The translations under genes were made by a program, and so were the position numbers. 64,000 nucleotides of DNA from Halichondria panicea (taxonomy: Eukaryota; Porifera; Demospongiae; Suberitida; Halichondriidae), in the NCBI RefSeq assembly GCF_963675165.1, contig NC_087383.1, forward strand, positions 3,688,979-3,752,978, given 5' to 3'. The notes under the pieces are model-generated. The model saw only the letters and a program-made list of their open reading frames with translations, was not told where the DNA came from and did not search any database. Every line of letters begins with the position of its first letter. Within the stretch, counting starts at the first letter, position 1. Positions 1 to 64,000 of the stretch are shown here, piece after piece.

Positions 1-476
1 AACTTTACTAGATGCTCAATCAGTTCACTGAATGTAACAGTAACCGAACAGTTCAGTATTGTTAGCACATCTACAGACAAAACGAGTAGCTAGATATCGA
101 ATCGCTTACCAAACAAAGTGCACAGAGACCATCATCTTGAATTGCGCTTATGTTATCAGCATGTTCCTCACCAAACACAGGCAAGGCTGAACTGAAAGGG
201 AGAAAGGATCCAAAAAGAACCAAAAGAACTGTCACCGGTCCATACTGCATGCTAACGTCACTGACTCAGCACTCAGCTAGCTCTGCATGGAGTACAAGTA
301 GTATGTGAAAGGAATTCACTGACACTTGAATATTATTATTGGGTACCAGTGACCAGGGGAAATCCCTAGGGCGACACACCCACTTGACCTTCTGAAGCCA
401 AAAACTAACTTCTCACAGTGCTAGTGCAGTAGACAGAGTCTCTTGTCTGGCGTTCCAGTCTCATCCAGCAAGTATA
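1..476. other. 5' flank of dehydrogenase gene
   Basis: No convincing coding exon, RNA gene or repeat is visible. The last part must hold the promoter and 5' UTR of the dehydrogenase starting at 477. Confidence 0.4.
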
Positions 477-3341
477 ATGAGCAGTACAGGTGCAGGTGTA
501 CCAGCCACAATGAAGGCTCTGGTAAAGTCAGAGGAGGGGGTGTCTTATGAGTACAAAGAGGTGCCTGTACCTGCTCCAGTTGGGGATGAGCTGCTAGTGA
601 AGGTGAGGAAGGTTGCCCTCTGTGGATCGGATATCAGCCTCTATCAGTGGAACACTGGTGAGGAGAGTTTGAGGTGTTTTGCAGGTATAGCTAGATTGAT
701 CGTTCACTTTATAGGCGGTTTTTCTAGTTTTTGCTCATAGAGCTAGAGCTAGAGCCAGCTATGTTCGTTCATTTTGCTCTAGTTGTATCCCTACACGGCA
801 AATGTAATTTATGCATCTAAAGTCATGCAGTTTGCTTATTATCATGTAGTTGCTCAAACAATTGCTAACGTTCCCTTCACTCCTGGTCATGAAATGGTGG
901 GAGAGGTGAGTCGTATCTACAGGCCTTGTTCAATTTGCAACTTACTGTACGTTGTCAACTATACATTGCAGCTGTTGCTTGCAGCAGATTTCTTTTTATT
1001 GGCTTGCGTCATTAATTATTTTGTTGTTAGTCACCTGCATCCGATGAAATAGGGTGTTTCCCCTTGTATTTACCAAGCCGCTCAACTTGTATGATGCTTG
1101 TAGCATATAGGCTTGTAAATAAATTACAGAAACAATAGCTGAACTACATGTGTAATAAATATTACACTAATAATTGTACGATTCATTGAACCTCTCATCA
1201 ATTCATACAGATAGTGTGTATGGGTCCAGAGGTTCCTCCTGAGTACAGTATCGGCAGGCGCGTGTGTGTGGAGAACCACTTCTACTGTGGCCACTGCTAC
1301 CAGTGCACTCATGGTAGGCTGTTATTTGACGTCACTCTTTCATCTAGTTTTCTCTGAGCATATGATAATGGGCAATGGCGTTCATGTCTGCTGATAGCAG
1401 TATCTTCTTTTCCCTGCAGATCAAAGGCACATTTGCCAAAACATGGACCAGTTTGGGCATGGAAAAGGAACAATCTATGGAGGATGCTCTGAGTACACAA
1501 TCATCCCAGCCAAGTATGCCTACTTGCTGACCACAGACTTGACCGACTCACAAGCTGCCTTGTTGGAACGTAAGCTGCATGTCTGCATCAGTATCTACAA
1601 TGAATTTAGTGTTAGTGCATGGGGATATAGTAATTAATAGCTACCTTGCTGATTATATAAATAGACTATACGTATAGTTGCATGGGATTTGAAAATGTTC
1701 TATTCAGCATGTGGTGTGGCTCATCAAGCACTGGAATCCATTGACCCTAAAGGAGATGATATTCTTATTCAAGGTACGTTCTTGAATGAACCATAATTAT
1801 TATGTTACAAATCACTGAATTTCCCCCTTTCTCCCTCTCTCTCTCAGGGTGTGGACCGGTTGGTCTGTTAGCTGTTGGTCTGGCAAAAGCTATGGGAGCT
1901 ACTAAAATGTAAGCTGTGTTTTAAGCAAGGGACCGCCACATAAGATCGTGTAGTGTCTATATAATTATTACGTTTTCCTTGCAGTCTTGCAGCAGATATT
2001 GTTGAATCAAGGTTGGAAATGGCCGTAAAAGCTGGAGCTAATGTCATCATCAACTGCAAAAAAGAAAATCTAAAAGAACGAGGTACATAAAGCTTTTGCG
2101 AAATAAAATTAACCTTGTCATTTAATATTGTTCTGTGAAGTTCTTCAAGAGACAGATAATAACGGTGTGGGGAGGCTACTCGAGGCTACAGGGTCTGCTG
2201 TGATGGTCAATCAGTGCTTTTCTCTATTAAGGTACGTAGAAAAATTGACACTACTATTCTAAATAATGATGTCATGATAATTATCTGTTTGTAGGAAAGG
2301 TGGCTCTGTGGTACTAGTTGGACTGCCAAAGGTATTTGTCTACGCTCTACTTCGCTACGTAGTTACAGTGTCATCTGTACACTGCATTACTACAATGTTT
2401 TGCGAGCTAAGCATCAAACATATGATATAATTTATCAATTTGCATCTGTATAATTATTTGACTAGCAAAACATTGATTGTAGTAATACGGTGTTAATAGC
2501 ACCATGCAGGAATATGTACTCCTGATAGCACCCTTGCATGGGTATATACCAACAGGGCTATGGACACTTTGCTTTAACCATTATATTGAGAGACCTGGTT
2601 GTTATAAAATGACCTTGACCATACTACACACAATATTGCAGGCTCCAATCCACATCGAGCGTCCGTTGGAAGATCTTGTGTTCCGGTCCATTACTCTCAA
2701 GACTGTTCACGGACGGAAGATCTTTCACACTTGGAGGGAGATTGAGCGCATTGTCTCGAAAGGCCTGTACGTACAGGCAATACCATTGTACTTATATGTA
2801 ACGTGCGTGCACTAGTTCAATCTTTGATTAATAGTAGCCTATATAGGAATATGGCTTATTGGTTTATGCCGCCTATTTAAGCTACTGATTGTTGATAACG
2901 TACCGTTGTGCTAGAAATAATATATGCGAGTATAAAATTATGTGTTGGTCAATTTTAAGGCTCTGAAAACATTATTTGATGCGATTAACTTATTTCCTCG
3001 TTCAAGCGCTGCGATTTAAAAAATGTACAAACCTCAAATTAATTGTACATTATGTGCATGAGTCCAAATAATGTACACAATTAATTTTTGTAGGATATTG
3101 ACGGATCCATTGGTGACTCATGATATCCCAATGAGCAAGTATGAAGAGGTTAGTTCATACATCCCAAGACACTTATCCTAAGAGTTGTGGTTATTGTAGA
3201 CACTTACATTTAAGACTTGTGGACACTTGCACAATTACGCATTTATTCATTTTCTTCATCATTATGTACATGTACATGCAGGCGTTCAAAGTGCTCATGA
3301 GTGGTGAAGGATGCAAGATTTGTATGACTCCGGGACAGTAA
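477..3341 (+). CDS. MDR zinc dehydrogenase, L-threonine 3-dehydrogenase-like (12 exons)
   Basis: Predicted exons: 477-657, 850-905, 1211-1313, 1420-1569, 1708-1773, 1848-1908, 1985-2082, 2141-2231, 2295-2331, 2642-2766, 3094-3148, 3282-3341. They join in frame through GT-AG introns into 360 residues, the usual family length. Seen: catalytic-zinc Cys49 in CGSD and His74 in PGHE; structural-zinc Cys105, 108, 111 and 119 with the C-x2-C-x2-C-x7-C spacing of Tdh; NAD-binding GCGPVG at 186-191; and a GRKIFHTW block near the C-terminus that matches GREMFETW of bacterial Tdh. Known for the family: NAD-dependent oxidation of threonine to 2-amino-3-oxobutyrate. Substrate is inferred; sorbitol/butanediol-dehydrogenase-like activity is the main alternative. 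No targeting peptide is obvious. The start is the first in-frame Met; Met12 is a second candidate (MKALV resembles the bacterial N-terminus). Confidence 0.85.
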
Positions 3342-3442
3342 CAGCTAGCTATAGCACTGGACCACGTTCCATGTTTTGTAGGGATTTGTGCACTTTCAAG
3401 TAAAGTTGACGTACCATACTAGTCATTATGATGGCATAATTA

Positions 3443-3673
3443 TACCGTATAGCGCGACATTTTCGAGGTGCTTAATTTTCGCTGATTTCGTGGGTTAGCA
3501 ATCCTACACAAAAATTAAGTCTACGAAAATTGTTTTTTTAATTAGAATTATCTGCTATAACGTGCAAAGATTAAAGGTGTGGCTTTCGGTAAGCAGTCAT
3601 TCCACGAACATTGTGCAATGAAATGCTTTTAGAGGCCTTACCACGTGCCTCGAAAATTTCGCACTATACAGTA
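3443..3673. mobile_element. MITE with TACCGTATAGCG-type ends
   Basis: The left end (TACCGTATAGCGCGAC...) and the right end (...TCGCACTATACAGTA) are inverted complements over about 29 bp with few mismatches. There is no coding capacity. It is the first of many copies of this end family in the window; a truncated reverse-oriented relative lies at about 47696-47850. Confidence 0.7.
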
Positions 3674-3825
3674 ACCTCTCCATTAGAACATAGAAAAGTA
3701 TTAAGATATCATTATTACCATGGTTATGTGTGATCGCTGTGACCAAAAATGACTTACCTTCACATTTTGAAAATGCAGCCTGCAATACCAATTTGTAGAA
3801 ATCAAAATTAATAATTAATTATTAG

Positions 3826-3972
3826 TATCAAAAGAAAGCTCTTACGGATGGATATTTGGGGTGAACTCCCTGTATCGCTGTAAACATTTATGATTTGTAT
3901 GCTTACTGCATGTATACAAAATACGTGATAGCAGCCCTAAATATATCCACCTATAAGAGCTTTCTTTTGATA
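3826..3972. repeat. Hairpin-forming inverted repeat
   Basis: TATCAAAAGAAAGCTCTTA at the left end is matched by its near-complement at the right end; arms are about 35 bp around a roughly 75 bp centre. Likely a small MITE. Confidence 0.6.
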
Positions 3973-4106
3973 TAGATCGTACCCATGAAAATTTTGGCAG
4001 CATTATTTTACCAATAGCTTGGCATGTGAAATACCGATGCGTGGGATCCCAGTTTAAATTTTCGCTAACTGAAACGCAAAATTTTGCACGTTATGAAATT
4101 TCTAAT

Positions 4107-4240
4107 GGCGGGTAATTTTCGTGAGTTAAAAATATTCGTTAGTTTCGTGGGAATCTAAACGAAATTTTAACTCACGAATACCACCGTTTTTGAGTTTAAC
4201 GAATTTTTTACCCCACGGAAATTACACGCTATACGGTATA
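4107..4240. mobile_element. Short MITE of the GCGGGTAATTTTCG type
   Basis: The left arm GGCGGGTAATTTTCGTGAG pairs with a right arm reading CCCCACGGAAATTACACGC followed by TATACGGTA. The same arms recur at 12114-12324 and 17019-17221. Confidence 0.6.
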
Positions 4241-4341
4241 CGGTAGTCTGAGTCAGCAATGAGCCCCACCCACCCACCCTTCTAATTGCTAGAACTGTTT
4301 AACTTGGCAATGCATGGATAGGACGAGAGAAGGTATGACAC

Positions 4342-4465
4342 GCGTGCCTCGATTTAGCAATTAGCCTCTGCATAACTTTTAGCGTGGGTGGATAATCGAG
4401 GCATAATAATTAGTACGCCCACGCTCAATGTTATTGCAGACGCTAATTGCTAAATTGAGGCACGC
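4342..4465. repeat. Inverted-repeat element
   Basis: GCGTGCCTCGATTTAGCAAT at the left and its near-perfect complement at the right (24-bp arms). The centre carries further inverted pairs around GCGTGGG. Non-coding. Confidence 0.55.
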
Positions 4466-4867
4466 ATGTTATGTAGATCTCTGGCTATGTCACACTGCAT
4501 GCCACTCTGCCCATTAATAATGTCACAGTGGCTATATGACCTTGATCTCATGCAGAGATCAAAGGAAACAATACATGCATATACCTGGTACTCTCAATAT
4601 AAATATATGGGTGGGCAGTGTCTTAATTTTATAAGTTCATGAGATGTTTACCAATTACTATTATATATAGTGCATGGAGCAGTTTACATAAAACAAGTAA
4701 GTTTTAATTAGTATATGCTGAATGATGATTTCATCCAATTTTCACAATCAATATACTAATAGTTTATATCATATCCTATTTAGATTGTATGGTATAATAA
4801 TTATATAATCATAGCATATAATTCTACCTCATATAATTTTAGGCCCTAATTATCTGTGATGATTTCG

Positions 4868-5121
4868 GAGTTCACTCTGTTTGACCTTGTAGTCTAGTAA
4901 GATATTTCTTCCAGTTCTTTCTTAGTTTAGTGTTGAAACAGAGCAGCGTAATTGGATAGGATGCTCCGTGTAGGCTGTCAACACAAGCAAATGTCATCCT
5001 GCGCAAAATAAGCCCAGTTTCCTAGGTAGTCTTCCACTCCTGCTAGCTGTAGCAACTCATAAATTGCAGTGCTCAGAAGAAAACCTATGCCTACATTGCA
5101 TGAGATCAAAAATAACATCAC
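4868..5121 (-). pseudogene. 7TM receptor remnant, C-terminal part
   Basis: Read on the minus strand, this stretch gives the TM6-TM7 end of the receptor family, including AGVEDYLGNWAYF, the region before TM7, and a broken TM7/tail block ending in SNRV. It has frameshifts and a stop and lacks everything upstream of TM6. The closest intact relative by eye is the gene at 42275. It lies head-to-head with the oxidase at 5719, so it keeps the divergent pairing in mirror image. Confidence 0.8.
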
Positions 5122-5718
5122 TATAATACCACAAGACTAAGAAAAAGGAGAGGCTGCGAAAGAGGCTAGTGTGGATCGTCTCTGTACAGCCTGCAGAACA
5201 TGGAGCTTAATGGTGCCTTAATTGGGTCTATTTAATTATTGGATTCTCAGTTATGAGCGCACGTGATAACACCTGACGGTGGATGGCGCGCGTCCAACCT
5301 CCTCATGGGACTGGCCAGGTAATCATGTCTTCATTGTGTACTGTGGTTCAGGGAAAAGGGTGTGGTTTCCTGTGTGGTCACAGTAGCTACAGCATACCAG
5401 CAAGACAGTGCGTGACGTTACAGGCTATAACTACATTCCAAACATTTTGGGACGAGTCATTGACAGTCACCTGGCCAGTTCCTTTCCCAAATAAGGGGCG
5501 TGGTTTCCAGTCTAGTTTATCACCACATGTGTAAACACAAGTAATGTGTTTTGTAACAATATATGCATGTGTTTTGTGTACATTGGTTTGGCATATTAGG
5601 AACTGTTGATCAAGACTTTCTGTCATGTGCATGCCAAGCATGTGTTAATTGACCTCTAGATTAACTTGATTAGCACAGATCTCACAATCTTGACAGTATA
5701 GAGAGATCTATAACAACA
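5122..5718. other. Upstream region of oxidase 1
   Basis: Holds the presumed promoter of the oxidase at 5719. An 83-codon open frame here looks accidental. CTGGCCAG with pyrimidine-rich flanks occurs twice (about 5311 and 5471) in an inverted-repeat-like setting, suggesting an old inserted element. Confidence 0.35.
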
Positions 5719-7248
5719 ATGTCAGGACAAGTAGATCTACACCCCCCACCCAGAGCTGGGCCCTCTAAGAAGGTGGTGATAGTAGGAGGTGGTCTGGCAG
5801 GTCTAGCAGCAGCTCACACACTCTCATCTACTCTCAAGAATGTCAACTTAGACATCAAGTTGTTGGAAGCCAAGCCATACCCTGGCGGAAGAGTCAAGTC
5901 GGTGCCGATACAAGACGGAAAATACTTTGCTGAAATTGGAGCATACTTTTTGTATTACTTTAATGAAGCTACTAGCTTTACTGATTTCTTAGAGAGCCGA
6001 CAATTGGCATCCAACAAGACTGCTGAATCCCATAACGAGATCTTCACTGATACCGGAATTCCAAACATCCATTTTTTGAGCAATGGGGAGTTAATTCAGT
6101 TCTCATCAGCCAAACACTATGAAAAGATGTTTGCAGACGTTTTTGATGAATTGGGTGAATGCTATGACAGAGAAGATTGGAATTATGTGATTCGAAAAGA
6201 GTGGCCTAAAAAGAACAAGAAGTGGCAACGGTCTGATTTTTCCCTAGATGAGTATTTGGAAACACGATATTTTGAAGCCGTTGAAGCCTCTGCTCCAATG
6301 CAGCTGCCAACTGGTTGCACTCCTAGGCATATCTACAATCGAATGACAATCTACGAGAGATTCATGAATGGAACAGACCTTGCCAACCTTGATGTGAGCA
6401 GTATTGGGGAATCTTTTGACCCTGATTGTGAGTACCTACAACGTGCAAACTATTCCGAGATAGTGTCAGCGATTTCAAAAGAGCTACCACCCGATACTCT
6501 TCAGTGCTCCAACGTAGTCAAGGCGATTAATTGGACTGAAAAAGCTGCTAATAGTGAGAGTATCCCACCCATTACAGTTCACTGTGAAAATGGCCAGGCT
6601 TATGATGCTCACCATGTGATAATAACCACATCATTAGGAGTGCTGAAATTATGGGCTAGTATCAATGAAACTTTTAGTCCCTCTCTCCCGGCAGACAAAC
6701 TGGAAGCCATATCAAAACTAGGTATGGGTGAAGGATGCAGTGTTTTTTACGAGTTCTCGGCTCCTCTGATTGACAAAGAACATCAAGTTATTGAACTATT
6801 TTGGCTGGAAGAAGAGTTGCAGTATCTTTCCAAATATCCGTGGGCCCAGTCACTCGATGCATTCATCAGGCAAAAAGACTCAAACGTATACGGTACATGG
6901 TTTGCTGCTGACAAAGCTAGAGGAATTGAGGCTGCCACAAATCAGGAGAGAATCGATGGAATCAGCTTGGTACTCGAGAAATTCTTGAAAAAACGAATTT
7001 GCCCCACAAGAGTAATCATTGGCGCCTGGACTAGTGACCCGCATGTGCTGGGTGTGTATTCTTATTGTGCTAAAGGTAGTGATGAAATGGACCGTGTCGC
7101 CCTCTCTGAGCCGGTTGATGGTTCGAGCTCGATGCAGCTGCTCTTTGCAGGGGAGGCCACTCATGTATCGTTGTTTGGAACAACCAATGGTGCATTCGAA
7201 ACAGGAGTGAGGGAAGCAAAACGATTACTAGAACATTACAGTATATAG
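5719..7248 (+). CDS. FAD amine oxidase, polyamine-oxidase-like (copy 1)
   Basis: Intronless, 509 residues, the usual length for this flavoenzyme fold. Seen: Rossmann motif VIVGGGLAGLAAAH at 20-33, Glu50 plus PGGR at 55-58 (FAD ribose and diphosphate contacts), TSLGVLK in the substrate domain, the WTSDP...GVYSY block, and a C-terminal FAGEATH...TTNGAF FAD motif from 476. These match spermine/polyamine oxidases (amino-oxidase family) best. Known for the family: oxidative cleavage of polyamines giving an aldehyde, an amine and hydrogen peroxide. Odd: in the LGMGEGCSVFYEF block (around 334-346) the lysine that contacts flavin N5 in relatives is not present; Ser341 sits where I align it. No signal peptide or SKL ending, so cytosolic location is likely. 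It differs from the other copies by a KNKKWQRSDFS stretch and is the only copy on the plus strand, convergent with copy 2. Confidence 0.9.
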   Translation: MSGQVDLHPPPRAGPSKKVVIVGGGLAGLAAAHTLSSTLKNVNLDIKLLEAKPYPGGRVKSVPIQDGKYFAEIGAYFLYYFNEATSFTDFLESRQLASNKTAESHNEIFTDTGIPNIHFLSNGELIQFSSAKHYEKMFADVFDELGECYDREDWNYVIRKEWPKKNKKWQRSDFSLDEYLETRYFEAVEASAPMQLPTGCTPRHIYNRMTIYERFMNGTDLANLDVSSIGESFDPDCEYLQRANYSEIVSAISKELPPDTLQCSNVVKAINWTEKAANSESIPPITVHCENGQAYDAHHVIITTSLGVLKLWASINETFSPSLPADKLEAISKLGMGEGCSVFYEFSAPLIDKEHQVIELFWLEEELQYLSKYPWAQSLDAFIRQKDSNVYGTWFAADKARGIEAATNQERIDGISLVLEKFLKKRICPTRVIIGAWTSDPHVLGVYSYCAKGSDEMDRVALSEPVDGSSSMQLLFAGEATHVSLFGTTNGAFETGVREAKRLLEHYSI

Positions 7249-7555
7249 ATTGATGCTTACTATACATTTGTTATGCATGCATGCATATAAATTTATTGCG
7301 TGTTGATGTACAAGGAATTGAATGCTATAAGCTATGCGCTTAGATGTAGGTTACAGGAATATCTCATGATGGGAAGTAGTTATTCCCAATTAGATATTTA
7401 CGGGAAATAAAACATTCTAAGGAATGATTATGTTTATACAGGATACAATGTTAGTATTCTAGCCATTAATACAAGTAATGATCTTATCATCTACCACTTT
7501 TAATTTGGTATAGGTGAAAATAAAAAGCACAGGTATGATCAATTTGAAACTGTTT
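7249..7555. other. Spacer between convergent oxidase copies 1 and 2
   Basis: AT-rich 3' flanks of two genes that end toward each other. No coding signal or clear hairpin was seen; polyadenylation signals of both genes are expected here (AATAAA at about 7408). Confidence 0.4.
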
Positions 7556-9070
7556 CTATATATTGTAATGTTCTAGCAACCGTTTAGCTTCCCTCACTCC
7601 AGATTCGAATGCGCCATTAGTTGTTCCATACATTGATACATGCGTAGCCTCCCCTGCAAAGAGCAGCTGCATCGAGCTCGAACCATCAACCGGCTCAGAG
7701 AGGGCGACACGGTCCATTTCATCACTACCTTTAGCACAATAAGAATACACACCCAGCACATGAGGGTCACTAGTCCAGGCGCCAATGATTACTCTTGTGG
7801 GGCAAATTCGTTTTTTCAAGAACTTCTCGAGTACCAAGCTGATTCCTTCGATTCTCTCCTGATTTGTGGCAGCCTCAATTCCTCTAGCCTTGTCAGCAGC
7901 AAACCATGTGCCGTATACGTTTGAGTCTCTTTGTCTAATCATTACATCGAGTGACTGAGCCCATGGATATTTGGAAAGATACTGCAACTCTTCTTCCAGC
8001 CAAAATAGTTCAATAACTCGATGTTCTTTGTCAATCAGAGGAGCCGAGAACTCGTAAAAAACACTGCATCCTTCGCCCATACCTAGTTTTGATATGGCTT
8101 CCAGCTTGTCTGCCGGGAGAGAGGGACTAAATGTTTCATTGATACAAGCCCATAATTTCAGCACTCCTAATGACGTGGTTACTATCACATGGTGAGCATC
8201 ATAAACCTGGCCATTTTCACAGTGAACTGTAATGGGAGGGATATCACTCTCACTATTAGCAGCTTTGTCAGTCCAGTTGATCGCCTTGACTACGTTGGAG
8301 CACTGAAGAGTATCGGGTGGTAGCTCTTTAGAAATGGCCGATACTATCTCGGAATAGTTTGCACGTTGTAGGTACTCACAATCAGGGTCTAAGTAATCTC
8401 CATAAGCGCTCGCATCAAGGTTGGCAAGGTCTGTTCCATTCATGAATCTCTCGTAGATAATCATTCGATTGTAGATATGCCTAGGAGTGCAACCAGTTGG
8501 CAGCTGCATTGGAGCAGAGGCTTCAACAGCTTCAAAATATCGAGCTTCTAAATACTCTTCAGGCGGGAGATACGTCCTGTTCGTTTTAGGCCACTCTTTT
8601 CGAATCACATAATTCCAATCTTTCTTGTCATAGCATTGGCACAATTCCTCCACAAGTTCCGCAAACATTGTTTCATAGTGTTTGGCTGATGAGAACTGAA
8701 TTTCTTCGCCATTGCTCAAAAAATGGATGTTTGGAATTCCAGTATCAGTAAATATTTCATTATGGGATTCAGCAGTCTTGTTGGATGCCAATTGTCGGCT
8801 CTCCAAGAAATCAGTAAAATTAGTAGCTTTGTTAAAGTAATACAAAAAACACGCTCCAATTTCAGCGAAGTATTTTCCGTCTTGTATCGGCACCGACTTG
8901 GCTCTTCCGCCAGGGTATGGCTTGGCTTCCAACAACTTGATGTCTAAGTTGATATTCTTGAGAGTAGATGAGAGTGTGTGAGCTGCTGCTAGACCTGCCA
9001 GACCACCTCCTACTATCACCACCTTCTTGGAGGGCCCAGCTCTGGGTAGGGAATGAAGCTGTCCTGACAT
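7556..9070 (-). CDS. FAD amine oxidase, polyamine-oxidase-like (copy 2)
   Basis: Intronless, 504 residues from the ATG at 9070. The frame stays open upstream to an ATG at 9145 (529 residues), but I prefer the MSGQ start because copies 1 and 5 begin there and copy 5 has no upstream extension. All FAD motifs of copy 1 are present (GGGLAG, PGGR, FAGEATH) and the flavin lysine is again missing from the LGMGEGCSVFYEF block. Its promoter side faces the receptor gene at 9850. This copy is almost identical to the frameshifted copy at 25613, within the large direct repeat. Confidence 0.9.
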   Translation of the reverse strand: MSGQLHSLPRAGPSKKVVIVGGGLAGLAAAHTLSSTLKNINLDIKLLEAKPYPGGRAKSVPIQDGKYFAEIGACFLYYFNKATNFTDFLESRQLASNKTAESHNEIFTDTGIPNIHFLSNGEEIQFSSAKHYETMFAELVEELCQCYDKKDWNYVIRKEWPKTNRTYLPPEEYLEARYFEAVEASAPMQLPTGCTPRHIYNRMIIYERFMNGTDLANLDASAYGDYLDPDCEYLQRANYSEIVSAISKELPPDTLQCSNVVKAINWTDKAANSESDIPPITVHCENGQVYDAHHVIVTTSLGVLKLWACINETFSPSLPADKLEAISKLGMGEGCSVFYEFSAPLIDKEHRVIELFWLEEELQYLSKYPWAQSLDVMIRQRDSNVYGTWFAADKARGIEAATNQERIEGISLVLEKFLKKRICPTRVIIGAWTSDPHVLGVYSYCAKGSDEMDRVALSEPVDGSSSMQLLFAGEATHVSMYGTTNGAFESGVREAKRLLEHYNI

Positions 9071-9849
9071 TACACTGGCTATAAGGCTATAAGGCTGTAA
9101 GTAATAAAAATGGCTTGGTTGGAGCTTAAGAACTGTGTCACTCACTAAACCACTGTACTGTATATGGCTTTTAGGTCAGGAATGACAGAGGAAGCCAATG
9201 TAATTCAAGCCATGCAGGTACTCATGCAGCCATGCATTTCATGCTTCCAAGAAAATAGACACATGCATGCAGTAAGTGATCTTAATTAGCTGAGAATTTA
9301 TATGTATCAAAGGAAATTTCTTTGAAAAGAAAATGCATGACACAATACATGCATTTCCTGTGTTAGAGCTAGAGTCTATACTAAAATTAATTAAGAGTGC
9401 TGACATCTACATTTTTTTGAGCTGGATTTTCTTTGACTCATTCATGCAACTGTGAACCACGTTCACAGTGTCAGTGGTTCATGTCGGTTAACATGTCGGT
9501 TCATGTCGGTTAACACACTTGAAAAGAATAATATTCATAGCAGTGTTACATAATGCAGCAGAACAATTCCCAGATAAGTTTGCAACCCGACGTCCCTGGC
9601 GGGACGGTCGAGCCACGCCCAACTAGTATCTATAGTGAATACATACAATTAATATAATGTCAATCGTAAATTTAAAAGTACAATTCTCGATTATTTAATT
9701 GCTAAAGTAATTTCAGCCAAAACAGTCCTGCTAGATGAATAGGAGTGAACGACAACTATACAGTGCCGAGAATAGCAAGAATGCAAAAGTCACACTTATC
9801 TCTTTCATAATTATAGATTGAAATTTATTATACACAAGAACTCAAGAAA
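9071..9849. promoter_or_regulatory. Divergent promoter between oxidase 2 and receptor
   Basis: The 779 bp between the two ATGs holds both 5' ends. Next to the oxidase start are three near-repeats of GGCTATAA. Further along are a perfect inverted repeat (9451-9467), repeats of TTCATGTCGGTTAA (9479-9513), and a receptor-proximal block with GTGAACGACAACTAT (about 9745) and AATAGCAAGAATGCAA (about 9771). The same layout recurs at 15256-15915 and 27126-27921. Function is inferred from position and conservation among copies. Confidence 0.55.
9451..9467. promoter_or_regulatory. Perfect palindrome with 3-nt spacer in divergent promoter
   Basis: TGTGAACCACGTTCACA is a perfect 7-bp inverted repeat around CAC. 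Its layout resembles nuclear-receptor inverted-repeat-3 sites, but no factor can be named. Kept unchanged at 15533-15549 and 27533-27549. Confidence 0.4.
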
Positions 9850-10848
9850 ATGGATTCTCTATACTATAGTGACTACGACAATGATAGTACCACTCAAGAG
9901 TTTCCATATTGGCAACCACTCGTAGCTATTGAGATTATCCTTAACTTTGCAGTAATACTCCCCTCAACACTATTTTGGAATCTCACTGTCTTCACAGCAT
10001 TAATCAGGAGCAAACTCAGCAACAAGCCTCTAACAGTGCTCTACAGTTCTTTGCTATTGATGCTTTGTATGGACAAAATTGTAGTAGCTATCACTACGAC
10101 AGCAGCTTCACCAAACGTGCTCAGATATTGCATATGCAACATTCTAGCTGCTGCATTTATCATTGCTTGTGATACATTCTTCATTACTTTTTCTGTACTG
10201 CTAATCACTTGTCAGAGCTTGATACAGCTACAAATTATAAGAGGAAAGAAACAATGGAACAACTATAGATTGATAACCCCTTGCATTGGAGTAAGTTTTC
10301 TGACTGGAATGTTCTGGTTTACACTGCTACTTAACGTTTTGCCAGTATCATCAAATCCTTGCCAGTCGTCATGCCCACAGAATAATACATTAACGACTTC
10401 AAGTGGAACCGAAAACATATTCGCAGGAGCCTTTTACGTGTCTACACTCTTTCCTGCTTCTGTCACAGTCATTGTAACATCAGTTTGGTCAGTGCAGTTA
10501 TTCAGGAAGATGTCTATCCCGCAAAAAATCCAAAATTACAGTAACTTGAACAAGAAGCTTCTGCTATTGCCTATTTTGATGGTCTTTCTGATATCATGCA
10601 ATGGACTAATTGGTTATCTGGTGGGTGTAGTACTTTCAGAAGTGTTAAGACTCGCCGGAGTGGAAGATTACCTTGGAAACTGGGACTATTTCATACGCAG
10701 GATGACATTTAATTTAGTCAGCTTTGTACACGGAGTGTCCTATCCAATCACACTTCTCTATTTCAACACCAACCTAAGAATGAAGTGGAAGAAACAGTAC
10801 ACCAGGAGGTCAAACAGAGTGGACTTGGAAACTACTACAGTGACTTGA
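9850..10848 (+). CDS. Rhodopsin-like 7TM receptor, subfamily A
   Basis: Intronless, 332 residues. Hydrophobic segments at about 24-50, 60-84, 95-123, 141-164, 191-217, 236-262 and 281-306 give seven membrane spans with a short outside N-terminus and a basic inside tail. Cys94/96 before TM3 and Cys171/175 in the second outer loop can form the usual disulfide. TM7 ends in SYPITLLYF, a variant of NPxxY. Odd: no DRY at the TM3 end, and SCNG stands where CWxP is expected in TM6. The N-terminus YYSDYDND has acidic-flanked tyrosines (possible sulfation) and an NDS glycosylation sequon. I infer a class-A-like chemoreceptor or peptide receptor; no ligand can be named. It is divergent from oxidase copy 2, and the gene at 27922 differs by about two residues. 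Confidence 0.85.
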   Translation: MDSLYYSDYDNDSTTQEFPYWQPLVAIEIILNFAVILPSTLFWNLTVFTALIRSKLSNKPLTVLYSSLLLMLCMDKIVVAITTTAASPNVLRYCICNILAAAFIIACDTFFITFSVLLITCQSLIQLQIIRGKKQWNNYRLITPCIGVSFLTGMFWFTLLLNVLPVSSNPCQSSCPQNNTLTTSSGTENIFAGAFYVSTLFPASVTVIVTSVWSVQLFRKMSIPQKIQNYSNLNKKLLLLPILMVFLISCNGLIGYLVGVVLSEVLRLAGVEDYLGNWDYFIRRMTFNLVSFVHGVSYPITLLYFNTNLRMKWKKQYTRRSNRVDLETTTVT

Positions 10849-11014
10849 CAATCAATTTTATATAGTAGATCTAACTGATGTAATGCATGCGCATGGCTTT
10901 GTGAAAAACTTTGCACTATTAACTCTGAAAAAGCCAAAAGTATAATCACAGGAGCCGGAATTTTGGAGTCAGGCTATATATAGACTAGCTCATTATCATC
11001 AGTTAGTTTGGTTA
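10849..11014. other. Receptor 3' flank
   Basis: Short non-coding flank that recurs after the receptor at 27922; no separate feature seen. Confidence 0.4.
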
Positions 11015-11556
11015 TAGATTGAATAGGGAGAGGGATTGGAAACGGAAGTGGCGTCACGTGACATTTTACTGCAGCATGGCGCCAGAGAGCCTTTGATGTC
11101 AATCCGTGTTTACAGTTGCTCAACACGCAGGAAACAATGTTTCATGAATTATGATCACTACAAGATATTCAGAGCCCCCCACTAAAATGTCATTCTCATG
11201 CCCCCTAATGGTGAACATCAGTTGGAAAAGAAAAAAATACATTTTTGACTTTTGTGAAAAGAGCTAGAGGTACAAAACACGCTATGAGATCTTTATGTAC
11301 CTATAGATGCTTCTAATATAGCTAAAACTGTGCAACTCATCGGTGTACTGTGTCCCATATGCATGTGCATGGTCTCAAGTGACAGTTGGAAGTGCAAGTT
11401 TTAGTACAAATGTAGTATAATCTAGCACACAAGTCAAGGTATATATGTACTAGATTTTACCAACGTTATAGATACACAGCCTCAATTAAACCCCGGCGTA
11501 ACACGGATATAATTCGAGATAACTTCCGTTTCCAATCCCTCTCCCTATTCAATCTA
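11015..11556. mobile_element. 542-bp MITE with 35-bp terminal inverted repeats
   Basis: The left end TAGATTGAATAGGGAGAGGG and the following bases through GGAAACGGAAGT are exactly complementary to the right end, about 35 bp. The TA at both edges suggests a TA target duplication. No coding capacity. The same element, same length, is at the equivalent place in the second repeat (29091-29632); an older relic of the left end is near 33767, and one of the right end near 36190. Confidence 0.8.
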
Positions 11557-11796
11557 TGGTGGTTTGGTACAACCATTAGACAATTTAATCAATCCCGGCA
11601 ACAAAAAGGCAAAGAACCAATAGACAGAACAAAAAACTTGTCACTTTCGCTGAATATATATACAGTAACAATAACTATATAATTATACAGTGTAGAAAAC
11701 AGCGAGAATGTATATTGAGTTACGTGAATGCACATCAACGGACGTGATTCATTCATGCATATCAAGGCAATTAGGAATTCAACTAACTCAAGAGAA

Positions 11797-11877
11797 ATGG
11801 ATTCTCTACACTAGCATGACTACATTGTGCAGTGCACTCCTAGGCCATATTGGCAACCATCGTTACTGATAGCTAAT
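11797..11877 (+). pseudogene. 7TM receptor fragment, first codons
   Basis: Matches the start of the receptor genes (ATGGATTCTCTA..., then CCATATTGGCAACC) but is broken by deletions and stops after about 27 codons. Confidence 0.65.
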
Positions 11878-11910
11878 TGCATGTACATAATTAGCTAATG
11901 CATGTATAGT

Positions 11911-12487
11911 TACCATATTGGTTATTTTCGAGGTTTTCGAGAGGATTGACCTTGAACCTCGAACATTTAGTGCCTCGAAAACATGATTGGTTTACTTCCG
12001 GTTGAAAGACCTCTCAACAGTAGGATTCAGTTGTGGTCCTTTGAATCACTATCTCGTTTACGAATCTTTATTTATGAAAATTATTTTTAGTGCCTCGATC
12101 GAAAATAACCTGCTACCGTATAGCGGGTAATTTTCGTGGGGTAAAATCCTTCATTATTTTCGTGGGCAAGCTGACCTCCACAACATTTTAACATAGGCGT
12201 GGCTTACCGGAACGTAGGAATACAGTGCAGGCAACGAGACTTAACGAAATTTTTACTCATGAAAACCACTGTTTTTCGAGTTCAACAAATTTTTTACCCC
12301 ACGAAAATTACCCGTTATACGGTATAACAGCTGGTTAATTTTTGAGATTTTTGAGAATTGACTGGGCCAGAAAAACAAATTTAGTGCCTCGAAAATTGGT
12401 TTTTATCTTGAACCTCTCTACTATATAGATTGCTAACTCACGGAAACAGTGAAAATTACGCCCCTTGAAAATTTCGCGCTATACAGT
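11911..12487. mobile_element. Three abutting MITEs with TACCGTATAGCG-type ends
   Basis: Element one, about 11911-12120, has arms GGTTATTTTCGAGG / complement. Element two, 12114-12324, shares TACCGTA with it and has arms GCGGGTAATTTTCGTGGGG / complement ending TATACGGTA. Element three runs to about 12487, ending TTTCGCGCTATACAG. The copy at 29987-30683 has an extra stretch of about 120 bp inside element three, so this copy has an internal deletion there (near 12435). Confidence 0.65.
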
Positions 12488-12661
12488 GTACTAAAAAACA
12501 AAAATTCCATACAATTTCGACTTATAACAGCATAATTATAATTATGTACATGTAAAATAGTGGCAAACGACAGCACTGTTTGATAATCGCAACAATTTTA
12601 TATTTAGTGAATCATGCACATAAACTGCATGAATACAGTATAATTAATATCATGCAAGGAA

Positions 12662-12975
12662 ATGGATTATCTAGACTCCTATATATATGACTACGACAAT
12701 GGCAATGCCATACTAGCACTCAAGAGTTTCCTTACTGGCAACCACTCATATAGCTTTTGCATGAGGTTATCATCAACTATGCGGTAATGCTCCCATCAAT
12801 GTAACTCTATTCTGGAATCTCACTGTCTTCACAGCCTTAATCAAGAGCAAGCTCGGCACCAAGCCTCTAATGGCAACTCTACAGTTCCTTACTATTGGTA
12901 CTATGTTTGGACAAGACTGTTGCAGCTATTTTACAGCAACCTTTTCACCAGACTCACATAATGTGCTAAGATCAA
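12662..12975 (+). pseudogene. 7TM receptor remnant, TM1-TM2 part
   Basis: Follows the receptor family from the ATG through TM2 (FWNLTVFTALIKSKL region recognisable), with several small indels and stops. Ends near the start of TM3. Matched by 30862-31150. Confidence 0.75.
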
Positions 12976-13031
12976 CACAAGTTGTAAACCAATTACAGAG
13001 ACTGTACTGTTGCATGCATGTGCTACAATTA

Positions 13032-13162
13032 ACCGAATAGGGGTAAACGACACCTACTTGATTGTGATAACAAGAATGCAATAGATCACAGTTCAGAACA
13101 TAATTATACGTATAGATTACGTATACATAATATAATTATATCGATCATACAGGCTCAGAAAA
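13032..13162 (+). promoter_or_regulatory. Relic of conserved receptor upstream block
   Basis: Contains AATAGGGGTAAACGACACC, then AACAAGAATGCAATAGATCA, then GGCTCAGAAAA just before the broken ATG. This is the same order as upstream of the intact subfamily-B genes, so the remnant was copied with its promoter. Confidence 0.5.
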
Positions 13163-13395
13163 ATGGAGTCTCTAGACTATATATAGTGACTACGACAATG
13201 GCATTGCCACTCAAGAGTAATTTCCTTATTGGCAACCATGCACTCATAGCTATATATTGACATTGTCCTCAACTTTGCAGTAATATACTTCCATCAACAC
13301 TATTCTGGAATCTCACCATCTTCACAACTTTTATCATGAGCAAACTCAGCAACAAACCTAGCTCTAACAGTGCTCTACAGTTCCTTGCTATTGGA
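13163..13395 (+). pseudogene. 7TM receptor remnant fused to oxidase 3' flank
   Basis: Covers the N-terminus to early TM2, with stops and insertions, then stops abruptly at TTGCTATTGGAAG and continues as GTTGTAAATGTGG, the sequence found downstream of several oxidase copies. This is a duplication breakpoint. Confidence 0.75.
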
Positions 13396-13739
13396 AGTTG
13401 TAAATGTGGTTTGTCAAGTGCATGCAAGCACACACAACACAAAACATAAAACGTATCACAATAATTATTTCAAAGATGTACAAGATTGAATGGAAAGTTT
13501 GGAGTCAGAAAATAGGGCTAGCTTGCTTAGCATACTCTCAAAAGCACATTATACAAAAGTACAATAGAAAAAAGAAAGTTTTATTTTTAATTAATGGCTA
13601 TTAGCACGTACTTAATTTAGCGTTAATTACACAAATTGCTAAAAAATAGTACCCGTTTATAATAGCATAGGAAAACGTTTGCGTGAAACACTCCGCGTTA
13701 TAGGTGTTCTAAGCACAAGTACAATCAATTAAACTGTTT
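13396..13739. other. Oxidase 3' flank shared by several copies
   Basis: Begins GTTGTAAATGTGGTTTGTCA and recurs before the oxidase loci at 25613 (from 25246) and 31905 (from 31556), and in part at 35713. Non-coding; a 66-codon open frame in it looks accidental. Confidence 0.6.
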
Positions 13740-15255
13740 CTATATACTGTAATATTCTAGCAATCGTTTTGCTTCCCTCACTCCAGATTCGAATGCACCA
13801 TTAGTTGTTCCATACATTGATACATGCGTAGCCTCCCCTGCAAAGAGCAGCTGCATCGAGGTTGAACCATCAACCGGCTCAGAGAGGGCGACGCGATCCT
13901 TTTCATCACTACCTTTAGCACAATAAGAATACACACCCAGCACATAAGGGTCACTAGTCCAGGCGCCAATGATTACACTTGTGGGGCAAATTTGTTTTTT
14001 CAAGAATTTCTCGAGTACCAAGCTGATTCCTTCGATTCTCTCCTGATTTGTGGCAGCCTCAATTCCTCTAGCCTTGTCAGCAGCAAACCATGTGAGGTAA
14101 ACGTTTGAGTCTCTTTGTCTAATCATTACATCGAGTGACTGTGCCCACGGATATTTGGAAAGATACTGCAACTCTTCTTCCAGCCAAAATAGTTCAATAA
14201 CTCGATGTTCTTTGTCAATCAGAGGAGCCGAGAACTCGTAAAAAACACTGCATCCTTCGCCCATACCTAGTTTTGATATGGCTTCCAGTTTGTCTGCCGG
14301 GAGAGAGGGACTAAAAGTTTCATTGATACTAGCCCATAATTTCAGCACTCCTAATGATGTGGTTACTATCACATGGTGAGCATCATAAACCTGGCCATTT
14401 TCACAGTGAACTGTAATGGGAGGGATATCACTCTCACTATTAGCAGCTTTGTCAGTCCAGTTGATCGCCTTGACTACGTTGGAGCACTGAAGAGTATCGG
14501 GTGGTAGCTCTTTAGAAATGGCCGACACTATCTCGGAATAGTTTGCATGTTGTAGGTACTCACAATCAGGGTCTAAGTAATCTCCATAAGCGCTCGCATC
14601 AAGGTTGGCAAGGTACGCTCCGTTCATGAATCTCTCATAGATAATCATTCGATTATAGATATGCCTAGGAGTGCAACCAGTTGGCAGCTGCATTGGAGCA
14701 GAGGCTTCAACAGCTTCAAAATATCGAGCTTCTAAATACTCTTCAGGCTGGAGATACGTCTTGTTCGTTTTAGGCCACTCTTTTCGAATCACATAATTCC
14801 AATCTTTCCTGTCAAAGCATTGGCATAATTCCTCCACAAGTTCCGCAAACATCGTTTCATAGTGTTTGGCTGATGAGAACTGAATTTCTTCGCCATTGCT
14901 CAAAAAATGGATGTTTGGAATTCCAGTATCAGTGAATATTTCATTATGGGATTCAGCAGTCTTGTTGGATGCCAATTGTCGACTCTCCAAGAAAATCAGT
15001 AAAATTAGTAGCTTTGTTAAAGTAATACAAAAAACACGCTCCAAGTTCAGCGAAGTATTTTCCGTCTTGTATCGGCACCGACTTGGCTCTTCCGCCAGGG
15101 TATGGCTTGGCTTCCAACAACTTGATGTCTAAGTTGACATTCTTGAGAGTAGATGAGAGTGTGTGAGCTGCTGCTAGACCTGCCAGACCACCTCCTACTA
15201 TCACCACCTTCTTGGAGGGCCCAGCTCTGGGTAGGGAATGAAGCTGTCCTGACAT
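13740..15255 (-). pseudogene. FAD amine oxidase copy 3, one-base frameshift
   Basis: Follows copy 2 along its whole length, but one extra A in the run at 14992-14995 (five-base neighbourhood GAAAATC versus GAAATC in copies 2 and 5) breaks the frame about 87 codons in, just after FTDFL. Upstream: intact Rossmann motif and PGGR. Downstream: 400+ codons remain open, with all C-terminal FAD motifs and the same missing flavin lysine. Either a very young pseudogene or a base-call error in an otherwise good gene; the long clean downstream frame favours a recent event. Divergent from the receptor at 15916. Confidence 0.8.
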
Positions 15256-15915
15256 TACACTGGCTATAAGGCTATAAGGCTGTAAGTAATAAAAATGGCT
15301 TGGTTGGAGCTTAAGAACTGTGTCACTCACTAAACCACTGTACTGTATATGGCTTTTAGGTCAGGAATGACAGAGGAAGTCAATGTAATTCAAGCCATGC
15401 AGGTACTCATGCATGCAAAGAAAATGCATGACACAATACATGCATTTCCTGTGTTAGAGCTAGAGTCTATACTAAAAGTGCTGACAATCTACATTTTTTT
15501 GAGCTGGATTTTCTTTGACTCATTCATGCGACTGTGAACCACGTTCACAGTGTCAGTGGTTCATGTCGGTTAACACCCACTTGAAAAGAATAATATTCAT
15601 AGCAGTGTTACATAATGCAGCAGAACAATTCCCAGATAAGTTTGCAACCCGACCTCCCGTCAGGAACGGTCGAGCCACGCCCAATTACTATCTATAGTGA
15701 ATAAAATAATGTCAATCGTAAATTTAAAAGTACAATTCCCGATTATTTAATAGCTAAAGTAATTTCAGCCAAAACAGTCCTGATACTTAAAGCTAGCTAG
15801 ATGAATAGGAGTGAACGACAACTATACAGTGCCGAGAATAGCAAGAATGCAAAAGTCACACTTATCTCTTTTATAATTATAGATTGAAATTTATTATACA
15901 CAAGAACTCAAGAAA
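15256..15915. promoter_or_regulatory. Divergent promoter between oxidase 3 and receptor
   Basis: A 660-bp version of the 9071-9849 region with internal deletions. It keeps the GGCTATAA repeats, the inverted repeat at 15533-15549, a single TTCATGTCGGTTAA unit, and the receptor-proximal GAACGACAACTAT and AGCAAGAATGCAA motifs. Confidence 0.55.
15533..15549. promoter_or_regulatory. Perfect palindrome with 3-nt spacer (second copy)
   Basis: Same 17 bp as at 9451-9467, unchanged although flanking bases differ. Confidence 0.4.
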
Positions 15916-16917
15916 ATGGATTCTCTATACTATAGTGACTACGACAATGATAGTACCACTCAAGAGTTTCCATATTGGCAACCACTCGTAGCTATTGAGA
16001 TTATCCTTAACTTTGCAGTAATACTCCCCTCAACACTATTTTGGAATCTCACTGTCTTCACAGCATTAATCAGGAGCAAACTCAGCAACAAGCCTCTAAC
16101 AGTGCTCTACAGTTCTTTGCTATTGATGCTTTGTATGGATAAAATTGTAGTGGCTATCACTACAACAACAGCTTCACCAAACGTGCTCAGATATTGCATA
16201 TGCAACATTCTAGCTGCTGCATTTCTCATCGCTTGCGATACATTCTTCGTTACCTTTTCTGTACTGCTAATCACTTGTCAGAGCTTGATACAGCTACAAA
16301 TTATAAGAGGAAAGAAACAATGGAACAGCTATAAAAAGATAACCCCTTGCATTGGAGTAAGCTTTCTAACTGGAATGTTCTGGTTTACACTGCTACTTAA
16401 CATTTTGCCAGCATCATCAAATCCTTGCCAGTCGTCATGCATACAAAATAATACACTAAAAACTTCCAGTGGAATCGAAAACATATTCGCAGGAGCTTAT
16501 TATGTGTCTACACTCTTTCCAGCTTCTGCCACAGTCATTGTAACGTCAGTTTGGTCAGTACAGATATTCAGGAACATGTCTATCCCGCAAAAAACCCAAC
16601 ATTACACCAACTTGAACAAAAAACTTCTGCTATTGCCTATTTTGATGGTCTTTTTGATATCATGCAATGGACTAATTGGTTATCTGATAGGCATAGCACT
16701 TTCAAAAGTGTTAAGACTAGCAGGAGTGGAAGATTACCTTGGAAACTGGGCCTATTTTGCACGCAGGATGACATTTAATTTAGTCAGCTGTCTACAAGGA
16801 GTGTCGTATCCAATCACACTTCTCTATTTCAACACCAAACTAAGAATGAACTGGAAGAAACAATATACCAGGAGGTCAAACAGAGTGGACTTGGAAACTG
16901 CCATGCACATGAAGTGA
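15916..16917 (+). CDS. Rhodopsin-like 7TM receptor, subfamily A
   Basis: Intronless, 333 residues, same seven spans as the gene at 9850. It differs by scattered substitutions, more in the second half: outer loop 2 reads SSCIQNNTLKTSSGIENIF, TM7 SCLQGVSYPITLLYF, and the tail ends ETAMHMK instead of ETTTVT. The N-terminal YYSDYDND and the first 80 residues are nearly unchanged. Substitutions are spread through TM6-TM7 and loop 2, which could alter ligand preference (inference). Divergent from frameshifted oxidase copy 3. Confidence 0.85.
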   Translation: MDSLYYSDYDNDSTTQEFPYWQPLVAIEIILNFAVILPSTLFWNLTVFTALIRSKLSNKPLTVLYSSLLLMLCMDKIVVAITTTTASPNVLRYCICNILAAAFLIACDTFFVTFSVLLITCQSLIQLQIIRGKKQWNSYKKITPCIGVSFLTGMFWFTLLLNILPASSNPCQSSCIQNNTLKTSSGIENIFAGAYYVSTLFPASATVIVTSVWSVQIFRNMSIPQKTQHYTNLNKKLLLLPILMVFLISCNGLIGYLIGIALSKVLRLAGVEDYLGNWAYFARRMTFNLVSCLQGVSYPITLLYFNTKLRMNWKKQYTRRSNRVDLETAMHMK

Positions 16918-17018
16918 CAAATTAAACAGACTATCAAGCATTATACATGTATATAGTATAACTATATATGACCAATGATAAAATCTAATGGAAAATTCAT
17001 TAATTATGCTTTAGACTA

Positions 17019-17221
17019 TACCGCATAGCAGGTAATTTTCGGGGGACAAAATATTCGTGGTTCAGCAATATTGAGACATTTTGTGGGTAATATTTTCGTG
17101 GTTGGAGCTTGCACTGCAGGTAAAGGTAAACTTTATTCGTGGGTAAAATATTCGTGGTCAGACCTTCAACCACGAAAACCACGAATTATTTTGCCCCACG
17201 AAAATTACCCTCTGTATGGTA
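17019..17221. mobile_element. MITE with TACCGCATAGC / TATGGTA ends
   Basis: Arms GCAGGTAATTTTCGGGGG and the near-complement CCCCACGAAAATTACC. The interior repeats TTCGTGGT several times. Non-coding. Confidence 0.65.
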
Positions 17222-17539
17222 ATGTGTAGTTGGGTGTGGCCTGACCTTCCGTTCATGTGGCTTCTGCTACTACCAGTAGCTAGCGTTTAGTGCAGAGCTA
17301 ACTACTAAGTAGAGTATAGCAACACTCGGTGAACAAGTTTTGCTACGCACTATTCTGAAAGGCTGCAATGGCATTCCAAGTAAGCAAAACTAGGCATAAC
17401 TCGAGAACGAAGCATTATTTTGCAAATCCATGAAGAAAACATGACTATAGAAGCCTAAAAGAAACTCTTACTTGCACTTCATTGATCCTTGAGCAGCTGT
17501 AGCAGTCTACACACGCGCGCGCGCACGCACGCACTCACG

Positions 17540-17600
<61 letters not shown>

Positions 17601-17707
17601 TCCTGCACATTCCTGTCCCATGCAAGTAAACGATGAAAATAGCAAGAATGTACATGCATGGTTGTACAATAAGAATAATAAATTGATATAATCAAGAGCT
17701 CAAGAAA
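17222..17707. other. Upstream of broken receptor; contains CA repeat
   Basis: Includes TACTACCAGTAGCTAGCGTT... shared with about 24635-24750, a (CA)n tract at 17541-17601, and the start of the block that recurs at 37062. Close to the ATG are AATAGCAAGAATG and ATCAAGAGCTCAAGAAA, which fit the receptor upstream pattern. Confidence 0.4.
17541..17601. repeat. (CA)n microsatellite
   Basis: About 30 CA units after a GCGCGC/ACGC-rich lead. Absent from the homologous upstream region of the 37208 copy. Confidence 0.9.
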
Positions 17708-18725
17708 ATGGAACCTCTCAACTACAGTGATTACAATAGTGCCATTCAAGAATTTCCATACTAGCAACCACTCGTAGCTATTGCGATTATCATCCATTTT
17801 GCCGTACTACTCCCATTACTCCCATTAACTTACTCTGGAATCTCACTGTCTTCACAGCCCTGATCAAGAGCAAACTCAGCAACAAGCCTCTAACAGTGCT
17901 GTACAGTTCCTTACTGTTGGTACTATGTTTGGACAAGTTTGCTCAAGCTATTTTAACGGCAACCATTTCATCATCCTTGCTCAGATTTTGCATATGTGAC
18001 ATTCTAACGAGTTCTTTTCTCTTTTCTTTCAATGCATCCTGCAATGTTTTTTCTACACTGGTGATCGCTTTCCAGAGCTTGCTACAGCTACAAATCATCA
18101 GAGGGAAAAAACGATGGAACAGCTACAAAAGTGCATCGGAGAAAGCTTTCTAGTCGGAATGTTCTGGTATGTAGTGATACACTTATTCAGAGCATCCTTC
18201 TACCAGCATCATCAAATCCTTGCCAGCCATTATGCACACAGAACAGTACATCAATTTCGGAAGCCGAACAATTAGTCATAGGTTCCTATTTTGTGTCTAC
18301 ACTGCTTCCCGCTTCTACCATCGTCACAGTAACGTCAGTTTGGTCTGTACAGCTATTTAAGAAAATGTCTATCCAGCCAAATATTCAAGGATACAATACC
18401 TTGAATAAAAAACTTTTATTTATGCCTATTTTCATGGTGTTTATAGTTGTATGCAGTTCACCAATTGGTTATCTGACAAGTGTAGCATTTTCTGAAGTGT
18501 TAAAGCTAGCGGAAGTGGAAGATTACCTTGGAAATTGGGCCTATTTTACAAGGAGGATGTCGTTTGGTTTTTGCAGCTGTCTATATATGGAGTGTCCTAT
18601 CCAATCACACTCCTCTATTTCAATACCAAGCTAAGAAAAAACTGGAAGAAATATCTTACTAGAAAGTCAAACAGAGTGGACGTGGAAGTCATCACAGTAA
18701 GGCCACTCCAACTTCACCGGCCATG
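17708..18725 (+). pseudogene. 7TM receptor pseudogene, subfamily C (MEPLNYSDYN)
   Basis: Recognisable along the whole receptor length but broken several ways: an in-frame TAG where CCATACTGG should be (about 17760), a repeated CCCATTA in TM1, a loss of about 10 bp near 18131, and a 2-bp gain near 18585. It is a near copy of 37208-38245, sharing the TM4-loop shift. Two of these lesions are private to this copy. Confidence 0.85.
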
Positions 18726-19185
18726 ACTGTAGTAATTTAGTAAAGTGTAAGATCAATTTAGTAAATCAGGACGACAATTTACTAAAGCGTGAGATCCATA
18801 TACAGTAAAGTGGATTTCTTAAACATGCAGTTTTGACACATCACGTTTTTTTCACGGCACCCCATACAAACGCTCTGCCAATCCCAATTACAACTTACTG
18901 AATGTGAATATAATGTACGGCCACGACTATCAACTAGTACTTGATCATTGCATGCATGGGCGTTATGTTAGATCTATTACACTGAAAACAAAAAATGTTA
19001 CACATTTTCAACTAAGTGTACAGTCCTGATGCATGCATGCACGTAAATCAACTGATCTTGAATAGTGGCAAATGACAGCAATGATGAATCGTTAGCAAAA
19101 TGTAGTGAATCACACATGTCAATTGTACTTAACATACAGCTATAATAATTTATTATACGTAGTTTAGTTATCAAGAGCTCCAAAA
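18726..19185. other. Spacer shared with 38246-38693
   Basis: Non-coding. Contains AGTAAAGTG-type short repeats and a (GCAT)n patch. It is co-duplicated with the flanking pseudogenes. Confidence 0.4.
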
Positions 19186-19785
19186 ATGGAATCCTCCCTA
19201 AACTACAGTGAATAGGACAATGGCAGTGCGGCCGATCAAGAGTTTCCTTATATTGGCAACCACTGATAGCTATTGAGAATCCTCAACTTTGCAGTACTAC
19301 TCCCTTTCTGGAATCTCACTGTCTAAATCAGGAGCAAACTCGGTAACAAGCCTCTAACAGCACTCTATACTTTCACTATATTGGTTAGACAATTTGCTGC
19401 AGCTATATTTATGGTAACCTATTCACCAGACGCGCTTAGATTTTGCATAAGCAATATTCTAGCATCAGCTTTTCTCTTTTCTTTCAATGCATTCTCCACT
19501 GTTTTTTCTGTACTGATAATTACTTTCCAGAGCTTGCTACAGCTATACAAATTATCAGAGGAAAGAAACAACGGAACAGCTATGGAAGGATCATCTCTTG
19601 CATTGGAGTAAGTGCTCTGGCTGGAATGTTGTGGTGTATATAGTGATACTTGTTTAGCAAATCTTTATGCGAGAATCATCAGATAACTTCCTGCCTTTAT
19701 GCATAAAGAATGCTACAACTTTAGTTCTGGAAGTCGAAAGCATAATCACAGGAAAATTGCTTGTGTCTATACATCTCGACGTCAG
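19186..19785 (+). pseudogene. 7TM receptor pseudogene, subfamily D
   Basis: Starts MESSLNYSE followed at once by TAG; TM1-TM4 and part of loop 2 are recognisable with many indels; TM5-TM7 are missing. Copied at 38694-39305. Confidence 0.8.
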
Positions 19786-20236
19786 TTCTATACTCGGGAG
19801 TCCAACCCACCTGATTGACTCAAGGATCATTATACACGTCCTAAACATGTTCATGCAAAGCTAAGAGAAGAGTGTAATAACTAATTATATAGTTTTAAAA
19901 ACTGACAGCTCTTTTTGTTTGTGATATTTAGTGGTAGTGATCTCCTTTTTATAGAATTGGTTTTGTGGTTAACACGGTAATGCACTAACTAGGCCCTGAT
20001 AAATTATGCTCGGCATAATACATTTTTAGTAATAAATTTCTAGGTGTCAATGTCCATTTTTGGTAAAGTTTTGCATAACGACGTTCTCATGGCAAAAAAT
20101 GACTGAAGGTGTGTGTTCATGCCCGGCTATATAGCTACGTCTAATTTTATAACGTTTTTTGGGAATAATCACGTTTTTTATGAGAATATCAAATTAAAGA
20201 ATAGAATAATGGGTGAAAAAGCATAAGCATATGCAC
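19786..20236. other. Spacer, nothing recognised
   Basis: AT-rich, no coding frame of note, no clear repeat. Confidence 0.3.
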
Positions 20237-20435
20237 TACCGTATAGATCTAGCAGGTTATTTTCGTAAGGTGGAAATGTTCGTATTTTTCGTAGAGCATC
20301 GTACGAAAATTAAAACTACAAATTTAATCTACCACAATAGGTTCTATGTCACTAAGCTGTACGAATATTTAAAATATGTAATCGGGCAGTTACGAAAAAT
20401 TGTACCAGTGAAAATTACTTGTCATGCACACGGTA
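20237..20435. mobile_element. Degenerate MITE, TACCGTATAG ends
   Basis: The left end TACCGTATAG with GCAGGTTATTTTCGTA, the right end GTGAAAATTACTTG...CGGTA. The 117-codon open frame across it is not a gene. Confidence 0.5.
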
Positions 20436-20569
20436 TAAATATTAATTATGCAAGAACAACGCACAATATCGTATTTTATACCATACTTACGTCACCACTA
20501 ATTGATCTCATTGGTCAACAGCTTATTAGGAAGTTTACCCATGCATGCACTGATGATCGGTTATAATTA

Positions 20570-21660
20570 TAGTTATAATTATGGCTTAATTGGCTTCCAA
20601 CAGCTTGATGAAAAATGTGTGCATCCATGCATGTGTGTGTTTGTGTATGTATTGCAGCTGTAACTGCTCAACGGTAAGTTGCTTGGGTTGGACGGGGGCA
20701 GGGTGGAAACAAGCAAGCAGGAGAGAGCCGTATATGCGTCACTACATTTACTGGTTAACAAATTGTAATTGTATATAATGCTGGTAAAAATGTGTGCACG
20801 TCCTTGTACTGCATGTCATGAATATCATTTGTATACTTGCTCATCATCAAAACTTGCAATCCATCGTCAATATTGTACTGCGTGTATAGTGAGCATCATC
20901 ACAAAACTCACACGTACAGTCAAACAAAGTTATCAAAATTGTATGGTACACTTTCTCTAGTTATATACCAGTGGTAGTAGGTAGTAATAATTGTCCTCCC
21001 ATAAATTATATTATCCATGCATGTGAATAATTTTAGGATTGATGTGAATGGCTCTCTCTTGCTTAAAATAAACATTTCACAGACTTTATTTTTGAGGATA
21101 GAGGTTCAAATTACCACACCCCTATACTATAGAGAGGTCTTTACAATACCGGAAGTAAACAATGATTCCAAATTTTCAAGGAACTAAAATGTCGAGGTTC
21201 GAGGTCAATTCGCGAAACTTTAGTGCCTCGAAAATATAGCGCTATACGGTATAGCAACCACAGACTATGAACATATAAAAAGAGTCGACACCTTCTTCTT
21301 ACTTTCAGTCCCACAAGACACCAGCCCTTGTTACTCACCACCTTCACGGTAAAATTTAATACAGTGTCATTAATTGTAAGGTGCCTTTCGCAGATTCAAG
21401 GGATCTAACTAATCACACACATAATACATGGTAGGCCATATAATCTACTGTTAATGATGCTCTTACGGATTGTCTTATATGTATTGATCTCTCGTTTTCT
21501 TGTTTCCCTGTGCTTTTTGGTGCTTCTCCCGAGTAACAAATTTCACATTGCAATTTTTTTTCTCTATAGAGAATTCTTTGGGAATCTGCTTTGCATTATG
21601 ATGAACAATTTAGTGTGCATATAAAAATTATAGCAATATGATCTCTAAATTCTCAATTAA
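20570..21660. repeat. Block repeated inverted at 39.3-40.4 kb and again at 44.3-45.5 kb
   Basis: About 1.1 kb of non-coding sequence found in reverse orientation at 39307-40425 with high identity, and in the same orientation, more diverged, at about 44310-45540. It includes a MITE ending GCGCTATACGGTA at 21251, a WDR41 exon relic, and a conserved stretch reading (minus strand) GAGAAGCACCAAAAAGCAC. Small Cys-rich open frames in it (63 codons at 20769) are not supported as genes. Confidence 0.7.
21291..21386 (-). pseudogene. Relic of WDR41 last-traced exon
   Basis: The plus-strand order CACCTTC ... CCCACAAGACACCAGCCC ... CACCTTCACGGT ... ATACAGTGTCAT parallels 53799-53889 around the WDR41 exon (CACCTTC, CCCCACAAGTCACGAGCCC, CACCTGAACGGT, ATACAGTGTCAT). 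Coding is lost. Same orientation as WDR41. Confidence 0.6.
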
Positions 21661-21812
21661 GCAATTACTATAATTATTATTGCCTATTGAATATAAGCAC
21701 GTGTGCATACTATCAGTTACCGGTTCTCTTGCAAAGATCAACACAAGCTGTATAAACCAATAAATTATAGAGACTGTATACTGTTGCATGCATGTGCTAC
21801 AATTAACCGAAT

Positions 21813-21900
21813 AGGGGTAAACGACACCTACTTGATTGTAAATAACAAGAATGCAATAGATCACAATTCGGAACGTAATTATACGTATACGTATCGATCA
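21813..21900 (+). promoter_or_regulatory. Conserved upstream block of subfamily-B receptor
   Basis: Contains GGGGTAAACGACACCTACTT, AATAACAAGAATGCAATAGA and ACGTATACGTATCGATCATA in this order, 14-100 bp before the ATG. The same three pieces precede the genes at 42275 and 45782 and the remnants at 13163, 31342 and 34587. Subfamily-A genes keep the first two in altered form. Confidence 0.6.
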
Positions 21901-21913
21901 TAGGCTCAGAAAA

Positions 21914-22927
21914 ATGGAGTCTCTAGACTATAGTGACTATGACAATGGCAATGCCACTGAAGAGTTTCCTTATTGGCAACCACTCATAGCTATTGACATC
22001 GTCCTCAACTTTGCATTAATACTCCCATCAACACTATTTTGGAATCTCACTGTCTTCACAGCCTTTATCAAGAGCAAATTCAGCAACAAGCCTCTGACAG
22101 TGCTCTACAGTTCCTTGCTATTGGTGCTTTGTGTGGACAAGATTGTTGCAACTATTATTACGGCAACAGCTTCACCAGACGCACTCAGATTTTGCATATG
22201 CAACATTTTAGACGTTTCTTTGGTGAAGTCTTTTGGTGCATTCTCTGCTGGTTTTTCTGTACTGATAATCACCTGCCAGAGCTTGCTACAGCTACAAATC
22301 CTTCGAGGGAAGAAGCGATGGAACAGCTTCGGAAAGATCATCCCTTGCATTGGAGTAAGCTTTCTAGTTGCAATATTTTGGTCTACAGTTCTACTCCTTC
22401 AGCAAAATGTTTTGCCTGCATTAAATCCTTGCCAGTTGTTATGCATACAGAATACTACACTAACGAATGCATTTAATGCCGAAAATATATTTTTAGGAGT
22501 ATATTTTGTGTCTACTCTGCTTCCAGCTACTACCACGGTTATAGCAACATCAGTTTGGTCTGTAAAGCTGTTTAAGAAAATGTCTATACAGCGAAAAATT
22601 CAAGACTACAGTAACTTGAACAAGAAACTTCTTCTACTGCCTATTTTGATGGTGATTCTACTTGTATGCAATGGACCAATTGGTTATCTGATAGGTATAG
22701 CATTTTCAGAAGTGTTAAGACTAGCGGGAGTAGAAGATTACCTTGGAAGCTGGACCTATTTTGCAAACAGGATTGCATTTGCTTTTGTCAACATTTTACA
22801 CGGAATTTCCTACCCAATCGCACTGCTCTATTTCAACACCAAACTAAGAAAGAATTGGAAAAAACAGCTTACTAATAGTAGAAGGTCAAACAGAGTGCAT
22901 ATACTCAGAATAATCCCCATGCGATAA
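21914..22927 (+). CDS. Rhodopsin-like 7TM receptor, subfamily B
   Basis: Intronless, 337 residues, starting MESLDYSDYDNGNATEEF. Seven spans at the positions described for the gene at 9850. Outer loop 2 (QNVLPALNPCQLLCIQNTTLTN...) keeps two cysteines and an NTT sequon. TM6 reads LVCNGPIGYLIGIAF, so here a Pro follows at the CWxP site but Trp is absent. TM7 ends ISYPIALLYFNTKL. The tail has a small insertion (LTNSRRSNRVHILRIIPMR). The closest relative is the gene at 45782. No oxidase is attached upstream, unlike subfamily A. Confidence 0.85.
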   Translation: MESLDYSDYDNGNATEEFPYWQPLIAIDIVLNFALILPSTLFWNLTVFTAFIKSKFSNKPLTVLYSSLLLVLCVDKIVATIITATASPDALRFCICNILDVSLVKSFGAFSAGFSVLIITCQSLLQLQILRGKKRWNSFGKIIPCIGVSFLVAIFWSTVLLLQQNVLPALNPCQLLCIQNTTLTNAFNAENIFLGVYFVSTLLPATTTVIATSVWSVKLFKKMSIQRKIQDYSNLNKKLLLLPILMVILLVCNGPIGYLIGIAFSEVLRLAGVEDYLGSWTYFANRIAFAFVNILHGISYPIALLYFNTKLRKNWKKQLTNSRRSNRVHILRIIPMR

Positions 22928-24792
22928 GGCTCCTGCATGGGTCCATGGATATGAAATTAGGTGCATAACTTATACACGGACCCTTATACACTACTCTTTT
23001 GACTGTCTAAAAAAGTCAATATGAAGTATACCTGTAATGACTTTACGATAGCTAGTTATTCACTTAGTCATTTCCTGTTCCTGTGTTGTAATTGTTTACT
23101 GTTTCATTGTACATGCACATCATGAGTTCTTATTAGCCTCTACACAGGCTCTCCTTTTTCTGTTCTTTATCACAATCGTTCAATAAGATAAAATACTGTA
23201 TTATTCGTTCAATGAGATAAAATACGGTATTAATTGGAGGAATAAAGAAAGAAATAGACGTAAAGTTAGGAAAAAGGAGAGCCTGTATCGGGAAGTCGCG
23301 TGAGGGTAGAAGGGTGGTAGAAGGGTGAAAATGAGCGTGGGCATACTGAGCTAGAGATGTTGGACTGCCCACGCAGAGGTCTACGACTAATAAAACTTTG
23401 CCTGCAGCAAGCTGGACATGGACTTGGAACTGGAAGTTTGCAAGCACTATAGCTAGCTATACCTTAGGCTTAGCTAGATGATCTACTAGTCTAGATTGTG
23501 TGTTTAGATTCTATCACTATTGTGTCTTTCTACATGCTATAGTAGAATAGCTTAGTCATCATTATCATATAGCAGGTAGCTACTGCCACCAGAGCTGGCC
23601 ACGCTGGTTCTCTGATCTGACTTGCAGCACAGCTTGGTGGTTGTCTCAGTGCAGTGCAGTACAGTACAGTCTTACTCTGAATGCGTGGGAGAATACCTTA
23701 CGTCACGATTGTGGGCTACATATCGCCCACGTTCATAAAAATCCTTGTGGATCACGCGATTTCCCAAACCAGGCCTTACTTTTTCTTAACTGTACGCCCA
23801 TTTCTTTCCTTGCTGCCTCACTATGTCTTGTTTATGGATGAACAGTGACAACAGCAAGAAAAAGTAAGGCCTGGGAACGAGGCTAAGTTCTTATTACTAG
23901 TTAACACTTCTTTTGTATAGGTCTATCTTATTGCTTTGTGCTCTAGCCCGGTGGCCTGCTCCTAGCGGCGCCTTTTGTGTATGGGAGCCTCTGCTCCACT
24001 GTCTTTGTTGTCTTAGTATTATTTTACTGTCTCATATGTTTTGTGCATACTGCCAGTTGATCTATAGTTGAATGTTATTAATCTTAATCTTGAACTGCCG
24101 CACGAACCCAACAATACCTTAAGGTGACATATTTCCTGGGTATTAATTTATGCGAATGAGTGTAAAATTGCAAAATGTGTACTGCTCGCAGATAATGCCA
24201 TTAAAACTATTTGCAAGTATAAATTAGAAACGCTATGAAAACATTAGTATCACAACTTGAGAGAATTTATTACCATCAAAATGAGCTAAACAGTAAAATC
24301 GCAGACAAATCTATACCTGTGAAAACATGCCACCTTAAATAAGGCTCCATAGTATTATAACTGTATCAATGAAAGCACCACGGGTGCTGATGCCTGGTGG
24401 AGGTGCCAAAGCTATTAATAGCTAGCTTTTATACACACATTGATTAATTTATAATTATCATGATGAACATTTTTAATTTTATTGCATGCAAAATCCAGAA
24501 ACCAGGGAAACTCAAAGAGTGGGAAATGAATGACGATGATTGTTGTTAAACGATCGATGCCAAAAGTTCAAGTCTTAATTAAGGCTGCAAGTCAGCATGC
24601 AGAGCCTTGCAGCTCTCTTCTCACTCTTGCAGCTACCAATAGCCGGCTAGCGTTCTAGTGCAGAGTTAACTACTAAGTAGAGTAGCAACACTCGATGAAC
24701 AGGTTTGTTACGGACTCTTCTGAAAAGGCTGCAATGGCATTCCAAGTATAAAGCAAAACTATATATCCTTGGCCATGCAGTTGTTATAATTA
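22928..24792. other. Non-coding stretch with hairpin elements
   Basis: Three inverted-repeat elements can be seen: about 23145-23287 (arms ACAGGCTCTCCTTTTTC / complement), about 23771-23885 (arms CCAGGCCTTACTTTTTCTT / complement), and about 24117-24345 (arms CCTTAAGGTGACATATTT / degenerate complement; relative near 46893). The stretch from about 24630 resembles 17260-17400. No coding region is supported. Confidence 0.5.
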
Positions 24793-24911
24793 TGACACTA
24801 ACAAATGCATTTAATGCCGAAAATATATTTGTAGGAGTGTCTACTCTGCTTCCAGTTACTAAATCTATCAGGTTATAGCAACATCAGTTTGGTCTTTAAA
24901 GAATGTCTATA
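24793..24911 (+). pseudogene. 7TM receptor fragment, outer loop 2 to TM5
   Basis: ACAAATGCATTTAATGCCGA ... GTGTCTACTCTGCTTCCAG ... ACATCAGTTTGGTCT matches subfamily-B genes only over this interval, with a deletion inside. Confidence 0.7.
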
Positions 24912-25612
24912 GTGCAGTGTATTTTGAATTTCTCATCATATCAACCCATGCAAGGTTCTTCACCACTGGCATGCATGCATAAATATGCAGTTAATTGGTA
25001 GAAGAGTATACATATAAATAATATGGAGATGGAATGATCATATATCTATACATGCGTGTACCTTGATGTGCTCTGACACTAATATATAATTATATCCATC
25101 AGGATACTCTAGGGTACAAATCCCATGTACCCTATAGGGTACATGGCTGTGCATGGATGGACGTGAGCCTGAAGCCCTCGATCCCTTCACCCTCTAAGGA
25201 CACTAAGAAAACTACTGTGACAAGAAGCAAAATATGTGCGGTTGTCTGAAGTTGTAAATGTGGTTTGTCAAGTGCTTGCAAGCACACACAAGTTGACACA
25301 ACACAAAACGTAAAACGTATCACAATAATTAGTTCAAAGATGTACAATTAAGATTGAATGGAAAGTTTGGAGTCAGAAAATAGGGCTAGCTTGCTTAGCA
25401 TACTCTCAAAAGTACATTATACAAAAGTACAATAGAAAAAAGAAAGTTTTGATGGATTCATAATACATTTTAATTAGTGCTTACTTAATCTAGCGTTAAT
25501 TACAAATTGCTAAAAATGAGTACCCGTTTATAATAGCATATAGGAAAACGTTTGCGTGAAACACTCCGCGTTATGGGTGTTCTAAGCACAAGTACAATCA
25601 ATTAAACTGTTT
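24912..25612. other. Spacer and oxidase 3' flank
   Basis: Up to 25245 it resembles 35440-35712 (GCGGTTGTCT just before the junction in both). From 25246 it is the GTTGTAAATGTGG oxidase flank shared with 13396 and 31556. Confidence 0.5.
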
Positions 25613-27125
25613 CTATATACTGTAATGTTCTAGTAATCGTTTAGCTTCCCTCAGTCCAGATTCGAATGCACCATTAGTTGTTCCATACATTGATACATGT
25701 GTGGCCTCCCCTGCAAAGAGCAGCTGCATTGAGGTTGAACCATCAACCGGCTCAGAGAGGGCGACACGATCCTTTTCATCACTACCTTTAGCACAATAAG
25801 AATACACACCCAGCACATGAGGGTCACTAGTCCAGGCGCCAATGATTACTCTTGTGGGGCAAATTCGTTTTTTCAAGAATTTCTCGAGTACCAAGCTGAT
25901 TCCTTCGATTCTCTCCTGATTTGTGGCAGCCTCAATTCCTCTAGCCTTGTCAGCAGCAAACCATGTGAGGTATACGTTTGAGTCTCTTTGTCTAATCATT
26001 ACATCGAGTGACTGTGCCCACGGATATTTGGAAAGATACTGCAACTCTTCTTCCAGCCAAAATAGTTCAATAACTCGATGTTTTTTGTCAATCAGAGGAG
26101 CCGAGAACTCGTAAAAAACACTGCATCCTTCGCCCATACCTAGTTTTGATATGGCTTCCAGTTTGTCTGCCGGGAGAGAGGGACTAAACGTTTCATTGAT
26201 ACTAGCCCATAATTTCAGCACTCCTAATGACGTGGTTACTATCACATGGTGAGCATCATAAACCTGGCCATTTTCACAGTGAACTGTAATGGGAGGGATA
26301 TCACTCTCACTATTAGCAGCTTTGTCAGTCCAGTTGATCGCCTTGACTACGTTGGAGCACTGAAGAGTATCGGGTGGTAGCTCTTTAGAAATGGCCGATA
26401 CTATCTCGGAATAGTTTGCACGTTGTAGGTACTCACAATCAGGGTCTAAGTAATCTCCATAAGCGCTCGCATCAAGGTTGGCAGGGTCTGTTCCATTCAT
26501 GAATCTCTCGTAGATAATCATTCGATTGTAGATATGCCTAGGAGTGCAACCAGTTGGCAGCTGCATTGGAGCAGAGGCTTCAACAGCTTCAAAATATCGA
26601 GCTTCTAAATACTCTTCAGGCGGGAGATACGTCCTGTTCGTTTTAGGCCACTCTTTTCGAATCACATAATTCCAATCTTTCTTGTCATAGCATTGGCACA
26701 ATTCCTCCACAAGTTCCGCAAACATTGTTTCATAGTGTTTGGCTGATGAGAACTGAATTTCTTCGCCATTGCTCAAAAAATGGATGTTTGGAATTCCAGT
26801 ATCAGTAAATATTTCATTATGGGATTCAGCAGTCTTGTTGGATGCCAATTGTCGGCTCTCCAAGAAATCAGTAAAATTAGTAGCTTTGTTAAAGTAATAC
26901 AAAAAACACGCTCCAATTTCAGTGAAGTATTTTCCGTCTTGTATCGGCACCGACTTGGCTCTTCCGCCAGGGTATGGCTTGGCTTCCAACAACTTGATGT
27001 CTAAGTTGATATTCTTGAGAGTAGATGAGTGTGTGAGCTGCTGCTAGACCTGCCAGACCACCTCCTACTATCACCACCTTCTTGGAGGGCCCAGCTCTGG
27101 GTAGGGAATGAAGCTGTCCTGACAT
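25613..27125 (-). pseudogene. FAD amine oxidase copy 4, two-base frameshift
   Basis: Nearly identical to copy 2, but two bases (AG of GATGAGAGTGTG) are missing at about 27028-27031, so the frame breaks after GGGLAGLAAAHTL, within the FAD Rossmann unit. The remaining 459 codons from an internal Met at 26992 are open and keep PGGR, FAGEATH and the lysine-less LGMGEGCSVFYEF block. A protein from 26992 would lack the Rossmann motif and could not bind FAD normally. A young pseudogene or a sequencing error are both possible. Divergent from the receptor at 27922. Confidence 0.8.
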
Positions 27126-27921
27126 TACACTGGCTATAAGGCTATAAGGCTGTAAGTAATAAAAATGGCTTGGTTGGAGCTTAAGAACTGTGTCACTCAC
27201 TAAACCACTGTACTGTATATGGCTTTTAGGTCAGGAATGACAGAGGAAGCCAATGTAATTCAAGCCATGCAGGTACTCATGCAGCCATACATTTCATGCT
27301 TCCAAGAAAATAGACACATGCATGCAGTAAGTGATCTTAATTAGCTGAGAATTTATATGTATCAAAGGAAATTTCTTTGAAAAGAAAATGCATGACACAA
27401 TACATGCATTTCCTGTGTTAGAGCTAGAGTCTATACTAAAATTAATTAAGAGTGCTGACATCTACATTTTTTTGAGCTGGATTTTCTTTGACTCATTCAT
27501 GCAACTGGAACAGCTTCAAAAATGTGAACCACGTTCACAGTGTCAGTGGTTCATGTCGGTTAACATGTCGGTTCATGTCGGTTAACACACTTGAAAAGAA
27601 TAATATTCATAGCAGTGTTACATAATGCAGCAGAACAATTCCCAGATAAGTTTGCAACCCGACCTCCCGCCAGGGACGGTCGAGCCACGCCCAACTAGTA
27701 TCTATAGTGAATACATACAATTAATATAATGTCAATCGTAAATTTAAAAGTACAATTCTCGATTATTTAATTGCTAAAGTAATTTCAGCCAAAACAGTCC
27801 TGCTAGATGAATAGGAGTGAACGACAACTATACAGTGCCGAGAATAGCAAGAATGCAAAAGTCACACTTATCTCTTTCATAATTATAGATTGAAATTTAT
27901 TATACACAAGAACTCAAGAAA
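27126..27921. promoter_or_regulatory. Divergent promoter between oxidase 4 and receptor
   Basis: The 796-bp counterpart of 9071-9849, with one extra 15-bp insertion (GAACAGCTTCAAAAA) placed just before the inverted repeat at 27533-27549. Both TTCATGTCGGTTAA units and the receptor-proximal motifs are kept. Confidence 0.55.
27533..27549. promoter_or_regulatory. Perfect palindrome with 3-nt spacer (third copy)
   Basis: Same 17 bp as at 9451-9467. It survives although an insertion replaced its left flank. Confidence 0.4.
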
Positions 27922-28920
27922 ATGGATTCTCAATACTATAGTGACTACGACAATGATAGTACCACTCAAGAGTTTCCATATTGGCAACCACTCGTAGCTA
28001 TTGAGATTATCCTTAACTTTGCAGTAATACTCCCCTCAACACTATTTTGGAATCTCACTGTCTTCACAGCATTAATCAGGAGCAAACTCAGCAACAAGCC
28101 TCTAACAGTGCTCTACAGTTCTTTGCTATTGATGCTTTGTATGGACAAAATTGTAGTAGCTATCACTACGACAGCAGCTTCACCAAACGTGCTCAGATAT
28201 TGCATATGCAACATTCTAGCTGCTGCATTTATCATTGCTTGTGATACATTCTTCATTACTTTTTCTGTACTGCTAATCACTTGTCAGAGCTTGATACAGC
28301 TACAAATTATAAGAGGAAAGAAACAATGGAACAACTATAGATTGATAACCCCTTGCATTGGAGTAAGTTTTCTGACTGGAATGTTCTGGTTTACACTGCT
28401 ACTTAACGTTTTGCCAGTATCATCAAATCCTTGCCAGTCGTCATGCCCACAGAATAATACATTAACGACTTCAAGTGGAACCGAAAACATATTCGCAGGA
28501 GCCTTTTACGTGTCTACACTCTTTCCTGCTTCTGTCACAGTCATTGTAACATCAGTTTGGTCAGTGCAGTTATTCAGGAAGATGTCTATCCCGCAAAAAA
28601 TCCAAAATTACAGTAACTTGAACAAGAAGCTTCTGCTATTGCCTATTTTGATGGTCTTTCTGATATCATGCAATGGACTAATTGGTTATCTGGTGGGTGT
28701 AGCACTTTCAGAAGTGTTAAGACTCGCCGGAGTGGAAGATTACCTTGGAAACTGGGACTATTTCATACGCAGGATGACATTTAATTTAGTCAGCTTTGTA
28801 CACGGAGTGTCCTATCCAATCACACTTCTCTATTTCAACACCAACCTAAGAATGAAGTGGAAGAAACAGTACACCAGGAGGTCAAACAGAGTGGACTTGG
28901 AAACTACTACAGTGACTTGA
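27922..28920 (+). CDS. Rhodopsin-like 7TM receptor, subfamily A (twin of 9850)
   Basis: Intronless, 332 residues; differs from the gene at 9850 at position 4 (Gln for Leu, giving MDSQYYSDYDND) and at 261 (Ala for Val), with otherwise identical spans and loops. This near-identity means a very recent duplication, gene conversion, or an unmerged second haplotype. The paired oxidase (copy 4) is frameshifted while this receptor is intact. Confidence 0.85.
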   Translation: MDSQYYSDYDNDSTTQEFPYWQPLVAIEIILNFAVILPSTLFWNLTVFTALIRSKLSNKPLTVLYSSLLLMLCMDKIVVAITTTAASPNVLRYCICNILAAAFIIACDTFFITFSVLLITCQSLIQLQIIRGKKQWNNYRLITPCIGVSFLTGMFWFTLLLNVLPVSSNPCQSSCPQNNTLTTSSGTENIFAGAFYVSTLFPASVTVIVTSVWSVQLFRKMSIPQKIQNYSNLNKKLLLLPILMVFLISCNGLIGYLVGVALSEVLRLAGVEDYLGNWDYFIRRMTFNLVSFVHGVSYPITLLYFNTNLRMKWKKQYTRRSNRVDLETTTVT

Positions 28921-29090
28921 CAATTAATTTTATATAGTAGATCTAACTGATGTAATGCATGCGCATGGCTTTGTGAAAAACTTTGCACTATTAACTCTGA
29001 AAAAGCCAAAAGTATAATCACAGGAGCCGGAATTTTGGAGTCAGGCTATAATTATATAGACTAGCTCATTATCATCAGTTAGTTTGGTCA

Positions 29091-29632
29091 TAGATTGAAT
29101 AGGGAGAGGGATTGGAAACGGAAGTGGCGTCACGTGACATTTTACTGCAGCATGGCGCCAGAGAGCCTTTGATGTCAATCCGTGTTTACAGTTGCTCAAC
29201 ACGCAGGAAACAATGTTTCATGAATTATGATCACTACAAGATATTCAGAGCCCCCCACTAAAATGTCATTCTCATGCCCCCTAATGGTGAACATCAGTTG
29301 GAAAAGAAAAAAAGACATTTTTGACTTTTGTGAAAAGAGCTAGAGGTACAAAACACGCTATGAGATCTTTATGTACCTATAGATGCTTCTAATATAGCTA
29401 AAACTGTGCAACTCATCGGTGTACTGTGTCCCATATGCATGTGCATGGTCTCAAGTGACAGTTGGAAGTGCAAGTTTTAGTACAAATGTAGTATAATCTA
29501 GCACACAAGTCAAGGTATATATGTACTAGATTTTACCAACGTTATAGATACACAGCCTCAATTAAACCCCGGCGTAACACGGATATAATTCGAGATAACT
29601 TCCGTTTCCAATCCCTCTCCCTATTCAATCTA
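29091..29632. mobile_element. 542-bp MITE, second copy
   Basis: Same element, ends and length as 11015-11556, at the equivalent place, so the insertion predates the segmental duplication. Confidence 0.8.
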
Positions 29633-29872
29633 TGGTGGTTTGGTACAACCATTAGACAATTTAATCAATCCCGGCAACAAAAAGGCAAAGAACCAATAGA
29701 CAGAACAAAAAACTTGTCACTTTCGCTGAATATATATACAGTAACAATAACTATATAATTATACAGTGTAGAAAACAGCGAGAATGTATATTGAGTTACG
29801 TGAATGCACATCAACGGACGTGATTCATTCATGCATATCAAGGCAATTAGGAATTCAACTAACTCAAGAGAA

Positions 29873-29953
29873 ATGGATTCTCTACACTAGCATGACTACA
29901 TTGTGCAGTGCACTCCCAGGCCATATTGGCAACCATCGTTACTGATAGCTAAT
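29873..29953 (+). pseudogene. 7TM receptor fragment, first codons (copy)
   Basis: Counterpart of 11797-11877 with one substitution seen. Confidence 0.65.
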
Positions 29954-29986
29954 TGCATGTACATAATTAGCTAATGCATGTATAGT

Positions 29987-30683
29987 TACCATATTGGTTA
30001 TTTTCGAGGTTTTCGAGAGGATTGACCTCGAACCTCGAACATTTAGTGCCTCGAAAACATGATTGGTTTACTTCCGGTTGAAAGACCTCTCAGTAGGGTT
30101 CAGTTGTGGTCCTTTGAATCACTATCTCCGAAAATCAAGTTTACGAATCTTTATTTGAAAATTAATTTTAGTGCCTCGATCGAAAATAACCTGCTACCGT
30201 AGCGCGGGTAATTTTCGTGGAGTAAAATCCTTCATTATTTTCGTGGGCAAGCTGACCTCCACAAAATTTTAACATATGCGTGGCTTACCGGAACGTAGGA
30301 ATGCAGTGCAGGCAACGAAATTTTACTCATGAAAACCACCGTTTTTCGAGTTCAACAAATTTTTTACCCCATGAAAATTACCCGTTATACGGTATAACAG
30401 CTGGTTAATTTTCGAGATTTTTGAGAATTGACTGGGCCAGAAAAACAAATTTAGTGCCTCGAAAATTGGTTTTTATCTTGAACCTCTCTACTATATAGGG
30501 GTGTGGTCATTTGAACCCTTATCCTCGAAAATAAAATCTATCTTTAAAATGCTTAGTTTGGGTAATCCTCGAAAATTTAGCACACAAAATTATATTATTA
30601 AAAAACAGTTTTCGTGAAGGATTGCTAACTCACAGAAACAGTGAAAATTAAGCCCCTTGAAAATTTCGCGCTATACGGTGTGC
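29987..30683. mobile_element. Triple MITE cluster, fuller copy
   Basis: Counterpart of 11911-12487. The third element here keeps about 120 bp more (including GGGGTGTGGTCATTTGAACC) and ends TTTCGCGCTATACGGTG. Confidence 0.65.
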
Positions 30684-30861
30684 TAAAAAACAAAAATTCC
30701 ATACAATTTCGACTTATAACAGCATAATTATAAATATGTACATGTAAAATAGTGGCAAACGACAGCAACTGTTTGATAATCGCAACAATTTTATATATTA
30801 TAGTGAATCATGCACATGCATAAACTGCATGAATACAGTATAATTAACGTCATGCAAGAAA

Positions 30862-31150
30862 ATGGATTATCTAGACTCCTATATATATATATGACTACGA
30901 CACAAGAGTTTCCTTACTGGCAACCACTCATATAGCTTTTGCATGAGGTTATCATCAACTATGCGGTAATACTCCCATCAACGTAACTCTATTCTGGAAT
31001 CTCACTGTCTTCACAGCCTTAATCAAGAGCAAGCTCGGCACCAAGCCTCTAATGGCAACTCTACAGTTCCTTACTATTGGTACTATGTTTGGACAAGACT
31101 GTTGCAGCTATTTTACAGCAACCTTTTCACCAGACTCACAAAATGTGCTA
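30862..31150 (+). pseudogene. 7TM receptor remnant, TM1-TM2 part (copy)
   Basis: Counterpart of 12662-12975 with an additional short deletion in the N-terminal codons. Confidence 0.75.
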
Positions 31151-31341
31151 AGATCAACACAAGTTGTAAACCAATTACAGAGACTGTACTGTTGCATGCA
31201 TGTGCTACAATTATAACCGAATAGGGGTAAACGACACCTACTTGATTGTGATAACAAGAGTGCAATAGATCACAGTTCAGAACATAATTATACGTATACG
31301 TATACATAATCCAACTATATAGATCATACAGGCTCAGAAAA

Positions 31342-31555
31342 ATGGAGTCTCTATAGACTATATAATAGTGACTACGACAATGGTATTGCCACTCGAGAGT
31401 AATTTCCTTATTGGCAACCATGCACTCGTAGCTATATAATTATTGACATTGTCTTCAACTTTGCAGTAATACTTCCATCAACACTATTCTGGAATCTCAC
31501 CGTCTTCACAACTTTTATCATGAGCAAACTCAGCAACAAACCTAGCTCTAACAGC
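31342..31555 (+). pseudogene. 7TM receptor remnant at duplication junction (copy)
   Basis: Counterpart of 13163-13395, but the junction to the oxidase flank is different: it ends CTCTAACAG and resumes CTGTAAATGTGG, about 28 bp of receptor sequence shorter. Confidence 0.75.
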
Positions 31556-31904
31556 TGTAAATGTGGTTTGTCAAGTGCATGCAAGCACACACAACACAAA
31601 ACGTAAAACGTATCACAATAATTATTTCAAAGATGTACAAGATTGAATGGAAAGTTTGGAGTCAGAAAATAGGGCTAGCTTGCTTAGCATACTCTCAAAA
31701 GTACATTATACAAAAGTACAAGAGAAAAAAGAAAGTTTTATTTTTAATTAATGGATTCATAGCTATTAGCGCGTACTTAATTTAGCGTTAATTACACCAA
31801 ATTTAATTGCTAAAAATTAGTACTCGTTTATGAAAATGTTTGCGTGAAACACTCCGCGTTATAGGTGTTCTAAGCACATGCAAGTACAATCAATTAAACT
31901 GTTT

Positions 31905-33419
31905 CTATATACTGTAATGTTCTAGTAATCGTTTTGCTTCCCTCAGTCCAGATTCGAATGCACCATTAGTTGTTCCATACATTGATACATGTGTGGCCTC
32001 CCCTGCAAAGAGCAGCTGCATCGAGGTTGAACCATCAACCGGCTTAGAGAGGGCGACACGGTCCATTTCACCACTACCTTTAGCACAATAAGAATACACA
32101 CCCAGCACATGAGGGTCACTAGTCCAGGCGCCAATGATTACTCTTGTGGGGCAAATTCGTTTTTTCAAGAATTTCTCGAGTACCAAGCTGATTCCTTCGA
32201 TTCTCTCCTGATTTGTGGCAGCCTCAATTCCTCTAGCCTTGTCAGCAGCAAACCATGTGAGGTATACGTTTGAGTCTTTTTGTCTAATCATTATATCGAG
32301 TGATTGTGCCCACGGATATTTGGAAAGATACTGCAACTCTTCTTCCAGCCAAAATAGTTCAATAACTCGATGTTCTTTGTCAATCAAAGGAGCCGAGAAC
32401 TCGAAAAAAACACTGCATCCTTCGCCCATACCTAGTTTTGATATGGCTTCCAGTTTGTCTGCCGGGAGAGAGGGACTAAAAGTTTCATTGATACTAGCCC
32501 ATAATTTCAGCACTCCTAATGATGTGGTTACTATCACATGGTGAGCATCATAAACCTGGCCATTTTCACAGTGAACTGTAATGGGAGGGATATCACTCTC
32601 ACTATTAGCAGCTTTGTCAGTCCAGTTGATCGCCTTGACTACATTGGAGCACTGAAGAGTATCGGGTGGTAGCTCTTTAGAAATGGCTGACACTATCTCG
32701 GAATAGTTTGCACGTTGTAGGTACTCACAATCAGGGTCTAAGTAATCTCCATAAGCGCTCGCATCAAGGTTGGCAAGGTACGCTCCATTCATGAATCTCT
32801 CATAGATAATCATTCGATTGTAGATATGCCTAGGAGTGCAACCAGTTGGCAGCTGCATTGCAGCAGAGGCTTCAACAACTTCAAAGTATCGAGCCTCTAA
32901 ATACTCTTTAGGCGGGAGATATGTCTTGTTCGTTTTAGGCCACTCTTTTCGAATCACATAATTCCAATCTTTCTTGTCATAGCATTCGCACAATTCATCT
33001 ACAACTTCGGCAAACATCTTTTCATAGTGTTTGGCTGATGAGAACTGAATTTCTTCACCATTGCTCAAAAAATGGATGTTTGGAATTCCAGTATCAGTGA
33101 ATATTTCATTATGGGATTCAGCACTCTTGTTGGATGCCAATTGTCGACTCTCCAAGAAATCAGTAAAATTAGTAGCTTTGTTAAAGTAATACAAAAAACA
33201 CGCTCCAAGTTCACCGAAGTATCTTCCGTCTTGTATCGGCACTGACTTGGCTCTTCCGCCAGGGTATGGCTTGGCTTCCAACAACTTGATGTCTAAGTTG
33301 ACGTTCTTGAGAGTAGATGAGAGTGTGTGAGCTGCTGCTAGACCTGCCAGACCACCTCCTACTATCACCACCTTCTTGGAGGGCCCAACACTGGGTAGGG
33401 AATAAAGCTGTCCTGACAT
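31905..33419 (-). CDS. FAD amine oxidase, polyamine-oxidase-like (copy 5)
   Basis: Intronless, 504 residues, starting MSGQLYSLPSVGPSKK. All FAD motifs are intact (GGGLAG, PGGR, FAGEATH...TTNGAF). It is the most diverged of the minus-strand copies: FGELGACF, SAESHNE, MFAEVVDELCECYD, EVVEASAAMQLP and GCSVFFEF are private or rare variants. The flavin lysine is absent here too. The promoter differs from copies 2-4: the GGCTATAA repeats and the inverted repeat are missing, and only a receptor pseudogene (34587) lies upstream. It may therefore be regulated differently (inference). Confidence 0.9.
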   Translation of the reverse strand: MSGQLYSLPSVGPSKKVVIVGGGLAGLAAAHTLSSTLKNVNLDIKLLEAKPYPGGRAKSVPIQDGRYFGELGACFLYYFNKATNFTDFLESRQLASNKSAESHNEIFTDTGIPNIHFLSNGEEIQFSSAKHYEKMFAEVVDELCECYDKKDWNYVIRKEWPKTNKTYLPPKEYLEARYFEVVEASAAMQLPTGCTPRHIYNRMIIYERFMNGAYLANLDASAYGDYLDPDCEYLQRANYSEIVSAISKELPPDTLQCSNVVKAINWTDKAANSESDIPPITVHCENGQVYDAHHVIVTTSLGVLKLWASINETFSPSLPADKLEAISKLGMGEGCSVFFEFSAPLIDKEHRVIELFWLEEELQYLSKYPWAQSLDIMIRQKDSNVYLTWFAADKARGIEAATNQERIEGISLVLEKFLKKRICPTRVIIGAWTSDPHVLGVYSYCAKGSGEMDRVALSKPVDGSTSMQLLFAGEATHVSMYGTTNGAFESGLREAKRLLEHYSI

Positions 33420-34586
33420 TGCACTAGATATAAAGCTGTGACTAATCTAGATATAGTCTACTAGTAATAAAATGCTTGCCATGGTTGGAGATTAAGATCT
33501 AGTGCATGCAAGTGGGCTATTATAGGAACTGTGCCTGTATTTGTATTAAGATAGCATAATTATCTATGGCTTTTAGGTCAGGAATGACAGAGGAAGCCAA
33601 TGTAATTCAAGCCATGCAAGTACTTATGCAGCATCTAGCCTAGCCTCGATCCCAGGCCGAGTTTTCGCTTTTATAACGGTTAGTTGTTTGCCTAACCGTT
33701 ATAAAAGCGAAAACTCGGCCTAGGGTTGCAGTCATGCTCCAAGAAAATGGAATGTGCCTAATCGGGCATAGATTGAAAAGGGAAGGGATTTAAAACGACC
33801 AGGCCTCTCTGTGCGCATGTAAACGGTTGAAACACTCCACGTTATGATTTAGCGATTGTGAATATTTTCGTGGTTGACCGTTCTGAGGCTGTTTCTAGCT
33901 CTCCTATCCACTAGCGATCACTCAGGGGCTGGGAGGTATATTATCTAAATTTACACCACTGACAAGCAATGTGAAAGTTGCTAGAATTGGCTGAGAGAAA
34001 AGCACCAAAGTGTGGGCCGGGAGAGCCATAATTATGTCATTGACATCATTAATTAAGTCAATATTAAGCCAGTTACTATACATACGGATTTCGTCTGAAG
34101 TGGTGGAATCTGTCTGACAATGTAAAATGGGCCATGCTTGATAATTGCATAATCTAAACTGTTTATAATGATGCTGTGACGGATTGTTAATTGTATGTAT
34201 TGATCTCTCCCGTTTTCTTATTTCCCCATGCTTTTTGGCATTTGGTGCTCTCCCGGGTAACAATGCAAATGTTTTTTCTCTACTTCATTGGAAATCCGCT
34301 TTGCATCTTTAGTGTACATATAATAATAGTGATGTCTCAATTCTCAATTAACAATTACTATTTTGAGTATAATTTATAAGCATGCATGTGCATGTTATTA
34401 GTCTTGTAATGAACACACTCACGCTCACATAATGTGCAAAGATCAACACAAGCTGTAAACCAAGAGACTGTTGCATGTATGTGCTACAGCCAAATAGGGG
34501 TAAACGAACCTACTTGATTGTGAATAACAAGAATGCAATAGATCACAATTCAGATACGTATACGTATCGATCGTAGGCTCAGAAAA
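33420..34586. other. Spacer between oxidase 5 and broken receptor
   Basis: Holds the oxidase promoter, a perfect hairpin (33654-33721), a relic of the 542-bp MITE end at about 33767, the minus-strand GAGAGCACCAAATGCC-type stretch also found at 21490 and 45400, and a relic of the receptor upstream block (GGGGTAAACGAACCTACTTG at about 34496). Confidence 0.5.
33654..33721. repeat. Perfect 30-bp hairpin
   Basis: The left arm 33654-33683 (AGGCCGAGTTTTCGCTTTTA...) is exactly complementary to the right arm 33692-33721 with an 8-base loop. The left flank TAGCCTCGATCCC also belongs to the element, as its complement follows the half copy at 44664-44722. Confidence 0.85.
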
Positions 34587-35435
34587 ATGGAGTCTCTGGA
34601 CTATAATAATTATATACAGTGACTATGACAATGCCACTCAAGAGTTTCTTATTGGCAACCACTCATAGCTATTGGCATTGTCCTCAACTTTGCAGTAATA
34701 CTCCATCAAGTCTATTCTGGAATCTCAGTGTCTTCACAGCCCTGATCAAGAGCAAACTCAGCAACAATCCTCTAACAGTGCTGTACAGTTCCTTACATTG
34801 GTGCTTTGTGTGGACAAGATTGTTGCAACTATTATATATTATGGCAACAGCTTCACCATGCAGACGCGCTCAGATTTTGCATAGACGTTTCTTTGCCAAG
34901 TTGGTGATTAAGTCTTTTGGTGCATTCTCCGCTGGTTTTTCTGTACTGATAACCACCTGCCAGAGCGTGCTATATACAGCTACAAATCATCAGAGGGAAG
35001 AAACAGTGGAACAGCTCCAGAAAGATCATCCCTTGCATTGGAGTAAGCTTTCTAGTTGCAATATTTTGGTCTACAGTTTTACTCCTTCAGCAAAATTTGT
35101 TACCTTCATTAAATCCTTGCCAGTTGTTATGGATACACTAACAAATGCATTTCTAAATATATCGTATAGCTGGTTATTTTTGAGGCACGAAATGTTTGAG
35201 GTTTTCGAGGATTGACCCAAAAACACGAAAATTTTAGTAGCTCGAAATTAGTTTACATCGGTATTACTGTAGGGGTGTGGTCTTGAATCGGCTATCATCG
35301 AACTTTTTATTTGGGCAATTCGCAAACATTTTGTGCCTCGAAAATAACCTGCTATATGGTTATTTGTAGTGTGTCTACTCTGCTTCCAGCTACTATCATG
35401 GTTATAGCAACATCAGTAGTCTGTAAAAATTGTCA
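34587..35435 (+). pseudogene. 7TM receptor pseudogene split by a MITE
   Basis: Subfamily-B sequence from MESLDY through loop 2 with many small indels, then a MITE at 35159-35361, then GTGTCTACTCTGCTTCCAGC of TM5, breaking off after ACATCAGTAGTCTG. TM6 and TM7 are absent. Confidence 0.8.
35159..35361. mobile_element. MITE inside receptor pseudogene
   Basis: The left end TATCGTATAGCTGGTTATTT and the right end AAAATAACCTGCTATATGGTTA are inverted. It lies in the loop-2 codons after AAATA, which are continuous in the gene at 21914, so this is a clean record of an insertion, apparently at TA. Confidence 0.75.
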
Positions 35436-37207
35436 GTGCAGTGCATTTTACTTTCTCATCATATCAACCCATGCATGGTTCTTCACCACCGGCATGCATG
35501 CGTATGCAGTTAATTGGTAGAGGAGTATACATAATTAGGATGCATGGAATGATCATATAATTATAGATCATATATCTCTAGGGTACATGACTGTGATCAG
35601 CCTGAAACCCTCCCTCCAACCTTTAAGGACCCTCTGAGTCTCTCTTTTAAAGAAAACTATATATACCGTGACAAAAAATTGTGGCAAGTAAAAAATGTGC
35701 GGTTGTCTAAAGTTGTAAATGTGGTTTGTCAAGTTCAAGCACACGCAACACAAAATGTACACAGTGCATATAATACATATATAACTGCCCTCGTGAATAC
35801 ATATATTCTATAAACTGCATGCCCTCGGTAGTATATATATACACACTGCAAATATCCATGGTACAGGTAGTACTGAATCACATGCCCCCTGATAGTATAG
35901 GTATCAATTGGAAACGAAGAAAATATAATCTTGATTGTCGTGAAGTAGCTAGAGGTACACAGAGCGCTTTTTCATGCTTGTGTTCCTATAGATAATATTA
36001 TAGCTATAAGGCTGTGACTAAACAGTGTCCTGTGTCCCAAATGGTCTCAAGTATGAGATGAAAGTTGAATTTAGCAGCAGAACTGCTCGTGGACTCCTAT
36101 AAACAGCAAAACAATTCTCATGAATTATTCATGTTTAGCCCTCGTGAAAGTAAGCCTCAATTAGAGATACACGGATGGTACTTTGAGGGTACTTCTGTTT
36201 CCAATCCCGCTCTACTCTATCCATGGTTTGGGGCAACCAGCAATGGCCAGTATATGGAATAGCAAGTGACCATATCCTATATCCCCATTTAGTTGCCAGC
36301 CCCTAAAACATACGTCACAACTTTAGCAGCACCAATTGATAGTGCCGAGTGGCTGGCAACAAAGTAAAATCTCATACTAAGGGGCTGGCAACTGCAAATG
36401 AGAGGCAAATGTTGTTCTAGAACTACATGCACACGTATTGGTATATAGTGCTAATAGTATAGGGTTGGGTCGAAAACAGCAAAAAGCCCCCCTCTGAATC
36501 TCACCCATGCAAGACACAATACAGAGTTTATATATCTGTTGCCCATATCATTAATTTTGTGGGAAGCTGAATTGAACATTGGAAAAAGTTATGAGAACAG
36601 AAACAACAACTTTTTGTCATTCTTCCCCTCAGTTTCTCAGTTCCGCGAGATAATCTAAAGAACTGTAGGTACACAGCACAAACTAGCGACATATTACTGT
36701 CCTCCGTTGTCCTGGGTACGTCCCTAACTATACTCGCTTTCTCTCAAAGTTAGATTTGCTATAGTAAAGATTGCAAAGACCATGCATAGTTGGAGCATGC
36801 AAAGACTATATATCAACCCACAATCTTGTTTGCGAACTTTTTGTTCTTTCAGTGCACATGCATGCTCTTCCAACCCTATATACGCACTTTTTTTGCACTC
36901 TTGTAGCTTAATTTGTGATTGATTGGTTTGTTTACAATCTCCAAGAAAACTTCTGCTGCTGCATACTCGCCAACAACATGCATGCATGCCTCAAATCAAA
37001 GTGTCAGTCTATATATCAACCAGTGCATGCACTGAACACAATCTCTAAAATTCAAAGAAGTTGAGGTGCACATTCCTGTCACATGCAAGAAAACGAAGGA
37101 ATATGAGCAAACGACAACTATATAGCTATACTAGCTGAAGAATGTACATGCATGTACATGGTTGTACAATAAGGATAATAAATTGATATAATCAAGGGCT
37201 CAAGAAA
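35436..37207. other. Spacer with relics
   Basis: About 35441-35760 parallels 24935-25300 (including the GTTGTAAATGTGG flank, here without an oxidase after it). About 35870-36220 is a degraded 542-bp MITE relative (right end ACTTCTGTTTCCAATCCC). A short inverted pair AGTTGCCAGCCCCT / complement is at 36291 and 36379. From about 37062 the sequence matches 17600 onward. Confidence 0.45.
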
Positions 37208-38245
37208 ATGGAACCTCTCAACTACAGTGATTACAATGGATGCCATTCAAGAATTTCCATACTGGCAACCACTCGTAGCTATTGAGATTATCATCCATTT
37301 TGCAGTACTACTCCCATTAATTATATTCTGGAATCTCACTGTCTTCATAGCCCTGATCAAGAGCAAACTCAGCAACAAGCCTCTAACAGTGCTGTACAGT
37401 TCCTTACTGTTGGTACTATGTTTGGACAAGTTTGCTCAAGCTATTTTAACGGCAACCATTTCATCATCCTTGCTCAGATTTTGCATATGTGACATTCTAA
37501 CGAGTTCTTTTCTCTTTTCTTTCAATGCATCCTGCAATGTTTTTTCTACACTGGTGATCGCTTTCCAGAGCTTGCTACAGCTACAAATCATCAGAGGGAA
37601 AAAACGATGGAACAGCTACAAAAGGATCATCCCTTGCATCGGAGAAAGCTTTCTAGTCGGAATGTTCTGGTATGTAGTGATACACTTATTCAGAGCATCC
37701 TTCTACCAGCATCATCAAATCCTTGCCAGCCATTATGCACACAGAACAGTACATCAATTTCGGAAGCCGAACAATTAGTCATAGGTTCCTATTTTGTGTC
37801 TACACTGCTTCCCGCTTCTACCATCGTCACAGTAATGTCAGTTTGGTCTGTACAGCTATTTAAGAAAATGTCTATCCAGCCAAATATTCAAGGATACAAT
37901 ACCTTGAATAAAAAACTTTTATTTATGCCTATTTTCATGGTGTTTATAGTTGTATGCAGTTCACCAATTGGTTATCTGACAAGTGTAGCATTTTCGGAAG
38001 TGTTAAAGCTAGCGGAAGTGGAAGATTACCTTGGAAACTGGGCCTATTTCACAAGGAGGATGTCATTTGGTTTTTGCAGCTGTCTACATGGAGTGTCCTA
38101 TCCAATCACACTCCTCTATTTCAATACCAAGCTAAGAAAAAACTGGAAGAAATATCTTACTAGAAAGTCAAACAGAGTGGACGTGGAAGTCATCACATGC
38201 AGTAAGGCCACTCCAACTTCACCGGCCATGACTGTAGTAATTTAG
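37208..38245 (+). pseudogene. 7TM receptor pseudogene, subfamily C (better copy)
   Basis: Starts MEPLNYSDYNG. One extra base near codon 11 breaks the start frame, and about two extra bases near 37672-37680 shift the frame at the end of TM4. Between and after these, long frames stay open (37227-37778 and from 37607 on), including both loop-2 cysteines and a TM7 of GVSYPITLLYF. If the first shift is bypassed by the Met at 37227, the second still truncates the protein after TM4. The sister copy is 17708-18725. Confidence 0.75.
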
Positions 38246-38693
38246 TAAAGTGTAAGACCATGCAATTTAGTAAATCAGGACGACAATTTACTAAAGCGTG
38301 AGATCCATATACAGTAAAGTGGATTTCTTAAACATGCAGTTTTGACACATCACGTTTTTTTCACGGCACCCCATACAAACACTCTGCCAATCCCAATTAC
38401 AACTTACTGAATGTGAATATAATGTACGGCCACGACTATCAACTAGTACTTGATCATTGCATGCATGGGCGTTATGCTAGATATTCACTGAAAACAAAAA
38501 ATTTTACACATTTTCAACTAAGTGTACAGTCCTGATGCATGCATGCACGTAAATCAGCTGATCTTGAATAGTGGCAAATGACAGCAATGATGAATCGTTA
38601 GCAAAATGTAGTGAATCACACATGTCAATTGTACTTAACATACAGCTATAATAATTTATTATACGTAGTTTATAGTTATCAAGAGCTCTAAAA
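38246..38693. other. Spacer shared with 18726-19185
   Basis: Same non-coding sequence with small differences. Confidence 0.4.
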
Positions 38694-39305
38694 ATGGAAT
38701 CCTCCCTAAACTACAGTGAATAGGACAATGGCAGTGCGGCCGATCAAGAGTTTCCTTATTATTGGCAACCACTGATAGCTATATTGAGAATCCTCAACTT
38801 TGCAGTACTACTCCCTTTCTGGATTCTCACTGTCTTAATCAGGAGCAAACTCGGTAACAAGCCTCTAACAGCACTCTATACTTTCACTATTGGTTAGACA
38901 ATTTGCTGCAGCTATATTTATGGTAACCTATTCATCAGACGCGCTTAGATTTGCATAAGCAATATTCTAGCATCAGCTTTTCTCTTTTCTTTCAATGCAT
39001 TCTCCACTGTTTTTCTGTACTGATAATTACTTTCCAGAGCTTGCTACAGCTACAAATTATCAGAGGAAAGAAACAACGGAACAGCTATGGAAGGGTCATC
39101 TCTTGCATTGGAGTAAGTGCTCTAGCTGGAATGTTATGGTGTGTATAGTGATACTTGTTTAGCAAATCTTTATGCGAGAATCATCAGATAACTTCCTGCC
39201 TTTATGCATAAAGAATGCTACAACTCCAGTTCTGGAAGTCGAAAGCATAATCACAGGAAAATTGTTTGTGTCTATATACAATGCTTCCAGCTTCTGCCAC
39301 AATCA
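38694..39305 (+). pseudogene. 7TM receptor pseudogene, subfamily D (copy)
   Basis: Counterpart of 19186-19785, with the same early TAG. It continues slightly further (ATGCTTCCAGCTTCTGCC) before joining the inverted block at about 39307. Confidence 0.8.
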
Positions 39306-39306
39306 T

Positions 39307-40425
39307 AATTGAGAATTTAGAGATCATATTGCTATAATTTTTATATGCACACTAAATTGTTCATCATAGTGCAAAGCAGATTCCCAAAGAATTCTCTATA
39401 GAGAAAAAAAATTGCAATGTGAAATTTGTTACTCGGGAGAAGCACCAAAAAGCACGGGGAAACAAGAAAACGAGAGATCAATACATACGACAATCCGTAA
39501 GAGCATCATTAACAGTATATTATATGGCCTACCATGTATTATGTGTGTGATTAGTTAGATCCCTTGAATCTGCGAAAGGCACCTTACAATTAATGACACT
39601 GTATTAAATTTTACCGTGAAGGTGGTGAGTAACAAGGGCTGGTGTCTTGTGGGACTGAAAGTAAGAAGAAGGTGTCGACTCTTTTTATATGTTTATAGTC
39701 TGTGGTTGCTACACCGTATAGCGGTATATTTTCGAGGCACTAAAGTTTCGCGAATTGACCTCGAATTGGCCTCGAACCTCGACATTTAAGTTCCTCGAAA
39801 ATTTGGAATCATTGTTTACTTCCGGTATTGTAAAGACCTCTCTACAGTATAGGGGTGTGGTAATTTGAACCTCTATCCTCAAAAATAAAGTCTGTGAAAT
39901 GTTTATTTTAAGCAAGAGAGAGCCATTCACGTCAATCCTAAAATTATTCACATGCATGGATAATATAATTTATGGGAGGACAATTATTACTACCTACTGC
40001 CACTGGTATATAACTAGAGAAAGTGTACCATACAATTTTGATAACTTTGTTTGACTGTACGTGTGAGTTTTGTGATGATGCTCACTATACACGCAGTACA
40101 ATGTTGACGATGGATTGCAAGTTTTGATGATGAGCAAGTATACAAATGATATTCATGACATGCAGTACAAGGACGTGCACACATTTTTACCAGCATTATA
40201 TACAATTACAATTTGTTAACCAGTAAATGTAGTGACGCATATACGGCTCTCTCCTGCTTGCTTGTTTCCACCCTGCCCCCGTCCAACCCTAGCAACTTAC
40301 CATTGAGCAGTTACAGCTGCAATACATACACAAACACACACATGCATGGATGCACACATTTTTCATCAAGCTGTTGGAAGCCAATTAAGCCATAATTATA
40401 ACCATGATCATAACCGATCATCAGT
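39307..40425. repeat. Inverted copy of 20570-21660
   Basis: Begins GAGAATTTAGAGATCATATT, the complement of the end of the 21.6-kb block, and runs to the GGTTATAAT region near 40425. The MITE inside (39708-39880) and the WDR41 relic are carried along. Confidence 0.8.
39598..39675 (+). pseudogene. Relic of WDR41 last-traced exon (inverted)
   Basis: GTGAAGGTGGTGAGTAACAA...GGCTGGTGTCTTGTGGGACTG is the complement of the relic at 21291-21386, so it reads in the opposite direction to WDR41. Confidence 0.55.
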
Positions 40426-40762
40426 GCATGGGTAAACTTCCTAATAATCAACTGCAGTTATAGAATATTAATGTGTATATAGTGTAATGACCAATTGTTT
40501 GCTGCTGCATACAGAACTCTTGGTGCATGGGCAGTGTACTATTTTGACCAACCATTGTCTTATATGTGTATCTGCAATTACCATATTCAGGTGGTGAATA
40601 TCTTTGGCGCTCTGAGGCTGACAGCTGGGAAGGTAAGGAGATGCAGCTCTTATTAGTTTGTTGCTTCTTATGTTATTTTTACGTCACAATGTCCATGATT
40701 GTTCGTATATATAGTATAGTTATGGAGTCCTATAATTATAGGAAGCCTTCCATCTGGTTTTT

Positions 40763-40887
40763 ATGCCACACCTAAGAGGAAGATATGCACCCATATATCC
40801 TCCGCTACCGTGGCTACTCCGAGGGGTATGTAACTACGGTATAGCGGAGGATATTACGGGTGCATATCCTCCGAGTAGGTGTGGCAT
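40763..40887. repeat. Long imperfect hairpin
   Basis: ATGCCACACCTAAGAGGAAG... and ...CTCCGAGTAGGTGTGGCAT are inverted complements over about 48 bp, sharing ATATGCACCC and ATATCCTCCGCTA. Likely a small MITE; it includes ACGGTATAGCG near its centre. Confidence 0.7.
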
Positions 40888-40953
40888 ATCTGACTTATAC
40901 CACGTGACCGCAGCACTATAAAGGACCTCCCCCTAGCCACAATTCAATTCACG

Positions 40954-41109
40954 ATGCAGACTGCAAAAAAGAACAAGACTATGCCAGATTTTGCAACTGT
41001 CAAAGAGCTAGTTGAGCAACACGTCGACTTGATCCTATACAGATGCTCAGGAGCTTCCTTGGTCCAAGCGTTGACCATTCGACGTCCCTTACTGGAGTTG
41101 CAAGGATAA
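40954..41109 (+). CDS. Possible 51-residue protein
   Basis: An open frame MQTAKKNKTMPDFATVKELV... ending RRPLLELQG, with a TATAAAG 36 bp upstream of its ATG (CACTATAAAGG at 40915). Composition looks protein-like: an amphipathic, mixed-charge middle and few rare residues. I do not recognise it. It could be a fragment of a larger gene copied here (first exon or retrocopy) or chance. No neighbour explains it, and the hairpin at 40763-40887 lies just upstream. Confidence 0.3.
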   Translation: MQTAKKNKTMPDFATVKELVEQHVDLILYRCSGASLVQALTIRRPLLELQG

Positions 41110-41762
41110 AATGTATCTAAATCACGCCCATACATGGACCCATGGAAGCTTAGCCATCTTGTTGGAGAGCACCTTCCATGTTTTTACCGTTGCTTTGAGT
41201 GTTAGTACTTTCAAGCATGGTTCTTTTCTCTCTGCTTACTTTCTTGAACAAATGAAAAAACAAACAAAACAAACAAAAAAACTGTGCGTGTCTGGGGCTG
41301 TATGCTAATATTCTATATATCCTACAGCTGTTGACCGATGAGATCAATTAGTGGTGCGTTTATACAGCACTCGATCCCATCTATTACATATATGGCGCGA
41401 GTGAGGCATGTGCATGTGTATTGAATCAGTATTTGGATTGCATGCTGCTTGCATGCCAATGTTATTATTGTAAAAGTTGTTAATAATTATAGCCTCTAGC
41501 CTCTAGCCTATAGGTAGATCTAAGTGTTGATGTATTGTAACAAAGACCTAATGATATAGACACAATATTTAAGAAATGACAGAAAATGTGCAAGACTGAG
41601 TAAAATCACACATTACAGTTAAGAGTATCGTTTCCATTTCATTTATGCAATTAGCTTGAATTTGTTCTATATAGCTATAATTATGCATACAGTTGATAGA
41701 CAATCAAGGAAGCAGTTTGCATGCATGTCTTTAATGCCTTTTCGTAGTTGCTGTGTTAATTT
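41110..41762. other. Spacer, nothing recognised
   Basis: A-rich patch AAACAAAACAAAC at about 41260; otherwise no feature seen. Confidence 0.3.
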
Positions 41763-41880
41763 CCGAGTCCACTCTGTTTGAGCTTCTATATAATTATAGT
41801 AAGAGATAGTTCTTCCAGTTCTTTCTTAGTTTAGTGTTGAAATAGAGCAGTGTAATTGGATAGGATGCTCCGTGCAGGCA
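41763..41880 (-). pseudogene. 7TM receptor remnant, TM7 and tail
   Basis: Read on the minus strand it gives CATCCTATCCAATTACACTG (ASYPITLLYF region), the LRKNWKN tail and a broken SNRVDS end. Parallel to the remnant at 4868-5121, both in reverse orientation to the intact genes. Confidence 0.75.
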
Positions 41881-42149
41881 TTTGACAAAAGTAACTAAAA
41901 GTTTTGTTTAAGTTATTGTATTCTTGGACTTTTTGTTGGATAGATACGTATTTTCTTAAATAGCTGTCCAGACCAAACTAACGTGGCTATAATTATTATT
42001 ATTGCCTATTGAATATAAGCACGTGTGCATACTATCAGTGACCGGTTCTCTTGTAATGCGCACACTTACACTCACATGCGTGCAAAGATCAACACAAGCT
42101 GTATAAACCAATAAATTATAGAGACTGTACTGTTGCATGCGCGCATGTG

Positions 42150-42274
42150 CTACAATTAACCGAATAGGGGTAAACGACACCTACTTGATTGCGAATAACA
42201 AGAATGCAATAGATCACAGTTCAGAACATAATTACGTATACGTATCGATCATAATTCAGTATAGGCTCAGAAAA
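42150..42274 (+). promoter_or_regulatory. Conserved upstream block of receptor gene
   Basis: GGGGTAAACGACACCTACTT, AATAACAAGAATGCAATAGA, ACGTATACGTATCGATCATA and GGCTCAGAAAA before the ATG, as at 21813-21900. Confidence 0.6.
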
Positions 42275-43276
42275 ATGGAGTCTCTAGACTATAGTGACTA
42301 CGACAATGGTAGCACCACTCAAGAGTTTCCTTATTGGCAACCACTAATAGCTATTGAGATTATTCTCAACTTTGCAGTAATACTCCCATCAACTCTATTC
42401 TGGAATCTCACTGTCTTCACAACATTAATCAAGAGCAAACTCAGCAACAATCCTCTAACAGTGCTGTACAGTTCCTTGCTATTGGTGCTTTGTATGGACA
42501 AGATTGTTGCGGGCATTGTTACGGCAACTGTTTCACCAGATGTGGTCAGATTTTGCTCATGCAATATTTTAACCGATTCTTTTCTTCTTGCTTTCAACGG
42601 ATTCTCCGTTGTTTTTTCCATACTGATAATTACTTTCCAGAGCCTGCTACAGCTACAAATCATCAGAGGAAAGAAACAATGGAACAGTTATGGAAGGATC
42701 ATCCCTTGCATTGGAGTAAGCATTCTAGCTGGAATGTTCTGGTATACCATGTTTCTTATTCAGCAAATCTTGCTTCCAGCGTCATCAAATCCTTGCCAAC
42801 CGTTATGCATACAGAATGCTACTTCAACTACCCTGGAAGCTGAATACATATTAACAGGAGCATTTGTGGTGTCTACACTGCTTCCAGCTTCTATCATGGT
42901 CATAGTTACGTCAGTTTGGTCTGCACAGCTATTTAAAAAAATGTCTATCCGGCAAAAAATCCAAGAATACAATACATTGAACAAAAAACTTCTACTTATG
43001 CCTATTCTAATGTTGTCTCTGATCTTATGCAATTTACTTTTAGGTTTTTTTCTAAGCATTGCACTTTCTGAGGTGCTACAGCTAGCAGGAGTGGAAGACT
43101 ACCTAGGAAACTGGGCTTATTTTGTACGCAGGATGACATTTGCTTGTGTTGGCAGCCTACACGGAGTATCCTATCCAATTACACTGCTCTATTTCAACAC
43201 TAAACTAAGAAAGGACTGGAAGAAATATCTTACTAGAAGGTCAAACAGAGTGAACTCGGAAACAACAACACAGTAA
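42275..43276 (+). CDS. Rhodopsin-like 7TM receptor, subfamily B2
   Basis: Intronless, 333 residues from MESLDYSDYDNGSTTQEF. The frame is open 46 codons further upstream (to 42137), but that part is the conserved upstream block, so I place the start at 42275 by comparison with the other genes. The most divergent intact member: TM3 FLLAFNGFSVVFSILIITF, loop 2 ILLPASSNPCQPLCIQNATSTTLEAEYILTG split as ...NPCQPLC / NATS, TM6 LSLILCNLLLGFFLSIAL (no Pro), and a tail ending SETTTQ. It is the apparent parent type of the minus-strand remnants at 4868 and 41763 and of the broken C subfamily loop 2. Confidence 0.85.
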   Translation: MESLDYSDYDNGSTTQEFPYWQPLIAIEIILNFAVILPSTLFWNLTVFTTLIKSKLSNNPLTVLYSSLLLVLCMDKIVAGIVTATVSPDVVRFCSCNILTDSFLLAFNGFSVVFSILIITFQSLLQLQIIRGKKQWNSYGRIIPCIGVSILAGMFWYTMFLIQQILLPASSNPCQPLCIQNATSTTLEAEYILTGAFVVSTLLPASIMVIVTSVWSAQLFKKMSIRQKIQEYNTLNKKLLLMPILMLSLILCNLLLGFFLSIALSEVLQLAGVEDYLGNWAYFVRRMTFACVGSLHGVSYPITLLYFNTKLRKDWKKYLTRRSNRVNSETTTQ

Positions 43277-43880
43277 CTCAATAATGACTTTTCTTTACAT
43301 GTAAATCTTAACCGTCTATATATATTATGGTATGTAAGGTAAATGTTAGTATAATGAGTCACCTATTCTCTGGAGATAATCGTTGGAAAAATGTAAAATT
43401 TACGCTATAATACAATTAAGATAATTATGGTGATTATGAAAATCAGGTTATCTTTAAAGACTATACTGAAACTTTAGAAGCATTAATATTTTTTATCAAA
43501 GAGATCCATAATACCCCCTGACTCATAATACAGGTATCTACCTTATAGTCTTATAAGCTGTAATTATTAGGCGCGCGCCACGCATGCACGGGTTATAGAC
43601 TAGTAGTCTGTCCGTACTGTCTGCCTGTGATTCTGAGTGTGTTCACCTTGATGCCAAAGTCGTGCGTTTAGAACATGGATAGCCTCAACATAATTATATT
43701 GTGCCATAATTATTTTCTCATAAAAGCAAGCAAAAGCTAAGAAGCTTGAGCTTACACGTTGGCAACACCTAAATCCCGATTATAACGGCAAGGGTTCTAC
43801 ACTTTAATTTAGTGTTCTAGTTATAGAAGTAATTCAAAAGAATAATCATTACCATCCAATACAAATACTTATACAATTAC

Positions 43881-43989
43881 GTGCCTCACCTTCCATAATT
43901 ATGCATACAGACTGATGATGATCATGGCTACTGTCAGCCCCACAATTCACCTTGCACTTCATGCTTAACAAAGGTTCTTCACCTATGGA
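43881..43989 (-). pseudogene. Relic of WDR41 last-traced exon, splice sites visible
   Basis: GTGCCTCACCTTCCATAATT...CTGTCAGCCCCACAATTCAC...ATGCTTAACAAAGGTTCTTC parallels the WDR41 exon at 53801-53869 with its CTCACCTTCCA donor side. Insertions and stops break the coding. Confidence 0.6.
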
Positions 43990-44663
43990 TGCACACGGCG
44001 GCATTATGTGGTATATATAGCTATATATATGCATTGCCAAAATGAAATATTTTATTTTAGTACAGTAGAAACTTCCAATTAGCTATAAGACAATTTTACC
44101 AAAGACAATCTTCCCACAAACATAAAAATAACTATTGCTATCAGATTGTCTATTACATATTTAGAGGTTCCACGTATAATTACAATGGCCATGAGTGAAT
44201 GTGCATGTGCATAAATACCTAAATGATTTTACTCTAATAGATATCAGTAACAGATATGCTCCAACTCCCTTGTAAATCAACACATGCAGACTTGACCGGT
44301 TATAATGCCTTAATTGGCTTACAACAGCTTGACGAAAAATGTGTGCATGCATGTGTGTTTGAGTATGTATGCAGCTGTAACTGCTCAACGGTAAGTTGCT
44401 AGGATTGGCCGGGGGCAGGGTAGAAACAAGCAAGCAGGAGAGAGCCGTATATGTCAATCCGTTACAATTTTGTGACATGTCGTTGATACATTGCATTCAC
44501 ATCTACATGTACTGGCTAACAAATTGTAATTGTAATGCTGGTAAAAATGTATGTACGTCCTTGTACTGCATGTCATGTATATCATTTGTATACTTGCTCA
44601 TCTACATCAAAACTTGCAATCCATCGTCAACATTGTACTGCGTGCATGTATAGTGAGCATCTA

Positions 44664-44722
44664 GCCTCGATCGGTTGTTCGCCTAACCGTTATAAAAGCG
44701 AAAACTCGGCCTGGGATCGAGG
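44664..44722. repeat. Truncated copy of the 30-bp hairpin element
   Basis: TAGCCTCGATCGGTTGTTCG, then the right arm CCTAACCGTTATAAAAGCGA... and CTGGGATCGAGGCTA. Most of the left arm is deleted. Confidence 0.75.
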
Positions 44723-45079
44723 CTAAGTACGTGAGCATCATCACAAAACTCCCATGTACATTCAAACAAAGTTATCAACATTGCATGGCACACTTTCTCT
44801 AGTTACCAGTAATAATTGTCCTCCCATAAATTGAACTGACGTGAATGGCTCTCTCCTGCTTAAAATAAACATTTCGCAAATTTTATTTTTGAGGATAGAG
44901 GTTCAAATGACCACACCCCTACAGTATAGAGAGGTCTTTACAATACCGGAAGTAAACAATGATTCCAAATTTTCGAGGAACGAGGTTTGAGGTCAATTCG
45001 CGAAACTTTAGTGCCTTGAAAATATAGCGCTATACGGTAGCAACCACAGACTATGAACATAATTATAGAAAGAGTATAG

Positions 45080-45164
45080 ACACCTTCTTCTTACTCTTTC
45101 AGTCCCACAAGACACCAGCCAGTGTTCAACAAGGTTACTCACCACCTTCACGGTAAAATTTAAT
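45080..45164 (-). pseudogene. Relic of WDR41 last-traced exon
   Basis: CACCTTCTTCTTACTCTTTC, CCCACAAGACACCAGCC, GTTCAACAAGGTT, CACCTTCACGGT in the order of the WDR41 exon. It keeps TCAACAAGGTT that the 21291 relic lost. Confidence 0.6.
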
Positions 45165-45659
45165 TAATCATTTGTAAGGTCAGTAACTAATCCCACACAC
45201 ATATTAATACATGGTAAGCCATACACCACATACGTTATAGCAAGTCAATTAAGCCAGTCAACTATGCGTGTGGATTTCGTTTGAAGTGGTGGAATCTGTC
45301 TGACAATGTAAAATGGGCCATCCTGATAATCACATAATCTGTTAATGATGCTCTGACGGATTGTTGTATGTATTGATCTCTTTCGTTTTCTTGTTTCGCC
45401 ATGCTTTTTGGTGCTTCTCCCAGGTAGCAACTTTCACATTGCAAGTTTTTTTCTCTATAGAGAGTTCATTGGAAATCTGCTTTGCATCTCGATGAACAAT
45501 TTAGTGTGCATACATATAGCAATAGGATCTCAATTAACAATTGCCTATATATTGAGTATAAGCACGTGTAATGAACACATGCTCACATAATTATGTGCAA
45601 AGATCAACAAAAGCTGTAAACCAAGAGGCTGTACTGTTGCATGCATGCATGCATGTGCT

Positions 45660-45781
45660 ACACAGCCGAATAGGGGTAAACAACACCTACTTATTGCAAA
45701 TAACAAGAATGCAATAAATCACAGTTCAGAACATAATTATACGTATACGTATCGATCATAATTCAGTATAGGCTCAGAAAA
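45660..45781 (+). promoter_or_regulatory. Conserved upstream block of receptor gene
   Basis: GGGGTAAACAACACCTACTT, AATAACAAGAATGCAATAAA, ACGTATACGTATCGATCATA, then GGCTCAGAAAA, as at 21813-21900 and 42150-42274. Confidence 0.6.
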
Positions 45782-46774
45782 ATGGAGTCTCTAGACTATA
45801 GTGACTACGACAATGGTAGCACCACTCAAGAGTTTCCTTATTGGCAACCACTCATAGCTATTGAGATTATTCTCAACTTTGCAGTAATACTCCCATCAAC
45901 TTTATTCTGGAATCTCACTGTCTTCACAGCATTAATCAGGAGCAAACTCAGCAACAATCCTCTAACAGTGCTCTACAGTTCCTTGCTATTAGTGCTTTGT
46001 GTGGACAAGATTGTTGCAACTATTTTTACGACAACAGCTTCACCTGACGCGCTCAGATTTTGCATATGCAACATTTTAGACATTTCTTTGGTGAAGTCTT
46101 TTGGTGCATTCTCCACTGTTTTTTCTGTACTGATAATTACTTTCCAGAGCTTGCTACAGCTACAAATCATCCGAGGGAAGAAACGATGGAACAGCTTCAA
46201 AAAGATCATCCTTTGCATTGGAGTAAGCTTTCTAGTTGCGATATTTTGGTTTACAGTTCTACTCCTTCAGCAACATTTTTTGCCTGCGTTAAGTTCTTGC
46301 CAGTTGTTATGCATACAGAATGCTACACTAACGAATACATTAAATGCCGAAAATATACTTTTAGGAGTGTATTTTATGTCTACTCTGCTTCCAGCTACTA
46401 CCACGGTTATAGCAACATCAGTTTGGTCTGTAAAGCTGTTTAAGAAAATGTCTATACAGCAAAAAATTCAAGACTACAGTAACTTGAACAAGAAACTTCT
46501 TCTACTACCTATTTTGATGGTGATTATACTTGTATGCAATGGACCAATTGGTTATCTGATAGGCATAGCGTTTTCAGAAGTGCTAAGACTAGCAGGAGTA
46601 GAAGATTACCTTGGAAACTGGGCCTATTTTGCAAACAGGATTGTATTTGCTTTTGTCAACATTTTACACGGAATCTCCTACCCAATCGCACTGCTCTATT
46701 TCAACACCAAACTAAGAAAGAATTGGAAAGAACAGCTTAGTAGAAGGTCAAACAGAGTGCATATACTTGGATAA
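45782..46774 (+). CDS. Rhodopsin-like 7TM receptor, subfamily B
   Basis: Intronless, 330 residues, MESLDYSDYDNGSTTQEF. Very close to the gene at 21914 from TM3 on (SLVKSFGAFS, IGYLIGIAFSEVLRLAGVEDYLG, ISYPIALLYF), but its first 60 residues match the gene at 42275 better, a mosaic pattern suggesting gene conversion. Loop 2 reads FLPALSSCQLLCIQNATLTNTLNAEN, keeping both cysteines and one NAT sequon. Tail SRRSNRVHILG is shorter than that of the 21914 gene. Confidence 0.85.
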   Translation: MESLDYSDYDNGSTTQEFPYWQPLIAIEIILNFAVILPSTLFWNLTVFTALIRSKLSNNPLTVLYSSLLLVLCVDKIVATIFTTTASPDALRFCICNILDISLVKSFGAFSTVFSVLIITFQSLLQLQIIRGKKRWNSFKKIILCIGVSFLVAIFWFTVLLLQQHFLPALSSCQLLCIQNATLTNTLNAENILLGVYFMSTLLPATTTVIATSVWSVKLFKKMSIQQKIQDYSNLNKKLLLLPILMVIILVCNGPIGYLIGIAFSEVLRLAGVEDYLGNWAYFANRIVFAFVNILHGISYPIALLYFNTKLRKNWKEQLSRRSNRVHILG

Positions 46775-48010
46775 TCCCCATGTGATAATGCTCCTGGGTC
46801 CATGGATATTTGAAATTAGTATGTCGCATAACTTATATACACTATACTCTTTTGACTGTCTAAAAAAGTCAATATGAACTTGTAAAAAGTATACCTTAAG
46901 GTGACATATTTCGTGGATATTAATTTATGCGAATGAGAGTAAATTGAAAAAATTGTGTACTCGCAGATAATGCAATGAACTCATTAAAACTATTTGCGAG
47001 TAATTAGAAACGCTATGAAAACATTAATTTCACAATTGAGCAGAATTTAATATATAACTGTATCAAAAAAAATACTAACCACTCAGGCTAAATGAAATAT
47101 GCACACAGATCGAACTGAGGTGCTATTTTCGAGAATTTGGTTGAAGCTACAGTACATTTGTAAGGGTTTCCTTGTATATATACTAGACTTTCTCACGAGA
47201 CACGGTGGACAGCTAGGTTATATGTGACAGGCTCTAGGAAAACCAGACTATTGGAGCAGACTAAAATTTTGGTGATTAATGTACCAAGTGATAGAGCAGA
47301 GCATTGCCTACACAATGATATGCTTAGTTTTCACATACCTAGTTTCATACCCGAGTTATGCGCGTTGGAAACTCGAAGCCGTAAAATGTAGTATCGAGAA
47401 AAACGGCTCTCAAAGATTGCTTAATTAGGAAAAATAAGGTAATAGCGAAAGTTTGGACAAAGCATTTCGATGGAAAGAGTAATTGGATTTAGAGCATCAG
47501 ATTTTACAGAGAGGTAGTAGAAGGGCTGTAGATACTTATACATCAATAACATTTTATTTGAGATTTTATACTGTAGGCATAAATTTAGCTGTAGCTCAAT
47601 ACTAAATTCTGCTCCAATAGTCTGGTTTTCCCAGAGCCTGTCACATATAGGAAGGTAATTAATGCTATGTTTGATATTCGCATGGTTCAAGTTAGGTATA
47701 GCGCGAACATTTTGAGGCACTTATATATATTTCGTGGATTGGCCTCTAAAACCATTTCGTTGCATAGTGGAATGGACTGCTTACCGGAAGCCACGCTTTT
47801 AATCTTTGCACGTTACAGCAGATAAAGAACAATTTTTGTTGACTTACTCTTCTAATCAACTTATAGGTTCTTTGCTGGCATTTCATGATGGTATAAAGGG
47901 TACAATAATCCTCATTGAAAAATAACACTACAAACTGAGTTTGTATATACTAAGAGGATTCGTATCAAGGATATAATTATGGTTGAAACATGCATTTATT
48001 TTGTATATAG
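46775..48010. other. Spacer with inverted-repeat elements
   Basis: CCTTAAGGTGACATATTTCG at about 46893 is a one-sided relative of the 24117 element; 47221-47647 is an inverted-repeat element; about 47696-47850 is a truncated reverse copy of the 3443-3673 MITE. No coding region is supported. Confidence 0.5.
47221..47647. mobile_element. 427-bp inverted-repeat element
   Basis: TATGTGACAGGCTCTAGGAA...CTATTGGAGCAG at the left is matched by CTGCTCCAATAGTCTGGTTT...GCCTGTCACATA at the right (about 39-bp arms, one or two mismatches). Non-coding. Confidence 0.75.
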
Positions 48011-48350
48011 GTATAGTGACTACAATGGCAGTGCCACTCAGAGTTCCTTGTATTGGTAACCACTGATAGCTATACAAGTACAGACATCATCATTAATATT
48101 ATTTTGCAGTACGATACTCTGGAATCTTACTGTCCTTCACATGCACGCAGCCTTAATCAAGAGCAAACTCAGCAACAAGCCTCTAACAGTGCTCTACAGT
48201 TCTCTGCTATAATTATTGTATGGAAAAGATTGTTGTAGTAATCAGCATGCAGTATAATCTCAAAAGATGTGCTCTGATAATTATTGCACGTATGCAACGG
48301 TGTCCTTTCCATGCATTCTCAGTTCTTTTTCAGGAATTTCTTGGACCAGT
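48011..48350 (+). pseudogene. 7TM receptor remnant, heavily decayed
   Basis: GTATAGTGACTACAATGGCA, AAGAGCAAACTCAGCAACAA and TCTAACAGTGCTCTACAGTT of the receptor N-terminus to TM2 are visible, then a faint TM3. Many indels. Confidence 0.7.
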
Positions 48351-48583
48351 AATAATTAGACATGCACGCTCAAGATCAGTCACGAAATAATTATTGATTA
48401 CGTGCCTAATTCTAATTGTAATTCATAATCATATTCATGAATGATCGTGAACGTGCACGTCCAGTCCGTACGTTATTTTCTAAAGCGCTGCCTGTGGACC
48501 CGAGACTACATGTAAAGAAGCTTCCTCGTTATACGCCCTTGTTTTAGACAAAAATATTATGGAAAACACAGATCTAGAACGAG

Positions 48584-48665
48584 GTGCCTCACCTTCCATA
48601 TATATACTCAGTAAGCCTGACAAGTCATTCCTGTGCTCAACAGAATTGCAAGGTTTTCACTACTG
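48584..48665 (-). pseudogene. Possible relic of WDR41 last-traced exon
   Basis: GTGCCTCACCTTCCATATAT, then CCTGACAAGTCATTCCTGTG, then CTCAACAGAATTGCAAGGTT. A weaker match than at 43881. Confidence 0.4.
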
Positions 48666-49550
48666 CATGCATTGAGACGCATACGACAGAGAAAAGGGAC
48701 GCAGAGACAGTAGGGAGGGAGAGAGACAGATAGAGATTCACAGAGAAGTACCATATGCAGAGGCCTCACACATCTGATAAGTGCATGCCTATAGCCTATA
48801 ATCTATAAGTACGTAATCGGCCTAGATTAGAGGCTTAGGTTATGCATGGGTAGAGGTCAACACATTTCCATGCACACTCTGGTTGATTCTCTGGTTGATT
48901 CTACAACAGATCATTATATAAAGCTAGAATGTTGACGAGATAATATAATTATCATGATGCTGTATAGTAAGCATTGGACTAAATATAAATAGTCTAGTGT
49001 ATAATAATTATGTCATGAATGTCCTTAATTATTTGTTAATAAATCGAAAATGTACATGTGATGTGAATGACGGACGCCACGACAGATTAATCTCCTGTTT
49101 TAATTCTTGTTTCCATGCTTTTGGTATTTCCTCATGCAGCCAATCCTATAATTATAAGCTTAGTCACTTTTTACATTACAAATGATTTTCCTCTATATAA
49201 ATTATGAGCTACCATATATGATCATGAAGTGCTGGAACATTGATAAAACTCAAGTCAAATAGACTATTACGCACACACAAAAATAACACACTCTACACAA
49301 AACCACACTCTACACAAAACCATACACTGTGTAAAAGAGTTTCTGATGATGATCAGTATTCATTTGGAGTCATACTTTGCCCCTTAATGAACAGTTTAAT
49401 GTCCATATCTCTTAATTCTCTCTCTTGTTCTTCATCCTGCAAACGGTTGATAATAATTATGAAACACTTAATATAGCGCTGTTATACATAATAGAAATGC
49501 AAATATTCAGTTATCAACCATGGACACAATCACAATCACTCTGCACAAAC
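48666..49550. other. Spacer, little recognised
   Basis: A purine-rich GAGACAGTAGGGAGGGAGAG patch at 48706; tandem CTGGTTGATTCT at 48881; a tandem ACACTCTACACAAAACC at 49290. About 49080-49150 faintly resembles 21480-21540. No gene supported. Confidence 0.35.
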
Positions 49551-49554
49551 TTAA

Positions 49555-50827
49555 CCCTTTCCCCGCTTTAGCCGCCTATAGGCGGCATGGCTACTGCTAA
49601 TTTTCAAAAAATGATTGTGCGGGCTGTGTTGGAGCTATGCACACGCTGTAGGTACCAGCACATGCGCACTGAGCTGCTCTTTCACTAGACTCGCTGGCCA
49701 CTCCCATCATCACTATCTTGAGGATTGGGACTGATCAACTGCCAATCTGCGAGTTGTTCTCATTACTGAAATCAGTAATGACCAATCACAGTGCAGAAGC
49801 AATGTCATGTGACATATTTCGCCCACGTAATTCGTTGTAGTTGGGCTGGGTCTTATGTTGTGTTAGATAAACCACAGGACATAACCCACATTCACTTGAT
49901 AGTTACGCAACTTTGGTCAACCGCACAAACCACAAGATGATGTCATGCAACTAATTAAAATTCCACAAGAACAACTCGCAGATTGGCAGTTGACCAGTCC
50001 CAATCCTCAAGATAGTAATGATGGGAGTGGCCAGCGAGTCTACTCTTTCACGTGGTATTTTCATTGTGCTGCCTCGAGGTACGCTTCATACAGTATTGTC
50101 GAAAGAAAAGTGACCAATTGATAATTGCTACAAGATCTTCGTAGGATAATCTTAGCGAGGCTCTAGTGCAGCTATAGACAGTGAGGATATTGATGCCTAT
50201 GGCCTTGTTGAGTCAGAGGGGAGTGATTGGGATCATAGCCAGATAGGAAGCTACTCCTCAGAGTTCAAGCTAGAAAATAAAGAGCCTGAAGAGCCGGAGG
50301 AAGAAGCTCATGAAGCTCTTGAGACGGACCAAGTTCCTGGACCTGGTAAGTAACTATAGAGTAGCATCTGTAGTCTTCCTAGCTTCAATATAAGTTTGTT
50401 TAGGCTAGTTACATCAGCAGTGGACATCATGAGCCACAATTGAACTTGTAAACCTGTGTGTAGGTGAAGAAAACATTTCCCGGGAAAAGAGCGTCTGCCG
50501 ATACAACCTCATAGACAAGTTTCTGCAGATCCTGATTGAACCATGTCACCGTGAGAACACTTATTTAGTTCCTTTAGTCACTTTGTGCCTTCATACAATA
50601 TTGTTTGTGTACATAATTGTGAATGTTTGTAAACAATTGCTAATTAGTTGGGGGTGGTCTATTGCTAGGTAACGATGATGGTGTCAAGATACCCCCGGGG
50701 TCTGGGCTACCTGTAGGAAATAGTTACAAGTGATTTCAATGCATAGTTCATGAGATACGAATTTTTAAAGATAAATATGTATTTATTCTGTATTTTCTTG
50801 TTTTAATTAAAGCTGCATGGGAAAGGG
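49555..50827. mobile_element. piggyBac-like element, non-autonomous
   Basis: The ends CCCTTTCCC (49555-49563) and GGGAAAGGG (50819-50827) are exact inverted repeats, each flanked by TTAA, the piggyBac target site. Inside, about 50165-50350 (plus) reads an acidic stretch (IDSEDIDAYGLVESEGSDWD, then a Glu-rich run) typical of the N-terminus of piggyBac transposases, ending at a GGTAAGTAA that may be a splice donor. No catalytic domain remains. Part of it is occupied by a nested inverted repeat. Confidence 0.75.
49680..50051. repeat. Inverted repeat nested in the piggyBac-like element
   Basis: ACTCGCTGGCCACTCCCATC...CTGCGAGTTGTTCT at 49686-49763 is complementary to 49968-50044, about 78-bp arms with few mismatches, around some 200 bp. 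Probably a MITE that landed in the older element. Confidence 0.75.
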
Positions 50828-50859
50828 TTAAACAAAAACAATAAAATGTTGTGATTGTT

Positions 50860-51050
50860 ACCAGGGTGTCATACAGGGGGGGGGAAGGGGGGATATCCCC
50901 CCTAGCTCCAATTCCCCCCCCTTTCAATTATGACTGAGTGTCCATAGCTGGGTATTGAAATAACAGTTGACCTTTTTTTAGCAACATTTTCTGGTTACCG
51001 CTTTTCTCATTTGCCCCCCTCTACTTCAAAATCCTGTATGACACCCTGGT
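50860..51050. mobile_element. MITE with ACCAGGGTGTCATACAGG ends
   Basis: The left ACCAGGGTGTCATACAGG and the right CCTGTATGACACCCTGGT are perfect inverted repeats; G- and C-runs lie inside. Relatives are at 54452-54616 (GGGCTGCAT ends) and a one-sided copy near 61360-61425. Confidence 0.8.
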
Positions 51051-51719
51051 TACTATAGATCTATAGTGTCCTGAAGTGAACTTCAGGGAATTAATAGGTA
51101 ATAGTTAGACACTTTTTGGCGGTGTCTGTGGGCTTCTAAATCACATGAACACTGACAAAACAGTGTCTAACTCATTTAGACTAGTGCGCATGCACAAATC
51201 TTTACCTCCTTTGAGGCACTTTTCCCATGTACTTCCCAATGTAGATCGTGTCTAATAATTGTATACTGATAGAAAAACGCAATAAATATATAAACTAGAG
51301 CACTGAAGTGCTAACCCCCGGCTGTTGACATGAATAAATAGATCTATAAAAACCAGAGGAGTAAAGCAGCAACAACCTACTTTTAATAGAACCGGTAAAA
51401 GATCACTTCAGCTACAAATAATTTATGTAGTATCTACCTCGAATAAAGGTCGCGTGTTATAGAGCTAGGCAACGTAAAAGTTCAGCTTTTGCTCGCTTTT
51501 ATACGACAACGAAGCTCTAACATCGAAATCAGCCACTTTTAAACTAAAAACTTGTTGTGTGGAGGCTATCCATGCTGTAAACGCAGTGCTACGGTATCCA
51601 GGTGAGTAGACTCACATATTACAAACATACATGCAGACAAACAAACCAACGGACTACTATACCCATGGCTGCCCACGCGCGCCTCAGATAATCACACATT
51701 TCATAGATCATAATTTTAT
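51051..51719. other. Spacer, nothing recognised
   Basis: No coding region or clear repeat; a small inverted pair GTGTCTAACT / AGTTAGACAC near 51110-51175. Confidence 0.3.
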
Positions 51720-53185
51720 AGGCTCAGAAAAATGAAATCGCAATTATAGACTATATATATGTATAGCGGGTATATTTCAAGGGTAAAAAATTTTCGCGGA
51801 AAGACCGTTATAAATTAAGGATTTTGTGGACTAGACTAGCAACCTTTTTGGCGCATGCAAGCAGTATTAAATTCGCCGGTATAAATTTTCATCATGTTTA
51901 ATCAGTGAAAACCGCAAACATTTATAGCTGTTGACTTAATCGCAGCAATGCTCCCAACAACCGTTCTGATCGTCTTTACAGCCCTATATCAAAAGCAAGC
52001 CCGGCAACAAGCCTCTAACAGTGTTCCACAGTTCCTTCTAGTGTGGGTACAACAGAATTGTTGAAGGCATTCAACCATTATACCAGACAAAAGTATTTTG
52101 GTGCTGATTATTCTGCACTAATACTTTTCATAGCTTGTTACAGCTACAAATCATCAGAGGGAAGAAGAAACAATGGAACAGCCATGCACGGAAGCATTGG
52201 AGTAACACCTTTCTACAACTGGAATTCTCTGTATACATGCACTCATGCAAATCTTGTTCAGGAAATTCTTCCAGTCAGCATCATCAAATCTTTGCCAGCC
52301 ATTATAATTGTGCATGCAGAATATAATATTACATTCACAACTTAAAGTTACACAGAAAACATGTCGACAGGAGCATATTATGTGTCTACATTGCTTCCAG
52401 CCTCTGCCACGATTATACAGTAGACTCTCGTTAATCCGATCACCCTTGGGACCATGCAGCTTGGCCGGAATAGCGAGGTGGCTGTATTTCGGAAATAGCC
52501 GCGGTTTAAAAACGACCTTACCTCGAATCTAATGACTAATTTTGCGGTTCTTGTCTCGAGGATAATGAAGGATAATGAATCATTCTGTTCTCTATTTAAG
52601 TGTGCTAAACCACACCCAAAACGTCATATCTGGCCGTAATACACGTTAAAATTACATTGAAAACCTTTTGGGACAGCCAGAACTGGCTGGTATACGGAAT
52701 AGCGAGTGGCCGTACTTCAGGGTGAGTTTTGTGCAGTAAACATATAGCTAGCATTCCGTGCCAAGCCAAATAGCCGGTATATCGAGGTGACCGTACTTCA
52801 GAAAGCCGGAATAGTGAGAGTCTACTGTAGTCAATTGGTCAATAAAGTTATTTTAACTGTTCGACAAAAATCCAACTAATGCCGGTTTTGATGGTATACA
52901 CCAATACGTATATACATGTATAGTTATATGCAATGGACTACTCGGTTTTCTTCTAAGCATAGTATTAATTTTTGTGAGGTGCTAAAACTAGCAGGAGTGG
53001 AAGATTACAATGTATCTTGGGAACTGGACAAATTTCACACAGGACAGGAGATGATATTTGCAACTGTCTACACGAAAAGTCTCCTGTCGATTACAGCTCT
53101 AGCTAGCTATTTCAACACCAGGCTGAGAAAGAATTGGAGGGAACAGCTTCTAAGAAGTTGTCTTGAAAATGAGCTAATACTGTAA
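51720..53185 (+). pseudogene. 7TM receptor pseudogene next to WDR41, split by a MITE
   Basis: GGCTCAGAAAAATG at the start is followed by a decayed TM1-TM5 (GCCTCTAACAGTGTTCCACA, CTACAAATCATCAGAGGGAA, ACATTGCTTCCAGCCTCTGC). A pogo-type MITE (52418-52827) lies in the TM5 codons. After it come TM6-TM7 and the tail (AGVEDY, ASYFNTRLRKNW), open for 89 codons from 52916. Its 3' end faces the 3' end of WDR41. Confidence 0.8.
52418..52827. mobile_element. Tc1/mariner- or pogo-type MITE
   Basis: CAGTAGACTCTCGTTAATCC and the right end GGAATAGTGAGAGTCTACTG are inverted and flanked by TA on both sides. The internal subrepeats GGCCGGAATAGCGAG / AGCCGGTATATCGAGG are typical of pogo-like non-autonomous elements. 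Confidence 0.8.
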
Positions 53186-53187
53186 CC

Positions 53188-53692
53188 TACCGTAGAAACT
53201 GGATTATTAGCACTTACTCGATTATAAGCGTATATATCTTTATTTGCTCAACTGTAGGTTTTTTGTAGCGTTTTTCCGCTAATTTTGTCTATCTATGAGC
53301 TAGCTAGCTTGTACAGTGTAAGGTAGCTATATAGCTGGTGATATCCATCTGGAAAGTCTCTCTGGACGTGCTGTTACCTTGTTTGATCATGCTGAGAGAA
53401 TATGAGACGAAGATGAGGTCCTTTTGTTCCAGTTCCTGGTTAATATGAATGTTTTTATTAAAATAATGTTGTGTAAAATGAACTCTAACATAATAGATCC
53501 AGTTAGAGTTGCCTGCTTGCCTTGCTTGCTCACTTTCTAGCTAGCTGTCGAGTCAGCTCTCATCACAGAGACATCCGGTTACTGGGTGGGGCTCCAAAGT
53601 GACTGCATTATAGGTGCATTCTCGAATATAAGCATATAGAGCTCTGCTATTGACCTCATGAGCGGGTGCGCTAATAGCCAGTTTCTACGGTA
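53188..53692. mobile_element. 505-bp MITE with TACCGTAGAAACTGG ends
   Basis: TACCGTAGAAACTGGATTAT at the left and its complement (CAGTTTCTACGGTA) at the right, with continuing weaker pairing. It lies between the receptor pseudogene and WDR41, where the end of WDR41 is expected. Confidence 0.75.
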
Positions 53693-53800
53693 ATGCATAA
53701 TTTTCAATCAAATTCAGTTGATAAAGTGACATAGTGATATACATGTACATACCAACTACATATGCTACTACATGAATGCACACTGAGCCGAGATCCTCAC

Positions 53801-56800
53801 CTTCCAGATAATGATCATACTGTCAACCCCACAAGTCACGAGCCCATGCTCAACAAGGTTCTTTACCACCTGAACGGTATACAGTGTCATCGATAAGAAG
53901 TGGCACATTATCATTATAATCATTAGATGTGTGTATTGCCCAATTGCTGTTAAATTATCTTGAGGATCTTTACCAAACGTTTAAGCTATTATCCCTTCTT
54001 CTGCCCTACTATGTAAAGGTAGCCTCTCAAGGACAAAAGCACCATACATTTGTGTCAAATGGTCCTTTATTCGAGGTACCCGTTCCATTTTATCCGACTG
54101 GTGTCAAATACACAATGTACACGAGTCAGAGAGTGTAAATACCTTGACATTACTTGAGTGTAGTAACAGTTCACCGAGTAATGTGGGCCTCACAGGAAGG
54201 GACACGCCTCCTCTTCTTCTAGGCCTCGATGGCTGCAATCTAACATACAATGTAAATGAACTCAATTATGCGATTAAAACGCCTAAAATCAAAAGATACA
54301 ACTACATGACTGTACCAAAGACGTATTGACCCCGCCTTTGACTTTACTTTGTAGAATGATAATAACCAACAATACCGTATAATAAGTATAATTATATGTA
54401 GAGTGTGTAGTTTTCGCTGGTCAAATCGTACAAGAACAACAGACTGCATGGTAACTAGGGCTGCATTGAGGGGGGGGCGAGGGGGGTAATTCGCCCCCCC
54501 CCGGGATATGGCAGATTCATTTGTACTGCTATAATTGTGATGACTTCGCCCCTCCTATATTTTTAATTTGCCTAATTCTCCCCCCCTGATCCAAAATCCT
54601 GGATGCAGCCCTGGTAACACATTACACTCAATCACGTACTCTATTCCAAGGAAGTCCTCAATGTGGACTTTGCTGGATTGGGCTTGGCTCTCATTCAATG
54701 GAGAGGAGATATCTGCAAAGCCAAAGATATATTTGCAATGTGTCTTGGAAGAATAGGGGAAGCCACTTGTTTCAGGCACAAACAATTCCCATGAAATATG
54801 CAATTTATACGGTAAGTCTAAAGATTACAGAAACTTACCGCTGTCCCTGCTTATTCGTGTGGGGTTTCCCCACAATCGAACAGTGCTGTCTTCAGACGCA
54901 GTCACGAGGATGCCCCTATTAATTAAGAGACACAATGAAAATCAGGGAGGGAACAACTAGTGAGGTACGTACGTGGGGGGGGGGGGATAAAGTGCACTAG
55001 CCATAAGTTAATACCACAAGTGGCAAAGCCACCATATAAGGAGGTATAATTAGCTAGACAATCTGAGCAGGCTCATATACATGTACACGATTGTACCAAG
55101 ATACGCCCTTGATTGTACATGTAATGTACACACATACCTGTCCTCTATAAAGTCCATACAGGTGATCGGTTGCTGATGAGCTCTGGAGTGAGAGGCCAGT
55201 GGCTTTGGTTGACCCTCGGAATCTGTGACAACGTCATTCAGTGTAAGCTAGCACAAAATGACTGTCAAACCATAAAGAGCAAAACTTACCTTCATAGGTC
55301 AGCACATCATAGACTTTGAATCCGTTGCCAATGGCCACAAAGATATATCTCTGCAATGCATGCAGAACAAAGGCAGCAGCTTACTCACTGTGAACAACTG
55401 GATCAAACACAACATTCCACCACACTCACAAATGTATCAAACCAGACAGTACCACTTGTTAGCAAACATTGTGAGACAAGGTGGCCACTCTTCATAGCGT
55501 GGGTTTAAATATGCAAACATACACATGTATCGTAGTTCTATAATTATGACTCTTCAGAGCATGGGTTTAAATATGCAAACATACATGTACCGTAGTTCTA
55601 TAAGACTCTTCAGAGCATGGGTTTAAATATGCAACATGTACCGTAGTTCTATAAGACTCTTCAGAGCATGGGTTTAAATATGCAAACATGCGTGTACCGT
55701 AGTTCTATAAGACTCTTCAGAGCTAAATATGCATGTACATGTATCGTAGTTCTATAATTATGACTCTTCATAGCATGGGTTTAAATATGCAACATGTACC
55801 GTAGTTCTATAAGACTCTTCAGAGCATGGGTTTAAATATGCAAACATGCGTGTACCGTAGTTCTATAAGACTCTTCAGAGCTAAATATGCATGTACATGT
55901 ATCGTAGTTCTATAATTATGACTCTTCATAGCATGGGTTTAAATATGCAACATGTACCGTAGTTCTATATGACTCTTCAGAGCATGGGTTTAAATATGCA
56001 ACATGTACCGTAGTTCTATATGACTCTTCAGAGCATGGGTTTAAATATGCAAACATGCATGTACCGTAGTTATATATGAACCACACATTTCCAACAGTAA
56101 CTATGTTTTGGTCACAGAATGCCAAGCAAGCGTTAAATTAATGTAAGCACGATGTAGTTAGCATGTTTTCACCTCATAATGGGAAACAATTTAATACTCA
56201 AATAAAACGTTTATCATACGTTTCTCAGTCAATCCCTTCCCCCTCACCCACTGTACATACCTCTCCAATGGCCATGATGTGTCGTATCTGCATGGAGGGG
56301 TACTGGCTTTCCCGTAGTGAGCTGGTGAGACACGGCTCCACACAGTTGATGATCTTCATGGCACTCAGCGAGTTTGTCGACCAAAGGAGAATCACTCCGT
56401 CACGTGACCCAGACGCAAAGAATGTTTCTGTGTGTGTAGGGGGGTGTGGTAACTGGTTGAAGCTACAGCGGATTTAGGTGTTACTGTAGCGCTATAGACC
56501 TAACCAGTCACTCACGAGACACAGTGGTTAGAAAAGTGATGTTCTCCTTGTGGGTGTTCATGAGGTAGCGCACAAACACAAGGCTATACTGATCCGTCTC
56601 TGTCATTGCCAGCTTGTTGATGTCAAACACAGCTATATAGGAATGAAGTTTAGTACCGCACATCATACACACATCACACACTTCAACAAAAATGTCACTT
56701 ATCAAATGTATGCTATCTGCCAGGAAAATGTGTAGACGACATGTAAATAACCACTATGCTGAAATTATAGGAGAATCATAAAGCTCAAGGCGTAGTACAC

Positions 56801-58128
56801 GTGCTACATGTACAGTATGTGTGAAATTCAAACAATGTACTGTACCCAATAAAGGTGGCGTACATTTATACATATATAGAGTGTGAGTTGGCCATATGAA
56901 TATTGATTACAGATCGTGGTACATGTATTTTTTCTGGACAGAAAAATTCGACCTATTAAAGTGATTAGTCGCCATACCTAAGCTTTTATAGTCGGAGGCA
57001 GCCACGACTCCAAAGTGCTTTCCATCCAATTTGAGCAAAGAGTGGACATCACCTGAACAGAGTATAGTATATGCAGACAGAGTTCTATACTCATTATGGG
57101 TTTTATGTTATGGGAGAGAGAGAGAGAGACAGGTGAAGCTTTGATTTGGTTGCTGGGGACAAATACAGCGACCACAATAAGAAAAGAACACACTACTTTC
57201 CCAGGAGTACCATCTACCCACATAAGCATTTTCCCACATCTAAGAAGTGGCGAACAATTATACATACTTTCATCCTCAGCCAGTCCACTTCTTTCGTATC
57301 TTGTGAGAAGTTTTCCGTTTCTATCCCAAAGACAGATATCCTTGCCTCCCGAACACACGATATCATTACCCATCTGAAGCAGACACTGTGTGTATGTAAG
57401 TGGTGGTGAAGATGAGAGGGGGGAGAGTTAGTGTGTGTAGCTATACACATGAGTGCTGTTTGTGAATGTGAATTTTAACCTCTGATTCTAACAGACGAGT
57501 CAATACATTTTGTAGACACTATGTAATTACTTGCGCAATCATGCATGCAAGGTACATTAACTCTTTCTACTACAATGTATCATAATTGACATACCTTCAC
57601 AAGCCCGTTGTGCTCAGTGATGATCTTTCCATCCAGGGCCTCTTGTAAAGGATCATCATCATTTAGACTCCAAAACTGTATCGGGAAGGAAGAGGTAAGT
57701 ATGTTAAGATGAGGAGACTAAACAGAGCTTTTAGCTTTGAATCGAGAAAGTACATGCAGACTCAATTCAGCCTGTTACCTAGTACAGGCTAATAATAACA
57801 CTCATTGTACGTGCATATTAAAGAATTGGTACAATCCTTACGACACTTCATGCAGAAAACAGCTGTAGCTATACTGACATAGGCATGAACAGTAATGTCC
57901 ATACAATATGTTAAAGTTAGACATAATTATGTATAGAACCAACAGTGTCAAGCACTTTTGAAGGTATATACTGCTCAAAGAATGACTTGCCTTCATGATG
58001 TTGTCGGAGTATGCAGTGATGATGCAGAGCTCTGAGGTATCACAGTGTGACTGGAGTGATAACACACACGTCACAGCCTCAATGCCTCCACGGAGAGTGT
58101 GAAGCTTCTGACCTGTCTGTCAGGGGGT

Positions 58129-58214
<86 letters not shown>

Positions 58215-58223
58215 TCAGGGGTG

Positions 58224-58254
<31 letters not shown>

Positions 58255-58271
58255 TCAGGGGTGGTGTGTGT

Positions 58272-58320
<49 letters not shown>

Positions 58321-58345
58321 GGAGTGTGTGTGTGGGAGTGTGCGT

Positions 58346-58396
<51 letters not shown>

Positions 58397-59100
58397 GGGT
58401 GGGAGTGAGTGAGTGGATAGAATAGTAATTCAGCAATTCAGCCATATATGTCCTTTAAGGAACCACACTAGTTTAGGTACCTGTGTGTTCCACACAATTG
58501 TAGTCCCATCATAAGAAGCTGAGATGAATCTATAGTAAAATATGAAACAGCAATCATTAACCAATCATACAAATTTGCAAAACCACACAGCAGAGGTAGG
58601 TCGAACAATTATCATAAAATGGAACCTTTTGTGGTCGATGATTTCTATGTGATGGACAGTAGCCATGTGACCGGAAAGAACCGTAACTTCAGTATATGGG
58701 TTCCTCGGCTGGTCGTCTGTGACCTGAGGGAATACATCTTCACCCTGTACCAGGAAGCAATGCATAGCGACGAACTTTCTGCTTTATTTTAATTGGTGAA
58801 GGTGAAATGATGAAGTTTTGGGTATTTAATTCGAGAGGATGCAAATATCTACATGTAGAACGTACTAAACTGATAATCAAGGCACTGAAGTGAGCTGAAC
58901 TAAATCTAGCTGATGCCGGCCGCTGTGGAAGTCTGTACCATGCATGTATTTAATAAGGTTGTGTCATGTCGTGTGTGTGTGTGTGTGTGTCCAAGTAGAT
59001 TGTACAATTTGTACTGAGTAGAGGGGCTCACCTTTCTAGTACCTCCTCCTGAATATCTCTGACCTCCAGTAGAAAACAATCGATTGAAAAACCCTGTCAT
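53801..59100 (-). CDS. WDR41: WD-repeat protein, WDR41 orthologue (15 exons traced)
   Basis: Exons in transcription order: 59100-59032, 58744-58626, 58529-58481, 58116-57991, 57675-57595, 57373-57268, 57052-56978, 56632-56516, 56427-56261, 55350-55290, 55222-55138, 54915-54839, 54712-54636, 54232-54143, 53869-53801. They join in frame to 456 codons (human WDR41 is 459), with no stop yet. Key matches to WDR41: NPYTE before the first repeat, [49 protein letters not shown] and [18 protein letters not shown]. Known: WDR41 anchors the C9orf72-SMCR8 complex to lysosomes. The intron after exon 4 has a GC donor (AAG|GCAAGT). The donor of exon 13 (GTGATT) is weak. The final short exon was not found; reading on past 53801 gives a stop after about ten codons. 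Exons 13-15 are the least certain boundaries. Confidence 0.85.
54452..54616. mobile_element. MITE in WDR41 intron 13
   Basis: TAACTAGGGCTGCATTG at the left and GGATGCAGCCCTGGTAA at the right are inverted; the inside has G8 and C8 runs. Relative of 50860-51050. Confidence 0.65.
55489..56078. repeat. Minisatellite of about 55-60 bp units in WDR41 intron 9
   Basis: About ten units with the core GCATGGGTTTAAATATGCAA, then GTACCGTAGTTCTATA and GACTCTTCAGA. Units vary by loss of CATGGGTTT or of AACATGCATG, and two adjacent unit groups repeat as a higher-order block (around 55710 and 55865). Confidence 0.9.
58127..58400. repeat. (GT)n microsatellite in WDR41 intron 3
   Basis: Long TG runs interrupted by three TTTGTCAGGGGTGG-type or GGGAGTG punctuations; part of the array repeats TTTGTCAGGGGTGGTGTG. 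The long open frames across it are artefacts. Confidence 0.9.
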
Positions 59101-59886
59101 AGCACTATAAAATCATGAAAATCCAGTGTTGTGTTGTGAGTTTTTCTGTCTAGTCAGCAAATTAGAGTGTTCTGCTGAGTTAGCATAATGCTTAAAATAA
59201 CATTCTTGCGTGTTGGGTGTTATGTAATCATGAATAATGGTATCATATCCCAGGAGTCTAGTAGATGTAAATCTGTATAATTAATGTGGAGCTTGTGTGT
59301 GGCATGGCAGTGTAAAAGAGAGCTCTTCACAGAATTGTAATCTGTTCTACTCAAGATAGAAAACCAGAAAGTGCTGTTCGTGTTTCTTCAAAGGTGAGCT
59401 TGTTCAGAGTGTGATAATAATCTTGGAAAACTATTTTCCTATCTCTAGCTAGCTTTTCGCTTCACGATGTTCTTACCTAGCTAGCTGGAGCTATAATTAT
59501 GCACATGCACTATAAGCCTTGAATTGTGCTAGCTTGGGGGGGGGGGTTAATGGAGGTGACAGCCTCCCCACAGCTCCCTGGCCAGGGCTAGGCTAGGGCA
59601 ATGAGAAAAGGGGCTGTGGGGTTGTTAAGGCTTTTAACTAGACTCTATGTTTGCCTTTCTTGATTTCTTTCATGATTTGTGTAAGCACTTGTAATTGCAC
59701 ACGTTTTGTACAAGTGATGTCTTGCTGTTTGGCCTTGGAATCAATTGTACACGCTCTTGTAATTTGGGTGTTGTGGGTGCTCTAGCTAGGTAAACTGAAA
59801 TAGGCAAGTCACTCCCATATTGCTTGCATACAGCTGTACATCTCCAACTGTCACATCGTTGCAAGGAGCTAACACAGAGTGTCGTT
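59101..59886. promoter_or_regulatory. Upstream region of WDR41, possibly bidirectional
   Basis: Presumed promoter side of WDR41. A G9 run lies at about 59537. If the exon at 59887 is real, this 786 bp is a divergent promoter. Confidence 0.3.
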
Positions 59887-59952
59887 ATGGCTACCACTGA
59901 CCACCAACTAAGAATGATGGAGAAGTTGCAGTCTACCTCTACAAAGGGAACG
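59887..59952 (+). CDS. Candidate first exon of an unrecognised gene
   Basis: ATG, then 22 codons (MATTDHQLRMMEKLQSTSTK plus two) ending exactly at a GTATGT donor in phase 0. An 18-nt in-phase microexon candidate with AG/GT borders lies at 61632-61649 (SVVKET). The peptide looks helical and protein-like, but no family is recognised and no strong later exon was found before the window ends. Confidence 0.3.
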
Positions 59953-62900
59953 GTATGTTGTGTGCGTATTGATGTTAGCTAGCCATGGACGTTGGTTGTG
60001 GATTCTGCGCTATCTTACTGTTTAGCAACACATTGTAATACTCAAATCTCAGCATAAGTATTAATCTCCAATTTAGGGCTTAATGTTTTGTATGTGTTTG
60101 CATTCAGTGGGGCACATATCAACACTTTCCATTACCAATGAAACTTAATAAGACGTTTGTATGTGTGCGTGTGTGTGTTGTCAAAAGTGGAAGTTTGAGA
60201 TAAAAAGACGGGTGTACTGTATTATGTTTTCCTCTTTTCAATGGATTTTTAGCTAAGATCGAATTCCGAAACCTGCCCACTATGGTGTTTGGTATGTGAG
60301 GATCGTTCTCTATACCTACTAAATTACTGTGTGGAATTCATACCTTCTCTCGAATGCATGTGGTATTATGATCCCCATTAGATTTTGATTTTCTTAATAA
60401 TTATACCAGCATAATTAATATTCATGAGCTTAGTTGGTCTTGTGCATAGTCTAGCATATAGTCTTTGTATGTGTTCTGTTTGTATCCAGTTATGGACACT
60501 GACTGACTGCATCCTGTGTAGCTTGTTGTATCAACATTGGTCCTTCATGCCACGGAATAGGCTCTGAAGAGCTTAGTGGGTGTGATCTATGCATGCTTCA
60601 GAACCCTATGATACACTGTACGAGAGACTGCGTTTTGACATTAGATTAGTGTACACTACTGGCTAAAAGATTCTGTTTGCTCAGAATGTGGTGTATGGGA
60701 ATACCTTTGTAATTGTTTTGGTCTTTGTTTAATAAAGGATCAAAAGCTCTCGTGGTCAGTTTTGGCAACTGTACAGTGTACATGTGCCCTATCTGACGTA
60801 TTCACTTTGTTTCATTATCTGGCTAGCACATCTTTGGGAGTCTATGTAATTTTAGAGTACTGAAAATATTGTTACAGTGAATAAGAAGAGAAGAGTGTCG
60901 AACTACTGATACTTCTACACAAACACTGTGCACAAAGTAACGTGACATCCTGTCAATTGCACGTGAGCAACTCGCAATTGATGACATTTGCGCATAATTA
61001 CGCAACGCACAGAATTTGTATAGTGAGTAAAGAGAAGAGGATCAACTCGACTATTGTCTCTATTTAGATAATTTTTGTGAAGAGATTGTCTCCTATCAGT
61101 GTGCAGTGAGCAGCTCCATGAGCTCTAAACGTTGAACGCGAACGACTAGCTAGAATCATATGTCATTGTTCGATTACCACACCCCTAAAAACGTCACGGT
61201 TAACATTACTAGGAGATTACTAGTAAGTTTGCTCCATCTGAAAAGGGCTAAGGCAATTTAATGATGCATGTGCCTCTTTTATGGGTAGCAGCATCTTACT
61301 ATCTAAGAGTGTGGTTTTTATTATAAGGGGAGTTTTTACTTTCTCTATACATGTACATGTAAGGGGGAAAGGGGGATATTCCCCCCCCCAACCCCTCTAC
61401 TTCAAAATTCTGTATGACCCCCTATGTACTGTACTATGGATTTAATTTGTTTAGCCCAACGTGAGAATTTCATAACAGTAATCTATTGATCACATACCAT
61501 TGAAGGTTGCTGGCACACTTCAGGCTTGATATTGTGACTGCACATACAATTAGAGTGATCTTTTGAGCACTCTAATTATAGCAGTGTAGAATCAATTAGT
61601 TTCTATAACCTACTGTTTGTCTATGTTGTAGTCTGTTGTCAAGGAAACGGTAATAAGATGTTGTGTATTAGAAGACCTCTGCCCTTACTGCCTTATAGAG
61701 TATTATTAGGTATGTGTGTTTTTAAAGGTGTCCATTCTTGTTAAGCAGTTTGTAAACAGAGCTCTTTGATTTCTATTCTGTAAACTTCCTCCTAAAATAG
61801 TATAACAGCATGCTTGTCCCTTAGCCTCGTCATCATTTCTCTAATTTCAAAAGCTGAGGAAGATTGTATCTGGGTGTGGTTGGAATTCGCTCTTTTTTGG
61901 CGAATTCCAATGACTAGTAAAACCATAGAGATTATACTAAACGTATACGTAATCTGTAAAAGCTGCCGTAATTACAAAAGTAGCTAGCTCAGTGTTTTAA
62001 TTTTAAATTAATATCATCAATAGCTATCTCAGCAGTGGAGTCTCTGTGCGACTACAAGCTTGTTTAGCACCACATCTAGCATGGATACGAATTGACTGTT
62101 AATTATTTTATAACATTTACGTCATGTTTTACAATACCGTTCTGAGGTTTCTTGGTGATAAAGTGCTGTGCACAAAGATTTGAACTTTGTGGTCACTGTG
62201 TTGTGTAGGAATAATTGTACTTGTACACTTATATAGGAAATATGTTTATTAACATGTGAACCTAACCATTTATTGCATTAACTGTGTTAGCTTGGAACAC
62301 AGTCGGAATGTTGCTACAATAACCTACATGTGCGTGTAAGAGTGAATGTGTGCGTGGTCACGTAGCTGCTTTCAATCCTACCAATTTGAACACTAAGAGA
62401 AGGGTGCATTCATTGTAGTCTTTCATTAGCTGTGGGTTCACGGGATCCTGTGTGGGAGTGTACTGACCTTTCTGGCAGATCCTGATGATACCCTCTTTGT
62501 TCTGGGAGAACTCTGGACTAGTGGATGTTTGTCAGCATGAATTGGTGCCAAATGTACATGTAGACAGAGGCTCGTGGTGTATCTGTTGCTGCTCTTGAAC
62601 AGTTAGGTGGAATGTGTATTGGGTATTATAGCATTTATGTAATCCTTCTCCCTGTGACATGCCGGGTACATGTAGTTCTCTACTGTGTTGTTCCCTAAAT
62701 CTATACTACACATGGTACATGTACCTTGTGTGGAATTAATTACACAATTACACCCTCCCTGACTCTCTTGTATATATAGTACAGGTTTATATGGTGGTGT
62801 GTTTATCATCACCACTTAAGCAGTTTCCTGTTACTGTTCTCTTGATTGTCTCTACTAGTCTGTTAGTAGTGTCTGCTGGTCCATAGTCTCCCAAAGGCCT

Positions 62901-62957
62901 CTCAATGGAACCCTTCAATTGTTAACCCATGTGGGAAGACTGGCTGTGTTATAGTAG

Positions 62958-63002
62958 TCTGTCTGTCTGTCTGTCGGCTGTCTGTCTGTCTGTCTGTCTG
63001 AG
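62958..63002. repeat. (TCTG)n microsatellite
   Basis: About ten TCTG units with one CGGC interruption. Confidence 0.85.
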
Positions 63003-63435
63003 TCTGCCCAAGTGCTGCATAGGCATTAGCTTTAGATTTCCACATAAAAGCTGTGCTGTCCAATAAAAGCACTAACAAACACTGGACTTACAGCTACCTA
63101 CCTACCTACATGTATGCGCTAGGCACTTTTTTTCACATTTTCATGCGAATACTCCAGACTTCTTACTGAGTCTATTGTGACCGTAGTCCCATTGCATGAC
63201 CTACCACCGCAATAATACCGTTCTCAGAGCCTTGATTGCCACCGCTTTGGTTGAAGTTCACTAAATTCTATAAATCTTGTACTGCAATTACAACTATAGT
63301 CTACAAACACGCTTCTAGCGGAGGGTTTAACACTGCACATGTAGTTTTCTAGTACATTTTAATATAACCCCATTGAACCCACTAGGACCTGTTGTACATG
63401 TATGATAAGCAGGTATACATGTACATACGTTTTAG

Positions 63436-63605
63436 TACCGTATAGCGCCAAATTTCCCCTTTTCGCAGGCTACTTAACATTTCAAGGATTTTGTTTTCAA
63501 GGATAGTCCCCTGTACACTACCGGAAGTATACAGTGATCAATTCTAATTTGAGGTGCATAATTTCAAGGTTCAAGTCAGCTCGTGAAAATTTAGCGCTAT
63601 ATGGT
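63436..63605. mobile_element. MITE with TACCGTATAGCG-type ends
   Basis: TACCGTATAGCGCCAAATTT at the left and AAAATTTAGCGCTATATGGT at the right; inside GATAGTCCCCTGTACACTACCGGAAGTA-like order as in the MITE at 21.1-21.25 kb. Confidence 0.65.
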
Positions 63606-64000
63606 GTTTTGGGTAGAGCATTTTGGGTGTAATAACTGTGGCCTGGGGCCTGGAGTGTGTTAGAGTGCATGTACATGTTACATTAAGCCTCTCTGCCAAT
63701 AAAACTGGCAGTCAGTGTGTTACAAAGCATGAGATGTCCAACATTGGTGCTGGTGCAATAGGAGGTTGTTTGGGTAGCACAGTAACTATTGTATGGTGGT
63801 TGGTGGCGTTGGTGGTTGGTGGTCTTATTCCTAATCTGACCACTGTCTTAGGATGTGACTGGGTTCACTACTTATCTGAATGGTTCAGGTGTGATTCTGA
63901 CCACATGTTTTCAGAGCTACTGTGTGTTGTCTCTCACCTGATTCCCTTGAGAGTTTTAGGCATTTTGGTTGATTGATTGTATGCCTGCATGTACCCACTC

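Follow-up and report, generated by a model that had tools for sequence, protein, structure and literature searches.

Clustered receptor genes and divergently arranged neighbours have both been described in sponges. In Amphimedon queenslandica, the sponge-specific Rhodopsin-like GPCRs AqRho-A to E are reported to form clusters of 2 to 8 adjacent receptors with 51-74% protein identity, an arrangement ascribed in that study to gene duplication (PMC4302439), and 45% of Amphimedon genes are reported to lie head to head, with 11,379 having starts within 1 kb (PMC4773876). Among animal spermine oxidases, Trp80, His82, Lys367 and others are described as kept in >90% of sequences (PMC3517346). His82 is mentioned in PMC9504029 as well. 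Among the papers listed in our literature search on divergent receptor/amine-oxidase pairs and on sponge polyamine oxidases, none was relevant.

We analysed a window of 64,000 nucleotides (C7:3688979-3752978) of the Halichondria panicea genome, which comprises 131 Mb in 39 contigs. As in the AqRho clusters (PMC4302439), receptor genes in this window are clustered and adjacent; unlike AqRho, they have no Pfam 7tm match, and their link to class A is one weak profile match to GPR183. Like the Amphimedon head-to-head pairs (PMC4773876), oxidase and receptor genes here point away from each other, their starts no more than about 1 kb apart, but at this locus one pair was repeated through segmental duplication. 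A sequence-only reading of the same DNA had described five such pairs, three with intact receptors and two eroded, and had proposed that they are a compact signalling module; its coordinates are correct, and the pattern was overstated, because the pairing was copied at three loci only (9, 15 and 27 kb). The arrangement is very probably a product of segmental duplication and conversion within the receptor array, with the oxidase as a passenger.

Receptor array and oxidase copies

Five spermine-oxidase-like gene copies sit within a tandem array of 20 receptor stretches, merged by hand from blastn matches, 18 of which are on the plus strand. An open frame of at least 330 amino acids (aa) was found in six of the 20 stretches; all six are single frames, 330-337 aa long from the aligned ATG, and half of them (R21914, R42275 and R45782) have no oxidase upstream. 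The features discussed below are, in window coordinates:

4893..5124, minus strand: receptor remnant (5121), residues 242-319 only, clade of unpaired R42275
5719..7248, plus strand: O5719, oxidase copy, open, 509 aa, tail to tail with O9070
7556..9070, minus strand: O9070, oxidase copy, open, 504 aa
9071..9849, no strand: pair 1 spacer, 779 bases
9850..10848, plus strand: R9850, paired receptor, 332 aa
13740..15255, minus strand: O15255, oxidase copy, frame broken by a 1-base insertion
15256..15915, no strand: pair 2 spacer, 660 bases
15916..16917, plus strand: R15916, paired receptor, 333 aa
21914..22927, plus strand: R21914, intact receptor with no oxidase upstream
25613..27125, minus strand: O27125, oxidase copy, frame broken by a 2-base deletion
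27126..27921, no strand: pair 3 spacer, 796 bases
27922..28920, plus strand: R27922, paired receptor, 332 aa, 2 nucleotide differences from R9850
31905..33419, minus strand: O33419, oxidase copy, open, 504 aa
33420..34586, no strand: composite spacer at 33 kb
34587..35215, plus strand: receptor pseudogene, clade of unpaired R21914/R45782
42275..43276, plus strand: R42275, intact receptor with no oxidase upstream; frame open from 42137, the ATG at 42275 aligning with the others
45782..46774, plus strand: R45782, intact receptor with no oxidase upstream

Array members may plausibly be class A receptors. In PDB profile searches, a profile of six sequences matched the class A receptor GPR183 weakly (E 0.0015) and profiles of 21 and 12 sequences did not, and five receptors inspected for hydropathy gave six peaks in three cases and seven in two. 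None of 21 receptor members matched a Pfam 7tm family at E 0.1, the only matches being unrelated ones, of which the best was AFF4_CHD (0.00086).

Recent segmental duplications (96-97%) are also present at 17644-19771, matching 37138-39276, and at 20523-21659, matching 40447-39306 in inverted orientation. Other features of the window are a 51-base tandem repeat of about 10 copies (55487-56076), a long GT repeat (58130-58395) and a GC skew of 0.28 across 58001-60000.

Three duplicated pairs

At the 9, 15 and 27 kb loci, oxidase starts on the minus strand (9070, 15255 and 27125) face receptor starts on the plus strand (9850, 15916 and 27922), with 779, 660 and 796 bases from start codon to start codon, that is, divergent starts within about 1 kb. 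The head-to-head layout read earlier therefore stands, as do the three intact receptors (open frames of 332, 333 and 332 aa), though two of the oxidases are frame-broken. The same reading took the pairing to be the unit of amplification. The pair was indeed duplicated, the three loci sharing oxidase, spacer and receptor by descent, and R9850, R15916 and R27922 form one clade in the receptor tree; the copied blocks, however, do not match the limits of the pair. One block (7525-12428, matching 25584-30498 at 98%) extends beyond the receptor, and another (12428-15413, matching 30620-33630 at 92%) includes the oxidase but not its paired receptor.

Between the 9 and 27 kb loci, substitutions were found at 2 of 999 receptor sites, 6 of 779 spacer sites (17 gap columns) and 23 of 1513 oxidase sites, and the partners have diverged unequally (receptor dS 0, oxidase C-terminal dS 0.056). 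Between the 9 and 15 kb loci, the corresponding counts were 73/999, 16/645 (149 gap columns) and 41/1515. The small number of substitutions separating the 9 and 15 kb spacers, relative to a dS of 0.15 for R9850 and R15916, could reflect promoter constraint; the unpaired R21914 and R45782 (dS 0.13) have 75 changed sites among 426 upstream, plus 45 gap columns. Only 1 of 300 sites differs between the 9 and 15 kb loci at 9766-10065, a stretch with 216 coding bases within it, followed by 61 of the next 750. Because this low divergence runs 216 bases into receptor coding DNA, exchange between copies fits better than a promoter boundary, and we give spacer constraint little weight as evidence for a shared promoter. 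Elsewhere the same spacer is patchy, with 9 of 130 sites differing at 9480-9629, so the conversion that probably shaped it did not leave one clean tract. Receptor-proximal DNA seems to predate the pairing, since unpaired R42275 shares with the paired receptors a 63-base stretch, found 53-113 bases upstream of the latter (78%, E 6.5e-6), and the 33 kb spacer likewise matches DNA upstream of unpaired receptors on its receptor side.

We suggest that a spermine-oxidase-like gene was acquired by a tandem array whose membrane receptor genes are single-frame and mostly share a strand, and that unequal crossing-over and gene conversion may then have multiplied segments of the array with the oxidase carried along. 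One oxidase-receptor junction was copied twice, giving rise to the loci at 9, 15 and 27 kb. In this way, segmental duplication within a receptor array lying on one strand can yield a tidy, repeated gene pairing, and the hitchhiking of neighbours in duplication, which the sequence-only reading had named as its null explanation, fits better than a signalling module does. In such a module, the oxidase would make or destroy the ligand of the receptor, one bidirectional promoter would serve both genes and selection would keep the pair as a unit. The homologous spacer of 660-796 bases in three pairs and the few substitutions in it are what a module might leave behind; frame breaks in two of the three oxidases of the pairs, and partners that were not inherited together at two further loci, argue the other way.

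Junctions at 5 and 33 kb

O33419 with the pseudogene at 34587, and O5719 with the remnant at 5121, had been taken for eroded copies of the same pair, which the receptor clades and the mostly non-homologous spacers contradict. In the receptor tree, pseudogene 34587 clusters with unpaired R21914 and R45782 and the 5121 remnant with unpaired R42275, both with support of 100, and the latter two share 90% nucleotide identity over 232 sites. Forcing either remnant or both into the paired clade was rejected by AU tests (p 0.0003 and 0.0002 for the single constraints, 8e-6 for both). Since the 5121 remnant consists of residues 242-319 only, no receptor start faces O5719. The five oxidases are 92-98.5% identical, while the receptor remnants at 5 and 33 kb split from the paired clade; the partners at these loci were not co-inherited. 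Clade incongruence between partners is a way to tell a by-product of duplication from a selected module.

The spacers at 5 and 33 kb show no homology to the spacer of the three pairs, except for about 200 bases beside O33419. On that oxidase side of the 33 kb spacer (to 33632), about 200-210 bases align with the three pairs, including a 68-base core at 97%, and on the receptor side, from 34055, about 530 bases match DNA upstream of unpaired R45782 and R21914. The 5 kb spacer, between 5121 and 5717, has no match elsewhere in the window. Homology of O5719 to the other oxidases in blastn stops at the start and stop codons despite a dS of only about 0.2, so either its flanks were replaced or the coding part alone was copied or converted.

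It is unlikely that all five loci descend from one that already carried the pair, with the 5 and 33 kb receptors overwritten afterwards by sequence from unpaired ones. Such a history would account for the receptor stretch upstream of all five oxidases, and the uneven divergence across the array does suggest exchange between copies; but the homology at 33 kb to unpaired receptors spans the gene plus about 530 bases upstream, no spacer homology is left at 5 kb, and both remnants fall in other clades with support of 100. The 5 and 33 kb junctions are instead separate juxtapositions, in which an oxidase copy came to lie beside receptor remnants from other clades.

A palindromic MITE-like element (33641-33724, its start within the composite spacer also placed at about 33651; 86% self-complementary over 74 bases) lies between O33419 and the receptor pseudogene, after the oxidase side of the 33 kb spacer, and another copy is present at 44674-44725.

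Chance of divergent neighbours

We modelled placement by dropping an oxidase at random into the array, using the 20 hand-merged receptor stretches. In 32% of random placements a divergent receptor stretch lies no more than 1200 bases from the oxidase, and in 23% no more than 800 bases; split by strand, the 1200-base figure rises to 59% when the oxidase is on the minus strand and, by difference, falls to about 5% on the plus strand, where O5719 lies. Each of the five oxidases has a divergent receptor stretch upstream, and on the opposite side of three of them another receptor stretch lies no more than 1200 bases away. As three of the five junctions stem from one event, the expectation is that of three independent junctions at 32%, or about 0.03, making the five-of-five placement mildly unusual, not striking. 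Divergent neighbours would also be ordinary in a compact sponge genome, given the share of head-to-head genes reported for Amphimedon (PMC4773876).

Several observations speak against treating the oxidase as a passenger: purifying selection on the oxidases, a pairing that has persisted since R9850 and R15916 split (dS 0.15), the receptor stretches upstream of all five copies (with the roughly 5% expectation for plus-strand O5719), the low number of substitutions separating the 9 and 15 kb spacers, and frame breaks that are possibly mis-assembled.

Identity and constraint of the oxidase

Both oxidase copies that were scanned matched PF01593, with an E value of 9e-45 across residues 24-499. Spermine oxidase (E 4.5e-46) and N1-acetylpolyamine oxidase (1.6e-41) are the closest relatives of solved structure. 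The dinucleotide-binding motif GGGLAG at residues 21-26 is identical in the three open copies (5719, 9070 and 33419). O15255 has its 1-base insertion in a T run and O27125 its 2-base deletion in a CA/CT repeat, and each is open from an ATG for the last 370 codons only; because both breaks lie in simple repeats, assembly error is possible.

Seven of the nine residues named in PMC3517346 were mapped by counting along the alignment, with PDB chain numbers lower by 20 (Trp80/His82), 56 (Lys367, Trp427, Tyr482) and 64 (Ser527/Thr528); Gln200 and Glu224 were left out, as that stretch aligns poorly. The oxidase resembles SMOX and PAOX in its full-length PF01593 match, in having these two as best solved relatives and in keeping the equivalents of Trp427, Tyr482 and Thr528 (three of the seven mapped, in O9070). 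It differs from them at the other four, where the residues named in PMC3517346 are replaced in O9070: Trp80 by Phe75, His82 by Tyr77, Lys367 by Ser336 and Ser527 by Gly. The SMOX motif WIH aligns to FLY in O9070, which is also found in the other two open copies, and TDKIF aligns to GCSVF, a site present in the DNA of all five copies. The predicted active site is thus altered relative to animal spermine oxidases. Among nine other oxidases of this genome, eight have Trp at the Trp80 site but only one (L043) has His at the His82 site, and at the Lys367 site the eight that reach the column have Lys in three (L016, L042, L045), His in four (L017, L018, L019, L021) and Ile in one (L043). Since other oxidases of the genome vary at the same sites, the replaced residues need not mean lost activity.

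Intact oxidases have dN/dS values of 0.23-0.29, and Fisher tests on two pairs gave p 3e-7 and 2e-13; this purifying selection indicates that the gene is not inert. Selection on the intact copies would be expected of a signalling module. Against such a role, no signal-peptide-like start was seen by eye in the oxidase, and the Trp80, His82, Lys367 and Ser527 equivalents are replaced, though with the variation among other genome oxidases just described. It is very unlikely that a spermine-oxidase-like flavoprotein with an altered site was recruited next to a single receptor clade and stayed paired with it because the same cells need both, the protein making, removing or binding the ligand by chemistry other than ordinary polyamine oxidation. 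An oxidase conserved by selection yet lacking several reported polyamine oxidase residues is the part of this locus most deserving of biochemical attention.

Horizontal transfer of the oxidase was considered and set aside: two peptide patterns matched 151 stretches in bacterial and archaeal genomes, a collection holding no animals and in which only close relatives are detectable, and tblastn identified no relative among them.

Related genes elsewhere in the genome

A genome search with the oxidase subfamily returned at least 13 matches, of which seven are fragments of the five copies in the window and the other six are distant relatives (25-29% identity), and the wider PF01593 family had 40 matches across the whole genome. 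Among the matches listed, the subfamily was not found in this genome outside the window array. Receptors of the same subfamily do occur outside the window, eight of them near full length, 64-68% identical and without stops, on C15, C10 and C9. The regions around these eight and around nine more distant receptors (C11, C12, C3) contain no ORF of at least 120 aa matching the oxidase. For the C11:1658441 receptor and the C3:5101556-5102512 and C3:4256588 pieces, the genome-wide match list, used in place of the surrounding regions, places no oxidase match nearby.

The pairing was found in one array only of this genome, and three of six intact window receptors, as well as those elsewhere in the regions covered, have no oxidase upstream. 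Together with two further "pairs" that are different juxtapositions, frame breaks in two of three paired oxidases and replacement of four of seven mapped active-site residues, this makes the compact signalling module quite unlikely, and a functional link between the partners is probably absent. The reading of the oxidase as a passenger in a duplicating receptor array is consistent with the subfamily's restriction to the window.

An amine oxidase of another kind, some 21 kb away from a receptor on C10 (C10:4616213), was rejected as a second association; it is unmatched by the window oxidase, and the two genes share a strand instead of facing apart.

Judged by eye from ORF starts, receptors seem to be co-duplicated with unrelated neighbour ORFs on two contigs, which favours the passenger reading. 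On C10, a receptor and a 332-aa neighbour ORF recur at L028:6837-9374 and L030:5735-8420, with the C10b copy in pieces, and on C11 a receptor and a neighbour ORF of 315/318 aa recur at L034:4931-7411 and L035:5404-7886; a Pfam scan of the neighbour ORFs at L028:8376-9374 and L034:6464-7411 gave no match. Adjoining the C15 receptor array is an ORF of the TPMT methyltransferase family (L022:2683-3393, E 1.5e-30), accompanied by a shorter ORF with a similar start at 1676-2128.
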